Origin: Singulisphaera sp. GP187
GTDB taxonomy: Bacteria > Planctomycetota > Phycisphaerae > Phycisphaerales > SM1A02
Assembly: GCA_945871445.1 (NCBI GenBank)
Contig: CAMBWI010000005.1
Location: forward strand, 1 to 63,732
Direction: 5' to 3'
Length of the DNA stretch: 63,732 nt
In this document: piece after piece, positions 1-63,732 of the stretch
Layout: each line of letters starts with the position of its first letter
Position numbering within the stretch: position 1 is the stretch's first letter
The notes under the pieces: model-generated
Told to the model about the DNA's origin: nothing
Seen by the model: only the letters and a program-made list of their open reading frames with translations
Database searches by the model: none
Translations under genes and position numbers: made by a program

Positions 1-1
1 A

Positions 2-127
2 GCAGCAAGTTTCGCGAAGCTTGTGACTGCAGGATATTGCACGGCATCTGATGTTGAGAATCAACTGAAAGCAGATCGTGCTGCAAGTTGGACCTTTGCT
101 ACAGGCAAAGTCATCCCAACTCCATAA
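2..127 (+). CDS. C-terminal fragment of an unidentified protein
   Basis: An open frame enters from the left edge and ends at TAA 125-127, giving the last 41 residues of a protein that finishes TFATGKVIPTP. The codons look ordinary and a strong terminator follows about 57 bp downstream, so this is probably the true end of a gene. The fragment has no motif I can assign. Because a pilus-assembly operon follows, a pilin or pseudopilin is possible, but that is only inference from position. Confidence 0.55.
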   Translation, partial: AASFAKLVTAGYCTASDVENQLKADRAASWTFATGKVIPTP

Positions 128-184
128 TCGAATCGTTCAGCAATCATTCAGGCCCCCTGCGGCAGGAGCCTGACAACGTAGAGA

Positions 185-230
185 AGCGCGCCGCGGATAG
201 AAAACGTTCTATCCGCGGCGCGCTTTGTTG
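185..230 (+). terminator. Strong rho-independent-type hairpin
   Basis: An 18-bp perfect inverted repeat (185-202 with 207-224) encloses a 4-nt loop (AACG). The stem is very GC-rich (core GCGCGCCGCGG) and is followed by TTTGTTG. It sits between the end of the upstream gene (127) and the pilM start, so it most likely ends the upstream transcript. Confidence 0.8.
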
Positions 231-282
231 ATGGGTGGGTTGAGTGAAGCAGAGTCAATTTCAGGAAAGGCAAAGTCCCCCA

Positions 283-1305
283 ATGTTCAATCCGTTCAAG
301 TCTCCAAGCCAGCGCAATATGATCGCAGTCGAGTGTGGAGCAAATGCTCTACGCATGCTGCAAATGACTGGAAGCATTACAAATCCAGTCGTTCAAGCGG
401 TTGCAATGATCTCTGGAGATGGCTTCGGTTCTCAAAGCTCTGCCATCGACGAGGCTATGGTTCGACGAATCAAGGAAGCACTACGCGGAGGCGGCTTTAC
501 CGGACGATCGTGTGCGCTTTCTATGCCTGCCAAATCTATTTTGACTGAATGCATTGAAATTCCTGCCCTTGCAAGTATCGAAATGAAGGAAAGTGTTTCG
601 TGGACTGCTGTGGATCGACTCGGTGTTGATCGAAAGGAAGTCGTTGCGGGGCATCTACCCATTCGTTTAGGAACTCTCGGTGGTGCACCATCCGAAGTGT
701 TGGTGGTTGCGACTCTGCGAAACACTGTCAATCAAATTGCAGCCCTACTAACTGAAGCTGGACTGGAACCTCGTCGAGCAGAACTTGGCGCACTTGCTGC
801 AATGCGGCTTGCTTGGAGCCAAGTCAAGACGGCCAGCAATATCCCACACTTTGCTTTTCTGCATTTGGAATCGGATCAAGCGACTCTCGCGCTGCTCAAT
901 AGCAATGGTCTCAATTTTCATCGATCATTTGCGTGGGCTTCGAGCGTCGACTTACAGAACGGAGCAATTCCAGTTGCTGGCGAAGAAAAGGAGTCACAAG
1001 CGTGGCGTTGGCGCCAGATGGCTGAGGAAATTTTGCAATGCTTGCGCCATAATGAACGACGCGCTGCGGGATCGTGGCCAGAATTCGTAACTCTCAGTGG
1101 AGCGCTTGCCGAGGAGCCTGGTATTGCGACTGCAATTCGCTCTGTCTGCGGAACTGAAACACGTCTTATGAATATTGATCAGTCTGCCGACTGGTCAAAG
1201 ACTCAACGACCAAATGGTCCCCTCTCTGCTTGGAATTCCTTGCTGTCCGTTGCATTGCCACAAAGCGCAGTGCTCAGTTCGAACAAGAATCGAAAGGTCG
1301 CATGA
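283..1305 (+). CDS. pilM: PilM-like type IV pilus assembly protein
   Basis: This 340-residue protein has the actin-like fold layout of PilM, the cytoplasmic protein that binds the N-terminal tail of PilN and links the pilus motor to the inner-membrane platform. The N-terminal segment (NMIAVECGANALRMLQM, about residues 12-28) matches the first phosphate-binding strand region of the family, and the length fits. It is the first gene of a pilM-N-O-P-B-C run and overlaps pilN by ATGA. ATG 283 is preferred because PilM proteins begin just before this strand and AGGAAAGG lies at 263-270; a GTG at 244 in the same frame is the alternative. The assignment rests on context plus weak similarity. Confidence 0.75.
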   Translation: MFNPFKSPSQRNMIAVECGANALRMLQMTGSITNPVVQAVAMISGDGFGSQSSAIDEAMVRRIKEALRGGGFTGRSCALSMPAKSILTECIEIPALASIEMKESVSWTAVDRLGVDRKEVVAGHLPIRLGTLGGAPSEVLVVATLRNTVNQIAALLTEAGLEPRRAELGALAAMRLAWSQVKTASNIPHFAFLHLESDQATLALLNSNGLNFHRSFAWASSVDLQNGAIPVAGEEKESQAWRWRQMAEEILQCLRHNERRAAGSWPEFVTLSGALAEEPGIATAIRSVCGTETRLMNIDQSADWSKTQRPNGPLSAWNSLLSVALPQSAVLSSNKNRKVA

Positions 1306-1982
1306 GTGAATTCTTTGTCGATCTCCTGCCTGACGATGCTCTTGCCATCATTCGTCGACGCGCTCAATTTCGACTGGTGAAATTAGGTTCGCTGCTCGCA
1401 CTGACTGTCGCAACCGGAATCGCGGTCAATTCGTTCGTCGAATTGCGCCGAGCGAAAGCACAGCACGAAGTGATTGTTGCACTACGAGAGCGTTCAAACA
1501 AGATTGACGAACTTGTTCAGCAGTCTGTCCAAGCGCGAGCACTTCTCCGCAGTGAAATTGCTGCAGATGCAATGCTTCGATCACCCATCAGCAGTAGCAC
1601 GATCATCTCGGCAATTTCACACTTGTTGCCCAATGGGAGCTGGCTCGAATCGATGAAGGTCTCGCTCGAAGAACAAAAGTCGGGCAAAACTCTTGCAGCA
1701 AGTCGACCGATTTATATCGTGATGATGAACGGGATCGCGCCGAATGCACAATCCGTCCAAGAATTCGCCAGTGAAATTCGAAAGACCGCTCCATTTACCG
1801 CAGTGACTGTTCTCGAACAACGCGCTGCGGCGAAAACTGGCGGAGGTTCCGAGCAGCAATTTGTGATGCGTGCGCGCATCGATCCAACTTCGGGAGAAAC
1901 AGGATCAGGAAAAACCGAACAATCAATGAACAAAATGACTTCCAAGGAAACTCAAGTTGCTCACGGAGGATCGATGCGATGA
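1302..1982 (+). CDS. pilN: PilN-like pilus assembly membrane protein
   Basis: The 226-residue product has a short cytoplasmic N-terminus, one membrane span (about residues 27-47), then a charged coiled-coil-like stretch (about 50-90) and a periplasmic domain. This is the architecture of PilN/GspL-C-type proteins, which bridge cytoplasmic PilM and periplasmic PilO. The start ATG overlaps the pilM stop (ATGA at 1302-1305). The last 40 residues are Ser/Thr/Gly-rich low-complexity sequence. Sequence-level similarity to PilN is modest, so the name depends largely on topology and gene order. Confidence 0.7.
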   Translation: MSEFFVDLLPDDALAIIRRRAQFRLVKLGSLLALTVATGIAVNSFVELRRAKAQHEVIVALRERSNKIDELVQQSVQARALLRSEIAADAMLRSPISSSTIISAISHLLPNGSWLESMKVSLEEQKSGKTLAASRPIYIVMMNGIAPNAQSVQEFASEIRKTAPFTAVTVLEQRAAAKTGGGSEQQFVMRARIDPTSGETGSGKTEQSMNKMTSKETQVAHGGSMR

Positions 1983-2530
1983 AGCTCTCCCCCTTCTGGC
2001 TATGGGCGATTCTGCCCACGACGGTCAGTGCGAGCATTGTCTGTTGCTTGGCAATCCCCAACTTTCGTGAAGCTGGAGTGATGCGTGCGGACAGTAAGCA
2101 TGTATCAAAGGCAACTGACGAATATCTTGTGCAACGCGATGAATTCGAGCACCTCCAAGTCGAGGTCGAAACTTTGCGAATTCGCCGTGACAACAATGGT
2201 CATTCGATTCGGACGGATTCGAACGACAGCAAACTTATTTCGACTATGACTCGACCAATCGATGGCAAAGAAGTTCTTGATCAATCGATTCGAATTGGTG
2301 AACGAGAAATGATGAGCGTACGCCCTGCTGGCCTTGCACTGGATCGCCGAAATGTTGAAATGCAGATGACAGGATCATTTGACGCAATTTTCAATACTGT
2401 GCGAAAGGCTGAAGAAGAAGCTGGTCTGTCACGAATTCGGTCGATCGATATTCACCGGGAAGGCCTGCAAGTGCAAGTGATTGTTGGTATCGACGAATAC
2501 TTTCACGCAGTTGAGGGCAAGCAAGAATGA
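1979..2530 (+). CDS. pilO: PilO-like pilus assembly membrane protein
   Basis: The 183-residue protein has an N-terminal membrane anchor (about residues 9-27), a helical stretch, and a C-terminal ferredoxin-like region (QMTGSFDAIFNTVRKAEE) typical of PilO/GspM, which pairs with PilN in the periplasm. It overlaps pilN by ATGA and the next gene by ATGA. Translational coupling and gene order support the role; sequence identity alone would not prove it. Confidence 0.68.
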   Translation: MKLSPFWLWAILPTTVSASIVCCLAIPNFREAGVMRADSKHVSKATDEYLVQRDEFEHLQVEVETLRIRRDNNGHSIRTDSNDSKLISTMTRPIDGKEVLDQSIRIGEREMMSVRPAGLALDRRNVEMQMTGSFDAIFNTVRKAEEEAGLSRIRSIDIHREGLQVQVIVGIDEYFHAVEGKQE

Positions 2531-3057
2531 CATTTGCAAATCGATGGAGTGCTTTCGCTGCTCGATTGGGAACTTCTCCCCGTCAGCTTGCGATTTTGCT
2601 GGCATCTGCCGCGATCGCGATCGGCATCTTTGGGGGGAAATTTTTCTTTACTCCCAAGTCAGCGATCGCTGCGATTGCGCAACCTGCACCATCTACCAAA
2701 CTTCCTGAAAACGCAACGGCCGCCATCCCCGAAATCTTTTTGAAAGCGATTCCGCATTGGAACCTCGCAGCAACTCCAGCTCGAAGTCCATTCAAGTCTC
2801 CCGCGGATCTGAATCCCACCGTAGATACCACTGCCTCAGTTGCGGGCGGTACTCCGACACAATTCCAAGGCGGAATTGTATTACAAGCCACATTGGATCG
2901 CACTTTTGCCATTGTGAATGGAAAAACCATGCGTGTTGGTCAGACATGGCGGGATACAACAAGTGGAAATACTTTTCTGTTGATTGAAGTTGGCGAGCGC
3001 AACGCACGATTCTCGTTTGGGAATCAGGTCATAGAACTCTTTCTCGATCATCAATAA
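2527..3057 (+). CDS. PilP/GspC-like periplasmic linker protein
   Basis: A 176-residue bitopic protein: a membrane span at about residues 19-36, an Ala/Pro-rich periplasmic linker, then a compact beta-rich C-terminus (about 110-176) with the pattern ...IVNGKTMRVGQTW...RFSFGNQVIELFL. That resembles the HR domain of GspC and PilP, which contacts the outer-membrane secretin. It follows pilO with a 4-bp overlap and precedes the assembly ATPase. No secretin gene is present in the window. The match is inferred from topology and the short C-terminal pattern. Confidence 0.6.
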   Translation: MTFANRWSAFAARLGTSPRQLAILLASAAIAIGIFGGKFFFTPKSAIAAIAQPAPSTKLPENATAAIPEIFLKAIPHWNLAATPARSPFKSPADLNPTVDTTASVAGGTPTQFQGGIVLQATLDRTFAIVNGKTMRVGQTWRDTTSGNTFLLIEVGERNARFSFGNQVIELFLDHQ

Positions 3058-3072
3058 ATCCAAGGCATTTTT

Positions 3073-4815
3073 ATGAGCGATTTCCTCCATCCAGTTTCAG
3101 TTTCCATTGGCCAGGTTCTTCTGGAATCTGGACTATTGACTACGGAACAATTGCGCGACGCGCTTCTTGCGCAATCGTCCGATTCTCAGCGCAAGATGCT
3201 GGGTGAAATCTTGATCGAACGCGGATTCGTTTCACAAGAGCAATTGCTCCGTGCACTTGCTCGTGCGAAGGGTTTGGAATTTATCGAACATCCCGCGGAA
3301 GTCGCAGACCCTGGAGTTCGCGCATTGGTTCCTGAAGCAATCCGTAACGAAAATATGGTTTTGCCGATATCGCTTACTGAAGGCGAACTTGTCGTTTGCA
3401 CTGCGAATCCTGATGACTTTGTGGTCACCGAGCATCTTGCCAGATTGACTGGATTTCGCGTGCGCGTGACAGTCAGCACTCCAGCAGCGCTTGAAATGGC
3501 CTTTGCAGTTCCAACTCCAGAAGTAGAAACTTCTGTCGATCGAGCTGGCGCACAAACCGAAGAAATTGTCGCAGAAATTCTTGACAATCTCGACGATGTC
3601 GTCGGATCTGTCTCTGAACCTCAGATGGCCGAAATGTCTGGCAGTCTGGACGAAGCATCGAGCGGACCCGTGGTGCGCTTGGTGAATCACATCATTGCTT
3701 GCGCCGTCGCCGAAGGTGCGTCGGATATTCACATCGAACCCGATGATGGTCAACTGCGTGTTCGATTGCGTGTTGACGGCGTGTTGCATGTGCGCATCAA
3801 GCCTCCCCACAGAATGCATTCAGCGATTGCGAGTCGTGTGAAAATTATGGCTCGTTTGGATATTTCAGAACGACGCGTTCCACAAGACGGTGAAATCTGC
3901 GTGCGAGTGAATGGACGACCGATTGATTTGCGCGTGTCGACTTTGCCTGGGAAATTCGGTGAAAAAGTCGTTATGCGAGTAATCGATGTCGGTGGTGTAC
4001 GTCTTGGCTTGGACAAACTTGGCTTTCGACCATCGACTGAAGCGACCTTTCGCAAAGTGATCGACGAACCACACGGCGTTGTGTTGGTCACTGGCCCAAC
4101 CGGTAGCGGAAAATCGACGACTCTCTATTCAGTTCTCTCTGGATTCGACACAGAAAGTTTGAATGTTTCCACTATCGAAGATCCAGTCGAAAGCAACTTG
4201 CCTGGCGTGCATCAGACGCAGATGAATATCAAGGCGGGACTCACATTCTCTGGCGCTCTGCGTTCGCTTCTGCGACAAGACCCTGACATCATTATGGTGG
4301 GTGAAATTCGCGACGGAGAAACTGCGCAGACCGCTGTGCAAGCGGCGCTCACTGGACACTTGGTGCTTTCAACACTCCATACAAACGATGCTCCAAGTGC
4401 AGTGACTCGACTGACAAATCTCGGTGTCGAACCATTCCTAGTGGCAGCAAGCCTTCGTGGCGTGCTTGCGCAGCGATTGGTGCGAAAGACATGCAACCAC
4501 TGTCGAACCTCGTATACGCCCGATGCGCACGACTTGGCAAGCATGAGTAAATACGGGGAAGGAGTTCAGGAATTGACCAAGGGAATCGGTTGCAGAAAGT
4601 GCCATGAACGTGGATATTCCGGGAGAATTGGTCTCTACGAATTGTTGGTGCCAAACAATCAAGTCCTGGATGCGATTTCTGCGAAACTTGATCTAAATGG
4701 AATTCGTGATTTGCTTTCGAAGCAAGGATTTGAAACATTGTGGGATGACGGCATTCTCAAAGTGCTCGCTGGTCTGACAACCTTGGAGGAAGTACATGGC
4801 GCATGCCGTCGCTGA
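3073..4815 (+). CDS. pilB: GspE/PilB-family assembly ATPase
   Basis: A 580-residue hexameric secretion ATPase that powers pilus or pseudopilus extension. The N-terminal 150 residues form a GspE N-terminal (MshEN-type) domain. The motor has Walker A GPTGSGKSTT (near residue 340), an Asp box, Walker B DIIMVGEIRDGE (near 405), a His box (STLHTNDA), and a four-cysteine zinc site CNHC...CRKC (474-510). All catalytic motifs are intact and the length is normal. It begins 15 bp after the previous gene and overlaps pilC by 20 bp. PilB versus GspE cannot be decided from sequence; the PilM neighbour favours the pilus system. Confidence 0.92.
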   Translation: MSDFLHPVSVSIGQVLLESGLLTTEQLRDALLAQSSDSQRKMLGEILIERGFVSQEQLLRALARAKGLEFIEHPAEVADPGVRALVPEAIRNENMVLPISLTEGELVVCTANPDDFVVTEHLARLTGFRVRVTVSTPAALEMAFAVPTPEVETSVDRAGAQTEEIVAEILDNLDDVVGSVSEPQMAEMSGSLDEASSGPVVRLVNHIIACAVAEGASDIHIEPDDGQLRVRLRVDGVLHVRIKPPHRMHSAIASRVKIMARLDISERRVPQDGEICVRVNGRPIDLRVSTLPGKFGEKVVMRVIDVGGVRLGLDKLGFRPSTEATFRKVIDEPHGVVLVTGPTGSGKSTTLYSVLSGFDTESLNVSTIEDPVESNLPGVHQTQMNIKAGLTFSGALRSLLRQDPDIIMVGEIRDGETAQTAVQAALTGHLVLSTLHTNDAPSAVTRLTNLGVEPFLVAASLRGVLAQRLVRKTCNHCRTSYTPDAHDLASMSKYGEGVQELTKGIGCRKCHERGYSGRIGLYELLVPNNQVLDAISAKLDLNGIRDLLSKQGFETLWDDGILKVLAGLTTLEEVHGACRR

Positions 4816-6055
4816 ACAAGTTCTGACCCCCCGCTTCGAATGGCGCGCACGCCGAGCAGATGGCGTTCTTGAACGCGGCATTATGGAAGCTGCGAACCAT
4901 ACAGGCGTTGTTCGCGAACTTCACCGAAAAGGTTTCGCAATTGTTGCAATTGCACTCACAGATATTGATGCGAAGCCGATCGCACGCGCAAATCATAATG
5001 ATCGATCGCTCAGTTCACGTTTTAGCAAAGATGAAGTCCTCTCGCTCTGTACGCAATTATCAGTGATGATGAAAACAGGCGTTTCGTTGGTTGAAGGTCT
5101 TGAAACATATGCAGCGCAAACTCCCAGCAAGGAAGCGGCATCGGTCATACGACGCATTCGAGACGATGTATGTGAAGGCGAGGATCTTTCCGCTGCAATG
5201 GCGAAGTGGCCAAGAATTTTTCCAACCGTCATGATTGCATTGCTTCAAGCCGCGGAAGCGACTGGAATGCTTGATCAGATGCTCGCGCGCATCTCAAAGG
5301 ATCTTTCCAAACAACGAAAGTTCACGAGACAAGTGAAGGGCGCGATGGCATATCCGGGAATCATGTTGCTGGTTGCTGTTGCGGCGGTCACGATCATCAT
5401 GACTTTCGTTCTGCCGAAGTTCAAGCCGCTTTTTGCAGCCCAAGGAGATAATTTACCTGTGATCACACGGTATCTCATGATGCTTGCGGACAGCCTGCAC
5501 AGTCACTGGATCATTTGGGTCATCAGTTTGTTTTCGATTATCTGCGGATCAACGATCTGGGCAAAATCAAATCGTGGTCGAATTGCACTTGATTGGCTAC
5601 GAATGAACACGCCAATCGTCAAGAAAATGTTTATGCAGCTATACACGGTTCGCTTCGCCAGCACGATGGGCACATTGCTTGCCGCGGGCGTCAGTTTGCT
5701 TGATGTCATCCGCATCTTGCGAACGGTCACGGGAAACACTTTGTACAACCAATTGTGGGATGAATTAGAAGAGCGCGTGAATCGTGGGCAGGACATGTCC
5801 ACTGCATTTCTCAATTCGCCACTTGTTCCGCGTCCTGTTTCGGCGATGATCAATGCTGGTGAGCGAAGTGGACGATTGTCCGAAACGCTCGATCACGCAG
5901 CGCAATTTTCGGAAGACGAGCTTGACTCCGCAATCAAGATGTCGACAAGCCTCATCGAACCGATCATGATTCTTGGTATGGGTGTCGTTGTTGGTGGTAT
6001 CGCAGCCGCAATGTTGCTGCCTATCTTTGGATTGAGTAAATCACTTCATCACTAA
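4796..6055 (+). CDS. pilC: PilC/GspF inner-membrane platform protein
   Basis: The 419-residue protein has the two repeated cytoplasmic four-helix domains of the T2SS_F family (about residues 80-200 and 280-400) separated by membrane spans, with a last hydrophobic segment at the C-terminus. It forms the inner-membrane platform turned by the PilB-type ATPase. ATG 4796 lies inside the 3' end of pilB and has GGAGGA at 4784-4789 in front of it, one of the clearer ribosome sites here. It is the last gene of the pilus operon; the next gene is convergent. Confidence 0.92.
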   Translation: MAHAVAEQVLTPRFEWRARRADGVLERGIMEAANHTGVVRELHRKGFAIVAIALTDIDAKPIARANHNDRSLSSRFSKDEVLSLCTQLSVMMKTGVSLVEGLETYAAQTPSKEAASVIRRIRDDVCEGEDLSAAMAKWPRIFPTVMIALLQAAEATGMLDQMLARISKDLSKQRKFTRQVKGAMAYPGIMLLVAVAAVTIIMTFVLPKFKPLFAAQGDNLPVITRYLMMLADSLHSHWIIWVISLFSIICGSTIWAKSNRGRIALDWLRMNTPIVKKMFMQLYTVRFASTMGTLLAAGVSLLDVIRILRTVTGNTLYNQLWDELEERVNRGQDMSTAFLNSPLVPRPVSAMINAGERSGRLSETLDHAAQFSEDELDSAIKMSTSLIEPIMILGMGVVVGGIAAAMLLPIFGLSKSLHH

Positions 6056-6079
6056 GTTGTATCGGGGTCTTCGTGACTC

Positions 6080-6102
6080 GTCAGTTCGTTCGCGCAACTG
6101 AC
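6080..6102. terminator. Weak hairpin between convergent genes
   Basis: A 7-bp inverted repeat, GTCAGTT (6080-6086) and AACTGAC (6096-6102), with a 9-nt loop lies in the 51-bp gap between the pilC stop and the kinase stop. There is no T-run on either side, so termination activity is only suggested by position. Confidence 0.35.
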
Positions 6103-6106
6103 AAAC

Positions 6107-7693
6107 TTAGGGAACAGTGACCGCAGCCACGGGGTCGAGGCGCACACGCATCTCAAGGGGTGCGGTGCGCCCCCCCCGCGGCGCAGCGGAAATCGACTCA
6201 GTATGCGTTCGGAAACCACTCTTCGTAAGAACGATCATTGCATTCTGGCTCGTTTGCTTCCACGGAATACTTGAACGAAGAGGAGTGACTCCAACATCCA
6301 AACCATCGATCGTCACACGCGCTCCTGATGGATCGGATTCGATCGAGATTGGCTCGGCGATGGCAGGTGCGTTGATCTCAGCCGATGAAACTTCTGCTGA
6401 CCGAATAATTTTTCGCCACTGATCCACCAACCATTGAGGCCTGATTGTGTCTGTTGCGACGAGAGCAACAATCGTCACAAGTAATATCGACAGTGATGGA
6501 ACAAGCCATCCACTTGATCGCCTGATCGTCTCCGCTTCGAGAATATGCGGCTGTTGTGATATGCGCGACTGTTTTGAATTTCTCGATTTGATTGGTTCAG
6601 CATCTCGATCGACGATTTTCGCGACCACAGATTCTCCACGCAACCAACTCCCCAGCGACAAACCAAGTTCTCGGGCATCTGAAAAGCGCTCACTGCTCTC
6701 TCGACGAAGACACTTTGCAACAATCCCAGAAAGCTCTGCATCAACATCGGAAGCAGTTGATCGAATATCTGGCGCATCGACCTCGCAGACAATTCGGGCG
6801 GCCTCGTGAACAGAAAGTGCTCGAACATCATGCGGATATGTTCCAGAAATCAATTCATAGAGAATCACGCCGAGTGCATAGACATCTGCTCGCTGATCAA
6901 TCTTCCGAGGATCGCCGACAAATTGTTCTGGGCTCATGTATTGCATCGTTCCAACAAGCTGCCCTGTTTGGGTCTTCACTGCAGTCATCCCAGAATCATC
7001 TCCAAGACATCGAGCAACACCGAAATCGATCACCTTGGGAGATCCATTGGCTGAAACCAAGATATTTGCGGGCTTCAAGTCACGATGAACGATCCCCATC
7101 CGATGAGCGTGCCCAATTGCGTCGCTGATTTCAGCGACAATACTGAGCCTCTCACGAAGTCGGAGATTTTTTTTGTCACACCACAGAGCAAGTTCTTGTG
7201 CATTTGAGATGTACTCCATCGCAAACCATGGAACCGCGCCATCGCCATCGTCGTACATTCCACTTGAATAAAATGCTGCGATTGCTGGATGATCAAGTTT
7301 CTTCATCACTTCGCCCTCGCGGGAGAAGCGTTGAAGCGCAATCGGGCTCGTAACTCCTCGACCGAGAACTTTCATTGCAACTTCTTGAGTTGAATCCGTT
7401 AAACTTCGAGCGAGATAGACGCGCCCCATACCGCCACTGCCAATCAATTTTTCAATCCGATACTCGCCCAAAGTTTGGTTTAAGAGTGGATCGGCGAGGC
7501 GAATTGGCGCTTCTGTCCGCGAATGCTCGGAGTGTGTGAGGCGTGCACTTTGTAGAACCAGCAAACGCCTGACTTCCGCGAGTACTTGCCCGTCGATTGT
7601 TTGTGTAGCGACCCAAGAGGCGGGGTCGGGAGTTCCGCCACGAATCGCTTCTTCGAAGAGTCGCTGCGCTTGTTGTCGCTGCGCGGAATTCAT
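6107..7693 (-). CDS. Membrane Ser/Thr protein kinase with PEGA domain
   Basis: A 528-residue Hanks-type kinase. It has a Gly-rich loop (IGSGGMGRVYLARS, 84-97), catalytic Lys in VAMKVLG (108), HRDLKPANIL (about 204-213), DFG in VIDFGVAR, and an activation segment ending MSPEQF, so it should be active. A membrane span (about 393-413) separates the cytoplasmic kinase from an extracytoplasmic PEGA domain (SDPSGARVTIDGLDVG..., about 450-520), which in this family binds envelope polymers or proteins. The start follows a TATTCT box by 7 nt. An 8-G run (6170-6177, coding strand) encodes Gly-Gly near the C-terminus. The substrates are unknown. Confidence 0.92.
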   Translation of the reverse strand: MNSAQRQQAQRLFEEAIRGGTPDPASWVATQTIDGQVLAEVRRLLVLQSARLTHSEHSRTEAPIRLADPLLNQTLGEYRIEKLIGSGGMGRVYLARSLTDSTQEVAMKVLGRGVTSPIALQRFSREGEVMKKLDHPAIAAFYSSGMYDDGDGAVPWFAMEYISNAQELALWCDKKNLRLRERLSIVAEISDAIGHAHRMGIVHRDLKPANILVSANGSPKVIDFGVARCLGDDSGMTAVKTQTGQLVGTMQYMSPEQFVGDPRKIDQRADVYALGVILYELISGTYPHDVRALSVHEAARIVCEVDAPDIRSTASDVDAELSGIVAKCLRRESSERFSDARELGLSLGSWLRGESVVAKIVDRDAEPIKSRNSKQSRISQQPHILEAETIRRSSGWLVPSLSILLVTIVALVATDTIRPQWLVDQWRKIIRSAEVSSAEINAPAIAEPISIESDPSGARVTIDGLDVGVTPLRSSIPWKQTSQNAMIVLTKSGFRTHTESISAAPRGGRTAPLEMRVRLDPVAAVTVP

Positions 7694-7700
7694 ACTTGCA

Positions 7701-7706
7701 AGAATA
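7701..7706 (-). promoter_or_regulatory. -10-like box TATTCT, kinase gene
   Basis: On the minus strand TATTCT lies 7 nt upstream of the kinase ATG. If it is the -10 element, transcription starts at or next to the start codon, giving a leaderless mRNA. No Shine-Dalgarno sequence is present. Confidence 0.5.
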
Positions 7707-7716
7707 GTCCAATGTG

Positions 7717-7722
7717 TATTCT
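7717..7722 (+). promoter_or_regulatory. -10-like box TATTCT, small membrane gene
   Basis: TATTCT lies 7 nt upstream of GTG 7730, mirroring the box of the divergent kinase gene about 11 bp away. It supports GTG 7730 as the start over the upstream ATG at 7712. Confidence 0.45.
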
Positions 7723-7729
7723 GTGTAGT

Positions 7730-8035
7730 GTGAAAATCCTATTGATCATCGTGGGTGCGATGGGCGCCCTACTCTTTGCCCGCGCAACCAAGTTTGGACC
7801 GATGGAGAGCGAGCCTCTCAGTGTCATCATCGCATGGGCGATTTCAATCGCTGCGCTGATCAGCGCCGTTTGGTTGGCAAAGCTGAAGTTTGCTGCGTGG
7901 GCGGCGATCTTTGGTGCAATGGCGATCATTTTGAATGTTGTCGCACCAGTTCATTTGCAACCGAATTGGATCGTGCCAATGAACATTATCTGCGGAGTGT
8001 TGTGCGCAGCGTGCGTGGTGCGGAATTGGGAATGA
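7730..8035 (+). CDS. Small membrane protein, three or four helices
   Basis: A 101-residue hydrophobic protein with helices near residues 2-14, 26-44, 48-64 and 75-92 and a short charged tail (VVRNWE). I do not recognise a family. GTG 7730 (reading VKILLIIVGAM) is chosen because a TATTCT box lies exactly 7 nt before it; ATG 7712 would add only MCILCS. The gene is divergent from the PEGA kinase, with about 36 bp between starts. Its stop codon lies in the first copy of a 20-bp tandem repeat, so the repeat array could have reset the C-terminus. Confidence 0.6.
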   Translation: MKILLIIVGAMGALLFARATKFGPMESEPLSVIIAWAISIAALISAVWLAKLKFAAWAAIFGAMAIILNVVAPVHLQPNWIVPMNIICGVLCAACVVRNWE

Positions 8036-8101
8036 CAGTCCAAGGCTGGAAGTAACAGTCCAAGACTGGGAATGACAGTCCAAGACTGGGAGTAACAGTC
8101 C
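8031..8101. repeat. 20-bp tandem repeat with mini-hairpins
   Basis: About 3.5 copies of a 20-bp unit, AATGACAGTCCAAGACTGGG, alternating AATGA and AGTAA. Each unit holds a small hairpin, CAGTC-CAA-GACTG. The array fills the gap between the ends of two convergent genes and contains the stop codon of the + strand gene. A bidirectional transcription-end function is possible. Confidence 0.8.
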
Positions 8102-8108
8102 TCGCAAA

Positions 8109-9437
8109 TTATGGCGCGGTCAAAGATTTCGTTGAAGCAGGTGATGATGTTGAAGAGGTGCTTGGTCGTGGCGTTGAATCAGCAGGCGGAAGTGTGAATA
8201 ACAATGCACCACCAGGTGTAATCCCTTCGCGCTCGTTTTGTGGACGCGCAATGACGACTCGTCGACCATCCGCGCGAATTCCAACTCCCCATCGTGCTGA
8301 AGTCACTGGAACATTCGGTTGAAGGCGAAGTGACTCGGACCACAATCCATTACTGTCTTTGACGAATGCTCCGACATAGCCAGGATTTTTATCTGAAATG
8401 AGCGCGGTTGGATCGCCAACGATGATTCGGTCGTCAGCGATTGCGAGCGAGATTCCCCAACCAATGCCTGGAGTCACATCAATCAGTGGATTCAATTCGC
8501 CGTCAAAGACCCAACCAGTTTGGTCACGCCGATAGACCAACACTGCAGATCCTTGTCCTGTGACTTGTGAAAATCTGACTGCGATCAGAGAATCGCTCGA
8601 TGCAACAGTTGTGCCGAAGCCAAGATAATCCGAACGATCTTGCGGTGGCTTCAACATTCCATCAATCCCCCACATTCCATCAGCGTTCAGTCGATAGACG
8701 ACGACAACCGAATCACCGCCGACAACTAAAGGCTGCTTCGGTGATGCGACAATTGCTTTGGGACATCCAATGACGATTTGTCCTGAAGTCATAGAGATTG
8801 CAGCGCCAAAAAATGTCGGCGTCAAAGAGAGATCGAGTTGAAGAGATCCAAGTCCCTTCCAACCATCGACCCCACGCTTGAATAGAAAAACTTTTGGCGA
8901 AGGAATGACGGTTCTAGATTTCTCGCCCAGCACGCGCATATCGACGGTTGAAATCGCCGCAATCACTCCGTCTGATGCGATGACTCCGCCGAACGCAGGT
9001 TCTGGAAAGCCAATCGGCGGCTCAAGCAAACCGCTCTGCTTCCATCCTGAATTGGTAATAGCTGTTTCAAATGTGGCAACCGTGCTGCTTGCGCCATCAC
9101 GACGATCTTGGGAAACAAGCATCACACTTCCAACCATAGTCATGCGCTGCAGAACCATCAACCCCCGTTGCGTATTATCGACAGATTGCATCTCGCGAAA
9201 GGGTTTCCATTCTCCAGTTGGCTGGAACTCGAAAGTTGCAATTTGTCCAACTGATCCACCATCCTTCGAAGGATCAGGACCCGTTGCAACGACTCGATCT
9301 CCAGAGATTGCGACGAGCATTCCAAATGTGGGCGAAACTGTTGGCGAAGGCGCATCGAGAATCGCAGTTTGGCTGATTGTTGGAATAGGCGGCACAGAAA
9401 GTGCGGCACCGATGATGATGGAAGAGAAAAAGAGCAT
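8109..9437 (-). CDS. Secreted FG-GAP-type beta-propeller protein
   Basis: A 442-residue protein with an N-terminal hydrophobic signal peptide (about 1-16) and roughly seven repeats of the pattern FG..VA..G..I.VG.P....G.V..F, as found in FG-GAP/integrin-like propellers (for example FGMLVAISGDRVVATGP, then WGISLAIADDRIIVGDP). Such proteins are exported and mostly bind partners or surfaces; no catalytic motif is seen. The C-terminus is a Ser/Thr/Pro-rich tail. The start is supported by TATAGA 8 nt upstream. The gene is divergent from the cyclase-repeat gene at 9537, also predicted secreted. Confidence 0.8.
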   Translation of the reverse strand: MLFFSSIIIGAALSVPPIPTISQTAILDAPSPTVSPTFGMLVAISGDRVVATGPDPSKDGGSVGQIATFEFQPTGEWKPFREMQSVDNTQRGLMVLQRMTMVGSVMLVSQDRRDGASSTVATFETAITNSGWKQSGLLEPPIGFPEPAFGGVIASDGVIAAISTVDMRVLGEKSRTVIPSPKVFLFKRGVDGWKGLGSLQLDLSLTPTFFGAAISMTSGQIVIGCPKAIVASPKQPLVVGGDSVVVVYRLNADGMWGIDGMLKPPQDRSDYLGFGTTVASSDSLIAVRFSQVTGQGSAVLVYRRDQTGWVFDGELNPLIDVTPGIGWGISLAIADDRIIVGDPTALISDKNPGYVGAFVKDSNGLWSESLRLQPNVPVTSARWGVGIRADGRRVVIARPQNEREGITPGGALLFTLPPADSTPRPSTSSTSSPASTKSLTAP

Positions 9438-9445
9438 TCGTCAAT

Positions 9446-9451
9446 TCTATA
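9446..9451 (-). promoter_or_regulatory. -10-like box TATAGA, FG-GAP gene
   Basis: TATAGA on the minus strand lies 8 nt before ATG 9437, with no ribosome-binding site between. It fits the leaderless pattern seen at other first genes in this window. Confidence 0.45.
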
Positions 9452-9524
9452 CAATCGACTTCAGCGCAGAAACTGAAAGATTGATTTTGTTTTGATTCAT
9501 CGATAAAAGCCGAGAGACACTCCA

Positions 9525-9530
9525 TATAAT
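9525..9530 (+). promoter_or_regulatory. Consensus -10 TATAAT, cyclase-repeat gene
   Basis: A perfect TATAAT ends 6 nt before ATG 9537. Normal -10 spacing would place the transcription start at the A of the ATG. No good -35 hexamer is seen at 17 bp. Confidence 0.55.
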
Positions 9531-9536
9531 TTATGA

Positions 9537-10928
9537 ATGACTTTTTTGGCTTATTTACTGTCGGTTGGGTTCACTTCGATCTGCCTTACCGCTCCCGATG
9601 ATGGCGCTGCGAAGCAAAGTCCATTCACAGAACCGACGGTTCCACTTGATGCTCGAGTCGCGAAAACGAAAGTGACTGAACAAACGCTACCTGCCCTTCC
9701 AAGTGCAATCGCGCAACCCCTGCCGGCCATTCATCGAATCAGTCTCGATGCGAAGGAAGTTCCATGCTCTGCGAAATCGTGGGCAGATGCTCGACGTGCG
9801 ATTGAACTTGGACTCGCTCGACTTCGATCGACGCAAGATGTGAGTGGCGGATGGATGGTTGCAAAGCCTGTCGTTGGAACAGATCAGAAGAAACCTTCGA
9901 GTGCAGCGGCAACAGCAGTGACGGCACTTGGATTAAAGGCATTCGCACAAACAGATCGAATTCCAACGAATGATTCAACTGCCAAAAAAGCGCGAGACTT
10001 TGTGCGCGAGCGACTTGGTGGAATTGGCAATCAATTCGATCCTGATGCAGAAGGTGGGCTTGGAAATTATGTGGCATGTGCAGTCACCAGCGGACTTGCA
10101 GCCGTTGATGATCCTTCTGATCGACCATTGATCGAGACGAGCGTTCAGTGGCTCACGCGACAACAATGGGATCAAAGCGAAGGCGTCTCGCCGCGCATGG
10201 ATTGGTTTGGAGGAAGCGGATATGGGAAATGGGGACGACCAGACTTATCAAATACACAATTGATGCTTGATGCGCTTCATGATGCGCAAGTTTCGCCCGA
10301 AGATCCAGCAGTTCAGCGTGCGCTTGTGTTCTTGACCCGCACTCAGAATCTTGCGCAGTCAAATTCCGCAGAGTGGGCACAAGTTGGCGCGAATGATGGT
10401 GGCTTTATTTATACCCCTGCCAACGGTGGCGAAAGTTTTTCCAGCGAAGCCGAAGGACAAGGTCGATATGGAGAGAAAATTCCACAAGGACAACCCCGCT
10501 CTCTGAAGAGTTATGGATCGATGACCTATTCGGGCTTCAAGAGTTTGCTGTATGCGGGTCTTTCAAGCGATGATCCTCGCGTGCGCGCTGCGTATGACTG
10601 GATTCGTAAGCACTGGACATTTGCAGAAAATCCTGGAGTTGGCCAACAGGGATATTTTTATTATGTGCACGCACTTTCACGCGCCCTCTTGGCGGCACGA
10701 CAAGATGTAGTGACAGATGCGACGGGCGTTGATCATCAATGGCGTGATGAATTGATCGCAGCGCTTATCGCAAAGCAGAAACCAGATGGTTCGTGGGTGA
10801 ATGAATCCTCTCGTTGGGAGGAATCAAATGCTGATCTCTGCACGATCTATTGCTTACTTGCTCTCGAAGAGGCGATCAAACCTGCGAGACCTTCGACGCC
10901 AGCGGCGCAGACGAAGTCGCAACAGTAA
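9537..10928 (+). CDS. Secreted prenyltransferase/squalene-cyclase repeat protein
   Basis: A 463-residue protein with a signal peptide (about 1-19) and an alpha/alpha toroid made of terpene-cyclase-type repeats, for example ARLRSTQDVSGGWM, WLTRQQW, FLTRTQN...GGF and LIAKQKPDGSWVNES. The DxDD motif of true squalene-hopene cyclases is absent, and the exported toroid proteins of planctomycetes have unknown function, so no enzyme activity is assigned. TATAAT 6 nt upstream supports ATG 9537. Its last 53 bp overlap the 3' end of convergent ctaA. Confidence 0.82.
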   Translation: MTFLAYLLSVGFTSICLTAPDDGAAKQSPFTEPTVPLDARVAKTKVTEQTLPALPSAIAQPLPAIHRISLDAKEVPCSAKSWADARRAIELGLARLRSTQDVSGGWMVAKPVVGTDQKKPSSAAATAVTALGLKAFAQTDRIPTNDSTAKKARDFVRERLGGIGNQFDPDAEGGLGNYVACAVTSGLAAVDDPSDRPLIETSVQWLTRQQWDQSEGVSPRMDWFGGSGYGKWGRPDLSNTQLMLDALHDAQVSPEDPAVQRALVFLTRTQNLAQSNSAEWAQVGANDGGFIYTPANGGESFSSEAEGQGRYGEKIPQGQPRSLKSYGSMTYSGFKSLLYAGLSSDDPRVRAAYDWIRKHWTFAENPGVGQQGYFYYVHALSRALLAARQDVVTDATGVDHQWRDELIAALIAKQKPDGSWVNESSRWEESNADLCTIYCLLALEEAIKPARPSTPAAQTKSQQ

Positions 10929-12252
10929 ATCTCCTCCACCATGCGGCGATCATCACGCTCGTTGCCAAGAGCAATGCACCTGTGACTTGATGCAGGCTGG
11001 TGAAGATAACTTCGGTCATTGGAATCTCTGCAGTCTTGCGAGTGACGACCAGAACCAATGCGCCGATACCGAATGCGATTTGAATCCCGACGAGCATCAG
11101 AATGCCGTGACCGAGTTGAGGAATCGGTCGCAGAAATTTCGGAATATTCATTGCACGCATTCCAACCATAAGCGTGCAGATCAATGCGACTGCCGCCCAT
11201 GTCAAATGCAAGTGCATCGCCCATTTGGGATGTGTCGGTGGACCATCAAGAACTGGAATTTGATAATGGCGATACATCGCACCGGAAATCAATTGCAGAA
11301 GAAGAACCACAACAAGAATACCGCTCAATCGCCGACCTTTGGATGCGTCGCCATCAACTCGAACAAAATCTCCTTTCCAACGACGACCGCAGAGGATTGC
11401 GATCAAACAGAATGTTGCAAAGACAATTTGGCCAAAGACACCGTGCGCAACTGCGAGTGGAACGCTCGGCGCAAGATTGGCTGCGTCTTGGGAAAGCGTG
11501 ATGTGACCAGTGACACGCAGTCCACCCATCAAACCTTGGACGCACACCATCAGAAATCCAATGAGCGCAAGAGATCGCACCAGCCGACCACTTTCGAAAC
11601 GCGCCACGAGCACGAGAAGCGTGATCGCTGAAAGTCCAACAAGCATTCCGTAGAGTCGATGCGCATGTTCGTAATACACGCCACCTTTCATTTGCGAGAT
11701 TGGATAGAGAAGCATGTTGTGCCCAAATGAATTCGGCCAATCTGGAACTGCAAGTCCTGCTTCTAATCCTGTGACAAGTCCGCCCGTCACGAGCAAAAGA
11801 AAAATCGTCGCTGCTGTGATGACACCGAACAGAGCAGTCGCAGGGAACTTTGATTGCCAACGCAAACCGCTGCCGCCGACCGCGCCACCGATTGCTGCGC
11901 AAATCAAGCTTGCCGCGTAGAGACCTCCGACCCAAATCGCCAGCTGAAACCAAAGATCACTGCCAGTCTCGCGGCCAAAGAGACTGCCGACAACTAATAA
12001 GTTGACCGTCGCAGATACAAACCCGATCTTTATTCCTGCTCGTGCGCCATCAATTCGTCCGAATGTCGATGTCAAGCGACCCGCGATTAGACCGCCAAAG
12101 AAGAGGGCGAGAAACATGGCTCCAAAGAGAATCTCCCCCGCCACAACTCCTGGGCGCATCATTGCGACATAACCAATCGCCCACATAACGACTGTTGTCG
12201 CAAATCCAAGAGCGAGATGAAGTCCGCGACGATCAGATGAGGGCTCGTGCAT
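10876..12252 (-). CDS. ctaA: Heme A synthase (CtaA/COX15) with N-terminal membrane extension
   Basis: A 458-residue membrane protein. The C-terminal part (about residue 145 onward) is the CtaA/COX15 family, which oxidises heme O to heme A for the oxidase encoded downstream. Visible family features are GGLVTGLEAGLAVPDWP, the ligand-bearing helix YYEHAHRLYGM, and later helices with conserved His (AVAHGVFGQ, HLHLTWA, SLHQVTGALLL). Residues 1-130 form an extra four-helix module not needed in ordinary CtaA, which explains the length above the usual 300-350. It is divergent from ctaB. ATG 12252 has TATAGA 7 nt upstream. Confidence 0.9.
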   Translation of the reverse strand: MHEPSSDRRGLHLALGFATTVVMWAIGYVAMMRPGVVAGEILFGAMFLALFFGGLIAGRLTSTFGRIDGARAGIKIGFVSATVNLLVVGSLFGRETGSDLWFQLAIWVGGLYAASLICAAIGGAVGGSGLRWQSKFPATALFGVITAATIFLLLVTGGLVTGLEAGLAVPDWPNSFGHNMLLYPISQMKGGVYYEHAHRLYGMLVGLSAITLLVLVARFESGRLVRSLALIGFLMVCVQGLMGGLRVTGHITLSQDAANLAPSVPLAVAHGVFGQIVFATFCLIAILCGRRWKGDFVRVDGDASKGRRLSGILVVVLLLQLISGAMYRHYQIPVLDGPPTHPKWAMHLHLTWAAVALICTLMVGMRAMNIPKFLRPIPQLGHGILMLVGIQIAFGIGALVLVVTRKTAEIPMTEVIFTSLHQVTGALLLATSVMIAAWWRRFTVATSSAPLASKVSQV

Positions 12253-13227
12253 TGCTCCTTCTATACTAGTTCGATCGAAGACGTCGCGACAATCTCAAAC
12301 TTGGCTCGGACTTTGCCAACACTTGGAGCGCTTGCGAAAGTGCGACTAAATGCGTTGGTTCTCGTCACCACTGGCGTTGGATTTATTGTCTCAACATCAT
12401 CGACACCAAATTTGACTTTGCTTGCGTGGACGATGGTTGGAACTGCGGCATCTGCGGCAAGTGCGTCAATGTTCAATCAACTCATTGAAAGTCGCCGCGA
12501 TGCAATGATGATCCGCACCGAACAAAGGCCACTTCCGCAGCAGCACATCAGCCGCCCTTTGGTCTTTCTCATGTCTGTTGCGCTTGCGTATATCGGATGG
12601 GCGATTCTGATTTGGAAGGCAGGATGGATTCCAGCTGCGCTGGCGACAGGAAACATTGCGTTGTATGCGCTGATCTATACGCCGCTCAAGCCAATCACAT
12701 CAATGAACACGATCATTGGTGCAATATGTGGCGCTATTCCACCGCTCGTTGGATGGACCGCTGCAACAGGTTCGTTCTCACCTGGCGGATGGGTGATCGC
12801 TGGACTTCTCTTCGTCTGGCAATTGCCACACTTTATGGCGCTCGCATGGATGTACCGCGAAGATTATGCGCGTGGCGGATTCAAGATGTTGCCAGCGGTT
12901 GACCCAAGCGGACAAGTCACTGCGCAAACAATGGTGTTGACATCTCTCATCTTGGTTCCGCTTGGATTGCTGGTGACTGTCTATGGCGTTGCGGGTTGGT
13001 GGTTCGCAATCGTTTCAATCATTCTGGGATGTTGGATGATCTTCGAAAGTTTGCGCTTTCTTCAATTGCGAAGTGATGCGGCAGCACGCCGAGTCTTTTT
13101 CGCAAGCATCACATATCTGCCGTTGCTTTTGCTTGCAATCGTCATTGACCGCGGATCGGTTTCGCCAAGCGCAGCGCTGCGAAATGCTCCTGTGTTTATT
13201 GCACCTGACGAAAAGATTCCTCAATGA
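12247..13227 (+). CDS. ctaB: Heme O synthase (protoheme IX farnesyltransferase)
   Basis: A UbiA-family polytopic enzyme (up to 326 residues) that farnesylates heme B to heme O, the substrate of CtaA. It has the KVRLN entry motif, the first Asp/Asn-rich motif as NQLIESRRDAMMIRT.QRPLP, and the second loop motif YREDYARGGFKMLP, all typical of CtaB/CyoE. The GTG start at 12247 overlaps the divergent ctaA start; TTG 12301 would give the more usual 13 residues before KVRLN. It overlaps the next gene by ATGA. Confidence 0.92.
   Translation: MHCSFYTSSIEDVATISNLARTLPTLGALAKVRLNALVLVTTGVGFIVSTSSTPNLTLLAWTMVGTAASAASASMFNQLIESRRDAMMIRTEQRPLPQQHISRPLVFLMSVALAYIGWAILIWKAGWIPAALATGNIALYALIYTPLKPITSMNTIIGAICGAIPPLVGWTAATGSFSPGGWVIAGLLFVWQLPHFMALAWMYREDYARGGFKMLPAVDPSGQVTAQTMVLTSLILVPLGLLVTVYGVAGWWFAIVSIILGCWMIFESLRFLQLRSDAAARRVFFASITYLPLLLLAIVIDRGSVSPSAALRNAPVFIAPDEKIPQ
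12260..12267. promoter_or_regulatory. Overlapping divergent -10-like boxes of ctaA and ctaB
   Basis: TATAGA on the minus strand (12265-12260) is 7 nt before the ctaA ATG. TATACT on the plus strand (12262-12267) overlaps it and could serve ctaB. If the latter is used, ctaB would start at TTG 12301 rather than GTG 12247. Confidence 0.4.
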
Positions 13228-14420
13228 CAGTGGATGATCCTGCAAAAAAGGCCCGACTGACATTTGCTGCGGGAGGCTGGGTGATTCTTTTGGCACTCAT
13301 CCTGGTGGTTGGGATCACGGCATTTGCATTTCTTGGACCGATGCGCGGAGAAAAACTTATTGGCGATGGACGCGATCCGACAACGTATGGCTTTGATCTG
13401 AGTCATCTTTCTATACCAAAGGAATCGCTATATGGCAGCGGTAATCCTCGCGATTTTCTGCGCTCACTTGATGCACCAACTGTAATCCCAGGATCAGAAA
13501 TCGCACCGAGGAACGAATCTGAGCGGATAAAATATGCTGTTTCTACTGATCGAGTCATCGGCATCACTGTGAATGGCGAATCGCGCGCGTATCCACTGCA
13601 GATGATGAATGTGCACGAAATCGTGAATGACACACTTGGTGGTGTTTCGATTGCGGTGACATACAGCCCACTCTGCGATAGCGCTGTCATTTTCAATCGA
13701 CAGATCAGAGGATCGATTATCAAATTTGGTGTCAGTGGATTGTTGGTGAACAGCAATCTGGTGATGTACGAAACGCCAGACGCACCAATTGCGACTGCAG
13801 AGAAAAATCCGACGGCAAATTATATCTCCAGCCTTTGGTCACAACTTGCGTTCCGTGCAATTGCTGGACCAGAATCTGCAAAGGAGACTTCGCTGATCTT
13901 GATGCCAGGAACACAAGTTTGTACATGGGCAGCGTGGTTTTTGTTGCATCCAGAGACGACCATTGCTCTACCGAATGAATCCGACAAGCGACGTATCAAG
14001 GGAACAGATTATGAGCGTTATTGGAGAGAAGGCAAAGTCAATTTTCCAATCGTGTCGCTTGAAAAAATCGACCAGAGCGATCGAACAATTCCATTCGTTG
14101 AAATCGCGCCGTCAGTCGCTCCATTGCTTGATGCGGGCATGGGAACGATGACCATGATTATCGCAGTGCAATATCCAAATGGATGGAAAATCATTCCTTT
14201 GGCAACGCTGCCGAAATTTATTGACACCGAGACCTTTATGTCTAATTCATCGACTCTTGGCGTTCGCATTCAATGGCGAATCGTGCCGCAGCGTGGAGCG
14301 CTGGTTCAAGAAGTGGATCTGATGCCGATTATGGTTCCCTGCCGATGGTTTGCGTGGGAAGCGTTTCATCCGACACGCGCTGAAATGAAATCGCTGCAGA
14401 TTGAGACTTCACTTGACTGA
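13224..14420 (+). CDS. DUF3179 membrane-anchored protein
   Basis: A 398-residue protein with one N-terminal membrane span (about 17-38) and a large extracytoplasmic DUF3179 domain: GITVNGESRAYPLQMMNVHE, then IAVTYSPLCDSAVIF, where the Cys sits in the family's usual TYCPLC-like site. The family has no proven biochemical role. It is translationally coupled to ctaB (ATGA at 13224), so a link to oxidase assembly or redox/copper chemistry can be suggested from position only. Confidence 0.8.
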   Translation: MTVDDPAKKARLTFAAGGWVILLALILVVGITAFAFLGPMRGEKLIGDGRDPTTYGFDLSHLSIPKESLYGSGNPRDFLRSLDAPTVIPGSEIAPRNESERIKYAVSTDRVIGITVNGESRAYPLQMMNVHEIVNDTLGGVSIAVTYSPLCDSAVIFNRQIRGSIIKFGVSGLLVNSNLVMYETPDAPIATAEKNPTANYISSLWSQLAFRAIAGPESAKETSLILMPGTQVCTWAAWFLLHPETTIALPNESDKRRIKGTDYERYWREGKVNFPIVSLEKIDQSDRTIPFVEIAPSVAPLLDAGMGTMTMIIAVQYPNGWKIIPLATLPKFIDTETFMSNSSTLGVRIQWRIVPQRGALVQEVDLMPIMVPCRWFAWEAFHPTRAEMKSLQIETSLD

Positions 14421-14424
14421 AAGA

Positions 14425-14781
14425 GCTACGGAATTGCATAAGTTGGCAGTCGTAGAAACGCGGAAGTGAGCAGCCACGGAATTACAAAGGTGGGCAGCCG
14501 TGGAAAGTTCTCTCGGGGCTCAAACAGTCCTCGGCGACCGACACGATCCGATTTGTGAAATTTTTTTCGCAAGTGTCGTCGGCCGCCTGCGGAACTCGCC
14601 CGAGAGAACTTTCCAGCGGCTGGACACGCAAGTAGAAGTGCGACTGAAATAGCCGCGGAATCAAGGCCACAGAATCGCAAAAATGGGCAGTCGCTGGGTA
14701 CGCAAGTGCAAGTGCGACAGATTGGAAATACTGTGAAGCGAGAATTTGATTCGCCAACGGTGGCTGCGATTTCGAGAACGC
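14425..14781. repeat. Modular intergenic repeat, locus 1 (A-H-A-R)
   Basis: The 361-bp gap between convergent genes (DUF3179 ending 14420, coxC-like ending 14782) is filled by diverged A units (signatures CGGAATTGCATAAGT and ACGCAAGTAGAAGTGCGAC), one hairpin cassette H (14498-14616) and the end module R (about 14692-14770, signature GCGAGAATTTGATTCGCCA). The same modules occur at 42531-43190 and, inverted, at 49944-50445. No coding sequence is supported here. Confidence 0.85.
14498..14616 (+). repeat. Hairpin cassette H, copy 1
   Basis: A 119-bp unit with a perfect 17-bp inverted repeat near its ends: TGGAAAGTTCTCTCGGG (14501-14517) and its complement at 14599-14615. The flanking CAGCCG and CGGCTG extend the pairing. 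The inner arms are conserved in all five copies; about 30 central bases differ between loci. Confidence 0.85.
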
Positions 14782-15318
14782 TCAGCGCGATCCAAACCAC
14801 AGCGTGGCATACAGCGCAACCCAAATGACATCGAGTGAATGCCAATACATACCACACAGCACAATCCCATTATGACGCGCAGCGCCATAAAAGCCTTCAG
14901 TTGCACGACGCGCAACAAATCCCAGTGCAAATAATCCACCGATGATGTGCAAAACATGCAGTGCAGTCAAGACGTAAAAAGTCCATGCGTACAAGTTCTC
15001 GTCGATGCTGACATTGTTCATCCACATTGACCACCAAGCTTCGCCTTGCAGCAGAACGAAGAGAAAACCGAGCCAATATGTCACGCTTGCAAAGCGCGCG
15101 CAACCCTTCGTGTCATCGCGCCTCGCTCTCACGAGACATTGATGCAGTGTCACGCTCGATGCAAAGAGAACAATGGTGCTGACGATCAATGTGTGTGGTA
15201 AGCCAGCTTCTGTTGAGGGGCGCCACGGCGCTTGCATATGCGGGTTTAGTCGAACAACGATGTACCCCAAAATCGTTGACACAAAGACCATGCCCACAAC
15301 GACAATGAAAATCCACAT
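14782..15318 (-). CDS. Cytochrome c oxidase subunit III-like protein (second copy)
   Basis: At least 178 residues of a heme-copper oxidase subunit III protein, with five helices and the motif GEAWW...LTALHVLHIIGGL. It is the last gene of the oxidase operon and a paralogue of coxC at 15879. Coding-like sequence continues upstream in frame (FTLPQRDPFDDPIQSERAAR then IGMWIF) to a stop at 15457-15459 without an ATG, GTG or TTG, so the real start may be an unusual codon (CTG 15402 or ATT 15399, read on the minus strand) or the frame may be disturbed. ATG 15318 is the first standard start. It supports oxidase assembly or stability rather than catalysis. Confidence 0.82.
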   Translation of the reverse strand: MWIFIVVVGMVFVSTILGYIVVRLNPHMQAPWRPSTEAGLPHTLIVSTIVLFASSVTLHQCLVRARRDDTKGCARFASVTYWLGFLFVLLQGEAWWSMWMNNVSIDENLYAWTFYVLTALHVLHIIGGLFALGFVARRATEGFYGAARHNGIVLCGMYWHSLDVIWVALYATLWFGSR

Positions 15319-15437
15319 TCCAATGCGAGCAGCTCGCTCACTCTGAATCGGATCATCAAATGGGTCTCTCTGAGGGAGAGTAAATATGCTGGCTCCAATC
15401 AGTCCGAGCGCGATGCACTCGGTACTACAGGAAAAAC

Positions 15438-15857
15438 TTACGGATTCAGTTCGGGCTTAAATCTTGCAACTGGCGCACCTGGTGCGTTCGCATCGAGTGT
15501 CTCTTGTGCAACAGGCGGATTACCTGTGTATTGAGTTGCGCGATACTGACTCGTGTCCAGAACGGAGAACGCCATCATCAAGATGACGAAAATGATGCAT
15601 CCGATAAAGACCAATAAATTGAACGGGCGATCCCAGCGCAAATGCATGAAGAAACAAGCGACGAGTGCGGCTTTAACGACTGCGATTCCAATAGCAACCC
15701 ACAAATTAAATTCACCGATGTCGATGTACCGAACAGCAACGGTTATAACGGTCAGAACTAAAAGCGCTGATGCCGTCGCAACCAAAGTTGAAACTGGGAC
15801 AAGGTGACCAACCAGAGGGTGTCCTTCGTTGGCCGTGTTTGAATGTGAATGGGTCAT
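15438..15857 (-). CDS. coxD: Cytochrome c oxidase subunit IV (CoxD/CyoD type)
   Basis: A 139-residue protein with three predicted helices and the prokaryotic COX4 pattern (LWVAIGIAVVKAALVACFFMHLRWDRPFN). It is a small accessory subunit of caa3-type oxidases. It lies between the two subunit III genes. The N-terminus is His-rich and the C-terminus is a Pro/Ala-rich extension of about 40 residues on the far side of the last helix. Confidence 0.88.
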   Translation of the reverse strand: MTHSHSNTANEGHPLVGHLVPVSTLVATASALLVLTVITVAVRYIDIGEFNLWVAIGIAVVKAALVACFFMHLRWDRPFNLLVFIGCIIFVILMMAFSVLDTSQYRATQYTGNPPVAQETLDANAPGAPVARFKPELNP

Positions 15858-15878
15858 ATGTTGTCGCCGTAAGTCAAA

Positions 15879-16859
15879 TTAATGAATGAGATAGAAAAGC
15901 GGGAAAAGAAAAATCCAAACAAGATCCACGATGTGCCAATACAAACCAACAAGATCGACAGGCGTGAAATAGTTCGGTCCGAAATCACCTCGTGTTGCGC
16001 GATAAATCAGCATTCCGATTACCACCATTCCCACAATGACGTGAAAACCGTGCAAGCCAGTCATTGCGTAATAGATTGCGAAGAACATATGAGTATTCGG
16101 CGGCATATTTGGATCTTCAAGATGCGCGGCAGGAATTTGACTCGGTATGACATCGAAGGTGACTGCTGAAGCGGAATTGACAACACCTGCACCGAGTCCA
16201 CCTGGACCTATTGACGCAGGCTTAATGACAGAAGCATCAACAGCTGGACGCGCGCCGATCATCGGGACTCCAGTTGGAGCAGAATTGACAGGAGCAGGAA
16301 CTGCTGCGGGAGCAGGAGCTGGAGCGTGGGCGAGTGCAACTGATTCTGCCTCTCCAATTGCATCGTGCGGGGGTATGTAAAAGCTAGGGCCCCAAACCAA
16401 ATTGTCGTGAATCTTGTGCGAATACTCGAAATATTTGATGACCAAGAATCCCGCAGCGCCTGCCATTGTCAACCAAAGACAAACAACTAAAGCGATGCGC
16501 TTGCCACGTTGAGCGAAGTACACGCCGAGCGCCATAGTGAGACTGGAAAGAATCAGCACGCACGTGTTGACTCCACCCATCACAGTGTCGAGATAGTGAC
16601 TGCCATAAGAGAAGACTTCTGGAAATCGACTTCTCAGAACGGCATACGCGACAAAGAGTGCACCGAAGAACAGAACTTCGGTGGCGAGAAAGAGCCACAT
16701 TCCAAGCTTTGCGCTATCGAACTGCTGAACAGGAGTTTCGAAATGATGCGCCAAGAATGGATACTTGGAGTGCTCTGCTGAACCATGTCCATGTCCATCT
16801 GCATGACCCGCATCAGCGTGACTCGAGTGTCCATCATGTGGAACACTTGCGTGACTCAT
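15879..16859 (-). CDS. coxC: Cytochrome c oxidase subunit III with large loop insertion
   Basis: A 326-residue subunit III. The N-terminus is His/Gly/Asp-rich. Helices carry family motifs ([48 protein letters not shown]). Between the N-terminal three-helix block and TGLHGFHV there is an insertion of about 80 residues (roughly 160-245) rich in Ala, Pro, Val and Gly, absent from ordinary subunit III, probably an extramembrane loop. It overlaps coxA by ATGA at 16856-16859. Confidence 0.92.
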
Positions 16860-18565
16860 GAATGACCTCGTGCTTCTGCAGCAATTGACTTTGCTTCCAA
16901 TTCCTTGTCAACGACATATCCCTGCTCCTTCTCGTCCCAGCGGAGCATTGAGAAGTCGTAACAATTACCAACCTTCGGAGGCGAACTGAAATTATCGTGC
17001 GGAGGTGGCGAAGAGCACTGCCATTCCAAACTGCGTCCGCCCCATGGATTGACTGGCGCTTTCTTGCCTCCAAGCAGACTTTGCACGAAGCAAGAGGCGC
17101 AGAGGAAGAATCCAAATGCCATGATGTATGAACCGATCGTCGAGATCACGTGATAGATCTGAAATTCTGGTTGATAGTCGTAGTAACGACGAGGCATTCC
17201 TTGACTGCCAAGCATGAACTGAGTGAAGAATGTGATATTGAATCCAACAAAGATGATGATGGATGCGATGATTGCAGTCTTCTCGTTGTACATGCGTCCA
17301 GTCATTTTCGGCCACCAATGGTGCAATCCACCGATCATTCCAATCAGCGCAGAACCCATCATGACATAGTGAAAGTGTGCGACAACGAAATATGTGTCGT
17401 GCAAGTGGACATCGGTGTTGAGTGTCGCCAAATGGATTCCAGTCAATCCACCGATTGTGAAGAGAAATAGGAACGACAGTCCGTACATCATCGGGGCAGT
17501 CAAACTGATCGTGCCCTTGTACAGCGTCATTGTCCAATTGAATGTTTTTACTGCGGATGGAATCGCCACGCTGAAAGAAATCAACGAGAAGATCGTGTTC
17601 ATTAATCCGCTCTGTCCGGAGACGAACATATGGTGTCCCCACACAATGAATGAGAACATTGCGATGGCGATCGAAGAAAATGCGATGAATCGATATCCGA
17701 AAATTTGGCGATGTGAATGAACCGAAATAATCTCGCTGATGATTCCCATTGCTGGCACAATCATGATGTACACAGCAGGATGGCTATAAAACCAGAAGAA
17801 ATGTTGATAGAGAACTGGATCGCCGCCCATTGATGGGTTGAAGATTCCGATGTTCAGTAATCGTTCGACGATCAGAAGGCAAAGAGTGATGGCGAGAACG
17901 GGAGTCGCGAGAACCTGAATGATCGCCGTGGCATACAGCGCCCACAGAAAAAGTGGCATCCGAAACCATGTCATTCCTGGCGGACGAAGTTTGTGCACTG
18001 TCACGATAAAATTCAGACCGGTGAAGATCGATGAGAATCCAAGAATGAAAACACCAGTCAGAACTGGGATCACTCCGCCTGTTGTCGTTGTTGTTGAATA
18101 CGGAGTATAAAAAGTCCATCCAGTATCGAAGCCACCCGCTGCGAGCGAATAAAGAGTAAACATCGCTCCACCAATCCAGAGATAGAACGAAAAGAGATTC
18201 AACCTTGGAAAGGCAACGTCTTTTGCGCCAAGCATAATTGGCAATACAAAGTTTCCAAGCGCGGCGGGAATACTTGGAATGATCACCAAGAAGACCATGA
18301 TTGCACCGTGCAAAGTAAAGAATTGGTTGTACATATCCGCACTCACGATCGTTTTTCCAGGCGTGAGCAGTTCCGTGCGAAGAAGAAGCGCGAAAATTCC
18401 ACCAACAAGAAACGAAGCGAGCACCGCACCCATGTACATCACACCGATGCGCTTGTGATCAAGCGTCAGCGCCCACGAACGGAATCCTTTCGTGAATGTG
18501 AGATAGTTGTCCGTACTTGCGGATGTATCAAGGGCCTCTGGTCTTGGAGAAACGATGGTTGTCAT
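16856..18565 (-). CDS. coxA: Cytochrome c oxidase subunit I (caa3 type, A-family)
   Basis: The 569-residue catalytic subunit reduces O2 and pumps protons. Ligand regions are intact: [11 protein letters not shown] for low-spin heme, [20 protein letters not shown] with the CuB His and the cross-linked Tyr, [10 protein letters not shown] with two CuB His, and [18 protein letters not shown] with both heme His. [19 protein letters not shown] carries the D-channel Asp region. SHPAVY identifies an A-type oxidase. It lies 30 bp after coxB and overlaps coxC. Confidence 0.97.
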
Positions 18566-18595
18566 AAAAAACCTCTTTAGACTTGCTTCTACTTC

Positions 18596-19744
18596 TTACT
18601 TCATTTCTGATTTGGTTTCGGTCTTCGCTGCTGTAGGTGGTAATGTTTTTGTCCAAGCACCCTTCGCGTCAAACTCTTCAATATGTTGAATCATTCCGAT
18701 AACTGAATCAACAGCTCTGTCATTCAACTGCCCCTTAAAAGTCGGCATCACATTTCCATATGGTGCGACAAGATGCTTTCCAGGGTTGTAAATCGAATCG
18801 CGGATGTAATCCTCTGGCGTTGCATATTCCTTACCCACACCGATGATGTCAGCATAACTTTTCCCATCAGTAAATCGTGCTGCGCCTGGAGTCGTCAGAC
18901 GAGTCCAAAGCCCCTGCCACGAAGGTCCAAGGCCGACAGTTCCATCGGTGGAATGGCATTGCTGGCAGCGCGCATAAATCTTAGGACCTGCCTTGAAATA
19001 CAACTCTTCGTCTGGAATTTCATCAAGCCACTGAGCCTGCTTGCCCAGCCACTGGTCAAACTCTGCTTGGGGGAGAACCAAGACTTTACGATTCATATTG
19101 GAATGACCCGTTCCGCAATACTCGGTGCAGAAAAGGTGATATCCATTCTTTTCCTCGAGTCCCGTTGGAATATCGCACTGAAACCAGAGCGTTGAATAGC
19201 GACCTGGAACGATATCCTTCTTCACTCTGAATGCTGGGATGAAGCAACAGTGAAGCACATCATTGGATCGCATGATCAACTTCACAGGCCGACCGCTTGG
19301 AACGACGAGATTGTCGGACTGCGCGCCATTTGGATACTTGAATTGCCATCCCCATTTGAATGATGTGACATTGACATCAAAAGAATTCTTCGGCGGAGTG
19401 ATCAAGTCGACATATCCAGTGAAGCCAAAGAAGAAAATCACAATACAGATGATCAGCGGAATCACGGACCAAGATAATTCGAGAACTGTGTGATGGGTCA
19501 TCCCATCAGTACGAATACGTGTTCCAGGCTTGGCTCGATACTTCACTACGAACCAAACCATCATTGCAACCACGACCACAAAGAAGAAATAGCAAATGTA
19601 ATTGATGATGTTGAACATCAAGTCAATATTGGCCGCTTGCACCGATGCTCCAATTGGCAACCAAAAGTCGGCTGGAGTAGCGACTGGCGGTGCAGCTTGC
19701 GCGCTGGCATTTGTGATGAGTATTGATATCAAAGTGGAAAGCAT
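18596..19744 (-). CDS. coxB: Cytochrome c oxidase subunit II fused to cytochrome c
   Basis: A 382-residue caa3-type subunit II. It has a signal peptide (to about residue 18), two membrane helices (about 43-65 and 88-110), and a cupredoxin domain with the CuA site (LHCCFIPAFRVKKD plus CTEYCGTGHSNM). The C-terminal class I cytochrome c domain has CQQCH (about 256-260) and a distal Met in GNVMPTFKG. It passes electrons from ACIII into CoxA. Most CuA proteins have HSF or HSL where this has HCC; the two extra cysteines are odd, but the canonical ligands are all present. Confidence 0.96.
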   Translation of the reverse strand: MLSTLISILITNASAQAAPPVATPADFWLPIGASVQAANIDLMFNIINYICYFFFVVVVAMMVWFVVKYRAKPGTRIRTDGMTHHTVLELSWSVIPLIICIVIFFFGFTGYVDLITPPKNSFDVNVTSFKWGWQFKYPNGAQSDNLVVPSGRPVKLIMRSNDVLHCCFIPAFRVKKDIVPGRYSTLWFQCDIPTGLEEKNGYHLFCTEYCGTGHSNMNRKVLVLPQAEFDQWLGKQAQWLDEIPDEELYFKAGPKIYARCQQCHSTDGTVGLGPSWQGLWTRLTTPGAARFTDGKSYADIIGVGKEYATPEDYIRDSIYNPGKHLVAPYGNVMPTFKGQLNDRAVDSVIGMIQHIEEFDAKGAWTKTLPPTAAKTETKSEMK

Positions 19745-19754
19745 GAGGAAAATC

Positions 19755-20669
19755 CTAGGCTGCTCGAGGGGGTGATGACGGGACTTCGTTTGGCGAGAGT
19801 TTGGCGATACGAGCGCTACGGCGAAACATAAAGATGAGTCCGGCGGCGATAACCACGACCGTTATCGCCCCACCAATTTTCATCAGGCGCATTGCAAAGA
19901 CCACATAGCCCTGACTTGAAGGGTCATATTGATGACACCAAAGAATAAATCGGTCGAGTGGCGTTCCAATTTTTCCTTCGCCCGCTTCAACGATCGCCAT
20001 GCGCATCGTTGTTGGATCAAACTTTACACCATAGAGATATCGAACGATGCGACCATCTGACGCGATCATTGCGAGCATTGCAGGATGGGAATATTCGCCA
20101 CTAGGAAGTTCCTTATATTGGAAGCCAACTGATTCTGCAATCGCAGCAGGAGCTTTTGCACCTTCCGCAGTCGCTGGAGCAGTGAGGAATCGAACGCCAC
20201 GATCAGAACCTGCGCGCGCATACTCCGCGAGATATCCCAACTTCTTTGCATGAGCCAGTTCGCTGTTTTCTTTTGGGTTGACGGAAATCGACACAAGATC
20301 GAATTCCTTTCCAATCGAAAGTTCGACTTTTGCAAGCGACCGGATGGCTTCGTTGAGCACAAGCGTGCAAAGCATCGGGCATTTGTAATAGCCCATATGC
20401 AGCATGATTGGCTTCCCAGAAGCCAAGATTGCGCCAAGCGTAATTTCTTTGCCGTCATCATCAATCAACACAGTGTTCAGAGGAATCGTGTCGCCGAGAT
20501 GTTCGAGAATGTCGACTCCCTCCATTTCACTCGCAATTCCATCTGCAGGAATCGGTCCTTCACCAGGAGCGAAAGGTGCAATCGATGCTTGCGCCAATGC
20601 GCTGCTTGTCATGCTGACTACAACCACGCTTGTGGTGATCAGCGAAAGAATGGACGCTTTCAAATTCAC
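19755..20669 (-). CDS. SCO1/SenC copper chaperone
   Basis: A 304-residue thioredoxin-fold protein that delivers copper to the CuA site of CoxB. It has a signal peptide (about 1-26), the metal-binding CxxxC in GYYKCPMLC and the conserved His in SGEYSHPAML. Unlike many SCO proteins it also has a C-terminal membrane helix (about 263-284, ITVVVIAAGLIFMF). It overlaps the upstream small gene by ATGA and precedes coxB by 10 bp. Confidence 0.92.
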   Translation of the reverse strand: MNLKASILSLITTSVVVVSMTSSALAQASIAPFAPGEGPIPADGIASEMEGVDILEHLGDTIPLNTVLIDDDGKEITLGAILASGKPIMLHMGYYKCPMLCTLVLNEAIRSLAKVELSIGKEFDLVSISVNPKENSELAHAKKLGYLAEYARAGSDRGVRFLTAPATAEGAKAPAAIAESVGFQYKELPSGEYSHPAMLAMIASDGRIVRYLYGVKFDPTTMRMAIVEAGEGKIGTPLDRFILWCHQYDPSSQGYVVFAMRLMKIGGAITVVVIAAGLIFMFRRSARIAKLSPNEVPSSPPRAA

Positions 20670-21109
20670 TTCTGGGCTGTTCCTGTGGAAGCTGTCGGTG
20701 CTGAAGCTGCTGCTGTCGAATCTGGTGCGGTCGAAGCTGGTGCTGGTACTACAACGGGAGCAACAACAACCTTCGGTGGATTCTTCGAATCCGCAATGAC
20801 CAATTCCATAGCCTTCGTTACTGGAATGCGAATACGCGGCTCTGCGCTGCCGTCAGGAGCAGTCACCGAATACTTTTGATAGAGATCAAGTTCAGCGAGC
20901 TGCTCTGCCTTCAATTGCGTCTTCCAAAGATCAGGAGGAACGACGACCTTCAAATCAACTTCTTTATCTTCAAACTTGAAATAGAAGACACAAGTTGCGA
21001 TGACTAACGCAGAGAGGATAATGATTGCGGAAAGGGAAACCACCCAAGTTGAACCCGCTTCGGGATCGTCTTCTTGAACAGGAGGGGTCATGTACGCATC
21101 TTGAGACAT
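20666..21109 (-). CDS. Small membrane protein between ACIII and SCO genes
   Basis: A 147-residue protein with one membrane span (about 22-46). A soluble segment follows with DLWKTQLKAEQLAELDLYQKY and IRIPVTKAMELVIAD, then an Ala/Pro/Val/Thr-rich tail. I cannot name a family. It sits between actF and the SCO gene and overlaps SCO by ATGA, so an assembly or structural role in the ACIII-oxidase supercomplex is plausible from position only. Confidence 0.7.
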   Translation of the reverse strand: MSQDAYMTPPVQEDDPEAGSTWVVSLSAIIILSALVIATCVFYFKFEDKEVDLKVVVPPDLWKTQLKAEQLAELDLYQKYSVTAPDGSAEPRIRIPVTKAMELVIADSKNPPKVVVAPVVVPAPASTAPDSTAAASAPTASTGTAQK

Positions 21110-21126
21110 ATTTTTTTCCTTGACTA

Positions 21127-22458
21127 TCAGATATTTTCGAAGTGCAAGCTTTCATTCAAACGCGGGTCGCGGCGACACAACACAGATCCTCGTGAGAGGC
21201 GACCGGTTGCCGATCCGATACTGAGTCCGACGAATCCAACCAACATCAGATAATTCAACGGATTGCCGAGGCCTGTTGACGTTGTCCAGTATGCAGCTGA
21301 GAGCGCGTCATAGGTGGTGAATGTCGCAACATCGTGCGGAATCACCGGCATCACAAGCCAATAAATATCAATCCATGCAAATGCGAGCATCCACAGTGCA
21401 CCAAATGCGAGAGTCCCTCTCCAACGTTTCATCCAACGAGATATAAAAAAGAGGAATGGAATGATGAAGTGACCGAAGAGCAGCGCAACACTGACCCATG
21501 CCCAATCGCCAACTTGACGGGCAAGGAACCAAACGGTTTCTTCTGGAAGATTTCCATACCAGATCAACATGTATTGACTGAATGCGATGTACGCCCAGAA
21601 GACAATTCCAAATGCCCAGATCATCTTGCCAATGTCTTGGTAATGCTCTGCGGTGATCACGCCGCGCAAATATCCCATCGCTTGCAAGCGCAGGCAGCCA
21701 ATCGCGATGATTGAAAATCCTCCAGCACAGGTACCTGCGAAGAAATAGATTCCAAACATCGTGCTAAACCACGCAGGCGAAAGGGACATAATCCAATCCA
21801 CTGCTGCGAATGTTGATGTGAGCGCGAAGAGAATCAAGCACGGAGCCGCTGCGTATCGCATCTTTGTTGAAAGCGCTGGATCGCCAGTCTGATCTTGTCG
21901 TCGCGACGTACGAAGAAACCATCGCGTGGCAAGTGCCCAAAACGCGAAATAGATACAGGCGCGAATCATAAAGAACGTTGGATTGAGAAACGAAGTCTTC
22001 TGAGAGACGAGCGCACCTTCTGCAGGAGAATGTTCGGTCATATGAGCGATATCTGCCCAAGGCCAAATGAGTGCCAAGCCGTGGCCAAATCCATTCCACT
22101 CGCGATTGGTAATGAGCAACCAGAACATCGGCACAAGGAAAAGCACCCAGAGCCAAGTGAGATTTGCGGCTTGCGCTTCTGCGACTCTGCGAATCGCAAC
22201 GGCCCATCCTGCAGCAGTGATGTGCTGAACCATAACGAAGAAAAAAGCTCCCAGCGCGAGAGTCAACACGAAGATGCCATTCTGCAACCAGATCATTGCG
22301 AATGCGTGCGGATCATTCTGCTTCCACGCAACGAAAGCTGCTGCAAGAAGCGAGATGACTGCGACGAGATATGCCATACGCGAAGTTCGCACGAGGCGTT
22401 CGTCACCCATGATGCTGCGATCAGAAAGATCTGCGACAGTTGTGATTGAAGCACTCAT
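21127..22458 (-). CDS. actF: ACIII subunit ActF (quinone-binding membrane subunit)
   Basis: A 443-residue polytopic protein with about ten helices, homologous in layout to ActC/NrfD and ActF of Alternative Complex III, which oxidises menaquinol or ubiquinol. The start is set at ATG 22458, just after the actE stop at 22463; the frame upstream overlaps actE and is not used. Helix regions include WVLFLVPMFWLL, ADIAHMTEHSP and YQDIGKMIWAFGIVFWAYIAFSQ. The start is preceded by a run of eight G (coding strand) at the actE end. Confidence 0.9.
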   Translation of the reverse strand: MSASITTVADLSDRSIMGDERLVRTSRMAYLVAVISLLAAAFVAWKQNDPHAFAMIWLQNGIFVLTLALGAFFFVMVQHITAAGWAVAIRRVAEAQAANLTWLWVLFLVPMFWLLITNREWNGFGHGLALIWPWADIAHMTEHSPAEGALVSQKTSFLNPTFFMIRACIYFAFWALATRWFLRTSRRQDQTGDPALSTKMRYAAAPCLILFALTSTFAAVDWIMSLSPAWFSTMFGIYFFAGTCAGGFSIIAIGCLRLQAMGYLRGVITAEHYQDIGKMIWAFGIVFWAYIAFSQYMLIWYGNLPEETVWFLARQVGDWAWVSVALLFGHFIIPFLFFISRWMKRWRGTLAFGALWMLAFAWIDIYWLVMPVIPHDVATFTTYDALSAAYWTTSTGLGNPLNYLMLVGFVGLSIGSATGRLSRGSVLCRRDPRLNESLHFENI

Positions 22459-22462
22459 AATT

Positions 22463-23131
22463 TCAGAGCCCCCCCCGCTTGTCTGTTGGAACTTCTTCCA
22501 AAGTTGCGTTCTGACTTCGCTGTAAAGCTTGCACATACGCCACAATCGCCCATCGATCGGCTGGCGGAACTTGCGAACCATATCCCGCCATGTTTCGAAC
22601 GCCATGCGTGACCGAATTGAAAATTTGGCCAATCGGTTGAATCGTCACGGTTGCATCGTGCAAACTTTTCGCTGCGACCCAAACAGTTCCGTTGACTGGA
22701 CCATCTGCATTTGCGACAAGTTCCATCGCACGCTGATTGATCGTGCCATTTCCAGCACCGGAATATCCATGGCACGGAGTGCAATAAATATTGAAACGAT
22801 CTTGCCCACGCAGAAGCAATTCCATATTCATCGGCAATTGCTTTGGCATTGTGGTTGCCCATTGGCCATCAACAACACCATCGACGAAATGCGTGTCGAG
22901 ATATGTTTCGCCACGCGCGACTGTTCCAACAATCTGCGGACGCTGTGAACGCTTGTCTGCGAAGAGATCATTCTCTGATTGAGGGAGAAACTTCGCTTGA
23001 AGATCCATATCTTGAATCAGATTGATCGGTCGATTTGGATTTGGCTTCGATCGTGCGTTGGCAGCAATGACCGGCGGAAGAATCGCCAGAAGTGTCAGAA
23101 TCAAGAGGGTATAAATAATGATGCGTGGCAT
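22463..23131 (-). CDS. actE: ACIII subunit ActE (monoheme cytochrome c)
   Basis: A 222-residue protein with an N-terminal membrane anchor/signal (about 4-23) and one class I cytochrome c domain with CTPCH and HGVRNMAGYG supplying a likely distal Met. In Alternative Complex III it transfers electrons from ActB/ActA toward the oxidase. The stop lies 4 bp before actF and the start overlaps the end of actD by one base. Confidence 0.92.
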   Translation of the reverse strand: MPRIIIYTLLILTLLAILPPVIAANARSKPNPNRPINLIQDMDLQAKFLPQSENDLFADKRSQRPQIVGTVARGETYLDTHFVDGVVDGQWATTMPKQLPMNMELLLRGQDRFNIYCTPCHGYSGAGNGTINQRAMELVANADGPVNGTVWVAAKSLHDATVTIQPIGQIFNSVTHGVRNMAGYGSQVPPADRWAIVAYVQALQRSQNATLEEVPTDKRGGL

Positions 23132-23751
23132 CAGCGATCCTCCACAACTTCGATGTGCTTCGCGCCGAGCGTCTTCATGAACGCCTCTGTTTTTGAGCGC
23201 AGGAATTTTGGGTCGCGAGATTCGATGACGATGAAGAATCGATCATCAGTCGCGCGGCGGAAACGATTGTTGCTTAAGAGTGGATGCGAAAGACGCGGCA
23301 AACCGTTCATCAACAACATCAATCCCACTGCAGAAAGTGCAGACAAGAGAATGGTGAGTTCAAAGATGATCGGGATCCATGCAGGCACTGACATAAGTGG
23401 CTTGCCAGAGATCAGGAACGGATACCCCGTGACCCAAACCAACGCCCAGATAGAAAAACTTTCTGCATTGGTAAATGCTTGCAAACAGAAGCCAAGGATG
23501 GCTCCGGTGAATCCAGCACCAAATACAAGGATCGGCAGAATTGTTCGCTTGATTCCCATCGCCTTATCGAGGCCATGCACTGGGAATGGGACGTGACAAT
23601 CCCAGAAACGATAACCAGCAGCGTTGACTTTCTTTGCTGCGGCCATAATTTGCGATGGTGTTTCGAATTCTGCCATCATTCCATAGAGAGGAAGCGACGA
23701 GCTATTGGTCGATGCCGAAGATGCTTGCGTTTGTGGAGACAAAGTTGTCAT
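23131..23751 (-). CDS. actD: ACIII subunit ActD (DUF3341)
   Basis: A 206-residue protein with two helices (about 75-95 and 108-130 plus nearby hydrophobic stretches) and the DUF3341 motif [20 protein letters not shown] at its N-terminal cytoplasmic part. ActD is a membrane subunit of Alternative Complex III of unclear catalytic role. It overlaps actC by ATGA at 23748-23751. Confidence 0.92.
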
Positions 23752-25280
23752 AGCGAATCCTCCGCAGATCGAGGTTCTCGCAAAGCAGGAATTGCTCCCG
23801 ATGGAATGCCGTGATCATCACCGTGATGACCTGCATGCGGATTCGCTTCGGGCATGATTGCTTTGACTTCGGCAATTGCGATCATCGGCAGATATCTGCA
23901 GAAGAGAAGGAAGAGAGTTCCAAAGAGTCCAAAGGCTCCGACCATTGTTCCGATGTCAACCCACGTTGGCACAAATTGATCCCACGAAGATGGAAGGAAG
24001 TCATTGGCAAGACTCGTCACGATGATGACGAAGCGCTCGAACCACATTCCGACATTCACGAAGATGCTGAGAATGAACATCAATGGAATGCTGGTGCGAA
24101 CAGCCTTGAACCAGAAGAGTTGCGGCGTGATCACATTGCAACTGACCATGATCCAATACGCCCACCAATATTGTCCGAAGGCGCGATTGACGAATGCGAA
24201 CTTTTCATACATCGCACCCGAGTACCACGCGATGAAGAATTCCATCGAGTATGCGTATCCAACCATACAACCTGTCAACAAGATGATCTTGTTCATGTTG
24301 TCGAGATGGCGCATCGTGATGAGATCTTTGAGACCGAAGAGTTGCCGCGCAGGAACTGCCAGCGAAACAACCATTGCGAATCCGGAGAAGATCGCGCCTG
24401 CAACGAAGTACGGCGGGAAGATGGTGGTGTGCCAGCCAGGAACTTGGCTGACAGCGAAGTCGAACGAAACCACGCTATGCACTGAAAGCACCAGCGGAGT
24501 GGCGAGCGCGGCAAGCAAGAGATATGCGACTTCGTATCGATGCCAATGACGCATCGATCCACGCCATCCGATCGAAGCAAGACCGTATGCAAATTGCTGG
24601 AAGCGACCTTTGGCTCGATCACGAAGCGTCGCAAGATCTGGAATCATTCCTACGTACCAGAAGACCAACGACACCGTGAAATATGTGCTGACTGCGAAGA
24701 CGTCCCACAGAAGCGGACTGCGAAACTGCGGCCACATCTCCATCGAATTTGGAATTGGGAAAAGCCAATATGCAAGCCAAACTCGTCCAACGTGAATGCC
24801 TGGGAAGAGTCCAGCGCAAACAACTGCGAAGATTGTCATCGCTTCTGCGAATCGATTGATTCCCGTGCGCCACTTTTGGCGGAAGAGAAAAAGAATCGCA
24901 GAGATCAGCGTTCCTGCATGACCGATACCAACCCAGAAAACGAAGTTCGTGATGTCGTATGCCCACATCACTGGGTTGTTCAATCCCCACACGCCGACGC
25001 CTGTGAAGATGAGATACATCACGCAGAAACCCAAGAATCCCATCATGCCTAAACAAATGACGAATGCGATATACCACGCCATCGGCGGACGATTTTCTGC
25101 GACACGGCAGACTTGGTGAGTGACCTCGCCAAACTTGTGCATATTCAAGACGAGTGGTGCGCGCGAACCGGTTGGCTGCTCGGTGTTATCCGTTTCGATA
25201 AAACCCTTTAATGAGAAACCACCAGAAGGCTTACCAGAGGGATGTCCTGAATCTGAAGATGGGTTTGATGGATTGGACAT
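23748..25280 (-). CDS. actC: ACIII subunit ActC (NrfD-type quinol-binding membrane protein)
   Basis: A 510-residue NrfD/PsrC-family protein with about ten helices that holds a quinol site next to the iron-sulfur subunit ActB. Typical segments are [21 protein letters not shown] and [20 protein letters not shown] 25280 is preferred; a TTG six bases earlier would overlap the actB stop. The N-terminus is a Ser/Gly/Pro-rich cytoplasmic tail. Confidence 0.93.
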
Positions 25281-25282
25281 GA

Positions 25283-28200
25283 TCAACTCTTCGCCTTTGA
25301 ATGAGATCCATGGCTCGCCGGAGAATAATCATGAGAATCCCCGCTTTCGCGTTCGATTGCAGGATTTGTTACGCGCGCGAGATATTGCAATCGCGTCTTT
25401 GTATTCAATTCTTCCAGCAACTGATACGAACGACCACTGCGATGCAATTTCGCAACTTTGCTATCTGAAACATTCAGATCTCCAAAGATGATCGCATTCG
25501 TTGGGCACGCCTGCTGGCACGCCGTTTCAACTGCACCATCTGGCATTGGGAAGTTGTCGACGCCGCTCGCGGTGCCTCCAGACTTTGCCCAAGCGTTCTT
25601 ATATTTGATCTTTGCAGCTTGAATGCGTTGCGTGCAGAAGGTGCACTTTTCCATCACGCCTCGCATACGAACGGTGACTTCCGGATTGAACTGCATTCGC
25701 AGCCAAACGTCTGGACCATCCTCGACGTAGTACTCAGGCTTGACTTTTACCAATCCTTCTTCGCGTTGCAATTCGCGCCGTTGATAATCGAAGAAATTGA
25801 ATCGGCGAACTTTGTATGGACAGTTGTTGCTGCAATAGCGCGTTCCAATGCAGCGGTTGTAAACCATCGAATTGATTCCATCCTTGTCGTGCACAGTTGC
25901 TGCAACTGGACAAACCTGTTCGCACGGTGCGTTTTCGCAGTGCATGCAAGTGACTGGTTGAATTGCGAAACCTTCTGGCTTCGCTGGATCTGATCCGCGG
26001 AAATATCGATCGATGCGAATCCAGAACATTTCACGACCGCGCAAGACTTGATCTTTACCGACAACTGGAATGTTGTTCTCTGCCTGACATGCAGTGACAC
26101 ACGCGCTGCAACCAGTGCACTTTGCCAAGTCAACCGACATTGCCCAACGGAAACGCGCGCCTTCGAGATTTGTTTCCGACCAGAGCGAGAGTCTGCTTGC
26201 GACGTGAGTGAGGTGTCGCGCAAAGTCTGGATGATTTCGATATTCGCCGATGCTCGCCTCTCGAATCAAAGTTGGAAGGCGTTCTTGAATGCCATCTTCT
26301 GGAACCTTCGAGCTCAGCGCATCCGCTGCACCATGATCTTGAGTGTGAGCGATCGCATACTTCGCACCTGTCGAAACAATACTGGCCGCCATCGCCCAGT
26401 CGGGATTCGCAGCGGTTCGTATTTTGTACGCATTGAAACCAGCATCAAGCGCAGTCGAACCAACTCCTCGGCCCGTGCGTCCATATCCAACGCTCAGTCC
26501 AACTGAAGTATCTGAATAGCCCGGCATTGGCCACGCAGCGGCTTCGACTGAACGACCATCAACGGAAATTTTCACCATGTCTCCGCGACGAACTCCGATC
26601 GTCTGCGCAGACTGATTGCTCATCAAAGCGACATTGTCCCAAGTGATTTTCGTCACTGGATCTGGAAGTTCCTGCATCCAAGCAAGGTTGGAGAAGCGAC
26701 CATCCCAGACTTTCATATCGCGCAAGAAGACAACTTCCAACACATCGACTGCATTGATCTTTGTCGTTTCCGCACTGAGAGCTTTGGCGATTGCGGCACT
26801 TGCGAGCGATGCGTTGTTCTGCATCTTTGCTGTTGTGCCAGCAACAAATCCTTGATCGAGCCATGTGCGCCATGCACTATCGAAGGCCACTCCAGAAAGT
26901 CCGCTTGCAGCAACATGCGTTCTGCGCACGATGGAATATCCATCAGTTGGATCGCTTCCAAGCAACTCCGCGAGCAATTCGATTTGACTTTTTCCACCTT
27001 GACCCACAGGGATCATCGGCAAGATCAATGGTTGCTGCACGGAGAGCGTTCCATCGAAACTTCTTGCGTCATCCCATGACTCCAAGAAATGCGATTGGGG
27101 AATGTGCCACGAGCAAGATGGACTCATCGCGGTTTCATTCGCGTACATCCCAAGATGAATGACATTTGGAACTTTCGTCATCGCATTTTCGAATTGGCAG
27201 TCGACTGGTGCGTCATAGACGGGATTTCCCCCCAAAATGAGCAGTGTGTCAACGGATCCAGTATTCATCGAAGTGCACAAAGCAGTGAAGCGATCCTTTG
27301 ATGCTTCCATCGATTCGGAGATGTAATTGATCGTCTTGCCTTCATTGCCAAGCGTGCGATTGATCGCAGCAACCAATGCGTGGGTCAATGCGGATGCAGT
27401 TGCGCCTGCAGTGACCAAAGATGTTCCGCGATTTGATTTCAAATCTTCAATGAGTTTTTTGACGAGTTCTTGACCGCGACCAATCAACATCTCTTGCGCA
27501 GCCTGAGATTTCGTCATCGCGTCGATCGCGGCTTTCAATTCTGGAGAGTCATCGCCTGCACCCACACCTTGCGCGACCATAGATGCAAAAGTTGCAAGAC
27601 CACTCAAGCGAATTGCGAGTCGCTCGTCTGCATTCATTCCTGTTGTCGTCAAACCATTTTCGACAACATAGAGTCGCGCGATTTGCTGAGCCTTTGGATC
27701 AACCGCTTCAACAGCGCGACCAGCCGACCATTGGCGCGCCCAACGCGGCGAATCGGGAGAGCCATACAAGAAGTCATCGCCGAGAGAAAGAATAATGTTC
27801 GCTTTGTCGAATGATGGGAGTGGACGAAGTTGCGCAGAGAACGCCAGTGCATTTCCCTGAATCACATTATCGCGCGAGAGCGGTTCCCACGCGACGATCT
27901 GCGCTTGCGGGAATGCGCTCTTCACACGAGCGATCATGTCGGCGTGGCTTGGACCACTATGCATGTCCATAAGAATCGCCAAACCCTTGCCGCCATTTGC
28001 GCGCAGATCCCTTGACTTGTTCGCCAAGAAAATCGAAAAGGGTTCATAGAAAGTTTCCGTATTGCGCGACAGAACGGTTCGACTGCGATCTGGGTCGTAG
28101 AGACCAAGAATTTGGGATTGCGCCGCGGATGAAATTCCTGCGCCACCCCACGGATGCATTGTGTTTGAATCAAGTTTGATTGGCCGACCGTCATAACTTT

Positions 28201-28513
28201 TTGCGAGCACTGGCTGCGCAAAACCACTGAATTCCCAGACCGTGCTGTAATAAACAGGATCACCAGGAACGCGATTTGCAGCTTGACTTGCAGCAGGAAC
28301 GATCTTTGTTTCGGGCCATCGACGACATCCTGCTATTCCCAAACCTGCGAGGGCGAATGATGCACCCATCACTTTGAGAAAATTGCGCCGCTCGTTTTCG
28401 GTGGCGTGTTCAGATGCACCGTCAGGAAATTCGCGGTGCATCCAATCTCGAAACTCGCTTGAGTTTGTGAGGTCTTCAACACTCCGCCAATAGGGCTTCT
28501 TTACCGATGACAT
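25283..28513 (-). CDS. actB: ACIII subunit ActB (molybdopterin-like domain fused to ferredoxin domain)
   Basis: A 1076-residue periplasmic subunit. Its twin-arginine signal has RRNFLKV at 42-49 and a lipobox-like LGIAGC ending at Cys63, so it is folded before export by Tat; tatC is in this window. The middle is a molybdopterin-oxidoreductase-like fold (the cofactor is absent in known ActB). The C-terminal third is a ferredoxin domain with [35 protein letters not shown] and CTFC...CQQAC, fitting three 4Fe-4S and one 3Fe-4S cluster. ATG 28513 overlaps the end of actA by 13 bp. Confidence 0.95.
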
Positions 28514-29154
28514 GTCGAACAGTTCTCGCTTGGGTTGATGTGAAAGAGCTTGACAAGTGATTCGCGTTCTTCGCGCGTCAACTCGACGCGTTGGTCCCAA
28601 CCCATGTTGGTGATTTGCGATACAGGGCGAAGACGATCTGTTGGTTCGCGGTGGCAATCAAGACACCATCCCATTGCCAGCGGTGAATAGCGATACACAA
28701 CTTCCATTTGATCAATACGCCCGTGACATTCAACGCAACCCACTCCGCGATTGACATGTGCGCTGTGATTGAAATACGAATAGTCAGGAAGTTTGTGAAC
28801 TTTGATCCACTCAACTGGCAAACCAGTTTCGTATGAACTTCTAATTTTTTCCAACTTGGGACTGTCTCGCTGAATCTGCGTATGACAATTCATACAAGTT
28901 TGCGTTGCGGGCACAGCTGCAAACGCTGCGCTTTCGACTGTGTTGTGGCAATAGCGACAATCCATTCCAAGTTGGCCGACATGCAGCGCGTGGCTATATG
29001 GAACTGGTTGCGTCGGCTGATAGCCGGCATCGATCGTTTTGGGACTGAATCCGTATGCGACAACGAAGGCTGCATATAAAGGAAGGATCGCACCAGTCAC
29101 CAAGATGAATGGCAAGATCGCATTGGTCCAACGGGGGAAGAGGAATCGGCTCAT
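28501..29154 (-). CDS. actA: ACIII subunit ActA (pentaheme cytochrome c)
   Basis: A 217-residue protein with one N-terminal membrane helix (about 14-35) and five heme motifs: CRYCH, CMNCH, CVECH, CLDCH and CSTCH. This is the expected count for ActA of Alternative Complex III. It is the first gene of the respiratory operon; 142 bp separate it from the divergent gene at 29297, so the main promoter should lie there, but I see no clear -10/-35 pair. Confidence 0.95.
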   Translation of the reverse strand: MSRFLFPRWTNAILPFILVTGAILPLYAAFVVAYGFSPKTIDAGYQPTQPVPYSHALHVGQLGMDCRYCHNTVESAAFAAVPATQTCMNCHTQIQRDSPKLEKIRSSYETGLPVEWIKVHKLPDYSYFNHSAHVNRGVGCVECHGRIDQMEVVYRYSPLAMGWCLDCHREPTDRLRPVSQITNMGWDQRVELTREERESLVKLFHINPSENCSTCHR

Positions 29155-29296
29155 GTGTGTTTGGCTGGCTTCGTCGTGGTTGTTCGGGCTACTTCGTGCT
29201 TTTTTTCACAAACTATGTCGAATACTCAATATTAGGAGCGATGGAGTCTTGGCGCAAGGATTCACAAAGATTGAAAATGGGATAAATTCCATATAA

Positions 29297-29761
29297 GTGA
29301 ATGACTCTCAAAAAATGAAGATTGCTTCGGCAAGCGCACGGACAAACTGTGGGGATTATCACGCAACTTTGTCGCAAATTGCTCTGAGAGCTCATCAAAC
29401 AATTTTGCCAAAGTTCGATCATCCTGCTCTGACCGAAGCATTGAATAATCGAGAATTACTCAGTTTTACATCGACTCCCGAAGGTGTTGCATTTCCACAT
29501 GCCATTCACGATGAGATCAATCCAAGTGCTTCTGGAATAGTGATCATGACGCTGTTTCAGCCAATTCTTTGGGGTTCAAACCAAGTCCAAATTGTCGTGG
29601 GGTTGTTTGGATCGACATCCGAACCGTGGCGACATGTCCGATCTTTAGCAAGAATCGCACGCGTGTGTTCGCAAGCCAATATAAGACAAGAACTTATAGC
29701 TTGTGGCGATGACTTGTCACTGTTGAATTTATTCGACAAGGAGTGCAATAACAATGCCTGA
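29297..29761 (+). CDS. PTS EIIA-like (fructose/nitrogen type) regulatory protein
   Basis: A 154-residue PTS EIIA type-2 domain with the phosphorylatable His in GVAFPHAIHDE (about 74). It is likely a sensor rather than a sugar transporter part, because no EIIB/EIIC is nearby and it heads an operon with a PII-like protein and two antiporter-like proteins. GTG 29297 has TAAATT 8 nt upstream; ATG 29315 is possible. It overlaps the next gene by 8 bp. Confidence 0.78.
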   Translation: MNDSQKMKIASASARTNCGDYHATLSQIALRAHQTILPKFDHPALTEALNNRELLSFTSTPEGVAFPHAIHDEINPSASGIVIMTLFQPILWGSNQVQIVVGLFGSTSEPWRHVRSLARIARVCSQANIRQELIACGDDLSLLNLFDKECNNNA

Positions 29762-30089
29762 AATGGTGCAAGGCATGCGTTTAGTCGTTCTGCTTGTCCA
29801 GCATGGTCAAGCGTTCGAAGCCGTCATCAATGCCGTCCTCGATGCGGGAATTGTTGACGCAACTGTTGTTGAGAGCCAAAGTTTGTCATCAATCATGAGC
29901 AAAGACATGCCAATCTTTGCTGGACTCGCCGCCCTGCTTCCGCAGTCGATTGGCAGTCGTGCGATCTTTGCCCTCTGCCCAGCGGAGAAGGCGACAATCC
30001 TGATTGGATATCTGCGGGAGATTCCAAAAGATGACCGCCCGATCGCGGCCGCATTCCCGGTTGAGCATTTTCTCGGATTTGATTCGTGA
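29754..30089 (+). CDS. PII-like small regulatory protein
   Basis: A 111-residue alpha/beta protein beginning MRLVVLLVQHGQAFEAVINAV (from residue 8), an arrangement resembling PII-like signalling folds in which a first strand and helix are followed by a strand with DATVVESQSLSS. There is no uridylylation Tyr. It overlaps the EIIA-like gene and the following membrane gene (ATGA), so it may regulate the antiporters. The fold call is tentative. Confidence 0.55.
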   Translation: MPEMVQGMRLVVLLVQHGQAFEAVINAVLDAGIVDATVVESQSLSSIMSKDMPIFAGLAALLPQSIGSRAIFALCPAEKATILIGYLREIPKDDRPIAAAFPVEHFLGFDS

Positions 30090-31312
30090 CCAACTCGATC
30101 TTCTGGCTTGTGATTGGGATTGTGATTCTGGTTGCAGGGAGTCGATGGACCGAACGAATCCGCAGACGATTTCCGATTTCAAATGTCCTTGGTGGTGGCT
30201 GGGCACTACTCGCACTTGGAATTGCCATCGGCCCTCGTGGCGTTGGCGTGCTCGATGGCGAGCGCCTCTCACAAGTGCAACCGATCTTGCTTGTGTTGCT
30301 GACGTGGAGCGGAGTGATTGTCGGACTTCAATGTCAAGCAACTCTTGTGCGCGCGATTCCGAATGTGCTCTGGCGTTGGATCACATTTGATTTGACGATC
30401 AGCTTGCTGATGAGTGTTGCTGCAGCAGGACTGCTCGCAAGAATCTGGCAACCAGACTCCCCCGCCGCTGCGCAAATACTTTTGACTGGAACACTTGCTG
30501 CGATTGCAATTGGCTGGAATCCAGAAACACGATCTCTTGGCATTCGATCCGATGCGCCCGCGATGCGATTAGCAGTGTTAGTACAAAGTGGCGCAGGAGC
30601 ACTTGCAATTTGTTCGCTTGCCATTGCAACACTTGCCCTGCAATGCGCTCATCAGGATTTCAGCGGAGCAGTGATCTTTGCGCCATACGGCGGAATGGTT
30701 GCGCTTGCAATGGAATGCGGCGCAGTGATCGTGGTCTCTCTTGGTGCGTATGGAATTCTGCGAGACTCGCGCGAGGATGATGCGCGCACGACGTTGATTG
30801 TCATTGGCGCACTCTGCTTGCTCTCTGGAATTGCTGTGACATTTGGAGGCTCTGGATTACTGACTGGACTGCTCTTCGGTGCGATGATCGGACTTGGTCG
30901 CCGAAGATTGCGCGGATTAGAACATGTACTTTCGTACTCAGAACCAATCGTTGCAAGTGGATGTTTTTTCTTTGCCGGAATCACACTTGCATTCCCTGGC
31001 GGCGCGACATCGCTGAACAGCATTCTGATTGTCATCGCAATTGCGTTGTCGCTAGCGATTGCTCGGCGCGTGCTCAAGCCACTCATAATGAATGTTGCGC
31101 TCGCATCGGTGCGTGATAGTGTGGCGCTCGATTCGCCAGTTGCGCGCGCACCCATTCGACAAGCACCACTGACAATCGTTGTCCTTCTTGCGTTTGCTAT
31201 CCAAGATTCTTCTGGACTTGCAGATCAATTGATTGGCCTCGCTGTTCTGATCTCGCTGATGAGCACTCTTTCGACATTCTGGCCACGACCTGCACGGAGC
31301 GCGACCAAATGA
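30086..31312 (+). CDS. Cation/proton antiporter-like membrane protein (first of pair)
   Basis: A 408-residue protein with about eleven helices, similar in pattern to the membrane domain of CPA2/Kef-type exchangers (VLGGGWALLALGIAIGP..., then a Gly-rich LSGIAVTFGGSGLLTGLLFGAMIG). The usual ion-binding Asp is not obvious, so transport activity is uncertain. It is coupled by ATGA to a second, more canonical antiporter, which suggests a heteromeric pair. Confidence 0.65.
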   Translation: MTNSIFWLVIGIVILVAGSRWTERIRRRFPISNVLGGGWALLALGIAIGPRGVGVLDGERLSQVQPILLVLLTWSGVIVGLQCQATLVRAIPNVLWRWITFDLTISLLMSVAAAGLLARIWQPDSPAAAQILLTGTLAAIAIGWNPETRSLGIRSDAPAMRLAVLVQSGAGALAICSLAIATLALQCAHQDFSGAVIFAPYGGMVALAMECGAVIVVSLGAYGILRDSREDDARTTLIVIGALCLLSGIAVTFGGSGLLTGLLFGAMIGLGRRRLRGLEHVLSYSEPIVASGCFFFAGITLAFPGGATSLNSILIVIAIALSLAIARRVLKPLIMNVALASVRDSVALDSPVARAPIRQAPLTIVVLLAFAIQDSSGLADQLIGLAVLISLMSTLSTFWPRPARSATK

Positions 31313-32655
31313 AATTGCGCACAACAACCATTCAAAATCGAAAGGATCGCCCACGATTTGGCGCGACTTTTCTCGCTGTTTCGTTGATATGCCTTGTGGG
31401 GTTGATTCTGGTCACACGCGAATTACGGATGCGTATTACAGGCATTCCTCAATCGAATTTGCCGGCAGCGGGCGAAACGACATTGCTGCTTGGCGTGATC
31501 ATCTTGGGGTCGTGGCTTTCGGGAAGATTGATTCGCAGAATTGGACTGCCGCCAATTACAGGACAACTTTTATTCGGCGTGCTTGTTGGACCGAGTTTTT
31601 GGTCTTGGCTCAATCGCCCCGAATTGTCATTGATCAATGCTTCACAGCTTGTGTCGCTGCAAGGACCCGAATCACTCGCTGTGATCATGATCGGACTTGT
31701 CGCGGGTGCTGAAATTAATTGGCCATTTCTTCGCGACAGATTGCGCGTGATCACCGCTCTTGCTGCGGGACAAATGGGTTTCGTTTGCATCGCTGTTGGA
31801 TTCGTCGCTTTTGCATTTCTGAATTCTATACCGCAGGCGATCATTGTGGCGACAATTGCGGCAACAAGCAGTTCCGCAGTCTCGGTCGCTCTCTTGCGCG
31901 AGATGAGACATCCAACAGAATTTGCTCGATTGCTTCTGGCAACAACAGTTGCGAAAGATCTTTTCCTCGTGGTCGCATTTTCAATCGTGCTCTTTGTCAT
32001 TGCAGCGACATCATCATCAACTCACATACATCAAGCCTGGTATTGGATCATGCTGCATCTTGCTGGAAGCATCGGCGTTGGAATCGCACTTGCGTTTCCG
32101 CTTCGATGGGCGTTGGCACGAATCGAACGTCGTATGACTGCGGTGGTTATCGTCACTGCGATCTTTCTTGCAATTTTCTGTTCGACGATTGGTATTGCGC
32201 CACTCATCACTGCGCTGACGCTTGGATATACAGCGCGCAATATTGCGCCAATAGTGACTTCGTCTTTCTTTGCAACTGCACGCAGGCTCTTTCTTGCTGT
32301 CTGCTGCGTTTTCTTTGCTGCGGCAGGAGCGCATCTCGATCTCTCTGCGCTTGTCGCAAATTGGGGCGTTGTGTTTGCAATCTCTGCTGTGCGCTTTGCT
32401 GGAATTTGGACAGGCGCAACCATCGCTGCTGGCACAAATGGATTATCGCCAACAGCGACGCGCTGGGCTTGGGCGGGTTTCATTCCGCAGGCGGGAATAT
32501 CTCTCGCACTTGCCGCACAAATTGCGGTGGAATTTCCAAATGAAAAGTGGGCAAGCAGTCTTGCAACAATCGTGATTGCCTGCATCACACTGAACGAAAT
32601 GATCGGTCCAATTCTGATGCGTATCGCACTGCGCAAAGTACCGTCCCACGAATGA
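31309..32655 (+). CDS. CPA2-family cation:proton antiporter
   Basis: A 448-residue Kef/NhaS3-type membrane protein with about twelve helices. The family pattern GLPPITGQLLFGVLVGPSF marks the first helix pair, and ATIAATSSSAVSVALL plus TTVAKDLFLVVAF mark the ion-translocation region, with the Lys-Asp as in Kef/CPA2 proteins. No C-terminal TrkA-N domain is present, so regulation may come from the EIIA-like and PII-like proteins of the same operon. It overlaps the previous gene by ATGA. Confidence 0.85.
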   Translation: MKLRTTTIQNRKDRPRFGATFLAVSLICLVGLILVTRELRMRITGIPQSNLPAAGETTLLLGVIILGSWLSGRLIRRIGLPPITGQLLFGVLVGPSFWSWLNRPELSLINASQLVSLQGPESLAVIMIGLVAGAEINWPFLRDRLRVITALAAGQMGFVCIAVGFVAFAFLNSIPQAIIVATIAATSSSAVSVALLREMRHPTEFARLLLATTVAKDLFLVVAFSIVLFVIAATSSSTHIHQAWYWIMLHLAGSIGVGIALAFPLRWALARIERRMTAVVIVTAIFLAIFCSTIGIAPLITALTLGYTARNIAPIVTSSFFATARRLFLAVCCVFFAAAGAHLDLSALVANWGVVFAISAVRFAGIWTGATIAAGTNGLSPTATRWAWAGFIPQAGISLALAAQIAVEFPNEKWASSLATIVIACITLNEMIGPILMRIALRKVPSHE

Positions 32656-32665
32656 GACATCACGC

Positions 32666-33469
32666 ATGATCGATACGCATTGCCATCTGACCTTTCCAGA
32701 ATTCGCTGGCCGCGTTTCTGAAGTTCTCGATGCCGCCTCGCGTGTGGGAGTGCATAGCGCGATCACCATTTCTACGACCACGGCTGATGCAATTCGCGCC
32801 ACCGAATTGGCTGCACTTCATCCACGACTTTTTGCCACTGCTGGAGTGCATCCTTTATATAGCGACAAACCGTGCAACTGGGCGGAACTTCGCCGTGCAG
32901 GCGAACATCCAAAGTGTGTTGCGTGGGGAGAACTGGGTCTGGACAATCACTATGACAAACCACCAACTGCACAGCAGCGTGCGATATTGGAAGAACAACT
33001 TGCTCACATCATTCGTTGGAGCGCTGAAGGACTTTCCAAACCGATCGTGGTCCACTGCAGAAAAGCGTTCGCAGATCTTGTTCCAATCTTGAGCGCAACA
33101 GGTTTGCCTGGAAATCGTTTTGTCTTTCATTGCTTTACAGGTGACTCCAATGATGTTCGCATTGCGCTCGACATGGGCGCATTCATTTCATTCACTGGCG
33201 TGCTGACTTTCCCTGGCGCACCCGAAGTGCGTGCCGCTGCGAAGATTGTCCCAATTGATCGGCTGATGGTCGAAACAGATTCTCCCTTCTTGGCGCCGCA
33301 ACCAGTCAGAGGGGAGTGGCCCAACGAGCCAAGATTCGTAGTTCATGTTGCTGATGCACTCGCGCAAGCACGAGGAGAAGACCCAATAAAACTGAACGAG
33401 CAACTTGATGAGAACGCGGCGCGCTTCTTTGGCGAAATGCTTCGACAGCCTAGAATGATCGACCGATGA
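32666..33469 (+). CDS. tatD: TatD-family metal-dependent DNase
   Basis: A 267-residue TIM-barrel hydrolase. Metal ligands are in IDTHCHL (N-terminal), the Glu in WGELGLDNH, His in VVHCRKAF and FHCFTG, and the Asp in VETDSPFLAPQP. Family members are 3'-5' DNases in DNA repair; despite the name they are not Tat translocon parts. It lies directly upstream of tatC (ATGA overlap), as in many bacteria. Confidence 0.94.
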   Translation: MIDTHCHLTFPEFAGRVSEVLDAASRVGVHSAITISTTTADAIRATELAALHPRLFATAGVHPLYSDKPCNWAELRRAGEHPKCVAWGELGLDNHYDKPPTAQQRAILEEQLAHIIRWSAEGLSKPIVVHCRKAFADLVPILSATGLPGNRFVFHCFTGDSNDVRIALDMGAFISFTGVLTFPGAPEVRAAAKIVPIDRLMVETDSPFLAPQPVRGEWPNEPRFVVHVADALAQARGEDPIKLNEQLDENAARFFGEMLRQPRMIDR

Positions 33470-34506
33470 GTGATCACACCGATAAACCAGCTGCACGGAC
33501 AAGTTCTTTCATGAGCTTTGGAGATCACCTTGACGAATTGCGCAAGAGAGTTTTTCTTGCGGTTGTCGTTCCAGTTCCTTTGATGCTGGCGCTCTTTTTC
33601 TTTGGAGGTCAAATCCGCACCTTCCTGTGCGAACCACTTCTGCTTGCGATGCGCACGAACAACATTACTGCGCAACTGACAGTTCTCAGCCCGACCGAGA
33701 CGATGATGATGGACATAAAAATCTCATTCATCCTTGCATTGGTGATTGCTGCGCCGTGGGTTCTCTGGCAACTTTGGAAATTCGTTTCGCCGGGACTGCA
33801 TCAAAACGAACAACGATTCGTTCGACTGCTTCTGCCGGGCAGCGGAATCTTGGCGTTGATTGGCTTGACATTGCTGTATTACGTCATGCTTCCATTGATG
33901 TTGACGATGCTTGTCAGCTTTAGCATTTCACCTGAAACGAAGTTGGACACAAATCCATCACCAACGCCCATGACCACTCCAGCGATGCCGATGCTGAAAA
34001 CTGATCCCGCATCGCCGCAAGCAGGCCAATCGTGGATCAACACAACCACACGCGAACTTCGATTCGCCCTGCCAATTGCTGGCGACACAACGCAGGTTGA
34101 AATTGCAAGCATTGCGCTCGAGCATCCTGGATCGCTTGTCGCATCGTTTCGTCTCAGCGAATATCTTGATTTCATCTTGCTCTTTGCGATGGGCTTTGCT
34201 CTTGCATTTCAATTGCCGATTGCGTTATTGCTTCTGAGCTGGGTGGGCATCGTCAATCCAACGATGCTGCGCAAAAACCGCAAGTATGCATTCTTCGGCA
34301 TCATCGTCCTCGCTGCGGCAATCGCTCCTGGAGATATGTTGTCGCTCTGTGTTGTTGCGGTGCCACTCGTTCTGCTCTTTGAATTTTCGATTTGGCTGAT
34401 CATCTTTGCGCCAACATCTCGGGTTGCATCTGGAAGCGTGCTTTCGAAATTCGGCGAGCGCTTTCGCACCACTCGTTCGCGCGAAGGCAATGTCGGAGAC
34501 GAATGA
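33466..34506 (+). CDS. tatC: Twin-arginine translocase subunit TatC with enlarged periplasmic loop
   Basis: A 346-residue receptor for twin-arginine signal peptides. The N-terminus shows FGDHLDELRKRVF, the TatC signature, followed by six helices. Between helices 3 and 4 there is an insertion of about 65 residues (roughly 160-222, Pro/Thr/Ala-rich then beta-like) in the periplasmic loop, making it longer than the usual 240-260. It would export ActB (RRNFLKV). tatA/tatB are not in the window. Confidence 0.93.
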   Translation: MSDHTDKPAARTSSFMSFGDHLDELRKRVFLAVVVPVPLMLALFFFGGQIRTFLCEPLLLAMRTNNITAQLTVLSPTETMMMDIKISFILALVIAAPWVLWQLWKFVSPGLHQNEQRFVRLLLPGSGILALIGLTLLYYVMLPLMLTMLVSFSISPETKLDTNPSPTPMTTPAMPMLKTDPASPQAGQSWINTTTRELRFALPIAGDTTQVEIASIALEHPGSLVASFRLSEYLDFILLFAMGFALAFQLPIALLLLSWVGIVNPTMLRKNRKYAFFGIIVLAAAIAPGDMLSLCVVAVPLVLLFEFSIWLIIFAPTSRVASGSVLSKFGERFRTTRSREGNVGDE

Positions 34507-34509
34507 CAC

Positions 34510-35100
34510 ATGAAGCACTTTGATGAATTGCGATCTATCCCATCGATCGCTTTGCGAGCTCTTCCTGCTTGGCGGCATCGACTTCGACGAAGAATCTTGA
34601 TGCTCCCTCGTGGCGCTTCACTGGAAGATCAACGAATGATGAAACGTGCGATGGAGTTAGCTCAAGCCGCCGGCGATCGTGGAGAAGTTCCTGTTGGAGC
34701 GGTGATTTATCGCGCAGGCGTGATCTTGTCTGAAGCGTCGAATGATCGAGAAGCCAGCGGCGATCCAACAGGTCATGCAGAAGTTGTTGCGCTACGGCTT
34801 GCGGCGATTGCCAATGGCGGTTGGAGATTGAATGAATGTTCGATGGCGGTGACATTGGAACCGTGTCCGATGTGTGCTGGCGCATTGGTCAATGCGAGAA
34901 TCTCTCGATTGCTTTATGGCGCACGCGATCCAAAGGCTGGAGCAGTCGACACGCTTTACGATCTGTGCCGTGACCCTCGATTGAATCACAGAATGGAAGT
35001 CATCGGTGGATTGTTCGCAGCGCAGTGCGGTTCTCTTTTGACCAATTTTTTTAGGGCTCGCCGAATTGCCAAACGCACGAATCGACCGAACGTCGCATGA
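34510..35100 (+). CDS. tadA: tRNA-specific adenosine deaminase TadA
   Basis: A cytidine-deaminase-fold enzyme that makes inosine at the wobble base of tRNA-Arg(ACG). The zinc site is HAEVVAL with catalytic Glu, and PCPMCAGAL with two Cys. The full frame is 196 residues; the core starts near LEDQRMMKRAMELAQ, so ATG 34600 or ATG 34636 could be the true start and the first 30-40 residues may not be translated. It follows tatC by 3 bp and overlaps the HAD-TruD gene by ATGA. Confidence 0.9.
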   Translation: MKHFDELRSIPSIALRALPAWRHRLRRRILMLPRGASLEDQRMMKRAMELAQAAGDRGEVPVGAVIYRAGVILSEASNDREASGDPTGHAEVVALRLAAIANGGWRLNECSMAVTLEPCPMCAGALVNARISRLLYGARDPKAGAVDTLYDLCRDPRLNHRMEVIGGLFAAQCGSLLTNFFRARRIAKRTNRPNVA

Positions 35101-37073
35101 CCGTGGTTCCACCCAAAATTGTCTGTGTCGATCTTGGTGGAGTTGTCATACGTATTTGCAGATCGTGGACCGAAGGTTGCGCGAATGCGAATGTTCCACC
35201 TCGTGGATTTGTCGAAGGGAGTGAAGACTCAACTCGCCAACTGCGACACGAAGCAGTTGATCGATATCAGCGAGGACTGACCGCGTACTCCGATTTCCTC
35301 GATGAAATTTCCACGATCTTCGGCGGCATGTATTCGCCGCAAGAAATTGGGCGTATTCACGATGGATGGATCTTGGGCGACTATCCCGGCGTTGCAGAAC
35401 TGCTCGCTGCACTTCAGCGCGATGGCATTCGTGTTGCTTGTCTTTCGAATACGAACGATTCTCATTGGAAGCAGATGCAAGAAACATCTTCTGCATTCGG
35501 CGTGATCGAAACTCGCCACGCATCGCATCTCCTTGGATTGAACAAGCCAGACCCTGCGATCTTTGCCGCGTTTGAAAAATCAACCGGCTGCACACCAAGC
35601 GAAATTTTCTTTGCCGACGACTTGATCGAAAATATCCGCGCCGCTGCAGCTCGCGGTTGGGACACGCTGCATATTGATCACGAGGGAGACCCCGCACAGC
35701 AAATTGCTGACGCGCTTGCCAAGCGTGGTGTGGTTGCTAGTAGTGCGGCTTCGCAATCTTCCTCTATTGCTGCTCGCCCTGCGATCCCATCTCCACTCAT
35801 GACACGCACGCTTTGTCGTGCCGAGCAGCCTGGTGGCATTATCAAAGTTCGTTCCGCAGATTTCCTTGTCGACGAATTACCGCTGTACGAACCATCAGGC
35901 GAAGGTGAACATCTTTATCTAGGCATTCAAAAAGAAAATATGCCGCATGACGAAATGCTCCGCATCATTGCAGACCACTTCAATGTCGATCCTTCTTCAA
36001 TTGGTACTGCTGGCAGAAAAGATCGCCATGCGGTCACCCGCCAAGCGGTTTCGGTCAATCTTCCAGGGAAAGAACCGCCGACAGAATTGACACACGATCG
36101 AATGCTCGTGCTGTGGAGTCTGCGGCACGGCAATAAATTGCGAACAGGTCATCTTGCGGGAAATCGATTCGCGATTCGAGTGCGAGAAGTCGATCCTTTG
36201 CAGATTCCAGTGGTGTATCGCAGACTCCAAAAACTAACCAAGTCTGGCGTGCCAAATGGATTTGGCGAACAGCGATTTGGACAGCGCCTCGATAATCATT
36301 TACTAGGCCGAATGGTTTTGGAAGAAAACTGGAATGGCATCATCGAACATCTCACTGGAACTTCTCATCCCATTTTTCCAGAACATCAACGCGCCGCGCG
36401 GATTGCATGCGATGCTGGCGAATGGTCTGCAAGTGTTCCACTTTGGGGGGCAGGCGATCACGCAGAACGGCGAATGGCGTTGGCGAAATCGCGCGGCTGG
36501 ACAAGTTCGCGCAGCGTGAAGTCGCTTGGTGGCGCGACGCTTCGCTTCTGGGTGAATGCATTGCAATCTGCGATCTTTAATCGCGTGGTCGATGATCGGA
36601 TTGCCGCGAATGAACTCGATCACATTCGAGGTGGAGACATCGCATATCGCCATGAAGGTGGTGCATGTTTCGTGGTCGACGCAAGCGAACCGCTTGATTC
36701 GCTCAACGCGCGTGCAATGCGATTCGAGATTTCTCCCACGGGTCCAATGTTTGGCGAAAAAATGCTTGCGCCTGGCGAATCGGTTGCGCAAGTAGAAGCG
36801 AATGCCGCACGCACATTCGCGTCGCCGCCAGAACTCTTCACGGCATCAAGTCATCCTCCATCGGGCGAGCGTCGCCCACTTCGGATTTTTATCCAGAACG
36901 CAGCGCTTGATTCTGGCATCGATGAATTTGGTGGCTACATTCGCATTGCATTCGACTTGCCACCAGGTGCGTTTGCGACCACTGTCTTAAAAGAATTGTT
37001 TGGTCCGATTCGCACAAGTTCTGGTGCAAATTCTGGTGCAAATTCTGGACTGACGTTGGGTGGCAACGACTGA
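35097..37073 (+). CDS. truD: Fusion of HAD hydrolase and TruD tRNA pseudouridine synthase
   Basis: A 658-residue two-domain protein. Residues about 5-205 are a YihX-like HAD phosphatase: nucleophile Asp12 in VCVDLGGVV, motif II CLSNTND, motif III Lys in NKPDPAIF, and motif IV FADDLIENIRAA. A Ser/Ala-rich linker (about 210-230) leads to TruD (about 235-645), which makes pseudouridine 13 in tRNA-Glu. The catalytic Asp lies in GRKDRHAVTRQ near residue 308, with the family motif VNALQSAIFNRVVDDR. The frame is continuous, with no internal stop or promoter seen. The C-terminus has a 12-bp tandem repeat (SGAN). The fusion is not the usual arrangement for either family. Confidence 0.9.
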   Translation: MTVVPPKIVCVDLGGVVIRICRSWTEGCANANVPPRGFVEGSEDSTRQLRHEAVDRYQRGLTAYSDFLDEISTIFGGMYSPQEIGRIHDGWILGDYPGVAELLAALQRDGIRVACLSNTNDSHWKQMQETSSAFGVIETRHASHLLGLNKPDPAIFAAFEKSTGCTPSEIFFADDLIENIRAAAARGWDTLHIDHEGDPAQQIADALAKRGVVASSAASQSSSIAARPAIPSPLMTRTLCRAEQPGGIIKVRSADFLVDELPLYEPSGEGEHLYLGIQKENMPHDEMLRIIADHFNVDPSSIGTAGRKDRHAVTRQAVSVNLPGKEPPTELTHDRMLVLWSLRHGNKLRTGHLAGNRFAIRVREVDPLQIPVVYRRLQKLTKSGVPNGFGEQRFGQRLDNHLLGRMVLEENWNGIIEHLTGTSHPIFPEHQRAARIACDAGEWSASVPLWGAGDHAERRMALAKSRGWTSSRSVKSLGGATLRFWVNALQSAIFNRVVDDRIAANELDHIRGGDIAYRHEGGACFVVDASEPLDSLNARAMRFEISPTGPMFGEKMLAPGESVAQVEANAARTFASPPELFTASSHPPSGERRPLRIFIQNAALDSGIDEFGGYIRIAFDLPPGAFATTVLKELFGPIRTSSGANSGANSGLTLGGND

Positions 37074-37090
37074 CAAGTCAAACGATGGAA

Positions 37091-37603
37091 TCAATCTTCG
37101 GTCGAATCTTCGGACTCACCAAGCAAGTCATCCTCGGATTCTTCCCCATTGGAAAGATCTTCTTCATCGTCGATGTCTGCAGCCAAAGGTGGCAGCAATT
37201 CGGTGGGCGACGCTGATGCTGCTGCGATCACTTCCTCTGCGGCAAACATCGGAGCATTACACGCAACTGCGATTGCAATCGCATCCGATGGTCGTGCATC
37301 GATTTCGATTTCCTTCGGCCCACGGCGCAGAATAATCTTGGCGAAGAACGTCCCTTCTTTCAATGAGACGATTTCGACTCGATCGACAGTTGCACCAAGG
37401 TCGTCGATGATAGTTGTTAAGAGATCATGAGTCTGCGGTCGCTCGACGCTACATCCCTTGCGACGGCGTTCGATTGCGCATGCTTCGGTCATGCCGATCA
37501 CGATTGGGAATGATCTCGTTCCGCCGATTTCCGAAAGTTCGATGATCTGCATATCGACCATCTCTCGGATGTAAATTCTTGTAAGTTCGATTTGGACAGA
37601 CAT
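37091..37603 (-). CDS. Bifunctional nuclease family protein (DUF151)
   Basis: A 170-residue BFN-domain protein: ELSEIGGTRSFPIVIGMTEA at the N-terminus, then RPQTHDLL, and EIDARPSDAIAIAVACNAPMF, all family hallmarks. Members have been reported as RNase/DNase or as stress-response proteins. The last 30 residues are an extremely acidic tail (Asp/Glu/Ser). TATCTA shortly before ATG 37603 may be a -10 box. The gene is convergent with the HAD-TruD gene, with only 17 bp between stops. Confidence 0.9.
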   Translation of the reverse strand: MSVQIELTRIYIREMVDMQIIELSEIGGTRSFPIVIGMTEACAIERRRKGCSVERPQTHDLLTTIIDDLGATVDRVEIVSLKEGTFFAKIILRRGPKEIEIDARPSDAIAIAVACNAPMFAAEEVIAAASASPTELLPPLAADIDDEEDLSNGEESEDDLLGESEDSTED

Positions 37604-37627
37604 TTTTTTAGATACTCGTTCTCAATT

Positions 37628-39178
37628 CTACTGCGCGGACCAAGCGGACAAGAGATAAGGAAAATCAATACCGTCCACAACGCAATCATTGTTGAAATCT
37701 GCGGTGCAAGTGCACGCCGAACAAACCCCCCACTGTGTCATAAAAATTGCAAGATCAACTCCATTCACGCTGCCATCTTGATTCAAATCCGCTGGGCCGG
37801 GATTCATACTTTGCGCCATCAACACCGCGGCGCCAGCATGAATAACTCCCGCTCCGGTGTAATTGTCATAACCAGTTGGCGTAAGGTCGCGCGCGGTCTG
37901 CATAAGGACTGTTCGAATTGCCGCTGCGCTCATTGTTGGATAGACAGAGCGCATAAGAGCAATTGTTCCCGTCACATGCGGTGCACCCATACTCGTTCCA
38001 CTACGTGTTGTATATCCATCGTTGGTATAGAGAGAATAAATCGATTCTGCAGGCGCAGTCACATCGACTTCCGGTCCAAAGTTAGAAACGCTATATCGCA
38101 TATCGAAACGATTTGAACCAGCGACGGCAATCGTCTCGCTCCACCTTGCAGGCCACGCAACGGAACTATTCGAGTTTCCTACTGAAGCGATCATTGGCAC
38201 TCCTTGCGCAGCGGCGTACTGCACAGCGGCATACAAATATTGCGAACCAACGTTGTACTGCAAGCTCATATTGACCAAATCTGCTCCCTGATCGATCGCC
38301 CAAACTAAACCATCGGCGACATAAGACTCCAGACCAGTACAGGGATTCACAATGACAACAGGAAGAATCTTTGCGTCCCAACACATTCCAGCAATGCCTG
38401 ATCCGTTGCCCCCCTTCGCAGTCATAATTCCAGCAACATGGGTTCCGTGACCGCCGCACACATCGCTTGTGTCCGTCGTGCCGAGTGGAATGTTGCGACC
38501 TGGAAGAATTCGACCATCCAGTTCTGTGTGAGGGAAAACCCCACTATCGAGAAGAGCAATAACAATCGTCGGATTACTTGTGAACACTGACCATGCTTGC
38601 TCTGCGCGAATATCTGCGCCGATCGTGCCACCGTTCTGTCCAGTATTCGAAAGTGAATACTGTATGGGGTAGCTTGGATCATTTGGAACATCTGCGAGAC
38701 CGCCAATACCGTCGACTTCGCAGATTTCAAATCCAGGCCATGTTGCGCGCAGTGTGTCTGCGACGGCAAGCGCATTAGATCCTGGTGCGATCGAGACGCG
38801 ATACCAACGATCTAATCCGATCGATTTTGCGATGTCCGCTCGCTTGGCAGGATCGGTCAATGCCAACTTGATCTTGTCCACACCGAATGTTTTCATAATG
38901 CGACTGAGATTGACATCACCAACTCCAGTTGCTGTTCGAAATGTCAGATCGCCCGTAGGAGTCGTCGCCACTTCGCAACCCGCACGGACGCGTACAAAAA
39001 TATGATCGGACGCAAAGAGTTCATCGGCAACTGGTGCAGCGTCAGCTTTCGCCAGAGCCTTCTCCGCAACTTGCGCCAGTGCACTTGAAGAAACAAGAGT
39101 GACCGCCAAAAAAGAACAGACCTTCGCCGCCAAATTGCGAGCGAAGTTCGAATTTTCTATAGAACAAAGCACTCTCAT
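37628..39178 (-). CDS. Secreted subtilisin-like protease with dockerin-like tail
   Basis: A 516-residue S8 peptidase. Signal peptide (about 15-36), a propeptide-like region, then the catalytic triad Asp in IALLDSGVF, His in GGHGTHVAGI and Ser in SGTSMGAPHVTG, with the oxyanion Asn region SVGNSNSS. After about residue 445 come two dockerin-like EF-hand repeats (ADLNQDGSVNGVDLAIFMTQ and ADFNNDCVVDGIDFPYLLSA), probably for surface anchoring or sorting. ATG 39178 is chosen; ATG 39196 is in frame, but a TATGAT box covers it. Confidence 0.92.
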   Translation of the reverse strand: MRVLCSIENSNFARNLAAKVCSFLAVTLVSSSALAQVAEKALAKADAAPVADELFASDHIFVRVRAGCEVATTPTGDLTFRTATGVGDVNLSRIMKTFGVDKIKLALTDPAKRADIAKSIGLDRWYRVSIAPGSNALAVADTLRATWPGFEICEVDGIGGLADVPNDPSYPIQYSLSNTGQNGGTIGADIRAEQAWSVFTSNPTIVIALLDSGVFPHTELDGRILPGRNIPLGTTDTSDVCGGHGTHVAGIMTAKGGNGSGIAGMCWDAKILPVVIVNPCTGLESYVADGLVWAIDQGADLVNMSLQYNVGSQYLYAAVQYAAAQGVPMIASVGNSNSSVAWPARWSETIAVAGSNRFDMRYSVSNFGPEVDVTAPAESIYSLYTNDGYTTRSGTSMGAPHVTGTIALMRSVYPTMSAAAIRTVLMQTARDLTPTGYDNYTGAGVIHAGAAVLMAQSMNPGPADLNQDGSVNGVDLAIFMTQWGVCSACTCTADFNNDCVVDGIDFPYLLSAWSAQ

Positions 39179-39221
39179 AAATCGACACCAAATCATAGGC
39201 GGGCTTGATTCTGCAAGCCTT

Positions 39222-39250
39222 TTGCCTGTACATTCCTCACACTCTATTAT
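39222..39250 (+). promoter_or_regulatory. metK promoter (TTGCCT-17-TATTAT)
   Basis: A -35-like TTGCCT (39222-39227) and a -10-like TATTAT (39245-39250) are separated by exactly 17 bp. Transcription would start near 39257, just before the AGGA ribosome site at 39257-39260, 7 nt from the metK ATG. It is the clearest leadered promoter here. No SAM-riboswitch-like structure fits in this short leader. Confidence 0.6.
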
Positions 39251-39267
39251 TCAATCAGGAACCAAAA

Positions 39268-40473
39268 ATGCCAAAAAACTTTTACACTTTTACCTCCGAA
39301 TCCGTCTCTATGGGCCATCCAGACAAGATGGCGGATCAGATCTCAGATGCCATTTTAGACGCAATGTTGACGGTTGACCCCACTTCTCGCGTCGCCTGTG
39401 AGACTTTGGTCACCACGGGCCTCGCTGTAATCGCTGGCGAAGTGACCTGCGGTGGTTATGTGGACATTCCAAAGGTGGTGCGGGATACGGTGCTTCGCAT
39501 CGGTTACGACTCTGCAGACAAGGGTTTCGACGGGCGCTCGTGTGGCGTTTTGGTCACACTCGGCCGTCAATCTCCAGACATTGCGCGTGGCGTGAATGTC
39601 AAAACATCAACCAAGAAAAAGAAGGAGCAAGGCGCAGGCGATCAAGGAATGATGTTCGGATTCGCTTGCCGCGAAACGCGTCAGTTGATGCCGTTGCCAA
39701 TTATGTTGTCGCACCGCTTGGTCGCTCGACAAGCTGAAGTTCGCGAGAAGGAAATCATCAAAGGACTTCGCCCCGATGCGAAGAGTCAAGTTGCCGTCGA
39801 GTACGACGGAACAACTCCACGCAAGATCGTCAATGTTGTTCTCTCCACGCAGCATCATCCAATGTGGAATGAATGCCAAGAAAAACTTTCCGACGAAGTG
39901 ACGAAGCACATCATTCGACCAGTGCTTGGTGATTGGTGGCACGATGGAATCAAAGTCTGGGTGAACCCAACTGGACGATTTGAAATCGGTGGACCACACG
40001 GCGATTGCGGGCTGACTGGTCGCAAGATCATCGTGGACACATACGGCGGTCGCGGTCGACATGGTGGCGGTGCATTCAGTGGTAAGGATCCATCGAAGGT
40101 CGATCGCTCTGCTGCATATATGGCTCGTTACATCGCAAAGAACATCGTGGCTGCGGATCTTGCGGAAGTTTGCGAAGTGCAACTTGCGTATGCGATCGGC
40201 GTTGCGCAACCAACATCCGTCTTGGTCGATACTCAAGGAACTGGAAAAATTCCAGACGAAAAGCTGGCGCGCATCGTGGAAGAATCCTTCGATCTCACGC
40301 CGCACGGAATCTTGACGAAACTCGATCTCCTCAAGCCGATTTATTCTCACACTGCATATCACGGACACTTCGGACGTGAGCCAGGTGAATCCGGCAAGGG
40401 GTCATTCCTCTGGGAACGCGCCGACATGGCACCTGCGCTGCGCAAATCCGCGGTTCGAGTTCGCTCCAAGTGA
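39268..40473 (+). CDS. metK: S-adenosylmethionine synthetase
   Basis: A 401-residue methionine adenosyltransferase that makes S-adenosylmethionine from methionine and ATP. Signatures are [13 protein letters not shown], the loop [13 protein letters not shown], and [18 protein letters not shown]. The start at ATG 39268 has AGGA 7 nt upstream; frame sequence before it is not coding. It overlaps rsmB by GTGA, so SAM synthesis and a SAM-dependent rRNA methylase share a transcript. Confidence 0.97.
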
Positions 40474-41894
40474 ATGCTCGATTTGCTTCACCGACACGCG
40501 CCGCTGCGTTGACTCGCATTTTGGCGCAGGTCGCGTGCTTTCCCGAGTTGCGATTCGATGCACGAACGGTGCGTTCGCCACGATCCGCCTCGAGCACAGA
40601 CACGCCCCAGAAAACTCTTGCGAATTCGCACGGAGAAGATTCTGCGGGCGAATCGATCGGTGGACTTGCCACAGCGATCGAGCAAGCAACTCTGCGACAT
40701 TGGCTGACAGCCGAATCAATCGCACGCGTTCTCTGCAATCGACCGTGGTTGGAGGTTCAACCAGAAATTCGCGCTGCACTCTTGGTCAGCATCACACAGA
40801 TTTTATTTATGCCACGCGAACCCGATCACGCTGTGGTCGATGACGCGGTCAGTTGGACTCGTGGGCGATTGCAATCTGGTGCTGGCGGATTTGTTAATGC
40901 ACTTCTGAGACGCATTGTTGGATTGCGCGGGGATTGCATTCCTGCAACAGAGAAGTTTGCTTGGTGGGAACACGCAGACGCGCTTCCCTTGCCAGATGGT
41001 TCTGTTTTGAAGTTAAACGAGCCCGTTCTTTCATCGGACCCCATCGCACGACTCTCTGCTCAAACAAGTCATCCCACTGCGCTGATTACCCGTTGGTCAG
41101 TCGCACGCGGGATGGAGACTGCACGAAAATTTGCGGTGCATGGTCTGTTGCAAATGCCGATCGTGGTGCACGATGCATCGGGCAACACACTTGCGAGCGA
41201 TCATCCCGTTCGAAAGTGCGCTACACCGCATTCTGTCGAAGGGTTCTTTGTCTGGAATGACACAACGGAATCGCTGGCATCAATTCTTGCGCAGTTCCCA
41301 GCGCTGCTTGTTCAAGACCCTGCGAGTGCACGCGCGATTGATGGAACTCGCGATCTTTCGCCGCGACGAATTCTGGATGCGTGCGCTGGCCGCGGAACAA
41401 AGGCAGTGCAGTGCGCAATGCGACATCCAAACGCTGAAGTTTGGGCGACTGATCCCGATCCACAGCGAATGGCTTCGCTACGCGCACGCGCGCAAGGGAT
41501 TGCGAATCTCAAAGTCGTCGAACTTGCAGAAATCGGCACGCTTCCTCGTCACTTTGATCTCGTTCTGCTCGATGTCCCCTGCTCGAACACTGGCGTGCTT
41601 GCGCGACGACTCGAGGCGCGATATCGATTCACAGAGCGCAATCTCGATGAACTCCTTCGACTGCAGCGTGGCATCGGCGATCATCATCGTGGACTCTGCG
41701 CATCTGGAGGAATGATTCTCTGGAGCACGTGCAGTATGGACCGCGCCGAAAATCAAGATCAAGCGAAGTGGCTCGCGAAACAAGTCGGCGGGAAGGTTGG
41801 TCGCGAAGACGAGTGGTTGCCACACGGAATGCCCGGAGACTCGCAAACTACGATGACCGATGCGTCGTATCACGCAAGAATTTTGTTGCCGTAA
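40470..41894 (+). CDS. rsmB: RsmB-like 16S rRNA (cytosine-5) methyltransferase
   Basis: A 474-residue RsmB/Sun-family enzyme. The N-terminal part (about 1-160) is NusB-like ([15 protein letters not shown]...[11 protein letters not shown]). The C-terminal Rossmann domain has the SAM motif [14 protein letters not shown], an acidic ATDPDP, and the two catalytic Cys in [15 protein letters not shown] and [12 protein letters not shown]. It modifies C967 of 16S rRNA in E. coli. The GTG start overlaps the metK stop. Length is slightly above the usual 430-450 because of a polar insertion near residues 35-60. Confidence 0.92.
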
Positions 41895-41938
41895 ACTTTT
41901 TAGGCTTATTCATTTATCATTCATACACGGAGAACCCG

Positions 41939-42514
41939 ATGACAGAAACACCTCCAACTTTTACCACCGCAGTCCAAAAAACAGAGTGGCCAAAAATCCT
42001 TGGGATCGTTTCAATTATCTTCGGCGCATTTGGTTTGATGACTGGCTTCTGTGGCGTGATTTCATCGGTGGCTTTAGGCCCCATCAGCGAAGCCATGCAA
42101 AAGTTTGTGCCCGCGAACCAGAACGCCGCCTCTCCTGCAGACACATTTCAAGCGATGGAAAAGCTCCAAGGTTGGATGGTGGCAAATGCCGTGCTAACCG
42201 CTTTGATTGCAATTCTCTTGATTGTGGGTGGTGCGAAACTGATCAAGCGGCAAGCGCAGTGCCGAATGATTCTTCTCTATTGGGCAACGCTGAAGATTTT
42301 GCTTGGGGTTTTTGGAACGGCCCTGGGATTTCTTTCGTTCCAAGATCAGATGCAAGCCATGCAAAAAAGTAACCCTCTAAACCCGATGATGACGTCTACC
42401 TTCGGACTCATCAGCATGGGCTTTGCATTTCTTTGGGCGATTGCCGGAGCGGTTTTTATAATCATTTGGTTCAAGAGAGACAAAATTCGTAGCGAAGTTT
42501 CGAGCTGGATGTGA
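41939..42514 (+). CDS. Membrane protein with four helices, unknown function
   Basis: A 191-residue protein with predicted helices near 20-45, 78-100, 112-135 and 150-178 and a short polar periplasmic segment after helix 1 (EAMQKFVPANQNAASPADTF). No family is recognised. ATG 41939 has GGAG at 41929-41932. It is the last + strand gene before the second modular repeat array and is convergent with umuC. Confidence 0.7.
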   Translation: MTETPPTFTTAVQKTEWPKILGIVSIIFGAFGLMTGFCGVISSVALGPISEAMQKFVPANQNAASPADTFQAMEKLQGWMVANAVLTALIAILLIVGGAKLIKRQAQCRMILLYWATLKILLGVFGTALGFLSFQDQMQAMQKSNPLNPMMTSTFGLISMGFAFLWAIAGAVFIIIWFKRDKIRSEVSSWM

Positions 42515-42593
42515 TGTATTGCGCTGGCATCGATCACGGACACAGCCGTGGTTACAGCCTCGGATACAGCCACGGAATTGCATAAGTAGGCAG

Positions 42594-42712
42594 CCGTGGA
42601 AAGTCCTCTCGGGGCTCAGACAGTCCTCGGCGACCGACACGATCCGATTTATAAAATTTTGCTTGCAAGTGCCGTCGGCCGCCTGCGGAACTCGCCCGAG
42701 AGAACTTTCCAG
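42594..42712 (+). repeat. Hairpin cassette H, copy 2
   Basis: A 119-bp unit like copy 1, with AAAGTCCTCTCGGG pairing to CCCGAGAGAACTTT with one mismatch. The central 30 bases (ATTTATAAAATTTTGCTTGC) differ from locus 1 but are identical to copy 3. Confidence 0.85.
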
Positions 42713-42844
42713 CGGCTGGACACGCAAGCAGAAGTTCGATTGATGCAGCCACGGATACAGCCACGGAATTGCATAAGTGAGCAGCGGCTGGACACGCAAG
42801 CAGAAGTTCGATTGATGCAGCCTCGGAATTGCATAAGTAGGCAG

Positions 42845-42963
42845 CCGTGAAAAGTCCTCTCGGGGCTCAGACAGTCCTCGGCGACCGACACGATCCGATT
42901 TATAAAATTTTGCTTGCAAGTGCCGTCGGCCGCCTGCGGAACTCGCCCGAGAGAACTTTCCAG
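42845..42963 (+). repeat. Hairpin cassette H, copy 3
   Basis: A 119-bp unit nearly identical to copy 2 (differing at CCGTGAAAAG versus CCGTGGAAAG). It starts immediately after CAG and ends immediately before CGGCTG, the same insertion point as every other copy. Confidence 0.85.
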
Positions 42964-43198
42964 CGGCTGAATACGCAAGCAGAAGTTCGATTGATGCAGC
43001 CACGGATACAGCCACGGAATCGAATAAGTGGGTAGCGGCTGAATACGCAAGCAGAAGTTCGATTGCTACAGCCACGGATGAAGCCACGGAATTGTATAAG
43101 TGAGCAGCGGCTGGGAACGCAAGTGAACGTGCGACGGATCGGAAAAGCGATTATGCGAGAAGATGATTCGCCAACATTGGCAGTGGACTGACTCTGCG

Positions 43199-44512
43199 TC
43201 ATTTCACTTTCAAAAGATCTGCCCAGCGCGTGGTGTAACAAGGTGTGCGCATCTTCGCTTTCATTTCCCACGCAGGAACTTCATTCGAACTTACGTTCCC
43301 GCACGCACCAACCTTCAGAGCGTTCCTTCCCATACGCGCGTTGATCGCATCCATAACTTTCATGACCTTCGCATCTTGCGCGTGTTGTTGTTGGTTATCA
43401 AAGAGCGAAAACTGAATTGATGCGCTCGGACGAATATCCGAAAGAATCACACCAGCCTTCTTGTATTCAATGCCCTCTCGAAAAATCTGCTCCAACACGC
43501 GATTGGCGGCGGCGATCAATCTGACCGTGGACGCCGTGCCCATATCCATCTTGATCATGCCCGAGTTGTAATACTGCGGCGCATCTTTGAAGCGATTGGT
43601 CTGAACAAAGACGCTCATTGTGTGGCAAATGCCGTCTTGGCGACGAAGTTTCTCGCACGCACGCGTGACGTAATTTGCCACAGCTTCTTGCAATTCTGCA
43701 AGCGTGTACACCGGCCGCCCAAATGATTTCGAACTGACAATTTGCTTGCGATCTTCTTGGATCATCTCAAGCGCCAAGCATGATTGACCGCGCAACTCCA
43801 TAACAATGCGCCGCCCAACAATCGTGAGCAACTTTTGCATTGCGTCTAAATCGGCATCCCGAAATTGTTTGGCAGTGTGCACGCCAACAGAATTCAATTT
43901 GGCCGCACTGCGTGCGCCGATCCCCCATACATCCGCCACAGGCAACACATTCAGAACCTCGTCTTGTGTTGCACGGCTACACATATTCAGCACGCCATTG
44001 TTTCTATTATTTTTCTTTGCTACGCGGTTTGCCACCTTCGCCAAAACTTTTGTTGGCCCAATTCCAATTGCCGTTGGAATACCGGTATCGCGTCGTACCA
44101 CTCGACGAATCTCGCGTGCGTATTCGTTCAAATCCCGCTCACCAAAACCATCGAGTGACAAAAACGCTTCATCAATGCTGTACACCTCCATCTCTGGTGT
44201 GAACTGCGCCAAAGTGGACATCATTCGCGCTGAAAGATCGCCATAGAGCGCATAGTTCGACGAATACACCCGCACACGATTGCGCTGAACGATGTCCTTG
44301 ATCAAATGCAGTGGATCACCCATCTTGATACCCAATGCTTTTGCCTCGTCGCTGCGCGAAACAGCACATCCGTCGTTGTTGCTCAACACAATAACAGGCT
44401 GATTGTTCAGCGACGGATTAAAGACGCGTTCGCACGAGCAATAAAAACTATTGCCATCTACAAGAGCAAACACAAGAGGTGTTGCGGAAGAAGGAATGCG
44501 CGACGTGATCAT
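43199..44512 (-). CDS. umuC: Y-family DNA polymerase V catalytic subunit UmuC
   Basis: A 437-residue translesion polymerase. Visible motifs are FALVDGNSFYCSCERVFNP (first metal Asp and steric-gate region), VYSIDEAFLSL (the Asp-Glu catalytic pair) and the helix-hairpin-helix region VWGIGARSAAKLNSVGV. The UmuC-specific C-terminal domain is present. The start at ATG 44512 overlaps the umuD stop (ATGA), the classical umuDC coupling. It is the distal gene of a serine hydrolase-umuD-umuC run. Confidence 0.95.
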   Translation of the reverse strand: MITSRIPSSATPLVFALVDGNSFYCSCERVFNPSLNNQPVIVLSNNDGCAVSRSDEAKALGIKMGDPLHLIKDIVQRNRVRVYSSNYALYGDLSARMMSTLAQFTPEMEVYSIDEAFLSLDGFGERDLNEYAREIRRVVRRDTGIPTAIGIGPTKVLAKVANRVAKKNNRNNGVLNMCSRATQDEVLNVLPVADVWGIGARSAAKLNSVGVHTAKQFRDADLDAMQKLLTIVGRRIVMELRGQSCLALEMIQEDRKQIVSSKSFGRPVYTLAELQEAVANYVTRACEKLRRQDGICHTMSVFVQTNRFKDAPQYYNSGMIKMDMGTASTVRLIAAANRVLEQIFREGIEYKKAGVILSDIRPSASIQFSLFDNQQQHAQDAKVMKVMDAINARMGRNALKVGACGNVSSNEVPAWEMKAKMRTPCYTTRWADLLKVK

Positions 44513-44937
44513 TTGAGACTGTGGATCACATTCGTGCAAACACCTACAACCTCGAACTGCATTCCTTCCACGATCACGATGTCCTGATATGCGGGATTTT
44601 CCGCCTTCAAAGTGATTTTCGAATTGCGACAGATGTAACGCTTGACCGTAAATTCTCCGTTGACCACTGCAAGCACAATCGATTTGTTGCGCGGCTCTTT
44701 CGATCGGTCGACAATCAATAAGTCATCGGGATAAATGCCAACGCCAATCATTGAATCGCCAGCAACGCGCACGAAAAATGTCGCAGATGGTTTGTCGATG
44801 AGATATTCGTTCAGATCAAGTTTCTTCTCTATATAGTCATCCGCAGGACTTGGAAAACCACACGAGACTGCACAGCCAAAAAATGGAAGGCGCACGCTGG
44901 GCTTGATCGCAGATTTTTTCTTTGTCGAACTTGGCAC
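44509..44937 (-). CDS. umuD: UmuD, self-cleaving subunit of DNA polymerase V
   Basis: A 142-residue S24 peptidase-fold protein. The RecA-stimulated self-cleavage site is Cys26-Gly27 (AVSCGFPSP), the nucleophile is Ser62 in GDSMIG and the general base is Lys99 in EFTVKRY. After cleavage, UmuD' dimers bind UmuC for error-prone repair. Only 6 bp separate it from the upstream serine hydrolase gene, and no LexA-type palindrome is visible in that gap, so SOS control, if any, must act from further upstream or inside that gene. Confidence 0.95.
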   Translation of the reverse strand: MPSSTKKKSAIKPSVRLPFFGCAVSCGFPSPADDYIEKKLDLNEYLIDKPSATFFVRVAGDSMIGVGIYPDDLLIVDRSKEPRNKSIVLAVVNGEFTVKRYICRNSKITLKAENPAYQDIVIVEGMQFEVVGVCTNVIHSLK

Positions 44938-44943
44938 TTTGTA

Positions 44944-46086
44944 TTACTTGAATCTTATCGCCGACCCCTTCGAAAACACATCGATCGCCGCACCACAAGC
45001 TTCATCGCACGCTTTCGCCGCAGCGTCGCCGCCTTGATTGCATGCGGCAAGCACAGCAAAGCCTTTTTCGGGCGAGAGCCAAGCAACGCAATGCCACAAC
45101 GTGTTTGATCCTGAGTGCGTCAAGACCTTACCCCCCCACCCGCGCTGGGCGGTCAACCATCCGAGTGCTTCAAACGGTTCAATATCACCGCGTGCGTGAA
45201 GATGTGAGAGTTCGTCAGCAACTCCAGCAAGTTCTGCAGGCGGCTTTGCGCCAAGATGAAACGCGATGAACTTCGCCCACTCTCCAACTGGCATATGAAG
45301 CGTGCCAGCTGGTGCGATCGCGGTTGGATTATCCATATCGCGGGGCGTTGCATCTTCGGTATGTCCACTTGGCGAGTTTGGATCTTTCTTCGAAGGAATT
45401 CCAAATCCGAAGTCTTTGATTGTCAACGGCACAAGCACACGCTCCGCAAGCAGCGATTCGTAATCTTTTCCACTCGCAATCTCGATCATGCGCCCAACAA
45501 TGGCATAACCCTGATTGGAATACGCGAATGTGCCACGAACTTGTGCCGTGGCGTTCGAAAGAATGCTGTGCACAAATGCAGTGCGGCAATCTCTCGGCGG
45601 ATCAGTGCATGCGAAAGCTGTTTTCCATACTTCAGGGGGAGGCGCAGATGGCGCACCGCTGCGATGACGCAGTAGTTCCTCGATCGTCACACTTTTCCAC
45701 TCGGCATGCATAGCAGGAACATCACTGCCGAGTAACTCTCCAATGGTGCTTGACCACTTCAATTTTCCATCCGAAACAAGCGCCGCGCAAAGCGTGGCAG
45801 TGAAAGCTTTCGTGCATGATCCAAGGTGCATTCGGTCGGCGACGGTGATCAAATCGCTTTTTCCTTGCTGGCGAATGCCCGCGACTGCGATCGACTCGAC
45901 GCCACTTTTTGTGACGACCGCAACAACCAATCCAGGGATTTTCTTTCGCGCCAAGATTCCTGACACCAAGTATTCGAGTTCTGATTGCTCTGCACTGGCA
46001 GCTTGGGGCGAGACGGACAGCATTGGTGACACTGCGGCTCCGCTGATTGACCAAATAAAAAACATCATGAATGCCATATGCAACAT
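44944..46086 (-). CDS. Secreted serine hydrolase (class C beta-lactamase/DD-peptidase family)
   Basis: A 380-residue penicillin-binding-protein-fold hydrolase with a signal peptide (about 1-31). Catalytic motifs are SCTK (SxxK), YSNQGYA (YxN) and HSGSN replacing KTG. Such proteins include esterases, D-aminopeptidases and beta-lactamase relatives; the HSG triad is common in the esterase-like members, so antibiotic resistance should not be assumed. ATG 46086 is supported by TACGAT 6 nt upstream; a GTG at 46122 is the alternative. It heads the umuDC transcript. Confidence 0.88.
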   Translation of the reverse strand: MLHMAFMMFFIWSISGAAVSPMLSVSPQAASAEQSELEYLVSGILARKKIPGLVVAVVTKSGVESIAVAGIRQQGKSDLITVADRMHLGSCTKAFTATLCAALVSDGKLKWSSTIGELLGSDVPAMHAEWKSVTIEELLRHRSGAPSAPPPEVWKTAFACTDPPRDCRTAFVHSILSNATAQVRGTFAYSNQGYAIVGRMIEIASGKDYESLLAERVLVPLTIKDFGFGIPSKKDPNSPSGHTEDATPRDMDNPTAIAPAGTLHMPVGEWAKFIAFHLGAKPPAELAGVADELSHLHARGDIEPFEALGWLTAQRGWGGKVLTHSGSNTLWHCVAWLSPEKGFAVLAACNQGGDAAAKACDEACGAAIDVFSKGSAIRFK

Positions 46087-46092
46087 AGGAGC

Positions 46093-46098
46093 ATCGTA
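46093..46098 (-). promoter_or_regulatory. -10-like box TACGAT, serine hydrolase-umuDC
   Basis: TACGAT on the minus strand ends 6 nt before ATG 46086, giving the leaderless arrangement seen elsewhere in the window. No Shine-Dalgarno and no recognisable LexA box are present. Confidence 0.4.
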
Positions 46099-46183
46099 TG
46101 ACAGAGTTGTTCGTACATACACCCGATGAATACCTCGAAAGAATCAAAGACAAATGAAATGGGATGAGGTGCGCGATGATTCG

Positions 46184-46660
46184 TCAGCGTTCAATGATTG
46201 CGCTATCCGCGCTTCGCAGTTCTTCGTAAAGCGTCGCCGCATCAGGCACCATGCAAACTCGCTCGCGCGTTGCGATGTTTGAAAAAATTCGGCTGACACG
46301 ATGCAGAACTTGAATGTGTTCTGTGATCTTGTCAGGCGGCGAAGCGAGTAGCACGATCAAGCGAACTGGCTTGCGATCGATTGCGCCAAATTCGATCGGC
46401 ACAGATGGGCGACCAATTGCAATAGTAGGACGCAGAATGCTCGTACATTTTCCGTGAGGTATTGCCAAGCCTTCGCCAATTCCCGTTGATCTCTGTTGTT
46501 CACGTTCCCACACGGACTTCTTGAAAACATCAGGATCAGTCACCACACCGATACTTGCTAGCGCATCGACGAGTTCTTCAAGCGCGCCACGACGATCGTT
46601 CGCAATCAGCGGAACACGAATCGCTTTTAGATCGAGGATGTCTGTGATGGAAAAGTTCAT
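46184..46660 (-). CDS. ptsN: PTS EIIA-Ntr-like protein PtsN
   Basis: A 158-residue EIIA type-2 domain. The N-terminus MNFSITDILDLKAIRVPL matches PtsN proteins, and the phosphorylatable His is in GEGLAIPHGKCT. In other bacteria PtsN regulates potassium transport, nitrogen or envelope responses after phosphorylation by EI-Ntr and NPr, which are not in the window. ATG 46660 is preferred on family length; a TTG at 46693 overlaps the stop of the upstream ferredoxin-TPR gene, so the two are probably co-transcribed. Confidence 0.85.
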   Translation of the reverse strand: MNFSITDILDLKAIRVPLIANDRRGALEELVDALASIGVVTDPDVFKKSVWEREQQRSTGIGEGLAIPHGKCTSILRPTIAIGRPSVPIEFGAIDRKPVRLIVLLASPPDKITEHIQVLHRVSRIFSNIATRERVCMVPDAATLYEELRSADSAIIER

Positions 46661-46689
46661 GACGAATGGAAGTCGGAGGATAGCAATGT

Positions 46690-48720
46690 TCAATTGCTTG
46701 GCATACTGGATCGAATCGATTCTGCACGACTTTCGGCACTTTTCTGTTGTGGTTCATCCCCAAGTTGCCGGTAAGCCTCGCCGAGAAGATCGTAAAGTTT
46801 GGCTTCGTTTGGCGAAAGTTCGATCGCAGGTGAAAGTGTTGCGATCGCTTCTGCGGGACGCTGAAGTCGCAGTTGACCCAGTGCAATCGCAGCGCTGATA
46901 GCGACATTCTTGGGATCCCCCGAAAGAGAATCTCGTGCGATGCGAATCCCCTCTTCGACATCTTCGGTAGTGCCATGTTCGATGAGCAACATGGACAATC
47001 TTCGGATCGGTAGCGTCGAACCTGTTTGACGATTTGCGGCATCGCGCGAGATTGCGATTGCGTCTGCGAGACGATTCTCTTGCAACATCAGGCCAACTTG
47101 GTCTTCGATGATTGTGATCCATGTCGGATACGTAGCGACAACCGAGCGAAACCACTCGACTGATTTCTGATCTTGTTGTTGCGCATACAGAACACGCGCG
47201 AGGACTACCGCAATCCATTCCTGCGGATTTTCATCCCACGCTTGCCGCAGTATCGCTTCGCATTGCTGGAACTCTCCCAGAACTGCATGGAGCCAAACAA
47301 TTCGCGCAAGAACTCTTTCGTTCCCAGGAGCGAAGAGTGCCAAACCTCCAGAATCGATCGAGCGCGTAAGCGAATACCATTTCAGCCCATCTTGCGCAGC
47401 GGATTTTATCTCGGGCGTTCCCTTTGGAGGGGTGCGAGAAAAGACTGCGGACTCGGGCAACTGAACGAGCAGATCTTTGCGATACGCCATCCACCCGCTG
47501 AAATTGACTGCGAAATTGTCAGCAAGACCAAGCGTCAGACATCCCGTGATTGCGAGCCATGCAAATCCAAGTGGCTGAATACGTTTTTGACGAACGAGAT
47601 TCGTGCGATGAAATCCCGTGGGGAATCGCAAAAGAATGTTCCAAGATTTCCACGCCATAAATGCGAAGCATGCTGCGATTCCTGAAGCGAAAAGAAGTGG
47701 GACTGTTGCCCTCGCCACACTATCTCCAAATGGAAAATAGACAGAATAAAAAGCAAACAACGCTGTTGCCAAGAGTGCGAATTCGCCCGTCCAAGAAAGA
47801 TCCCACTTCTTGACTGCGGTGGGAGCTTGAGGAATTCCAACTGCTGGCTTCCCAAATCCAAATGAAAGAGCTTCTTTAGGACAAACCGAAACACAATCCG
47901 TGCATTTCATACAACCTGGATCAACCACCATTCCATAAAGAGCAACTTCTTCATGCACGCGAACATTTGAAGTGCAGACAGCTGTGCAGTGCCCGCATCC
48001 TTCGCACGCATCTGAAACGCGAATGCGCCCGATTGCCAATTCATCAACTGGAGCAAAGACGCCTCCATACGGACAGGCATATGTGCAATATCCTTTTTGC
48101 CCAAGAAACCAGACAGTCATAAATCCGCAGACCAAGAGAAATGGAATCGCGATCATCAATCCAGGAAAAGTCGACCAATATTGCGTGGTTGTCATATTCC
48201 ACGAGAGAGACATAGGCAGAAGATCTGGCTGTGCAATTGGCGCGATTGCGAATCGATAGACCAAAGGCCAAACGAACATATATGCAGCGAGTGCAACGGG
48301 AATCCAGCGTAGGAGTCGCGAGCGAAATGCTTTGGGACGAATTCCGCTCTTGTGCATCAACGAACCACAAAAATCTTGCAGCATCATGATGTGGCAACCC
48401 CATCCGCAAAACCAACGACCCAAGATTGCGGTTGAAAGAATTGCGACAGCGAAGAAAATGAACCCCACCGTGATCGCGCCATGCTTGATTGTCTCCATCG
48501 ATTCGCTTGGCTCGATTGGTGCAAGAGTGACGCCCATTGCAAGCCACTGAACAACGTGGACGATCATCAATAATTGAACAATGATCAGAATCGTGAAACG
48601 CTTCACGGTCATTCGCGACTTACGAATCGGTTGATTCGCAGGGATGGAGCAAACTCGTGAATTTGCAAGAATCGGAAGCGAGACAGGTTCTTGGGACATC
48701 GGTGCAATCATAACCCTCAT
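46690..48720 (-). CDS. Polyferredoxin membrane protein fused to TPR repeats
   Basis: A 676-residue protein. The N-terminal half is NapH/NosR/CcoG-like: several helices, cysteines in GRWFCGWGCHIMM and GYCTYACPYG, then two 4Fe-4S motifs CEGCGHCTAVC and CMKCTDCVSVCPKE. After a further helix (about 385-410) the C-terminal 250 residues are helical TPR-type repeats with alternating small and large residues (for example QERLADAIAISRDAANRQ-like pairs). A redox core plus protein-interaction tail suggests an electron-transfer or cofactor-assembly role. ATGs at 48711 and 48699 are alternative starts. Confidence 0.85.
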   Translation of the reverse strand: MRVMIAPMSQEPVSLPILANSRVCSIPANQPIRKSRMTVKRFTILIIVQLLMIVHVVQWLAMGVTLAPIEPSESMETIKHGAITVGFIFFAVAILSTAILGRWFCGWGCHIMMLQDFCGSLMHKSGIRPKAFRSRLLRWIPVALAAYMFVWPLVYRFAIAPIAQPDLLPMSLSWNMTTTQYWSTFPGLMIAIPFLLVCGFMTVWFLGQKGYCTYACPYGGVFAPVDELAIGRIRVSDACEGCGHCTAVCTSNVRVHEEVALYGMVVDPGCMKCTDCVSVCPKEALSFGFGKPAVGIPQAPTAVKKWDLSWTGEFALLATALFAFYSVYFPFGDSVARATVPLLFASGIAACFAFMAWKSWNILLRFPTGFHRTNLVRQKRIQPLGFAWLAITGCLTLGLADNFAVNFSGWMAYRKDLLVQLPESAVFSRTPPKGTPEIKSAAQDGLKWYSLTRSIDSGGLALFAPGNERVLARIVWLHAVLGEFQQCEAILRQAWDENPQEWIAVVLARVLYAQQQDQKSVEWFRSVVATYPTWITIIEDQVGLMLQENRLADAIAISRDAANRQTGSTLPIRRLSMLLIEHGTTEDVEEGIRIARDSLSGDPKNVAISAAIALGQLRLQRPAEAIATLSPAIELSPNEAKLYDLLGEAYRQLGDEPQQKSAESRAESIRSSMPSN

Positions 48721-48753
48721 TCGTGACTCATCTTCATATACTTGACCTTCTCA

Positions 48754-49695
48754 ATGGCGCGGGATTACTACGAAGTTCTGGGAATTACACGAACGGCAAC
48801 AGCTGACGAGATTCGAAAAGCTCATCGCAAACTTGCAAAAGAGTTTCATCCCGACAAAAATAAATCGCCGGAGGCTCCGAAGCGTTTTTCAGAATTGCAA
48901 GAGGCGTATGACATACTTTCAGATTCTGCAAAGCGAGCGCAATATGATCAATTCGGACGTGCTGGTGGTAGTGCGAGTCCATTTGGAGGTCGAGGTGGTC
49001 GCAGCCAAACTGGCGGCGGACAAACTGGCGGTTCTTGGCAGAATGTGAATCCAGAAGACCTTGAAGAAATGATGGGAGGACTTGGTGGCATTGGAGATTT
49101 CTTCCGCGGTGGAGGAACGCAGCGCGGTCGTTCAGGTCGCGTGGCAGCACAAGCTGGACAGAATATAGAAATCGAAGTGACAATCGATTTTATGACTGCT
49201 GCCGTTGGCGGCACTCGCAATATTTCTATTCGAGATGCTCAAGGGAAAAATTCTGCGATCGATGTGCGCATTCCAGCGGGGATCGCCAGCGGCGGATCAA
49301 TGCGAATTGCAGGCAAGGGTCATGAAGGATCTGGGGGCGGACCGCCGGGAGATCTGATGCTTATGATTCGAGTCGCACCGCACTCTTGGTTTTATCGTGA
49401 TGGAATTGATGTTTCGATCGATGTGCCAATTACGATTGTTGAAGCGGCGCTTGGGACTTCGATTGATGTCCCACTTCTGAAGGGATCCGTCAAGTTGAAG
49501 GTTCCTGCGGGAACGCCAAGCGGAAAAAAACTCCGCGTGACCGGAAAGGGAATCGCTCCCGCCAACAAAACTGCAGGCGACTTTTATGCAGTCATCCAAA
49601 TTATTGCGCCAACTGATCTTGATCCTGCAGATTCGGAGGCGCTGAAAAAAATCGGCGGCAAGTTGCCAAACCCACGAGAAAATCGCTGGGGTTGA
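48754..49695 (+). CDS. DnaJ-family co-chaperone (CbpA type)
   Basis: A 313-residue class II J-protein. The J-domain (1-70) has HPD in EFHPDKNKS. A Gly-rich linker follows (about 70-115). The zinc-finger domain of DnaJ is absent, and the C-terminal beta domains (VTIDFMTAAVGGTRNISI..., then RVAPHSWFYRDGIDVSIDVPI) match CbpA, which stimulates DnaK ATPase. TATACT lies 11 nt before ATG 48754. It is divergent from the ferredoxin-TPR gene. Confidence 0.92.
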   Translation: MARDYYEVLGITRTATADEIRKAHRKLAKEFHPDKNKSPEAPKRFSELQEAYDILSDSAKRAQYDQFGRAGGSASPFGGRGGRSQTGGGQTGGSWQNVNPEDLEEMMGGLGGIGDFFRGGGTQRGRSGRVAAQAGQNIEIEVTIDFMTAAVGGTRNISIRDAQGKNSAIDVRIPAGIASGGSMRIAGKGHEGSGGGPPGDLMLMIRVAPHSWFYRDGIDVSIDVPITIVEAALGTSIDVPLLKGSVKLKVPAGTPSGKKLRVTGKGIAPANKTAGDFYAVIQIIAPTDLDPADSEALKKIGGKLPNPRENRWG

Positions 49696-49702
49696 AATAT
49701 GC

Positions 49703-49897
49703 TCAAAAGTGGTTCGTGCAGATTTTTCGCAGCGGACTGATTCGCCCTCGGACTCAAACATGCATGGACTCAAAAGTGGTTCGTGCAGATTTTTCGCAGC
49801 GGACTGATTCGCCCCCGGACTCAAACATGCATGGACTCAAAAGTGGTTCGTGCAGATTTTTCGCAGCGGACTGATTCGCCCCCGGACTCAAACATGC
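49703..49897. repeat. 67-bp tandem repeat, three copies
   Basis: Near-perfect 67-bp units begin at TCAAAAGTGG 49703, 49770 and 49837 and differ only by CCCTCGG versus CCCCCGG in the first. Each contains GCAGCGGACTGATTCG. This sequence reappears in inverted orientation at about 49940-49965 (CAAATCAGTCCACTGC), so the last copy can pair with the end of the R module. The array begins 7 bp after the dnaJ stop. Confidence 0.9.
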
Positions 49898-50032
49898 TGC
49901 GCCGAGCTGCGCAGACTTGCTCGGCTTGCAAACTCGCCGGGGTTCAAATCAGTCCACTGCCATCGATGGCGAATCAAATTCTCGCTCAACGGTGTTTCCG
50001 ATTTGTCGCACTTCTGTATGCGTGCCCAGCCG

Positions 50033-50152
50033 TTGGAAAGTTCTCTCAAAGCGAGTTCCGCAGGCGGCCGACTGAACTTGCAATCGAACTTCGAACTATC
50101 GGATCGTGTCGGTCGCCGAGGACTGTCTGAGCCCCGAGAGGACTTTCCACGG
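50033..50152 (-). repeat. Hairpin cassette H, copy 4
   Basis: A 120-bp unit on the minus strand. The outer arm near R reads TTCTCTCAAAGCGAG instead of TTCTCTCGGGCGAG, weakening the terminal pairing. The centre (AGTTCGAAGTTCGATTGCAA) differs from loci 1 and 2. Confidence 0.82.
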
Positions 50153-50224
50153 CTGCCCATTTATGCGATTCTGTGGCTGCTTCGGTGGCTGTGTCAGTCG
50201 CACTTCAACTTGCGTGCCCAGCCG

Positions 50225-50343
50225 TTGGAAAGTTCTCTCGGGCGAGTTCCGCAGGCGGCCGACTGAACTTGCAATCGAACTTCGAACTATCGGATCGTGT
50301 CGGTCGCCGAGGACTGTCTGAGCCCCGAGAGGACTTTCCACGG
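50225..50343 (-). repeat. Hairpin cassette H, copy 5
   Basis: A 119-bp unit on the minus strand, otherwise identical to copy 4 through the arms and centre. The two copies and their A segment form a direct repeat of about 190 bp. Confidence 0.85.
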
Positions 50344-50445
50344 CTGCCCATTTATGCGATTCTGTGGCTGCATCCGCGGATGCATCCGCGGCTGCATCCG
50401 CGGCTGCATCCGCGGCAGCATCCGTCTCTGGCATTCTGCCAAACT

Positions 50446-51072
50446 TCAGCGATAACGCGAAACTGCATTGAGAATTGTTCGCCGAACATTCTCTGAATCG
50501 CGAATCACAGACCACTCCAGATTGTGATCGACGTGCACGCGAGGATGTTCGCGGCGAGTCTCTGGCTTCTTTACGCTCGGCGGTGCTTCCTCAAATTGTT
50601 GATTCTGCTTCGCTCGACGCGCACGACGAATTCTGCGCGATGGACCAGACAAGATTGCAAGCGAGCCCGTATTTCCAAGACGCTCTGGCCAGCGACGCGG
50701 TTGACCAATACCCGCGACTTCGCCCAACAAACATTCGTGAATTTCTGGTATCGCTCCGTGGCGCACCACGATTCTGCGGTCGGTCAATATATAAAGGCGC
50801 ACAAACCAATCAACCGTCTGCCAAGCAGCGCGAGCGAAAAGAATTGCTGCCGATGCAAGAATCGCGCCGCGAAAATCCCACGGGATCGATGGGTCAAGGG
50901 ACGCAAGCATCAGAACCGCCCCTGCGAAAGCAGCGGCGGGCATAGCGCGCATACTCGTCGCAACAATAAACCATGGACTTGGTCGAATCATCAGCAGAAC
51001 AGTTTCATCATCACGAATCAGTCCAACGAACTCCCGAATTTCCTCGGCTTCGCTGGCAATTGCAGGAGTCAC
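50446..51072 (-). CDS. Membrane protein with PH-like domain
   Basis: A 208-residue protein with two hydrophobic helices (about 42-60 and 68-88), followed by a bacterial PH-type domain signature YILTDRRIVVRHGAIPEIHECLLGEV split across residues 94-120, and a basic, disordered C-terminus. Members of this group (YdbS/DUF304-like) have unknown function at the membrane. The GTG start overlaps the hpt stop (GTGA), so it is co-transcribed with hpt and gatB. Confidence 0.75.
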   Translation of the reverse strand: MTPAIASEAEEIREFVGLIRDDETVLLMIRPSPWFIVATSMRAMPAAAFAGAVLMLASLDPSIPWDFRGAILASAAILFARAAWQTVDWFVRLYILTDRRIVVRHGAIPEIHECLLGEVAGIGQPRRWPERLGNTGSLAILSGPSRRIRRARRAKQNQQFEEAPPSVKKPETRREHPRVHVDHNLEWSVIRDSENVRRTILNAVSRYR

Positions 51073-51653
51073 CGGAGCGATCTCTCTCGAATTCCGTCCT
51101 CGCCCAGCACGCCGACAAATGGCATGTTGCGAAATTCATCGTTGAAATCTAATCCATAGCCGACAACGAAAACATCGGGGATGTCGAATCCAACCATCTC
51201 GCATTTCGTCGACATCGCTTGCTCACGCTGCTTTCGCAACAACACACAAGCGCGCAATGATGCGACACCAAACGAACTCAATTCGGTTCGAAGCAATCGA
51301 AGAGTTCCGCCAGAATCGAGCACCTCATCAACAATGATCACGTGCTTGCCTGAGAGATTCTTGGGTAGCGCAGACGAAAGCACTGCACCTTGGCTGGTTA
51401 TCGATGCTCCGTATGAAGTGACACTGACCATCGATATCGCCACTCGCGTGGGAATAGCGCGCATTAAATCTGCGGCGAATACAACTGCTCCTGTCAACAC
51501 CGCGATCAACACAACATCTTTTCCATCCGCAGCTCCGAGGGAAAGTTCGTGACCAAGTTCGCGCACTCGACGAGCAATCGAAGCTTCATCGATGAGCACT
51601 TGCTCAATGCCTTGCTCACGCCAATATGCGGGCACAAGTGGAGAAGTGTTCAC
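51069..51653 (-). CDS. hpt: Hypoxanthine phosphoribosyltransferase
   Basis: A 194-residue type I phosphoribosyltransferase for purine salvage, converting hypoxanthine or guanine and PRPP to IMP or GMP. The PRPP-binding motif is VIIVDEVLDSGGTL, with the upstream loop AVLTGAVVFAADL and the base-binding region DVFVVGYGLDFNDEFRN. The GTG start overlaps the gatB stop (GTGA at 51650-51653). Confidence 0.94.
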   Translation of the reverse strand: MNTSPLVPAYWREQGIEQVLIDEASIARRVRELGHELSLGAADGKDVVLIAVLTGAVVFAADLMRAIPTRVAISMVSVTSYGASITSQGAVLSSALPKNLSGKHVIIVDEVLDSGGTLRLLRTELSSFGVASLRACVLLRKQREQAMSTKCEMVGFDIPDVFVVGYGLDFNDEFRNMPFVGVLGEDGIRERSLR

Positions 51654-53170
51654 GCATCCCTCCCAATTCTTTTCATGATCATCGCTTGAGCAGCTTTGCC
51701 GTCAACCGATCCACCTGCCTGCTTCACAACTGCGCCAACAATGCGTCCAATCGCTGCCATTTTCCCGGCGCGAACATCAGCAGCAGCTTGTGTATTTGCG
51801 GCGATGGCAGCATCAACCCATGCTTCTAATTGTCCTTGATCGTTGCTGACGATCAAGCCTGCACGCTGTGCAAGTTCTTGAGCGGCATCAGGAGATTCGC
51901 AAGCGAGGCTAAAAAGTTGCTCAGAACCTTGCGCGGAAATCGAACCAGATTCGCGCATCGCAATGATCTCTGCGATCTGTCGAGGAGTGATGCCCAAATC
52001 TGCGATAGCAATCGAAAGTTCATTCGCTCTGCGCGCGCCAGCATTCAGCACAATCTTCGCAACAAGCGTCGAAGCAGATGCCCCCCCCGCAGCATCCACT
52101 GCCGCATCGAAGAAAACGCAAAGCGATGGAAGGTCCATCAACTGCCGAAGATCCTTCTCGCCGATTCCTGCTGCGATGTATCGAGCGCGCCGCGCCGATG
52201 GAAGTTCTTTCATTTCGGCGCGAACTGCTGCAAGCCATTGAGCATCAACTTCTACTGGAACAAGATCAGGATCAGGGAAATATCGATAATCGTGCGCATC
52301 TTCTTTTTCACGCTGGAGAATGGTGACATTTGCAACGTCGTCCCAGCCACGAGTGGACTTCATACCGCGCCCCTGCTCGCGACCAGTTTCGATCCACTCC
52401 TTTGTTTGGCGTTCGACTTCGTGATCGATTGCACCACGGACTGCTCGAAACGAATTGAGATTTTTGATCTCGTTAATTGGCGTACGCACTTCGCGACCAT
52501 CCGAAAGTGTCAACGCAAGATTGACATTTGGCTCGAATCGCATATGACCCTTCTGCATAATCCCTTCGGTCACTCCAAGAAATCGGCAGAGATTTCGCAG
52601 TTCCTGAGCAAAGGCAACAACTTCTTCAGAAGTGGAAAAATCTGGCTCGGTCACAATCTCAAGCAACGGAGTTCCCGCACGATTCAAGTCAACAAGCGAT
52701 CCATCGAATGGAACGCCTCCGGGAAGTTCGTGTCCAAGCTTGCCAGTGTCTTCCTCCAAATGAGCACGCACAATTCCTATTCGCTTCGTGGACTCATCAG
52801 GCAAAGTCACATCAAACCAACCCTTTGCGCAGAGCGGCATGTCGTACTGACTGATTTGATATCCCTTTGGCAAGTCAGGATAAAAATAATTCTTACGGTC
52901 CCACTTGGATAGGGATGCGATCGTGCAATTCAACGCCAGTCCAACCATCATCGACATTTCGATTGCACGCCGATTCATGACCGGAAGTGTTCCAGGCAGA
53001 GCCGCGACAATCGGATCGACCAATGTGTTTGGATCTGCGGAAAAGAACTCTGGATGAGCGACATTCGCAGCGCGAGTGAACATCTTCGATCGAGTCGCTA
53101 ATTCGACGTGGATTTCTAATCCCACGATCAGTCGGGAGTGCGTAATACTCGGTCGAGTCGATGCTGTCAT
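51650..53170 (-). CDS. gatB: Asp/Glu-tRNA amidotransferase subunit B
   Basis: A 506-residue GatB that phosphorylates and amidates misacylated Glu-tRNA(Gln) or Asp-tRNA(Asn) with GatA and GatC, which are not in the window. Signatures are VGLEIHVEL, KNYFYPDLPKGYQISQYD and a C-terminal YqeY-like helical domain with KMAAIGRIVGAVVKQAGG. ATG 53170 is chosen because TATGAT lies exactly 7 nt before it; ATG 53182 lies inside or upstream of that box. An 8-G run (52081-52088) encodes Gly-Gly. Confidence 0.95.
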   Translation of the reverse strand: MTASTRPSITHSRLIVGLEIHVELATRSKMFTRAANVAHPEFFSADPNTLVDPIVAALPGTLPVMNRRAIEMSMMVGLALNCTIASLSKWDRKNYFYPDLPKGYQISQYDMPLCAKGWFDVTLPDESTKRIGIVRAHLEEDTGKLGHELPGGVPFDGSLVDLNRAGTPLLEIVTEPDFSTSEEVVAFAQELRNLCRFLGVTEGIMQKGHMRFEPNVNLALTLSDGREVRTPINEIKNLNSFRAVRGAIDHEVERQTKEWIETGREQGRGMKSTRGWDDVANVTILQREKEDAHDYRYFPDPDLVPVEVDAQWLAAVRAEMKELPSARRARYIAAGIGEKDLRQLMDLPSLCVFFDAAVDAAGGASASTLVAKIVLNAGARRANELSIAIADLGITPRQIAEIIAMRESGSISAQGSEQLFSLACESPDAAQELAQRAGLIVSNDQGQLEAWVDAAIAANTQAAADVRAGKMAAIGRIVGAVVKQAGGSVDGKAAQAMIMKRIGRDA

Positions 53171-53177
53171 ATTTGGA

Positions 53178-53183
53178 ATCATA
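53178..53183 (-). promoter_or_regulatory. -10-like box TATGAT, gatB operon
   Basis: TATGAT on the minus strand is 7 nt upstream of ATG 53170 and overlaps the in-frame ATG 53182. The leaderless pattern makes 53170 the likely start of GatB and of the gatB-hpt-PH transcript. Confidence 0.45.
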
Positions 53184-53240
53184 CGAATTGGCTTGGAGAT
53201 TTGATGGCGCTTGGAGAGGCGTCTGTGATAGCGTTATGCG

Positions 53241-54584
53241 ATGTCGCCAATGATCAAACTTGTACATTTGCTTACATTTGCATTGATTGTGAATGCGCAG
53301 GCGCAAAGTCCTGAGACTCCGGTCACTCCAACTCCTGCTCCAGCCACCGTTCCAGCCACTGAGCCAGCAATTGCACCAACACCTGCATCAACTTCAAGAC
53401 CTGTCCAAAGACCAGAGCGAGATGCGACTCGCACGCGCCCTGTTCGACCCGTTGATTCTCCAGATGTTGCAGATCGATTGCGACGCTTTCGTGAAAATGC
53501 GATCGATCCAAACGCACCACCTTCGTCGAGAACACCGCCCAACACATCTCCAACAATGCGACCATCCCGTTTGTATTGCGCTGCGCACGGACCACTCGAA
53601 ATCATTATTCGTCGCGGAGATGTCAATGATCGCGACGAAGCAAATCAGTCTCTCACTCTGATGCTTATCGATCACAATAGTGAAGTGCTTGGTATTGCGA
53701 AGGATGTTCATGGACGAGTGAATGTTCTCGAAGTCATTTCTGGTGTTGATTCGCTCGAGCGCGCGGCTTGGCTGCAACTTGTGAAAGGTGATGAACCGAT
53801 CGGATCGCCAATTGTCATTCAACCGATCCGTGAACCTCCACCAGTGCGGACGACTCGCGCAATTCGGCCGAATAGCACGGCGATTTACACGAAAATCATC
53901 GGATGGGGAGATCGTCCTTTGGATCCCGATGACCCCACAATTGACGAAGTGCGGAAGTCATGGATCGCCGGAGATCCACCAATCATTTCTGGATTCAAGA
54001 CATATACCGATATGGACGTTCTCATCCGAACCGACCACGGAGAAATTCTTGTCGCACTCGCGCCAGACGAAGCTCCAAGCACAGCATGGAACTTCCGCAC
54101 ACTTGCAAGAGATGGCTTTTATGACCGAAGTGGATTTCATAGAGTCGTTCCCGCAGATCGAGATGGAAATCCATTTGTGATTCAAGGCGGCGATCCAACA
54201 TTGACAGGCAATGGTGGACCAGGATTTGCGCTAGGTCTCGAACCAAGCACTTTGCCTCACGATTACGGCGTGATTTCTATGGCTCGAGCGGATGAACCGC
54301 ATTCTGCAGGTTCACAATTTTTCTTCGCGCTCGGTCGCGAAGGAACAGCAAGACTTGATGGGCAGTACTGCTCATTTGGATATGCGGTCTCGGGATCTCG
54401 TGCGGTTGATTCGATTGCCGCAACTCCAATTGCAGATATCACCGAAGGTCGACCTGCAACCATCCCCGTGATCTTGACAATGCGCCTTGTCAATGCGCCT
54501 GCGCGAATGCCAGGGATTGATCGTCGCAATGATCGCATCAAGTCACGTGCGAAGGTTGGTGAAGTTGCGCCGACCGCTCGCTAG
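53241..54584 (+). CDS. Secreted cyclophilin-type peptidyl-prolyl isomerase
   Basis: A 447-residue exported protein. Signal peptide (about 1-22), a Pro/Ala/Thr-rich spacer (23-80), an unassigned domain (about 110-240), then a cyclophilin domain (about 255-425) with FYDRSGFHRVVP, GNPFVIQGGDP, SMARADEPHSAGSQFF and LDGQYCSFGYAVSG, which include the catalytic Arg and Gln regions. It is likely a periplasmic folding factor. TAGCGT 6 nt before the ATG may be a -10 box. It is divergent from gatB. Confidence 0.88.
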   Translation: MSPMIKLVHLLTFALIVNAQAQSPETPVTPTPAPATVPATEPAIAPTPASTSRPVQRPERDATRTRPVRPVDSPDVADRLRRFRENAIDPNAPPSSRTPPNTSPTMRPSRLYCAAHGPLEIIIRRGDVNDRDEANQSLTLMLIDHNSEVLGIAKDVHGRVNVLEVISGVDSLERAAWLQLVKGDEPIGSPIVIQPIREPPPVRTTRAIRPNSTAIYTKIIGWGDRPLDPDDPTIDEVRKSWIAGDPPIISGFKTYTDMDVLIRTDHGEILVALAPDEAPSTAWNFRTLARDGFYDRSGFHRVVPADRDGNPFVIQGGDPTLTGNGGPGFALGLEPSTLPHDYGVISMARADEPHSAGSQFFFALGREGTARLDGQYCSFGYAVSGSRAVDSIAATPIADITEGRPATIPVILTMRLVNAPARMPGIDRRNDRIKSRAKVGEVAPTAR

Positions 54585-54626
54585 ATTTTAGAATTTTGTC
54601 TGCGTGAATCTTGAAGTGGAGAACCA

Positions 54627-55004
54627 TCACAGCGCGTCATACTTATCGCGCCGACCGCGCGATTTTTCGACAGGATATTTCTGCGCATTCACTTTGATTT
54701 TCTTCATCGCAGCTTCGACCAAATCAATTCCAAATGCGTCCGCCATCAGCACGCAGAATAAAAAACAGTCCGCGACCTCTTCGCTCACTTTCGCTCGAAC
54801 TGCAGGATCCGATGGCATCTCTCGCGATTCATCTGTGGTCTTCCAAAGAAAAATCTCTAAAAGTTCTGCCGCTTCGACGCTCAGTCCTTCGGCGAGATTC
54901 TTCGCATCGTGAAATTGCTTCCAATCGCGCGCGTCGCGAAATGCAAGCATTGCATCACGCAACTGCTCGTAGCGATCCCCGCCACTCGCGGGGGTATTTG
55001 TCAC
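54627..55004 (-). CDS. MazG-like nucleotide pyrophosphohydrolase
   Basis: A 125-residue all-helical NTP pyrophosphatase of the dCTPase/RS21-C6 subgroup. The metal-binding pattern is GLSVEAAELLEIFLW followed by EEVADCFLFCVLMADAFGID, i.e. two ExxE/D-type motifs. The C-terminus has NAQKYPVEKSRG as in this family. It removes non-canonical or excess nucleotides. The GTG start overlaps the stop of the cyclophilin gene (GTGA). Confidence 0.9.
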   Translation of the reverse strand: MTNTPASGGDRYEQLRDAMLAFRDARDWKQFHDAKNLAEGLSVEAAELLEIFLWKTTDESREMPSDPAVRAKVSEEVADCFLFCVLMADAFGIDLVEAAMKKIKVNAQKYPVEKSRGRRDKYDAL

Positions 55005-55579
55005 GTGGCAGAAACCTTAATCATTTTGGGTGGATTCTTTGGCATTCCATCTCGGTTGCAAGTCAATGCGCCAAGTTTTTCAACTGTGTCCATTCCAGAA
55101 GTCACTTTTCCAAACGCAGTGTATTGACCGTCGAGATGCTTGCATCCGTCACGACTCAAGCAGACGAAGAACTGACTGCCCGCGCTGTTGGGATCTGCCG
55201 AACGAGCCATTGAAAGAACTCCAGCTTCATGACGACGATTGTTGAATTCCGCTTCGACTTCCCAACCTGGACCACCTGTTCCATCGCCATCAGGACATCC
55301 GCCTTGAATGACAAATCCCGCAAGAATGCGGTGGAAGATCAGTCCATTATAAAAACCACTCTTTGCCAACTTCAAAAAGTTTGCTGCATGCTTGGGCGCA
55401 ACATCTTTCCATAATTCCACTTCGAAATTCCCCAGGGATGTTTCGACGCGAGCGGTTGGAAATTTGCTGGTTGTCTTTGTCATTGTTTTTGCTACGACTT
55501 TCATAGGTGTCTTTGATTTGACTGGTGTCTTTGTTTTGACTTTTGCTTTCGCCACTGTTTTAGATATTGTCTTTGCCAT
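55001..55579 (-). CDS. Cyclophilin-type isomerase with Lys/Thr-rich N-terminus
   Basis: A 192-residue PpiA/PpiB-like enzyme. Residues 1-42 are a basic, low-complexity stretch of Lys, Thr, Ala and Val (AKTISKTVAKAKVKTK...) without a hydrophobic core, so not a standard signal peptide. The isomerase domain has FYNGLIFHRILAGFVIQGG, MARSADPNSAGSQFFVC and LDGQYTAFGKV. ATG 55579 is the first Met after the upstream gene's stop (55642) and fits the domain. The tail may bind nucleic acid or polyanions; this is inference. Confidence 0.9.
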   Translation of the reverse strand: MAKTISKTVAKAKVKTKTPVKSKTPMKVVAKTMTKTTSKFPTARVETSLGNFEVELWKDVAPKHAANFLKLAKSGFYNGLIFHRILAGFVIQGGCPDGDGTGGPGWEVEAEFNNRRHEAGVLSMARSADPNSAGSQFFVCLSRDGCKHLDGQYTAFGKVTSGMDTVEKLGALTCNRDGMPKNPPKMIKVSAT

Positions 55580-55641
55580 AGGGGTAGAGAGGATAGCAAT
55601 GCCCTTGAAGTCTGCGCGAGCCAACCCTCGATCAATTTCTA

Positions 55642-56979
55642 TTACGGTCCGATCCATTTCCCCGCAACAAGAGGCTGAGAACGGATAGGGCGTAGATAAT
55701 TTCTCCCCTCGAAAACCGTGATGTCGCCCGTCAATAAGACATTGGAAACTCCATCGCTCGATCGTGCGCCTGCAATCAATTGATTCAGAATCGTGCATGG
55801 CAGAAGTTCGAGCGCAACATCTCCATTGTCTTGTTGACCTGAAGCCAAAATAAATCGCCATGTACCAGTCAATGGATCGCGCGTGATCGTTCCCCGTCGA
55901 CTTTGAATTCTCATCGGAGGCAGCAACGGAACTGCAGACGGAGTGGCACTCGAAAGCGTTGTTGTGCGCGCTTCGATCATTGGCATCTCGCTAGCGGAGA
56001 TGTCAGTAGCGGGCGCCACAGCAAGCGAAGGTTGCTGCGTCCCAGGAGCGGCTGGGATTGCGGGAGGAGAATTGTCGGCACTTGAAGGAACAATCGCCAC
56101 ACGTTCATTCAATCTGCGCTCAAGATCTTCTGCAAATTTTTCTGGATCGACGCTCTTTGTTTCGTCGGTTGTAGTTGGGGCGGCTATTACGGCAGTTGCA
56201 GTCGGCGCAGTCGTCGCAGTCGGCGCAGTCGTCGCAGTCGGCGCAGTCGGCGCAGTCGGCGCAGTCGGCGCAGTCGGCGCAGTCGGCGCGGTTGGCGCAG
56301 TCGTACTCATCCCATCAACGATTCGATTTTTCGCGACTTCGAGGGCACCTTTGGAACCAGGCGGCAAGAGTCGAGGCAGTGCAGGTCGTTCAATGCGTCG
56401 ATCCACAGGAACTGCGAATGTGGGCAAAAGAAAGTTTCGTTTGTGAAAGACCAAGACTTGCCCGCTGATTTCAAACATCGGAGCGGATGTTCCATCTTTG
56501 ATCGTTGACAGATGACGCTGAATCATGTCTGCAAGCGGTTCTGCAGGTAGCAGTATCAGCGATCGATTTGATGCACCATCGACTCGATCTGAAAGTTCGA
56601 ATGTCCAGACACCGAAAAATTCGTCGCGTCCAAGCGTTCCCGAAGCACGCACCAAAAATCCACCTTCTGCAATCAATGGCGCAATAAATTTTCCTGATGC
56701 CAGAATCTCTGCGGCCTCTTGAGCAGGAGTGATCACAAGTGTGGAATTCGCCGCAGCAGGCGGTTCGACTTTCGATCCACCAACCTTTTCGATTGTTGGC
56801 AATGAGATCGACGGCGCAATGGGTGCTGATTCCGCAGGCTTGTCTGGCGCAACCGGAGGCACTTTTTGAGCACTCGGCGCAGGCGGAGTTATTTGTGCAG
56901 GAACATTCTGAACAAAAATTGGCGAAACAAAAAGCGATAATAAAATGGCAGGGAAAATTGTTGGCAAGAACAAATTCAC
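55642..56979 (-). CDS. Secreted protein with duplicated domain and Thr-Ala-Pro repeat
   Basis: A 445-residue protein with a signal peptide (about 1-28). Two copies of one unassigned domain are visible: GTLGRDEFFGVWTFELSD...FHKRNFLLPTFA (about 113-200) and GTITRDPLTGTWRFILAS...FEGRNYLRPIRS (about 360-435). Between them is a Thr-Ala-Pro/Thr stretch encoded by eleven 9-bp repeats, then a charged helix (PEKFAEDLERRLNERV). No family is recognised. It overlaps clpS by ATGA. Confidence 0.72.
   Translation of the reverse strand: MNLFLPTIFPAILLSLFVSPIFVQNVPAQITPPAPSAQKVPPVAPDKPAESAPIAPSISLPTIEKVGGSKVEPPAAANSTLVITPAQEAAEILASGKFIAPLIAEGGFLVRASGTLGRDEFFGVWTFELSDRVDGASNRSLILLPAEPLADMIQRHLSTIKDGTSAPMFEISGQVLVFHKRNFLLPTFAVPVDRRIERPALPRLLPPGSKGALEVAKNRIVDGMSTTAPTAPTAPTAPTAPTAPTAPTATTAPTATTAPTATAVIAAPTTTDETKSVDPEKFAEDLERRLNERVAIVPSSADNSPPAIPAAPGTQQPSLAVAPATDISASEMPMIEARTTTLSSATPSAVPLLPPMRIQSRRGTITRDPLTGTWRFILASGQQDNGDVALELLPCTILNQLIAGARSSDGVSNVLLTGDITVFEGRNYLRPIRSQPLVAGKWIGP
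56201..56299. repeat. 9-bp coding tandem repeat (eleven units)
   Basis: Eleven in-frame units of GTCGGCGCA, with GTCGTCGCA variants, on the + strand; read on the minus strand they encode Thr-Ala-Pro or Thr-Ala-Thr. Unit number could vary by slippage without breaking the frame. Confidence 0.92.
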
Positions 56980-57272
56980 GCTGGTTCGACGGTGACCGTC
57001 AGCCCGCGACTTTGCAAACGCTCACAGATCAACTCTGCGTGCTCACGGTGTGTGTGCGTGACTTGCGATGCACCCTCGTGGTGAATTTCATTGGTCTTCG
57101 TCACAGCCATGTTCATTTCAAGACGAGCGATCTCGCGCAAGCATCGAATAACAAAGTCGAATGTATTGATATTGTCGTTATGGACGATCACTGCCCATGG
57201 ACCCATTGGCCCAGCTCGCATTGGCTTTGGCGCAACGACAGTTTCAGGGGCAGTTTCGGTGGCTTGGCTCAT
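56976..57272 (-). CDS. clpS: ClpS, adaptor of the ClpAP protease
   Basis: A 98-residue N-end-rule adaptor that hands substrates to ClpA. After a Pro/Ala-rich arm the core reads PWAVIVHNDNINTFDFVIRCL with the HNDxxNT signature, followed by EIHHEGASQV and HREHAELICERLQSRGL. The start has AGGAGA at 57281-57286, 8 nt upstream, one of few good ribosome sites here. It is the first gene of a clpS-secreted protein-cyclophilin-MazG run. Confidence 0.93.
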   Translation of the reverse strand: MSQATETAPETVVAPKPMRAGPMGPWAVIVHNDNINTFDFVIRCLREIARLEMNMAVTKTNEIHHEGASQVTHTHREHAELICERLQSRGLTVTVEPA

Positions 57273-57397
57273 TTTTCATGTCTCCTTTGTGACAAGAACA
57301 GTTTACGGGAAATCCCAAATTGACATCCAAGATTTCGAAAATCTTTTTTTCAACCGTTTGACGGCGAGAGAGATACAAGCCAACATAGCACCCCCAT

Positions 57398-57471
57398 GGC
57401 CGAGTACCCAAGTGGCCCAAGGGGACGGATTGCAAATCCGTTATTCGTGGGTTCGAATCCCACCTCGGCCT
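57398..57471 (+). tRNA. tRNA-Cys (GCA)
   Basis: A 74-nt cloverleaf. Acceptor GGCCGAG pairs with CTCGGCC (57464-57470) with discriminator T; the D arm is CCC...GGG; the anticodon stem ACGGA/TCCGT carries loop TTGCAAA with anticodon GCA; the T arm is GTGGG-TTCGAAT-CCCAC. CCA is not encoded. A TTGACG at 57358-57363 could be the -35 element. A terminator follows directly. Confidence 0.97.
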
Positions 57472-57475
57472 CTCC

Positions 57476-57512
57476 AACCGCCCCAACCTCAATTTGGGGC
57501 GGTTGTGTTTTT
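57476..57512 (+). terminator. Rho-independent terminator after tRNA-Cys
   Basis: The 11-bp perfect stem AACCGCCCCAA (57476-57486) and TTGGGGCGGTT (57494-57504) has a 7-nt loop and is followed by GTGTTTTT. It lies 4 bp after the tRNA 3' end. Confidence 0.9.
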
Positions 57513-57528
57513 GCGATCGATTTGTTTT

Positions 57529-57720
57529 TTATGGCTTGGCTGCCGCAGGTGGCGCCACTCTTCCGATCGATTTGTCGATCTCCCACAAACTGCTTGCAAT
57601 GCAGGTAAGCAAACCAACAATAACTAGTTTGAAAATCAAACTACAGATGCGACACTTGCAAGACTTGCACGAACACTGCCCTGAAGTTGAACAGCACGAT
57701 TTTCCTGTACCTGATTCCAT
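57529..57720 (-). CDS. Cysteine-rich single-span mini-protein
   Basis: A 63-residue product. Residues 1-26 hold seven cysteines (positions 9, 10, 16, 18, 21, 23, 26) in a CC-x5-CxC-xx-CxC-xx-C array; a membrane helix follows (about 28-45) with an eighth Cys at 40, then a short tail ending VAPPAAAKP. ATG 57720 has a consensus AAGGAG 7 nt upstream (57728-57733), strong support for translation in a window where such sites are rare. It follows gldG on the same strand by about 80 bp. The Cys array could bind metal (Zn, Cu or Fe-S); no family is recognised. Confidence 0.7.
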   Translation of the reverse strand: MESGTGKSCCSTSGQCSCKSCKCRICSLIFKLVIVGLLTCIASSLWEIDKSIGRVAPPAAAKP

Positions 57721-57727
57721 AGAGAGA

Positions 57728-57733
57728 CTCCTT
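57728..57733 (-). promoter_or_regulatory. Shine-Dalgarno AAGGAG deciding the mini-protein start
   Basis: The sequence reads AAGGAG-TCTCTCT-ATG on the minus strand. Spacing of 7 nt is optimal and points to ATG 57720 rather than the upstream in-frame Met codons at 57753 and 57762. Confidence 0.7.
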
Positions 57734-57800
57734 CTGTGGCGAATGTGCCACATGGACTCCATCGGCAATTGCAACAAGCAAACTTGATTGGGGGTGTGAT

Positions 57801-59681
57801 CTAGTTCTCTTCTGATCGCGAGCGATCGACTCGGCGTGCGGTTCGCCAACACCAAAGACCCGCAACAAGTGCAACAATCAAAGGCCAAAGAACGACATTC
57901 AACACAAGAAGCCTCTGCCCAAGCGAATCGACATCCTGCCGTAATCCAAATTGCACGCCGCGTAGTTCCTTGCGATACGCATTGACCTTTGTCTGCAAAT
58001 CCGCCAGTTCTGCTTGCTGCTCTGCCGAAAGCAGCATCTGCCCAGATTCTGCACCCCCACTTTTACTTTGAAGTTGTGCGATATTTATTTCTGCAACACG
58101 AACTGCAAGCTCAAGGTCTTTTTCTCGTGCGATATATCGCTCCTCCGCTGACTTGCGAAGTTCTTCGACGCGCTCAAACGGTCTACGAAATTTCCCCCGT
58201 GAACGAAGCGTAGCGACTGCGGGATCGCCCGCCATGCGCTCAAGCAGTCCGATCATCAGTGGACCGTTGTCAGAAAACGCGCGCTTCATTCCAGACTGAG
58301 GATCATCTTGCACCCAAGTTTCGTCCGCCAATAAATCAGCATCGGCGATTATCACGATGTTCGCATCACCGATCGTCGGACCAAATGCACTTCCAATTGA
58401 ACCAGAGATTCTTGCTGCCAAAATCCGCCGCACTCCATCGGGCTTGCAATCACGAAGCAATTGCTCAGCATCACCAAAATATCCTAATTTCAAAGTCTGA
58501 ATGAGCTGCGAACGATCACTTGAAAAAATGATTGGATCGATCTTGGGTGTAATCGCTGGATCCACATCCTTCGCTCGCTGAATCTCGCCAACACTCTTGA
58601 AATTGATCGCTTCAAATCCACTTGCAAGCGGATCGGATTCATTCAGCGCGGCACGTGTCAGACTTAACCAAGCGAGGTAGTTCAATTCTCGCATCGTTCC
58701 ACCAGTGGTAGGAGTCTGAATGCGTGTGGTGTAATTCAAATCGCCGACAGCCATATCTTGGGGAATGTCCAGCCCCCATGCGCGTAGGAGTGGGAAATCG
58801 TATGTGGTCGCCGAAACTTTCATTCCCATTTCTCGCGCATCCGGATGCGTGTCTGTTTCGGCAAACGGATCTGCAAGGACCAACAAAGGATGACCACCAA
58901 CTGCCCACGCATCGATCGATCGAAGCATTGAATCGGACAACTTGCGTGGCTGCACCAGCAGGAGCGCATCGATGCCTTGCGGAAGTGCCGCAGAATCCAC
59001 GGGTATTTCAACAAGATCAAAGAGTTCACGCATTTGCTCAATCACGAATGGTCGCGGTCCCGCAGGCGCTGGCGATCCATCCTGCATCATGCGAGAAGGT
59101 TGCAGTGGCATACAAGAAAGCAATCCAACTTTCGGCTTTGAAGATCGCCCGACTGTTGCGATAGCTTTCGAGACTTCGTATTCGATGAATGAATCTCGCT
59201 CAGGGGCGAAAATCGGAATCGATTTCGTCCTCCCAGTTGGTCCGACTGCGACCACGCCCAAGATCGCAGTCGCTCCACTATTGTTGACAGGCGTCACAAC
59301 AAGACCTGCAGCGCGTGCATCATCTTCACTTTCACTGAAGGGTTGAGGATTGATAACGCGGATTTCCAGCGAGCCCGCAGAAAGGTCGACAAGTTCGTCC
59401 AAATATTCCTCAACGCGTTGTGCATGCGCGCGAAGTTGTGGAATATCTGCAATAGATTCTTTGGACACATACAGATCTAAACGCACAGGTTCGTCAAGAG
59501 TCTTCAGAATTGCGCGCGTTCCGACTGAAAAGCTGTAAAGACCTTCCTTGGTGAAATCCAAACGCCAACCAATCAATCCGAAAGCCGCAGCCGCATTGAG
59601 CACAATCAAACCCGCCAGAATAAGCAGGATTGTGCCGATTCCTCTAGCTTTTGTCTTCTGCGGAGGCTGGCGTGAAGTCAT
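57801..59681 (-). CDS. GldG-like ABC-system auxiliary protein
   Basis: A 626-residue protein with an N-terminal membrane helix (about 15-40) followed by the motif LDFTKEGLYSFSVGTRAIL, a large extracytoplasmic GldG/IFT52-like domain (about 60-560, with ALLLVQPRKLSD and PLLVLADPFAETD), a coiled coil (about 530-590) and a C-terminal helix (about 597-618). It partners the ABC permease and ATPase upstream. ATG 59681 overlaps the permease stop (ATGA) and has GGAGGGG 6 nt upstream. Confidence 0.88.
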   Translation of the reverse strand: MTSRQPPQKTKARGIGTILLILAGLIVLNAAAAFGLIGWRLDFTKEGLYSFSVGTRAILKTLDEPVRLDLYVSKESIADIPQLRAHAQRVEEYLDELVDLSAGSLEIRVINPQPFSESEDDARAAGLVVTPVNNSGATAILGVVAVGPTGRTKSIPIFAPERDSFIEYEVSKAIATVGRSSKPKVGLLSCMPLQPSRMMQDGSPAPAGPRPFVIEQMRELFDLVEIPVDSAALPQGIDALLLVQPRKLSDSMLRSIDAWAVGGHPLLVLADPFAETDTHPDAREMGMKVSATTYDFPLLRAWGLDIPQDMAVGDLNYTTRIQTPTTGGTMRELNYLAWLSLTRAALNESDPLASGFEAINFKSVGEIQRAKDVDPAITPKIDPIIFSSDRSQLIQTLKLGYFGDAEQLLRDCKPDGVRRILAARISGSIGSAFGPTIGDANIVIIADADLLADETWVQDDPQSGMKRAFSDNGPLMIGLLERMAGDPAVATLRSRGKFRRPFERVEELRKSAEERYIAREKDLELAVRVAEINIAQLQSKSGGAESGQMLLSAEQQAELADLQTKVNAYRKELRGVQFGLRQDVDSLGQRLLVLNVVLWPLIVALVAGLWCWRTARRVDRSRSEEN

Positions 59682-60445
59682 CGAGAGCCCCTCCAATCAA
59701 GAAGGATCGCATTGATCCACAGAAATGCGACAACCACCGAAACGGAATAAAGAAGATCGCGCATATCAAAAACTCCGCGGATCAGTGCATTGAAGTGCAC
59801 CATAGCACTCATCGCAGCGATCGCATCGATGACGGACTTTGGAGCCCACTGCGCGAAGAAATCCAACACGAGTGGAAATCCAGTCAGCAATAAAATGAAA
59901 CATGCTGCGACACCAAGCACAAATGCAACCACCGCATTGCGCGTGCATGCGGAGAGGCAGGTGCTGATGGAAAGCATCGTTGCGAAAAGCAATGCAGATG
60001 CGATGTATCCCGCGAAGATCACGCCGTGATCTGGTGTGCCAAGCCACGAGATCGTGATCCAAAGTGGAATCGTTAATGCGAGTGAGACACAGGAAAATGC
60101 CCACGCTGCAAGAAACTTTCCAAGAACCATATCGCGCGTGGTCAGTGGCAAAGTCATCAAGAGTTCAATCGATCCACTGCGACGCTCGTCGGCCCAAAGA
60201 CGCATACCAAGTGCGGGCATAAAGAAAAGTCCTAACCAAGGTTGCCACTGAAAGAAAGAACGCAGATCTGCTTGACCGCGCACATACAGTCCGCCAGCTT
60301 GAAATGCCAAGAGCGCCGCCATTGCAACGAACATCACAAGGAAAACAGCAGCAAGCGGAGTCGAAAAATACGCAAAGAATTCACGGCGAAAAACACTTCC
60401 CGTACGTGCGAATGCAGATGGGGTTGGCGGTGGACCTTCGCTCAT
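59678..60445 (-). CDS. ABC-2-type permease (GldF-like)
   Basis: A 255-residue permease with six helices and the ABC-2 motif FFMPALGMRLWADERRSGSIELLMTLPLT split around residues 73-101. With the ATPase and the GldG-like protein it forms a Gld-type transporter found in gliding Bacteroidetes and widely in planctomycetes, where the cargo is unknown. It overlaps both neighbours by ATGA. Confidence 0.9.
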   Translation of the reverse strand: MSEGPPPTPSAFARTGSVFRREFFAYFSTPLAAVFLVMFVAMAALLAFQAGGLYVRGQADLRSFFQWQPWLGLFFMPALGMRLWADERRSGSIELLMTLPLTTRDMVLGKFLAAWAFSCVSLALTIPLWITISWLGTPDHGVIFAGYIASALLFATMLSISTCLSACTRNAVVAFVLGVAACFILLLTGFPLVLDFFAQWAPKSVIDAIAAMSAMVHFNALIRGVFDMRDLLYSVSVVVAFLWINAILLDWRGSR

Positions 60446-61227
60446 GATTTCGTTTTGTGCGATTTCTGATTGCCCAAACTGGCCTTGACAGAAGTCAGTA
60501 TGCGGAAAATATGATCAAGACGATTCTGGTTGATCCCGACAGGAACACGGCTGTCAAGTTCTTTGGGAGTTCCATCAAAGACCATCATGCCTCGATTGAT
60601 AATGACAGCGCGCGTGCAAACCGCTTCCACTTCTTCCAAGATGTGAGTTGAAAGAATGATCGCACGGTCTCTCCCCAATTCGCGCACAAGTTGCCGCACT
60701 TCGAATTTCTGATTCGGATCCAACCCATCGGTGGGCTCATCCATGATCAAGACAGGAGGATCATGCAAGAGCGCTTGCGCAATTCCTGTTCGTCGCTTGT
60801 ATCCCTTGGAAAGAGTTTCGATACGCTGACCTCGACAAGGGTCGAGATGCACGCGCTCCACAGCACGGTCAACGCGATGTGCGACTTCCCTGCCACGATA
60901 ACCACGGGCACGCGCAGAGAATGCAAGAAAATCTTCGACGCGCATTTCGGAATATGCCGGCGCACCTTCTGGCAAATATCCAAAATTTCGTTTTGCGCCA
61001 AGTGGGTCGGTCGCTAGATCGATGCCCGCGATTTTGATTGATCCTGAATCTGGCTGAAGGAAACCAGTCAGCATGCGCATTGTGGTCGATTTACCCGCAC
61101 CATTTGGCCCCAGAAAACCAAGCACTTCGCCGCGTGCGACAGAAAGGTCAATCCCACGCACCGCTTCAAGCGAACCGAAATTTTTTCGAAGCCCAATCGC
61201 TTCGATCAAAGCGGTTTTGTTTTCCAC
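60442..61227 (-). CDS. ABC transporter ATPase (GldA-like)
   Basis: A 261-residue nucleotide-binding protein: Walker A FLGPNGAGKSTT, Q-loop FGYLPEGAPAYSEM, signature LSKGYKRRTGIAQALL, Walker B VLIMDEPTDGLDP, and H-loop ILSTHILEEVEA. The likely start is GTG 61227, 10 bp after the upstream gene ends; further in-frame codons before it lie in that gene. Together with the next two genes it encodes a complete Gld-type ABC system. Confidence 0.92.
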   Translation of the reverse strand: MENKTALIEAIGLRKNFGSLEAVRGIDLSVARGEVLGFLGPNGAGKSTTMRMLTGFLQPDSGSIKIAGIDLATDPLGAKRNFGYLPEGAPAYSEMRVEDFLAFSARARGYRGREVAHRVDRAVERVHLDPCRGQRIETLSKGYKRRTGIAQALLHDPPVLIMDEPTDGLDPNQKFEVRQLVRELGRDRAIILSTHILEEVEAVCTRAVIINRGMMVFDGTPKELDSRVPVGINQNRLDHIFRILTSVKASLGNQKSHKTKS

Positions 61228-61237
61228 AAGGAGTGTT

Positions 61238-62080
61238 TTACCACGCCGCAAGAAGTATCGCGAGATCGGTTCCGTTGACAATGCCATCATCATTGATGTC
61301 AGCCGTTGGATTGCTTGAATTCCACGCGCCAAGCAAGATCGCAAGATCCACGCCATTGACAAGGCCGTCATTATTCAGGTCCGCTGGGTTGGTTGATGGC
61401 GGATTAAATGTCACAATCAACTGCGGATTATTTACGCTCGCTTGGCGAGATTCGAAGCGTTTGACACTTTGGAGAGTGACTTCGTTGCCCAAAACGCCCC
61501 ACCCAAAGTTTGTTGTTGGCTGATTCACCCACCCTTGCACATCCGCCACCATTGGGGCAGTTGATCCCCAGACATACCACGCAACATTGGTGACGTTGGT
61601 CGTAGCTGAGGTCACAGTACTGAATTGTCCTCCTAGAATGGGCCATGGAGTCGAGGGATAAAATCGATTGATCCAAGTTGCATCGCCGGGTTGTGCTGGT
61701 GCGCCACCACCGCCGAATGCGAATGATGTTCCTTCACCCCAAGAGAGGGTTGCTTTTTTAAGAGAGACTGCGAAAGTCCCTCCTTGCGATTGACTCATAT
61801 AAAGTTTCAGCTGCACACTTGTCACAACAGAGCCTACGGGAATGCTTTGAAAATCAAATTGAATGAGCCCACGTCGCAAAGTGCTTGCGCCCTGTTCCCC
61901 TACTCGCCCTGCATAGATGTTGTAAGCAGCACCAAGCGCAAGTTCGCTTGAAGTGTCCGAAATGAGGGTGGCATCTTTCACGCTACCAAGCGTGATGGTG
62001 GTCGCGTGCGCATTGAATCCAAAGCAAACAACTGTGACTGTCGCCAAACACATCGACAATGAACACAAGGCTCGTTTCAT
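61238..62080 (-). CDS. Secreted DNRLRE-domain protein with dockerin-like tail
   Basis: A 280-residue exported protein. Signal peptide (about 1-26). The DNRLRE beta domain has TTITLGSVKDATLIS, RRGLIQFDFQSIPVGSVV and VQLKLYMSQSQGG, then VADVQGWVN and GWGVLGNE. Two dockerin-like repeats close the chain (ADLNNDGLVNGVDLAILLGA, ADINDDGIVNGTDLAILLAA). ATG 62080 overlaps the metalloprotease stop (ATGA). No catalytic site is seen; it is likely a surface structural or adhesive protein. Confidence 0.88.
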   Translation of the reverse strand: MKRALCSLSMCLATVTVVCFGFNAHATTITLGSVKDATLISDTSSELALGAAYNIYAGRVGEQGASTLRRGLIQFDFQSIPVGSVVTSVQLKLYMSQSQGGTFAVSLKKATLSWGEGTSFAFGGGGAPAQPGDATWINRFYPSTPWPILGGQFSTVTSATTNVTNVAWYVWGSTAPMVADVQGWVNQPTTNFGWGVLGNEVTLQSVKRFESRQASVNNPQLIVTFNPPSTNPADLNNDGLVNGVDLAILLGAWNSSNPTADINDDGIVNGTDLAILLAAW

Positions 62081-63732
62081 CCAGTCCACTCCGACAGTAA
62101 TCGTGTGAGATCAGATCCGCCAACCAAGCCGTTGAAATCCAAGTCACCGACCCCCGTTCCTCCCCAATTGCTAAGCAACGATGTCAGATCTGTTCCATTC
62201 ACAAGGTTGTCCCCATTCATGTCAGCCTTGAAGTTCACTCGAGCAGTCACGATGATCGAAACACTTTTCTCGACAAAGGATCCACCAGAGTCGGTTCCTC
62301 GCAAAGTGATCAAATGAGTTCCAGGATTCAGTGTTGACAGGAGAAATTGCCGACCAGTTCCGATTGCGCCCGTGAGAGATGAAGTCCAAGTAAAAGCAGT
62401 TGTGGGTAAATATTGATCTTCCAAATCCCATCCAGACGCATGAAGCAATATCGAGGCGCCAAATGGATATGAATCGCTTGCATTGGGTGAAATCAGATGA
62501 ATATCTGGAGCGTTGATGATCCAGAAATCCGACCACTGCGAATCTCCAGCGATCGATCCTTCATTGATCACTTTTTCCCCAAAGACACCGATAGAAGTAG
62601 GCATTTCTGCATCAACAACATTCAAACCATCGTTGACGCGAATCTTGACAATTCCCTGACCACTCTGCGCGACTGGGAAATCGGAAAGCGCAAATTTCAT
62701 TGACGAACCTCGCTGATTCACTCCCATCGCAGACCAAGACTTGCCGCCATCGCAACTGAGCAAGATGTCGGCAGAGAGCGCATCACCATCCGCATCATTC
62801 GCATCCCAGAAGAGTTCGATGAATGGACCAGAGCCACTGTGACTCGCGACACCTACTCCGTCGATGATCCGACTTCCAAGACTAGCGATGCGTGGTGGCG
62901 ATGATGTACGCGTTCGGCTTGCAAGCAAGTTGCCGCTCTTCAAATCACGCAACTCAATCCGTGCGGGTTGTTGTTTGGCGACTGTCGCAGGAATAAGTAT
63001 TGAGACCGCAGAATGGTCGTGAAGATGTGGTCGACCATTCAAGCATTCTGCGCATGATTCGCGAGTCGTTGCGGATTTCCAGCGAATGCTTGAAAGTAAA
63101 TCTCCGCCTGCCGCAAATGACTGCAACAACAAATCTCCTTGTGCATCGTCCGCCGTCGGAGATGCGAAATCAATTTGATTGACAGGGAACAATTCAATTC
63201 GGCCAACCTGTCGACCTTTCTGATGTTGATATGACCCGCTGATTTGCAGAACAATCTGCGCGTCAGATGCAGGATTTTCTCCACCACCTGGCGGAGAAAA
63301 AGCAGTGCACTGAGAACGGGTGTCGTTCAGGCAATCGAGATATGTCCCAGAATCAACCCAAGCCACATTGGTCAACTGCCCAGCGACCATCACGTCGTAT
63401 TTCGTCGTTGCGTGCGTCTGTCCAAGATTCAGCGGACTTTTCAAATGATGCTCGACATCAAACCCGACCGTTGCAATCGTATTGCTTGTGTGACTGCGTC
63501 CCCAGCAATGACCAATTTCATGCGCAAAAGTTCGCTGAAAACGAGAAGATTCAGTATTACCGAATGCGGCGTCTCCGGGAACACCGCTGGCCTGTCCATT
63601 TCCACTAAATGGATTTCCAGGAAGCCAGCCATAAATAAATTCTGGCCTCGCATACCCCGCAGCTGGAATCGTTGTCAGACGAATAGTCTGAAGCGAAGAG
63701 AGAAGCGCAGAACTGCTGGAATTGATATCCGA
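62077..63732 (-). CDS. Metzincin metalloprotease with dockerin-like tail (N-terminus missing)
   Basis: The frame is open to the right edge, so the start is outside the window; 551 residues are present. The zinc motif is HEIGHCWGRSH (HExxHxxGxxH), with a probable Met-turn downstream in YDVMVAG, identifying a metzincin-type protease. Ig-like beta regions follow, including RSSMKFALSD and TFTWTSSLTGAI. The C-terminus carries two dockerin-like repeats (ADMNGDNLVNGTDLTSLLSN, GDLDFNGLVGGSDLTRLLSE). A TTG at 63444 is internal, not the start. Confidence 0.9.
   Translation of the reverse strand, partial: SDINSSSSALLSSLQTIRLTTIPAAGYARPEFIYGWLPGNPFSGNGQASGVPGDAAFGNTESSRFQRTFAHEIGHCWGRSHTSNTIATVGFDVEHHLKSPLNLGQTHATTKYDVMVAGQLTNVAWVDSGTYLDCLNDTRSQCTAFSPPGGGENPASDAQIVLQISGSYQHQKGRQVGRIELFPVNQIDFASPTADDAQGDLLLQSFAAGGDLLSSIRWKSATTRESCAECLNGRPHLHDHSAVSILIPATVAKQQPARIELRDLKSGNLLASRTRTSSPPRIASLGSRIIDGVGVASHSGSGPFIELFWDANDADGDALSADILLSCDGGKSWSAMGVNQRGSSMKFALSDFPVAQSGQGIVKIRVNDGLNVVDAEMPTSIGVFGEKVINEGSIAGDSQWSDFWIINAPDIHLISPNASDSYPFGASILLHASGWDLEDQYLPTTAFTWTSSLTGAIGTGRQFLLSTLNPGTHLITLRGTDSGGSFVEKSVSIIVTARVNFKADMNGDNLVNGTDLTSLLSNWGGTGVGDLDFNGLVGGSDLTRLLSEWTG

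Follow-up and report, generated by a model that had tools for sequence, protein, structure and literature searches.

A candidate REP-like family of large hairpins with a near-invariant internal loop, found mainly at gene 3′ ends in a genus of Planctomycetota

The ERIC/IRU and Correia/NEMIS repeats, which may be MITE-like, are imperfect palindromes of about 100-170 bp located between genes. The attC sites of integrons lie close to the 3′ ends of genes and fold into imperfect hairpins whose unpaired parts are conserved and whose stems are free; their boxes are RYYYAAC and GTTRRRY. Protection of mRNA 3′ ends has been proposed as a role for REPs. In PMC1525189 and PMC3733652, REPs are described as high-copy extragenic palindromes which form mosaic clusters and prefer gene ends, convergent gaps included; PMC3733652 also gives a REP length of 20-40 nt and reports GTAG repeats in Planctomycetes, and enterobacterial RU repeats are the subject of PMC2759123. 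The titles and abstract openings of the literature searched, PMC2864571 and PMC2759123 among them, contained no description of the motif reported here.

The core of the clusters analysed here is H, a hairpin of about 120 nt, and the A and R modules that accompany it are satellites. H is like REP/BIME sequences in copy number, extragenic site, mosaic clustering and gene-end preference, but it is longer (about 120 nt, and about 100 nt for a second hairpin, H′, against the 20-40 nt given in PMC3733652), and it lacks consistent end tags, GTAG being present in 3 of 43 copies and CGTC in 6 of 43 within 14 nt of either end on either strand. Differing stems around one internal loop are another feature that sets H-type hairpins apart from REP/BIME. 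A RAYT-driven REP was rejected: Y1_Tnp (PF01797) was detected in 0 of the 9 genus genomes searched, namely the genome under study (82% complete) and eight other members, and was also absent from G310; G205 has one copy. H differs from ERIC/IRU and Correia/NEMIS in its 3′-end bias and fixed internal loop, and we know of no sequence that it has in common with them. Its ends, CAGCCG/CGGCTG, could be taken for those of a MITE; they close the hairpin, and any hairpin has inverted ends of this kind. With attC sites the H-type hairpins share a place near 3′ ends, conserved unpaired parts and free stems, but they lie mostly between convergent genes and not in cassette arrays, and the strands GCTCARACA and AACTCGC do not fit RYYYAAC/GTTRRRY. 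Like Rho-independent terminators, H is a GC-rich hairpin that follows stop codons, but it has no U-tract, is about 120 nt long, and is patchy, being missing from the same gene pairs in relatives.

In the window, by which we mean the entire 63,732-nt stretch of DNA analysed, the A, H and R modules were confirmed at 14425-14781, 42531-43190 and 49944-50445, in the places and order given by the initial annotation, and the flanking genes are convergent at all three clusters. Cluster 1 (14425-14781, + strand) is made of A-left parts, H, an A-right part and R, and occupies nearly the whole gap between the convergent stop codons of a DUF3179 protein gene (13224-14420, +) and a cytochrome c oxidase subunit III-like gene (14782-15318, -); its hairpin (14500-14623, +) has the loop strands CTCAAACA, starting at 14519, and AACTCG, ending at 14598. 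Cluster 2 (42531-43191, +), between a gene without a Pfam match (41939-42514, +) and a Y-family DNA polymerase (IMS) gene (43199-44512, -), combines two H hairpins (42596-42719 and 42847-42969, both +) with complete and H-less A units, and R comes last (43106-43191, +). The A unit itself does exist, but on reading it proved to be a left and a right half, which either flank H or are joined without it. Cluster 3, between a DnaJ gene (48754-49695, +) and a gene without a Pfam match (50446-51072, -), has the annotated modules but begins earlier than had been stated, with three 67-nt tandem repeats (49702-49902, +), each containing the left half of H′, and with H′ (49865-49966, +), which has other stems but the same internal loop as H; both had been overlooked. 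The cluster continues with R (49949-50032, -), two copies of H (50026-50150 and 50218-50341, both -) and, at its A end, 12-nt tandem repeats of the GCATCCGCGGCT type (50361-50424, no strand assigned). The five H matches in the window (three on the + strand, two on the - strand) are 85-100% identical to the query. The clusters had also been said to account for every gap over 300 bp, which is inexact, as 57472-57800 is a repeat-free convergent gap of 328 nt between a tRNA and a gene.

The H copy at 14.5 kb folds far better than expected by chance, at -72.2 kcal/mol (z -8.0, and -7.5 for the reverse strand), two other copies fold more weakly (z -2.9 and -0.9), and H′ folds at -42.5 kcal/mol (z -3.4) on one strand and -53.5 (z -5.5) on the other. 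In the hairpin, an outer and an inner stem are separated by an asymmetric internal loop, with 5′ GCTCARACA on one side facing 5′ AACTCGC on the other. When copies were picked by BLAST and not by the motif (43 aligned, our selection from 101 distinct ones), CTCARACA was found in 42/43 and AACTCG in 41/43. The inner arms beside the loop are equally conserved in close copies (99% and 96%), with only the apex strongly variable (70%), and RNAalifold detected little covariation among them (two-sided change in 5 of 24 pairs, covariation term -0.17).

The same internal loop is common to H, H′ and hairpins of a few distant Planctomycetota, in which the arms differ, yet are complementary. Grouping by similarity of both arms yields 13 stem families, and merging by similarity of either arm yields 7. 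For random family members, pairing with the arm of the same hairpin gives -30.8 kcal/mol, versus -12.3 with the arm of another family, in a test whose design makes the loop common to all and which was restricted by an energy cut: the G205 and 13-family analyses cover only hairpins under an energy cut-off, with the strongest member representing its family, and the random-member repeat is still limited to those below -20. Without the cut, 24 of 187 motif records have weaker arms, among them some chance matches, some H copies between -16 and -20, and one chimeric H at -9.8. Covariation is weak among close H copies while the signal across stem families is strong, and the two measures differ in strength. 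Mutational palindrome correction could partly explain the complementarity of the stems, a point against the element reading favoured below. That the same unpaired motif is kept despite lineage-specific arms suggests recognition by some cellular factor.

In the genome under study (2.26 Mb), H is high-copy and extragenic, with at least 46 matches, a lower bound from scoring 40 of 60 candidates; within that scope, in an incomplete assembly, all matches were of H length except for one 37-nt part, and none pointed to an autonomous partner with the same ends. A survey of 101 genomes, in which 8 matches per genome were scored and copy numbers are lower bounds, gave H matches in 11, the one under study included. 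Within the genus, H is frequent in G007, G009, G011, G012 and G016, rare in G001, G014 and G015, and unmatched in 10 of 18 relatives; outside it, G025 and G070 each gave one short, weak match. The loop pattern was counted 79 times in G011, 46 in G000, 7 in G010, 6 in G015 and 2 in G004. Hairpins with the motif occur patchily, in several lineages: two pattern searches returned true arms (below -25) at 2 of 30 and 5 of 23 loci, and two further loci lie at -20 to -21, a range that also holds one viral match. Among the matches listed (at least 97 stretches), the H 20-mer was present without H in 9 of 80 genome records (Mycobacterium, Neorhodopirellula and others). A viral source was rejected, one stretch having the H 20-mer but not H and the strict pattern being unmatched; in the 80 viral loci read, from at least 120 stretches, the bare motif had arms below -25 in 0 of 82 matches and, with a looser pattern, below -20 in 1 of 87. 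A plasmid source was rejected as well, the cluster being unmatched and a G205 hairpin giving just three matches, all of them weak (E values from 1 to 4).

Genome-wide, H is not found only at convergent gene ends, as the initial annotation had it, nor does a mobile family tolerating such sites exclusively agree with the counts: the assembly, which is 82% complete, contains 40 clusters, 33 of them with gene calls on both sides (the other seven are at contig ends), and these 33 comprise 23 convergent, 8 codirectional and 2 divergent sites. The convergent share nevertheless compares with a background of 21 of 122 gaps (p 4e-11) and with 22% of intergenic length (p 1e-8). Among 135 clusters, from which exact duplicate flanks were removed while orthologous sites were left unmerged, 65 are convergent, 18 codirectional and 6 divergent, three of the last being one conserved site; 45 have a single called neighbour, at a contig or stretch end, and 41 of these face a gene 3′ end. 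At codirectional sites H lies in the same orientation in 11 cases and the opposite one in 7, a weak bias. In G205 (10 of 18 matches read, one of the ten cut off by a contig end), hairpins with both neighbours called are convergent in 5/7 cases versus 13/90 gaps. The convergent bias does not hold everywhere: in G010 the corresponding figure is 0/5, with uncertain gene calls. No H-length copy was found inside a strongly scored gene of the genome under study; one weakly scored ORF overlaps a cluster (L059), and a 21-nt partial match falls within a gene (L079). Gene calls come from our hexamer script and not from a standard annotator; it was trained on the genome under study, except that G205, G310 and one G010 run were self-trained, and it missed genes in some long codirectional gaps. 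In the window, 28441-29754 has no called genes and probably contains missed ORFs.

Orthologous sites provide a comparison of filled and empty spacers. At the dprA pair, H is present in five species with gaps of 226-391 nt, the gap is 33 nt in G007 and 31 nt in G001, H-free gaps of 108 nt and 119 nt occur in G015 and G014, respectively, and the genes overlap by 4-22 nt in nine other relatives; the C-termini are equal in length between G007 and the H-bearing species. Three H-less species have a 10-nt overlap at the fucosidase pair, and three have a 20-23-nt overlap at the DUF1501 gene site. The overlapping or near-abutting convergent genes of most H-less relatives at the three pairs tested indicate that the clusters arose by insertion into spacers of small size and were later kept vertically. 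Many H sites are common to several species, and where the H pair of a relative is adjacent in the sequences used from the genome under study, the site there also has H in 29 of 29 rows, some of which repeat the same site. Movement may therefore be rare, but these regions had been picked mostly for containing H. The sites gave no sign of a recent insertion or of a target-site duplication, and no filled and empty pair was close enough for base-level comparison. Some spacer repeats resemble the very end of the neighbouring gene.

We favour, at a probability of roughly 0.56, the reading of H and H′ as REP-like, non-autonomous hairpin elements with a loop read by a putative factor, tolerated mainly at 3′ ends. 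Between the 3′-end function and the mobile family that had originally been offered, the empty sites, the uneven abundance of H and the patchy occurrence of motif hairpins favour the mobile side. A putative trans-acting protein would recognise the internal loop, either in hairpins of single-stranded DNA or in the RNA made from them, and would mobilise the hairpin; insertions would persist mostly between convergent genes, since such spacers should contain no promoter or ribosome-binding site. The A, R and 12-nt units would expand by local tandem duplication beside the hairpins, recombination between copies may swap gene partners at some sites, and a settled hairpin may acquire a secondary role in protecting mRNA 3′ ends.

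H might instead serve its host, as a hairpin transcribed from one or both neighbours whose loop is bound by a nuclease or an RNA-binding protein of the host, and so protect or process 3′ ends or limit antisense read-through between convergent genes. The 3′-end bias, which is similar in G205, the occupation of the same gene pairs in several species, and a loop nearly invariant across hairpins with differing stems are all consistent with this, and the near-invariance of the loop makes a structured-RNA role in the host possible. However, the same convergent pairs overlap at their ends in several relatives, which lack the element there, more than half of the genus relatives (10/18) give no H match, divergent sites occur, codirectional sites show no strong orientation bias, and T-runs are missing, so that we regard a host 3′-end element as rather unlikely. 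Very improbable is the amplification of ordinary bidirectional intrinsic terminators, which GC-rich hairpins between convergent genes might bring to mind: a T-run of at least 5 follows 0 of 49 hairpins in sense and 1 of 49 on the other side, and 42400-50500 contains about as many terminator-like sites as chance predicts (12 found versus 10.2 expected), two such sites falling inside the 67-nt repeats and not in H. It is instead after the tRNA that, judging by eye, a hairpin with a T-rich tail resembles an ordinary terminator. Canonical bidirectional termination, one of the functions suggested initially, is unsupported because of the missing T-runs and because relatives run the same convergent pairs overlapping and element-free.

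Passive growth of tandem and quasi-palindromic DNA, driven by slippage and template switching where convergent spacers are unconstrained and with no recognition involved, would account for the tandem growth of the A, R, 12-mer and 67-mer units, for the chimeric H at L063, which has arms of two types, for the spacer repeats that are like the end of the adjoining gene, and for an inner stem as conserved as the loop in close H copies. Under template switching, however, an asymmetric loop should be lost, whereas distant lineages keep it with other stems, and we consider this origin improbable.

Beyond the REP-like reading, we suggest tentatively, and at less than even odds, that GCTCARACA/AACTCGC is a new nucleic-acid module, with a fixed loop and free long stems, read by a dedicated protein, and that it defines a phylum-scale hairpin family, mobile or 3′-end regulatory, that does without RAYT service in the genus. 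If the loop is a recognition module, its defined fold and approximately 16 fixed bases would offer a handle by which to identify the factor responsible for spreading or using these repeats. The REP-like reading, if true, would extend REP-like biology to elements whose hosts have no detected Y1 transposase, and filled and empty sites within one genus let the effects of large hairpins on termination, mRNA stability and genome rearrangement be asked directly. Assignment to an Rfam 15 family was rejected, the window giving tRNA only, and all matches of cluster 3 and of one G205 hairpin were below the gathering score. To judge from its bases, the opposite strand of the loop, CGAGTT/TGTYTGAG, could form tandem G-A pairs of the kink-turn type.

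The A, H and R make-up proposed for the three clusters of the window (14425-14781, 42531-43191 and 49702-50445) was confirmed in the sequence. H is a hairpin of ~120 nt, its copy at 14.5 kb folding to -72.2 kcal/mol (z -8.0) and two further copies giving z values of -2.9 and -0.9, while the ~72-bp A unit is composed of left and right halves, which lie on either side of H if it is present and are fused if it is absent. The parts of the third cluster are all present, but its start had been placed too late: the space separating dnaJ from the cluster as first reported holds three tandem repeats of 67 nt, each with the left half of a second hairpin, H′, plus one complete H′ (49702-49966, H′ at 49865-49966). 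Nor do the repeats fill every gap over 300 bp, as the initial annotation had it, since the 328-nt convergent gap at 57472-57800 is repeat-free. Short tandem repeats of other kinds are found at a gene end at 8027-8101 (20 nt, TGGGAATGACAGTCCAAG type) and at 56171-56321 (9 nt, GCAGTCGGC), within a gene called at 55642-56967.

H, H′ and the hairpins of G015, a compared genome, have in common an asymmetric internal loop between outer and inner stems, 5′ GCTCARACA opposite 5′ AACTCGC, with a loop variant (CTCCGGCA) in one G015 hairpin, while their stems differ. Clustering of 146 hairpin records, overlapping loci included, yielded 13 stem families by both-arm similarity, and 7 distinct ones when similarity of a single arm sufficed for merging; a hairpin's own arms pair at a mean of -30.8 kcal/mol, and arms of different families at -12.3 (-30.5 and -12.8 in another run). 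Because both the loop and a cut on energy were used to gather these sets, a fair comparison needs the bare motif from other sources: in 80 viral loci among the matches listed, such arms accompanied 0 of 82 hits at -25, and 1 of 87 at -20 with a looser pattern. CTCARACA is present in 42 of 43 BLAST-picked H copies (GTCAGACA in the other), and AACTCG in 41 (AACTTG in two). The inner arms of H beside the loop are as conserved as the loop itself (99%, 96%; apex 70%), and RNAalifold detected only modest covariation on close H copies. By eye, the outer stem is swapped on both sides in G015 and in one H subfamily, with the loop kept.

At least 46 H matches lie in the own assembly (2.26 Mb, 96 contigs, 82% complete), with extra copies beside A-only matches, and the copy number is probably underestimated, as several contigs (C7, C19, C41, C46, C56 and C69) terminate in or near repeats. 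Neighbouring genes, taken from our own hexamer caller and ARAGORN tRNAs, place 23 of 40 clusters between convergent, 8 between codirectional and 2 between divergent genes; 6 of the 7 at contig ends adjoin a gene 3′ end. In a background of 143.7 kb of the same genome, convergent gaps account for 21 of 122, and those free of the repeat for 22% of intergenic length, against which 23 of 33 is a strong excess (p = 4e-11 by gap count, 1e-8 by length). Together with relatives, 135 clusters comprise 65 convergent, 18 codirectional and 6 divergent ones and 46 at contig or stretch ends, where 41 of 45 with a called neighbour face its 3′ side. The convergent bias is thus strong, but not exclusive, and the codirectional and divergent clusters refute confinement to convergent gene ends, as originally claimed. 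Three of the six divergent clusters (L057, L111, L258) represent a single H site, kept in three genomes, which runs against the 3′-end rule.

The loop hairpins also occur beyond the genus. When 392 Planctomycetota genomes were searched with the loop pattern, the own genome yielded 46 matches, G205 18 and G310 4, the latter two from other families, and no remaining genome more than 3; the reversed-pattern control reached 4, so that G310 is distinguished by its stems, not by count. Long hairpins with other stems were found in all four G310 matches and in 9 of the 10 G205 matches listed (of 18), the tenth being cut by a contig end. Those ten include 5 convergent, 1 codirectional and 1 divergent, with 3 at contig ends on the 3′ side (background, 13/90 gaps convergent); in G310, 2 are convergent (in one gap), 1 codirectional and 1 divergent (background, 7/49). 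Extending the search class-wide, to 397 genomes, brought in G011 (79), G010 (7), G015 (6), G004 (2) and G019 (1). The G010 hairpins have a further distinct stem and are convergent in 0 of 5 cases with both neighbours called, those of G004 in 2 of 2, and G164 has one hairpin of this loop type.

Within the genus, H is abundant in 5 other species, sparse in 3 and without a match in 10; H-bearing database records are labelled, for example, Singulisphaera sp. GP187, Planctomycetia, Phycisphaerales (Baikal) or uncultured bacterium. At many sites the same gene pair carries H in different species, and filled and empty sites were compared with three gene queries in 19 genomes. The dprA pair contains H in five species (gaps of 226-391 nt), lies 33 nt apart in G007 and 31 nt apart in G001, has spacers of 108 nt (G015) and 119 nt (G014) made of other sequence, and overlaps by 4-22 nt in nine genomes, with no match in G017. 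As the C-termini are equal in length in G007 and H-bearing species, the insertion lies in the spacer. The spacers beside dprA in H-bearing species (L162-L166) have GGCTGAACT...AGTTCAGCC copies, repeated in some of these spacers, resembling the neighbouring gene's end. The fucosidase pair carries H in six species (that of G016 counted by BLAST at 85%, and missed by the strict motif test) and overlaps by 10 nt in three; its neighbour differs in G001, and the G009 sequence is cut. The DUF1501 gene has H in five species and overlaps its convergent neighbour by 20-23 nt in three, G012 being cut by a contig end and the convergent neighbour not clearly called in G014, G001, G013 and G003. In G009 it faces the gene bordering an own-genome cluster (L085), and in G011, G016 and G007 another gene; such differing partners, present at some sites, would fit rearrangement at the repeats.

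Recurrence of an asymmetric unpaired motif inside differing stems is expected of a recognition site. The data directly show the bias, the insertion sites, the dispersal and the loop with its stems; we infer that a factor may recognise the internal loop, that the hairpin would be mobile, and that tolerance at such sites could cause the 3′ bias. Neutral palindrome repair would maintain arm complementarity, but is expected to remove loop asymmetry. A host role is possible, being compatible with the persistence of H and its 3′ bias. No T-run of 5 or more was found beyond any of 49 hairpins on the sense side (1 of 49 on the other), and no Rfam family matched them over threshold. Both the patchiness of copy number and the empty sites speak for a REP-like element that disperses. 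REPs likewise prefer convergent gaps, according to two reports (PMC1525189, PMC3733652), and the planctomycete hairpins appear to behave like them. They differ from REPs, however, in size, in having no consistent GTAG or CGTC tag, in the absence of a Y1 transposase from the nine genus genomes searched, and in their shared internal loop; on account of length, tag and transposase we do not class them as REPs.

Beside one H cluster, ~700 nt are 76% conserved between two species (L060 2526-3201, L485 2197-2885); with no open frame over 115 codons, tRNA or Rfam match over threshold in L060, this is unexplained non-coding sequence. In three 3′ spacers (L138, L140, L151), a third hairpin (TGAAATGGGCAAC...GTTGCCCATTTCA) lies within a half-H, resembling an insertion of one repeat into another.
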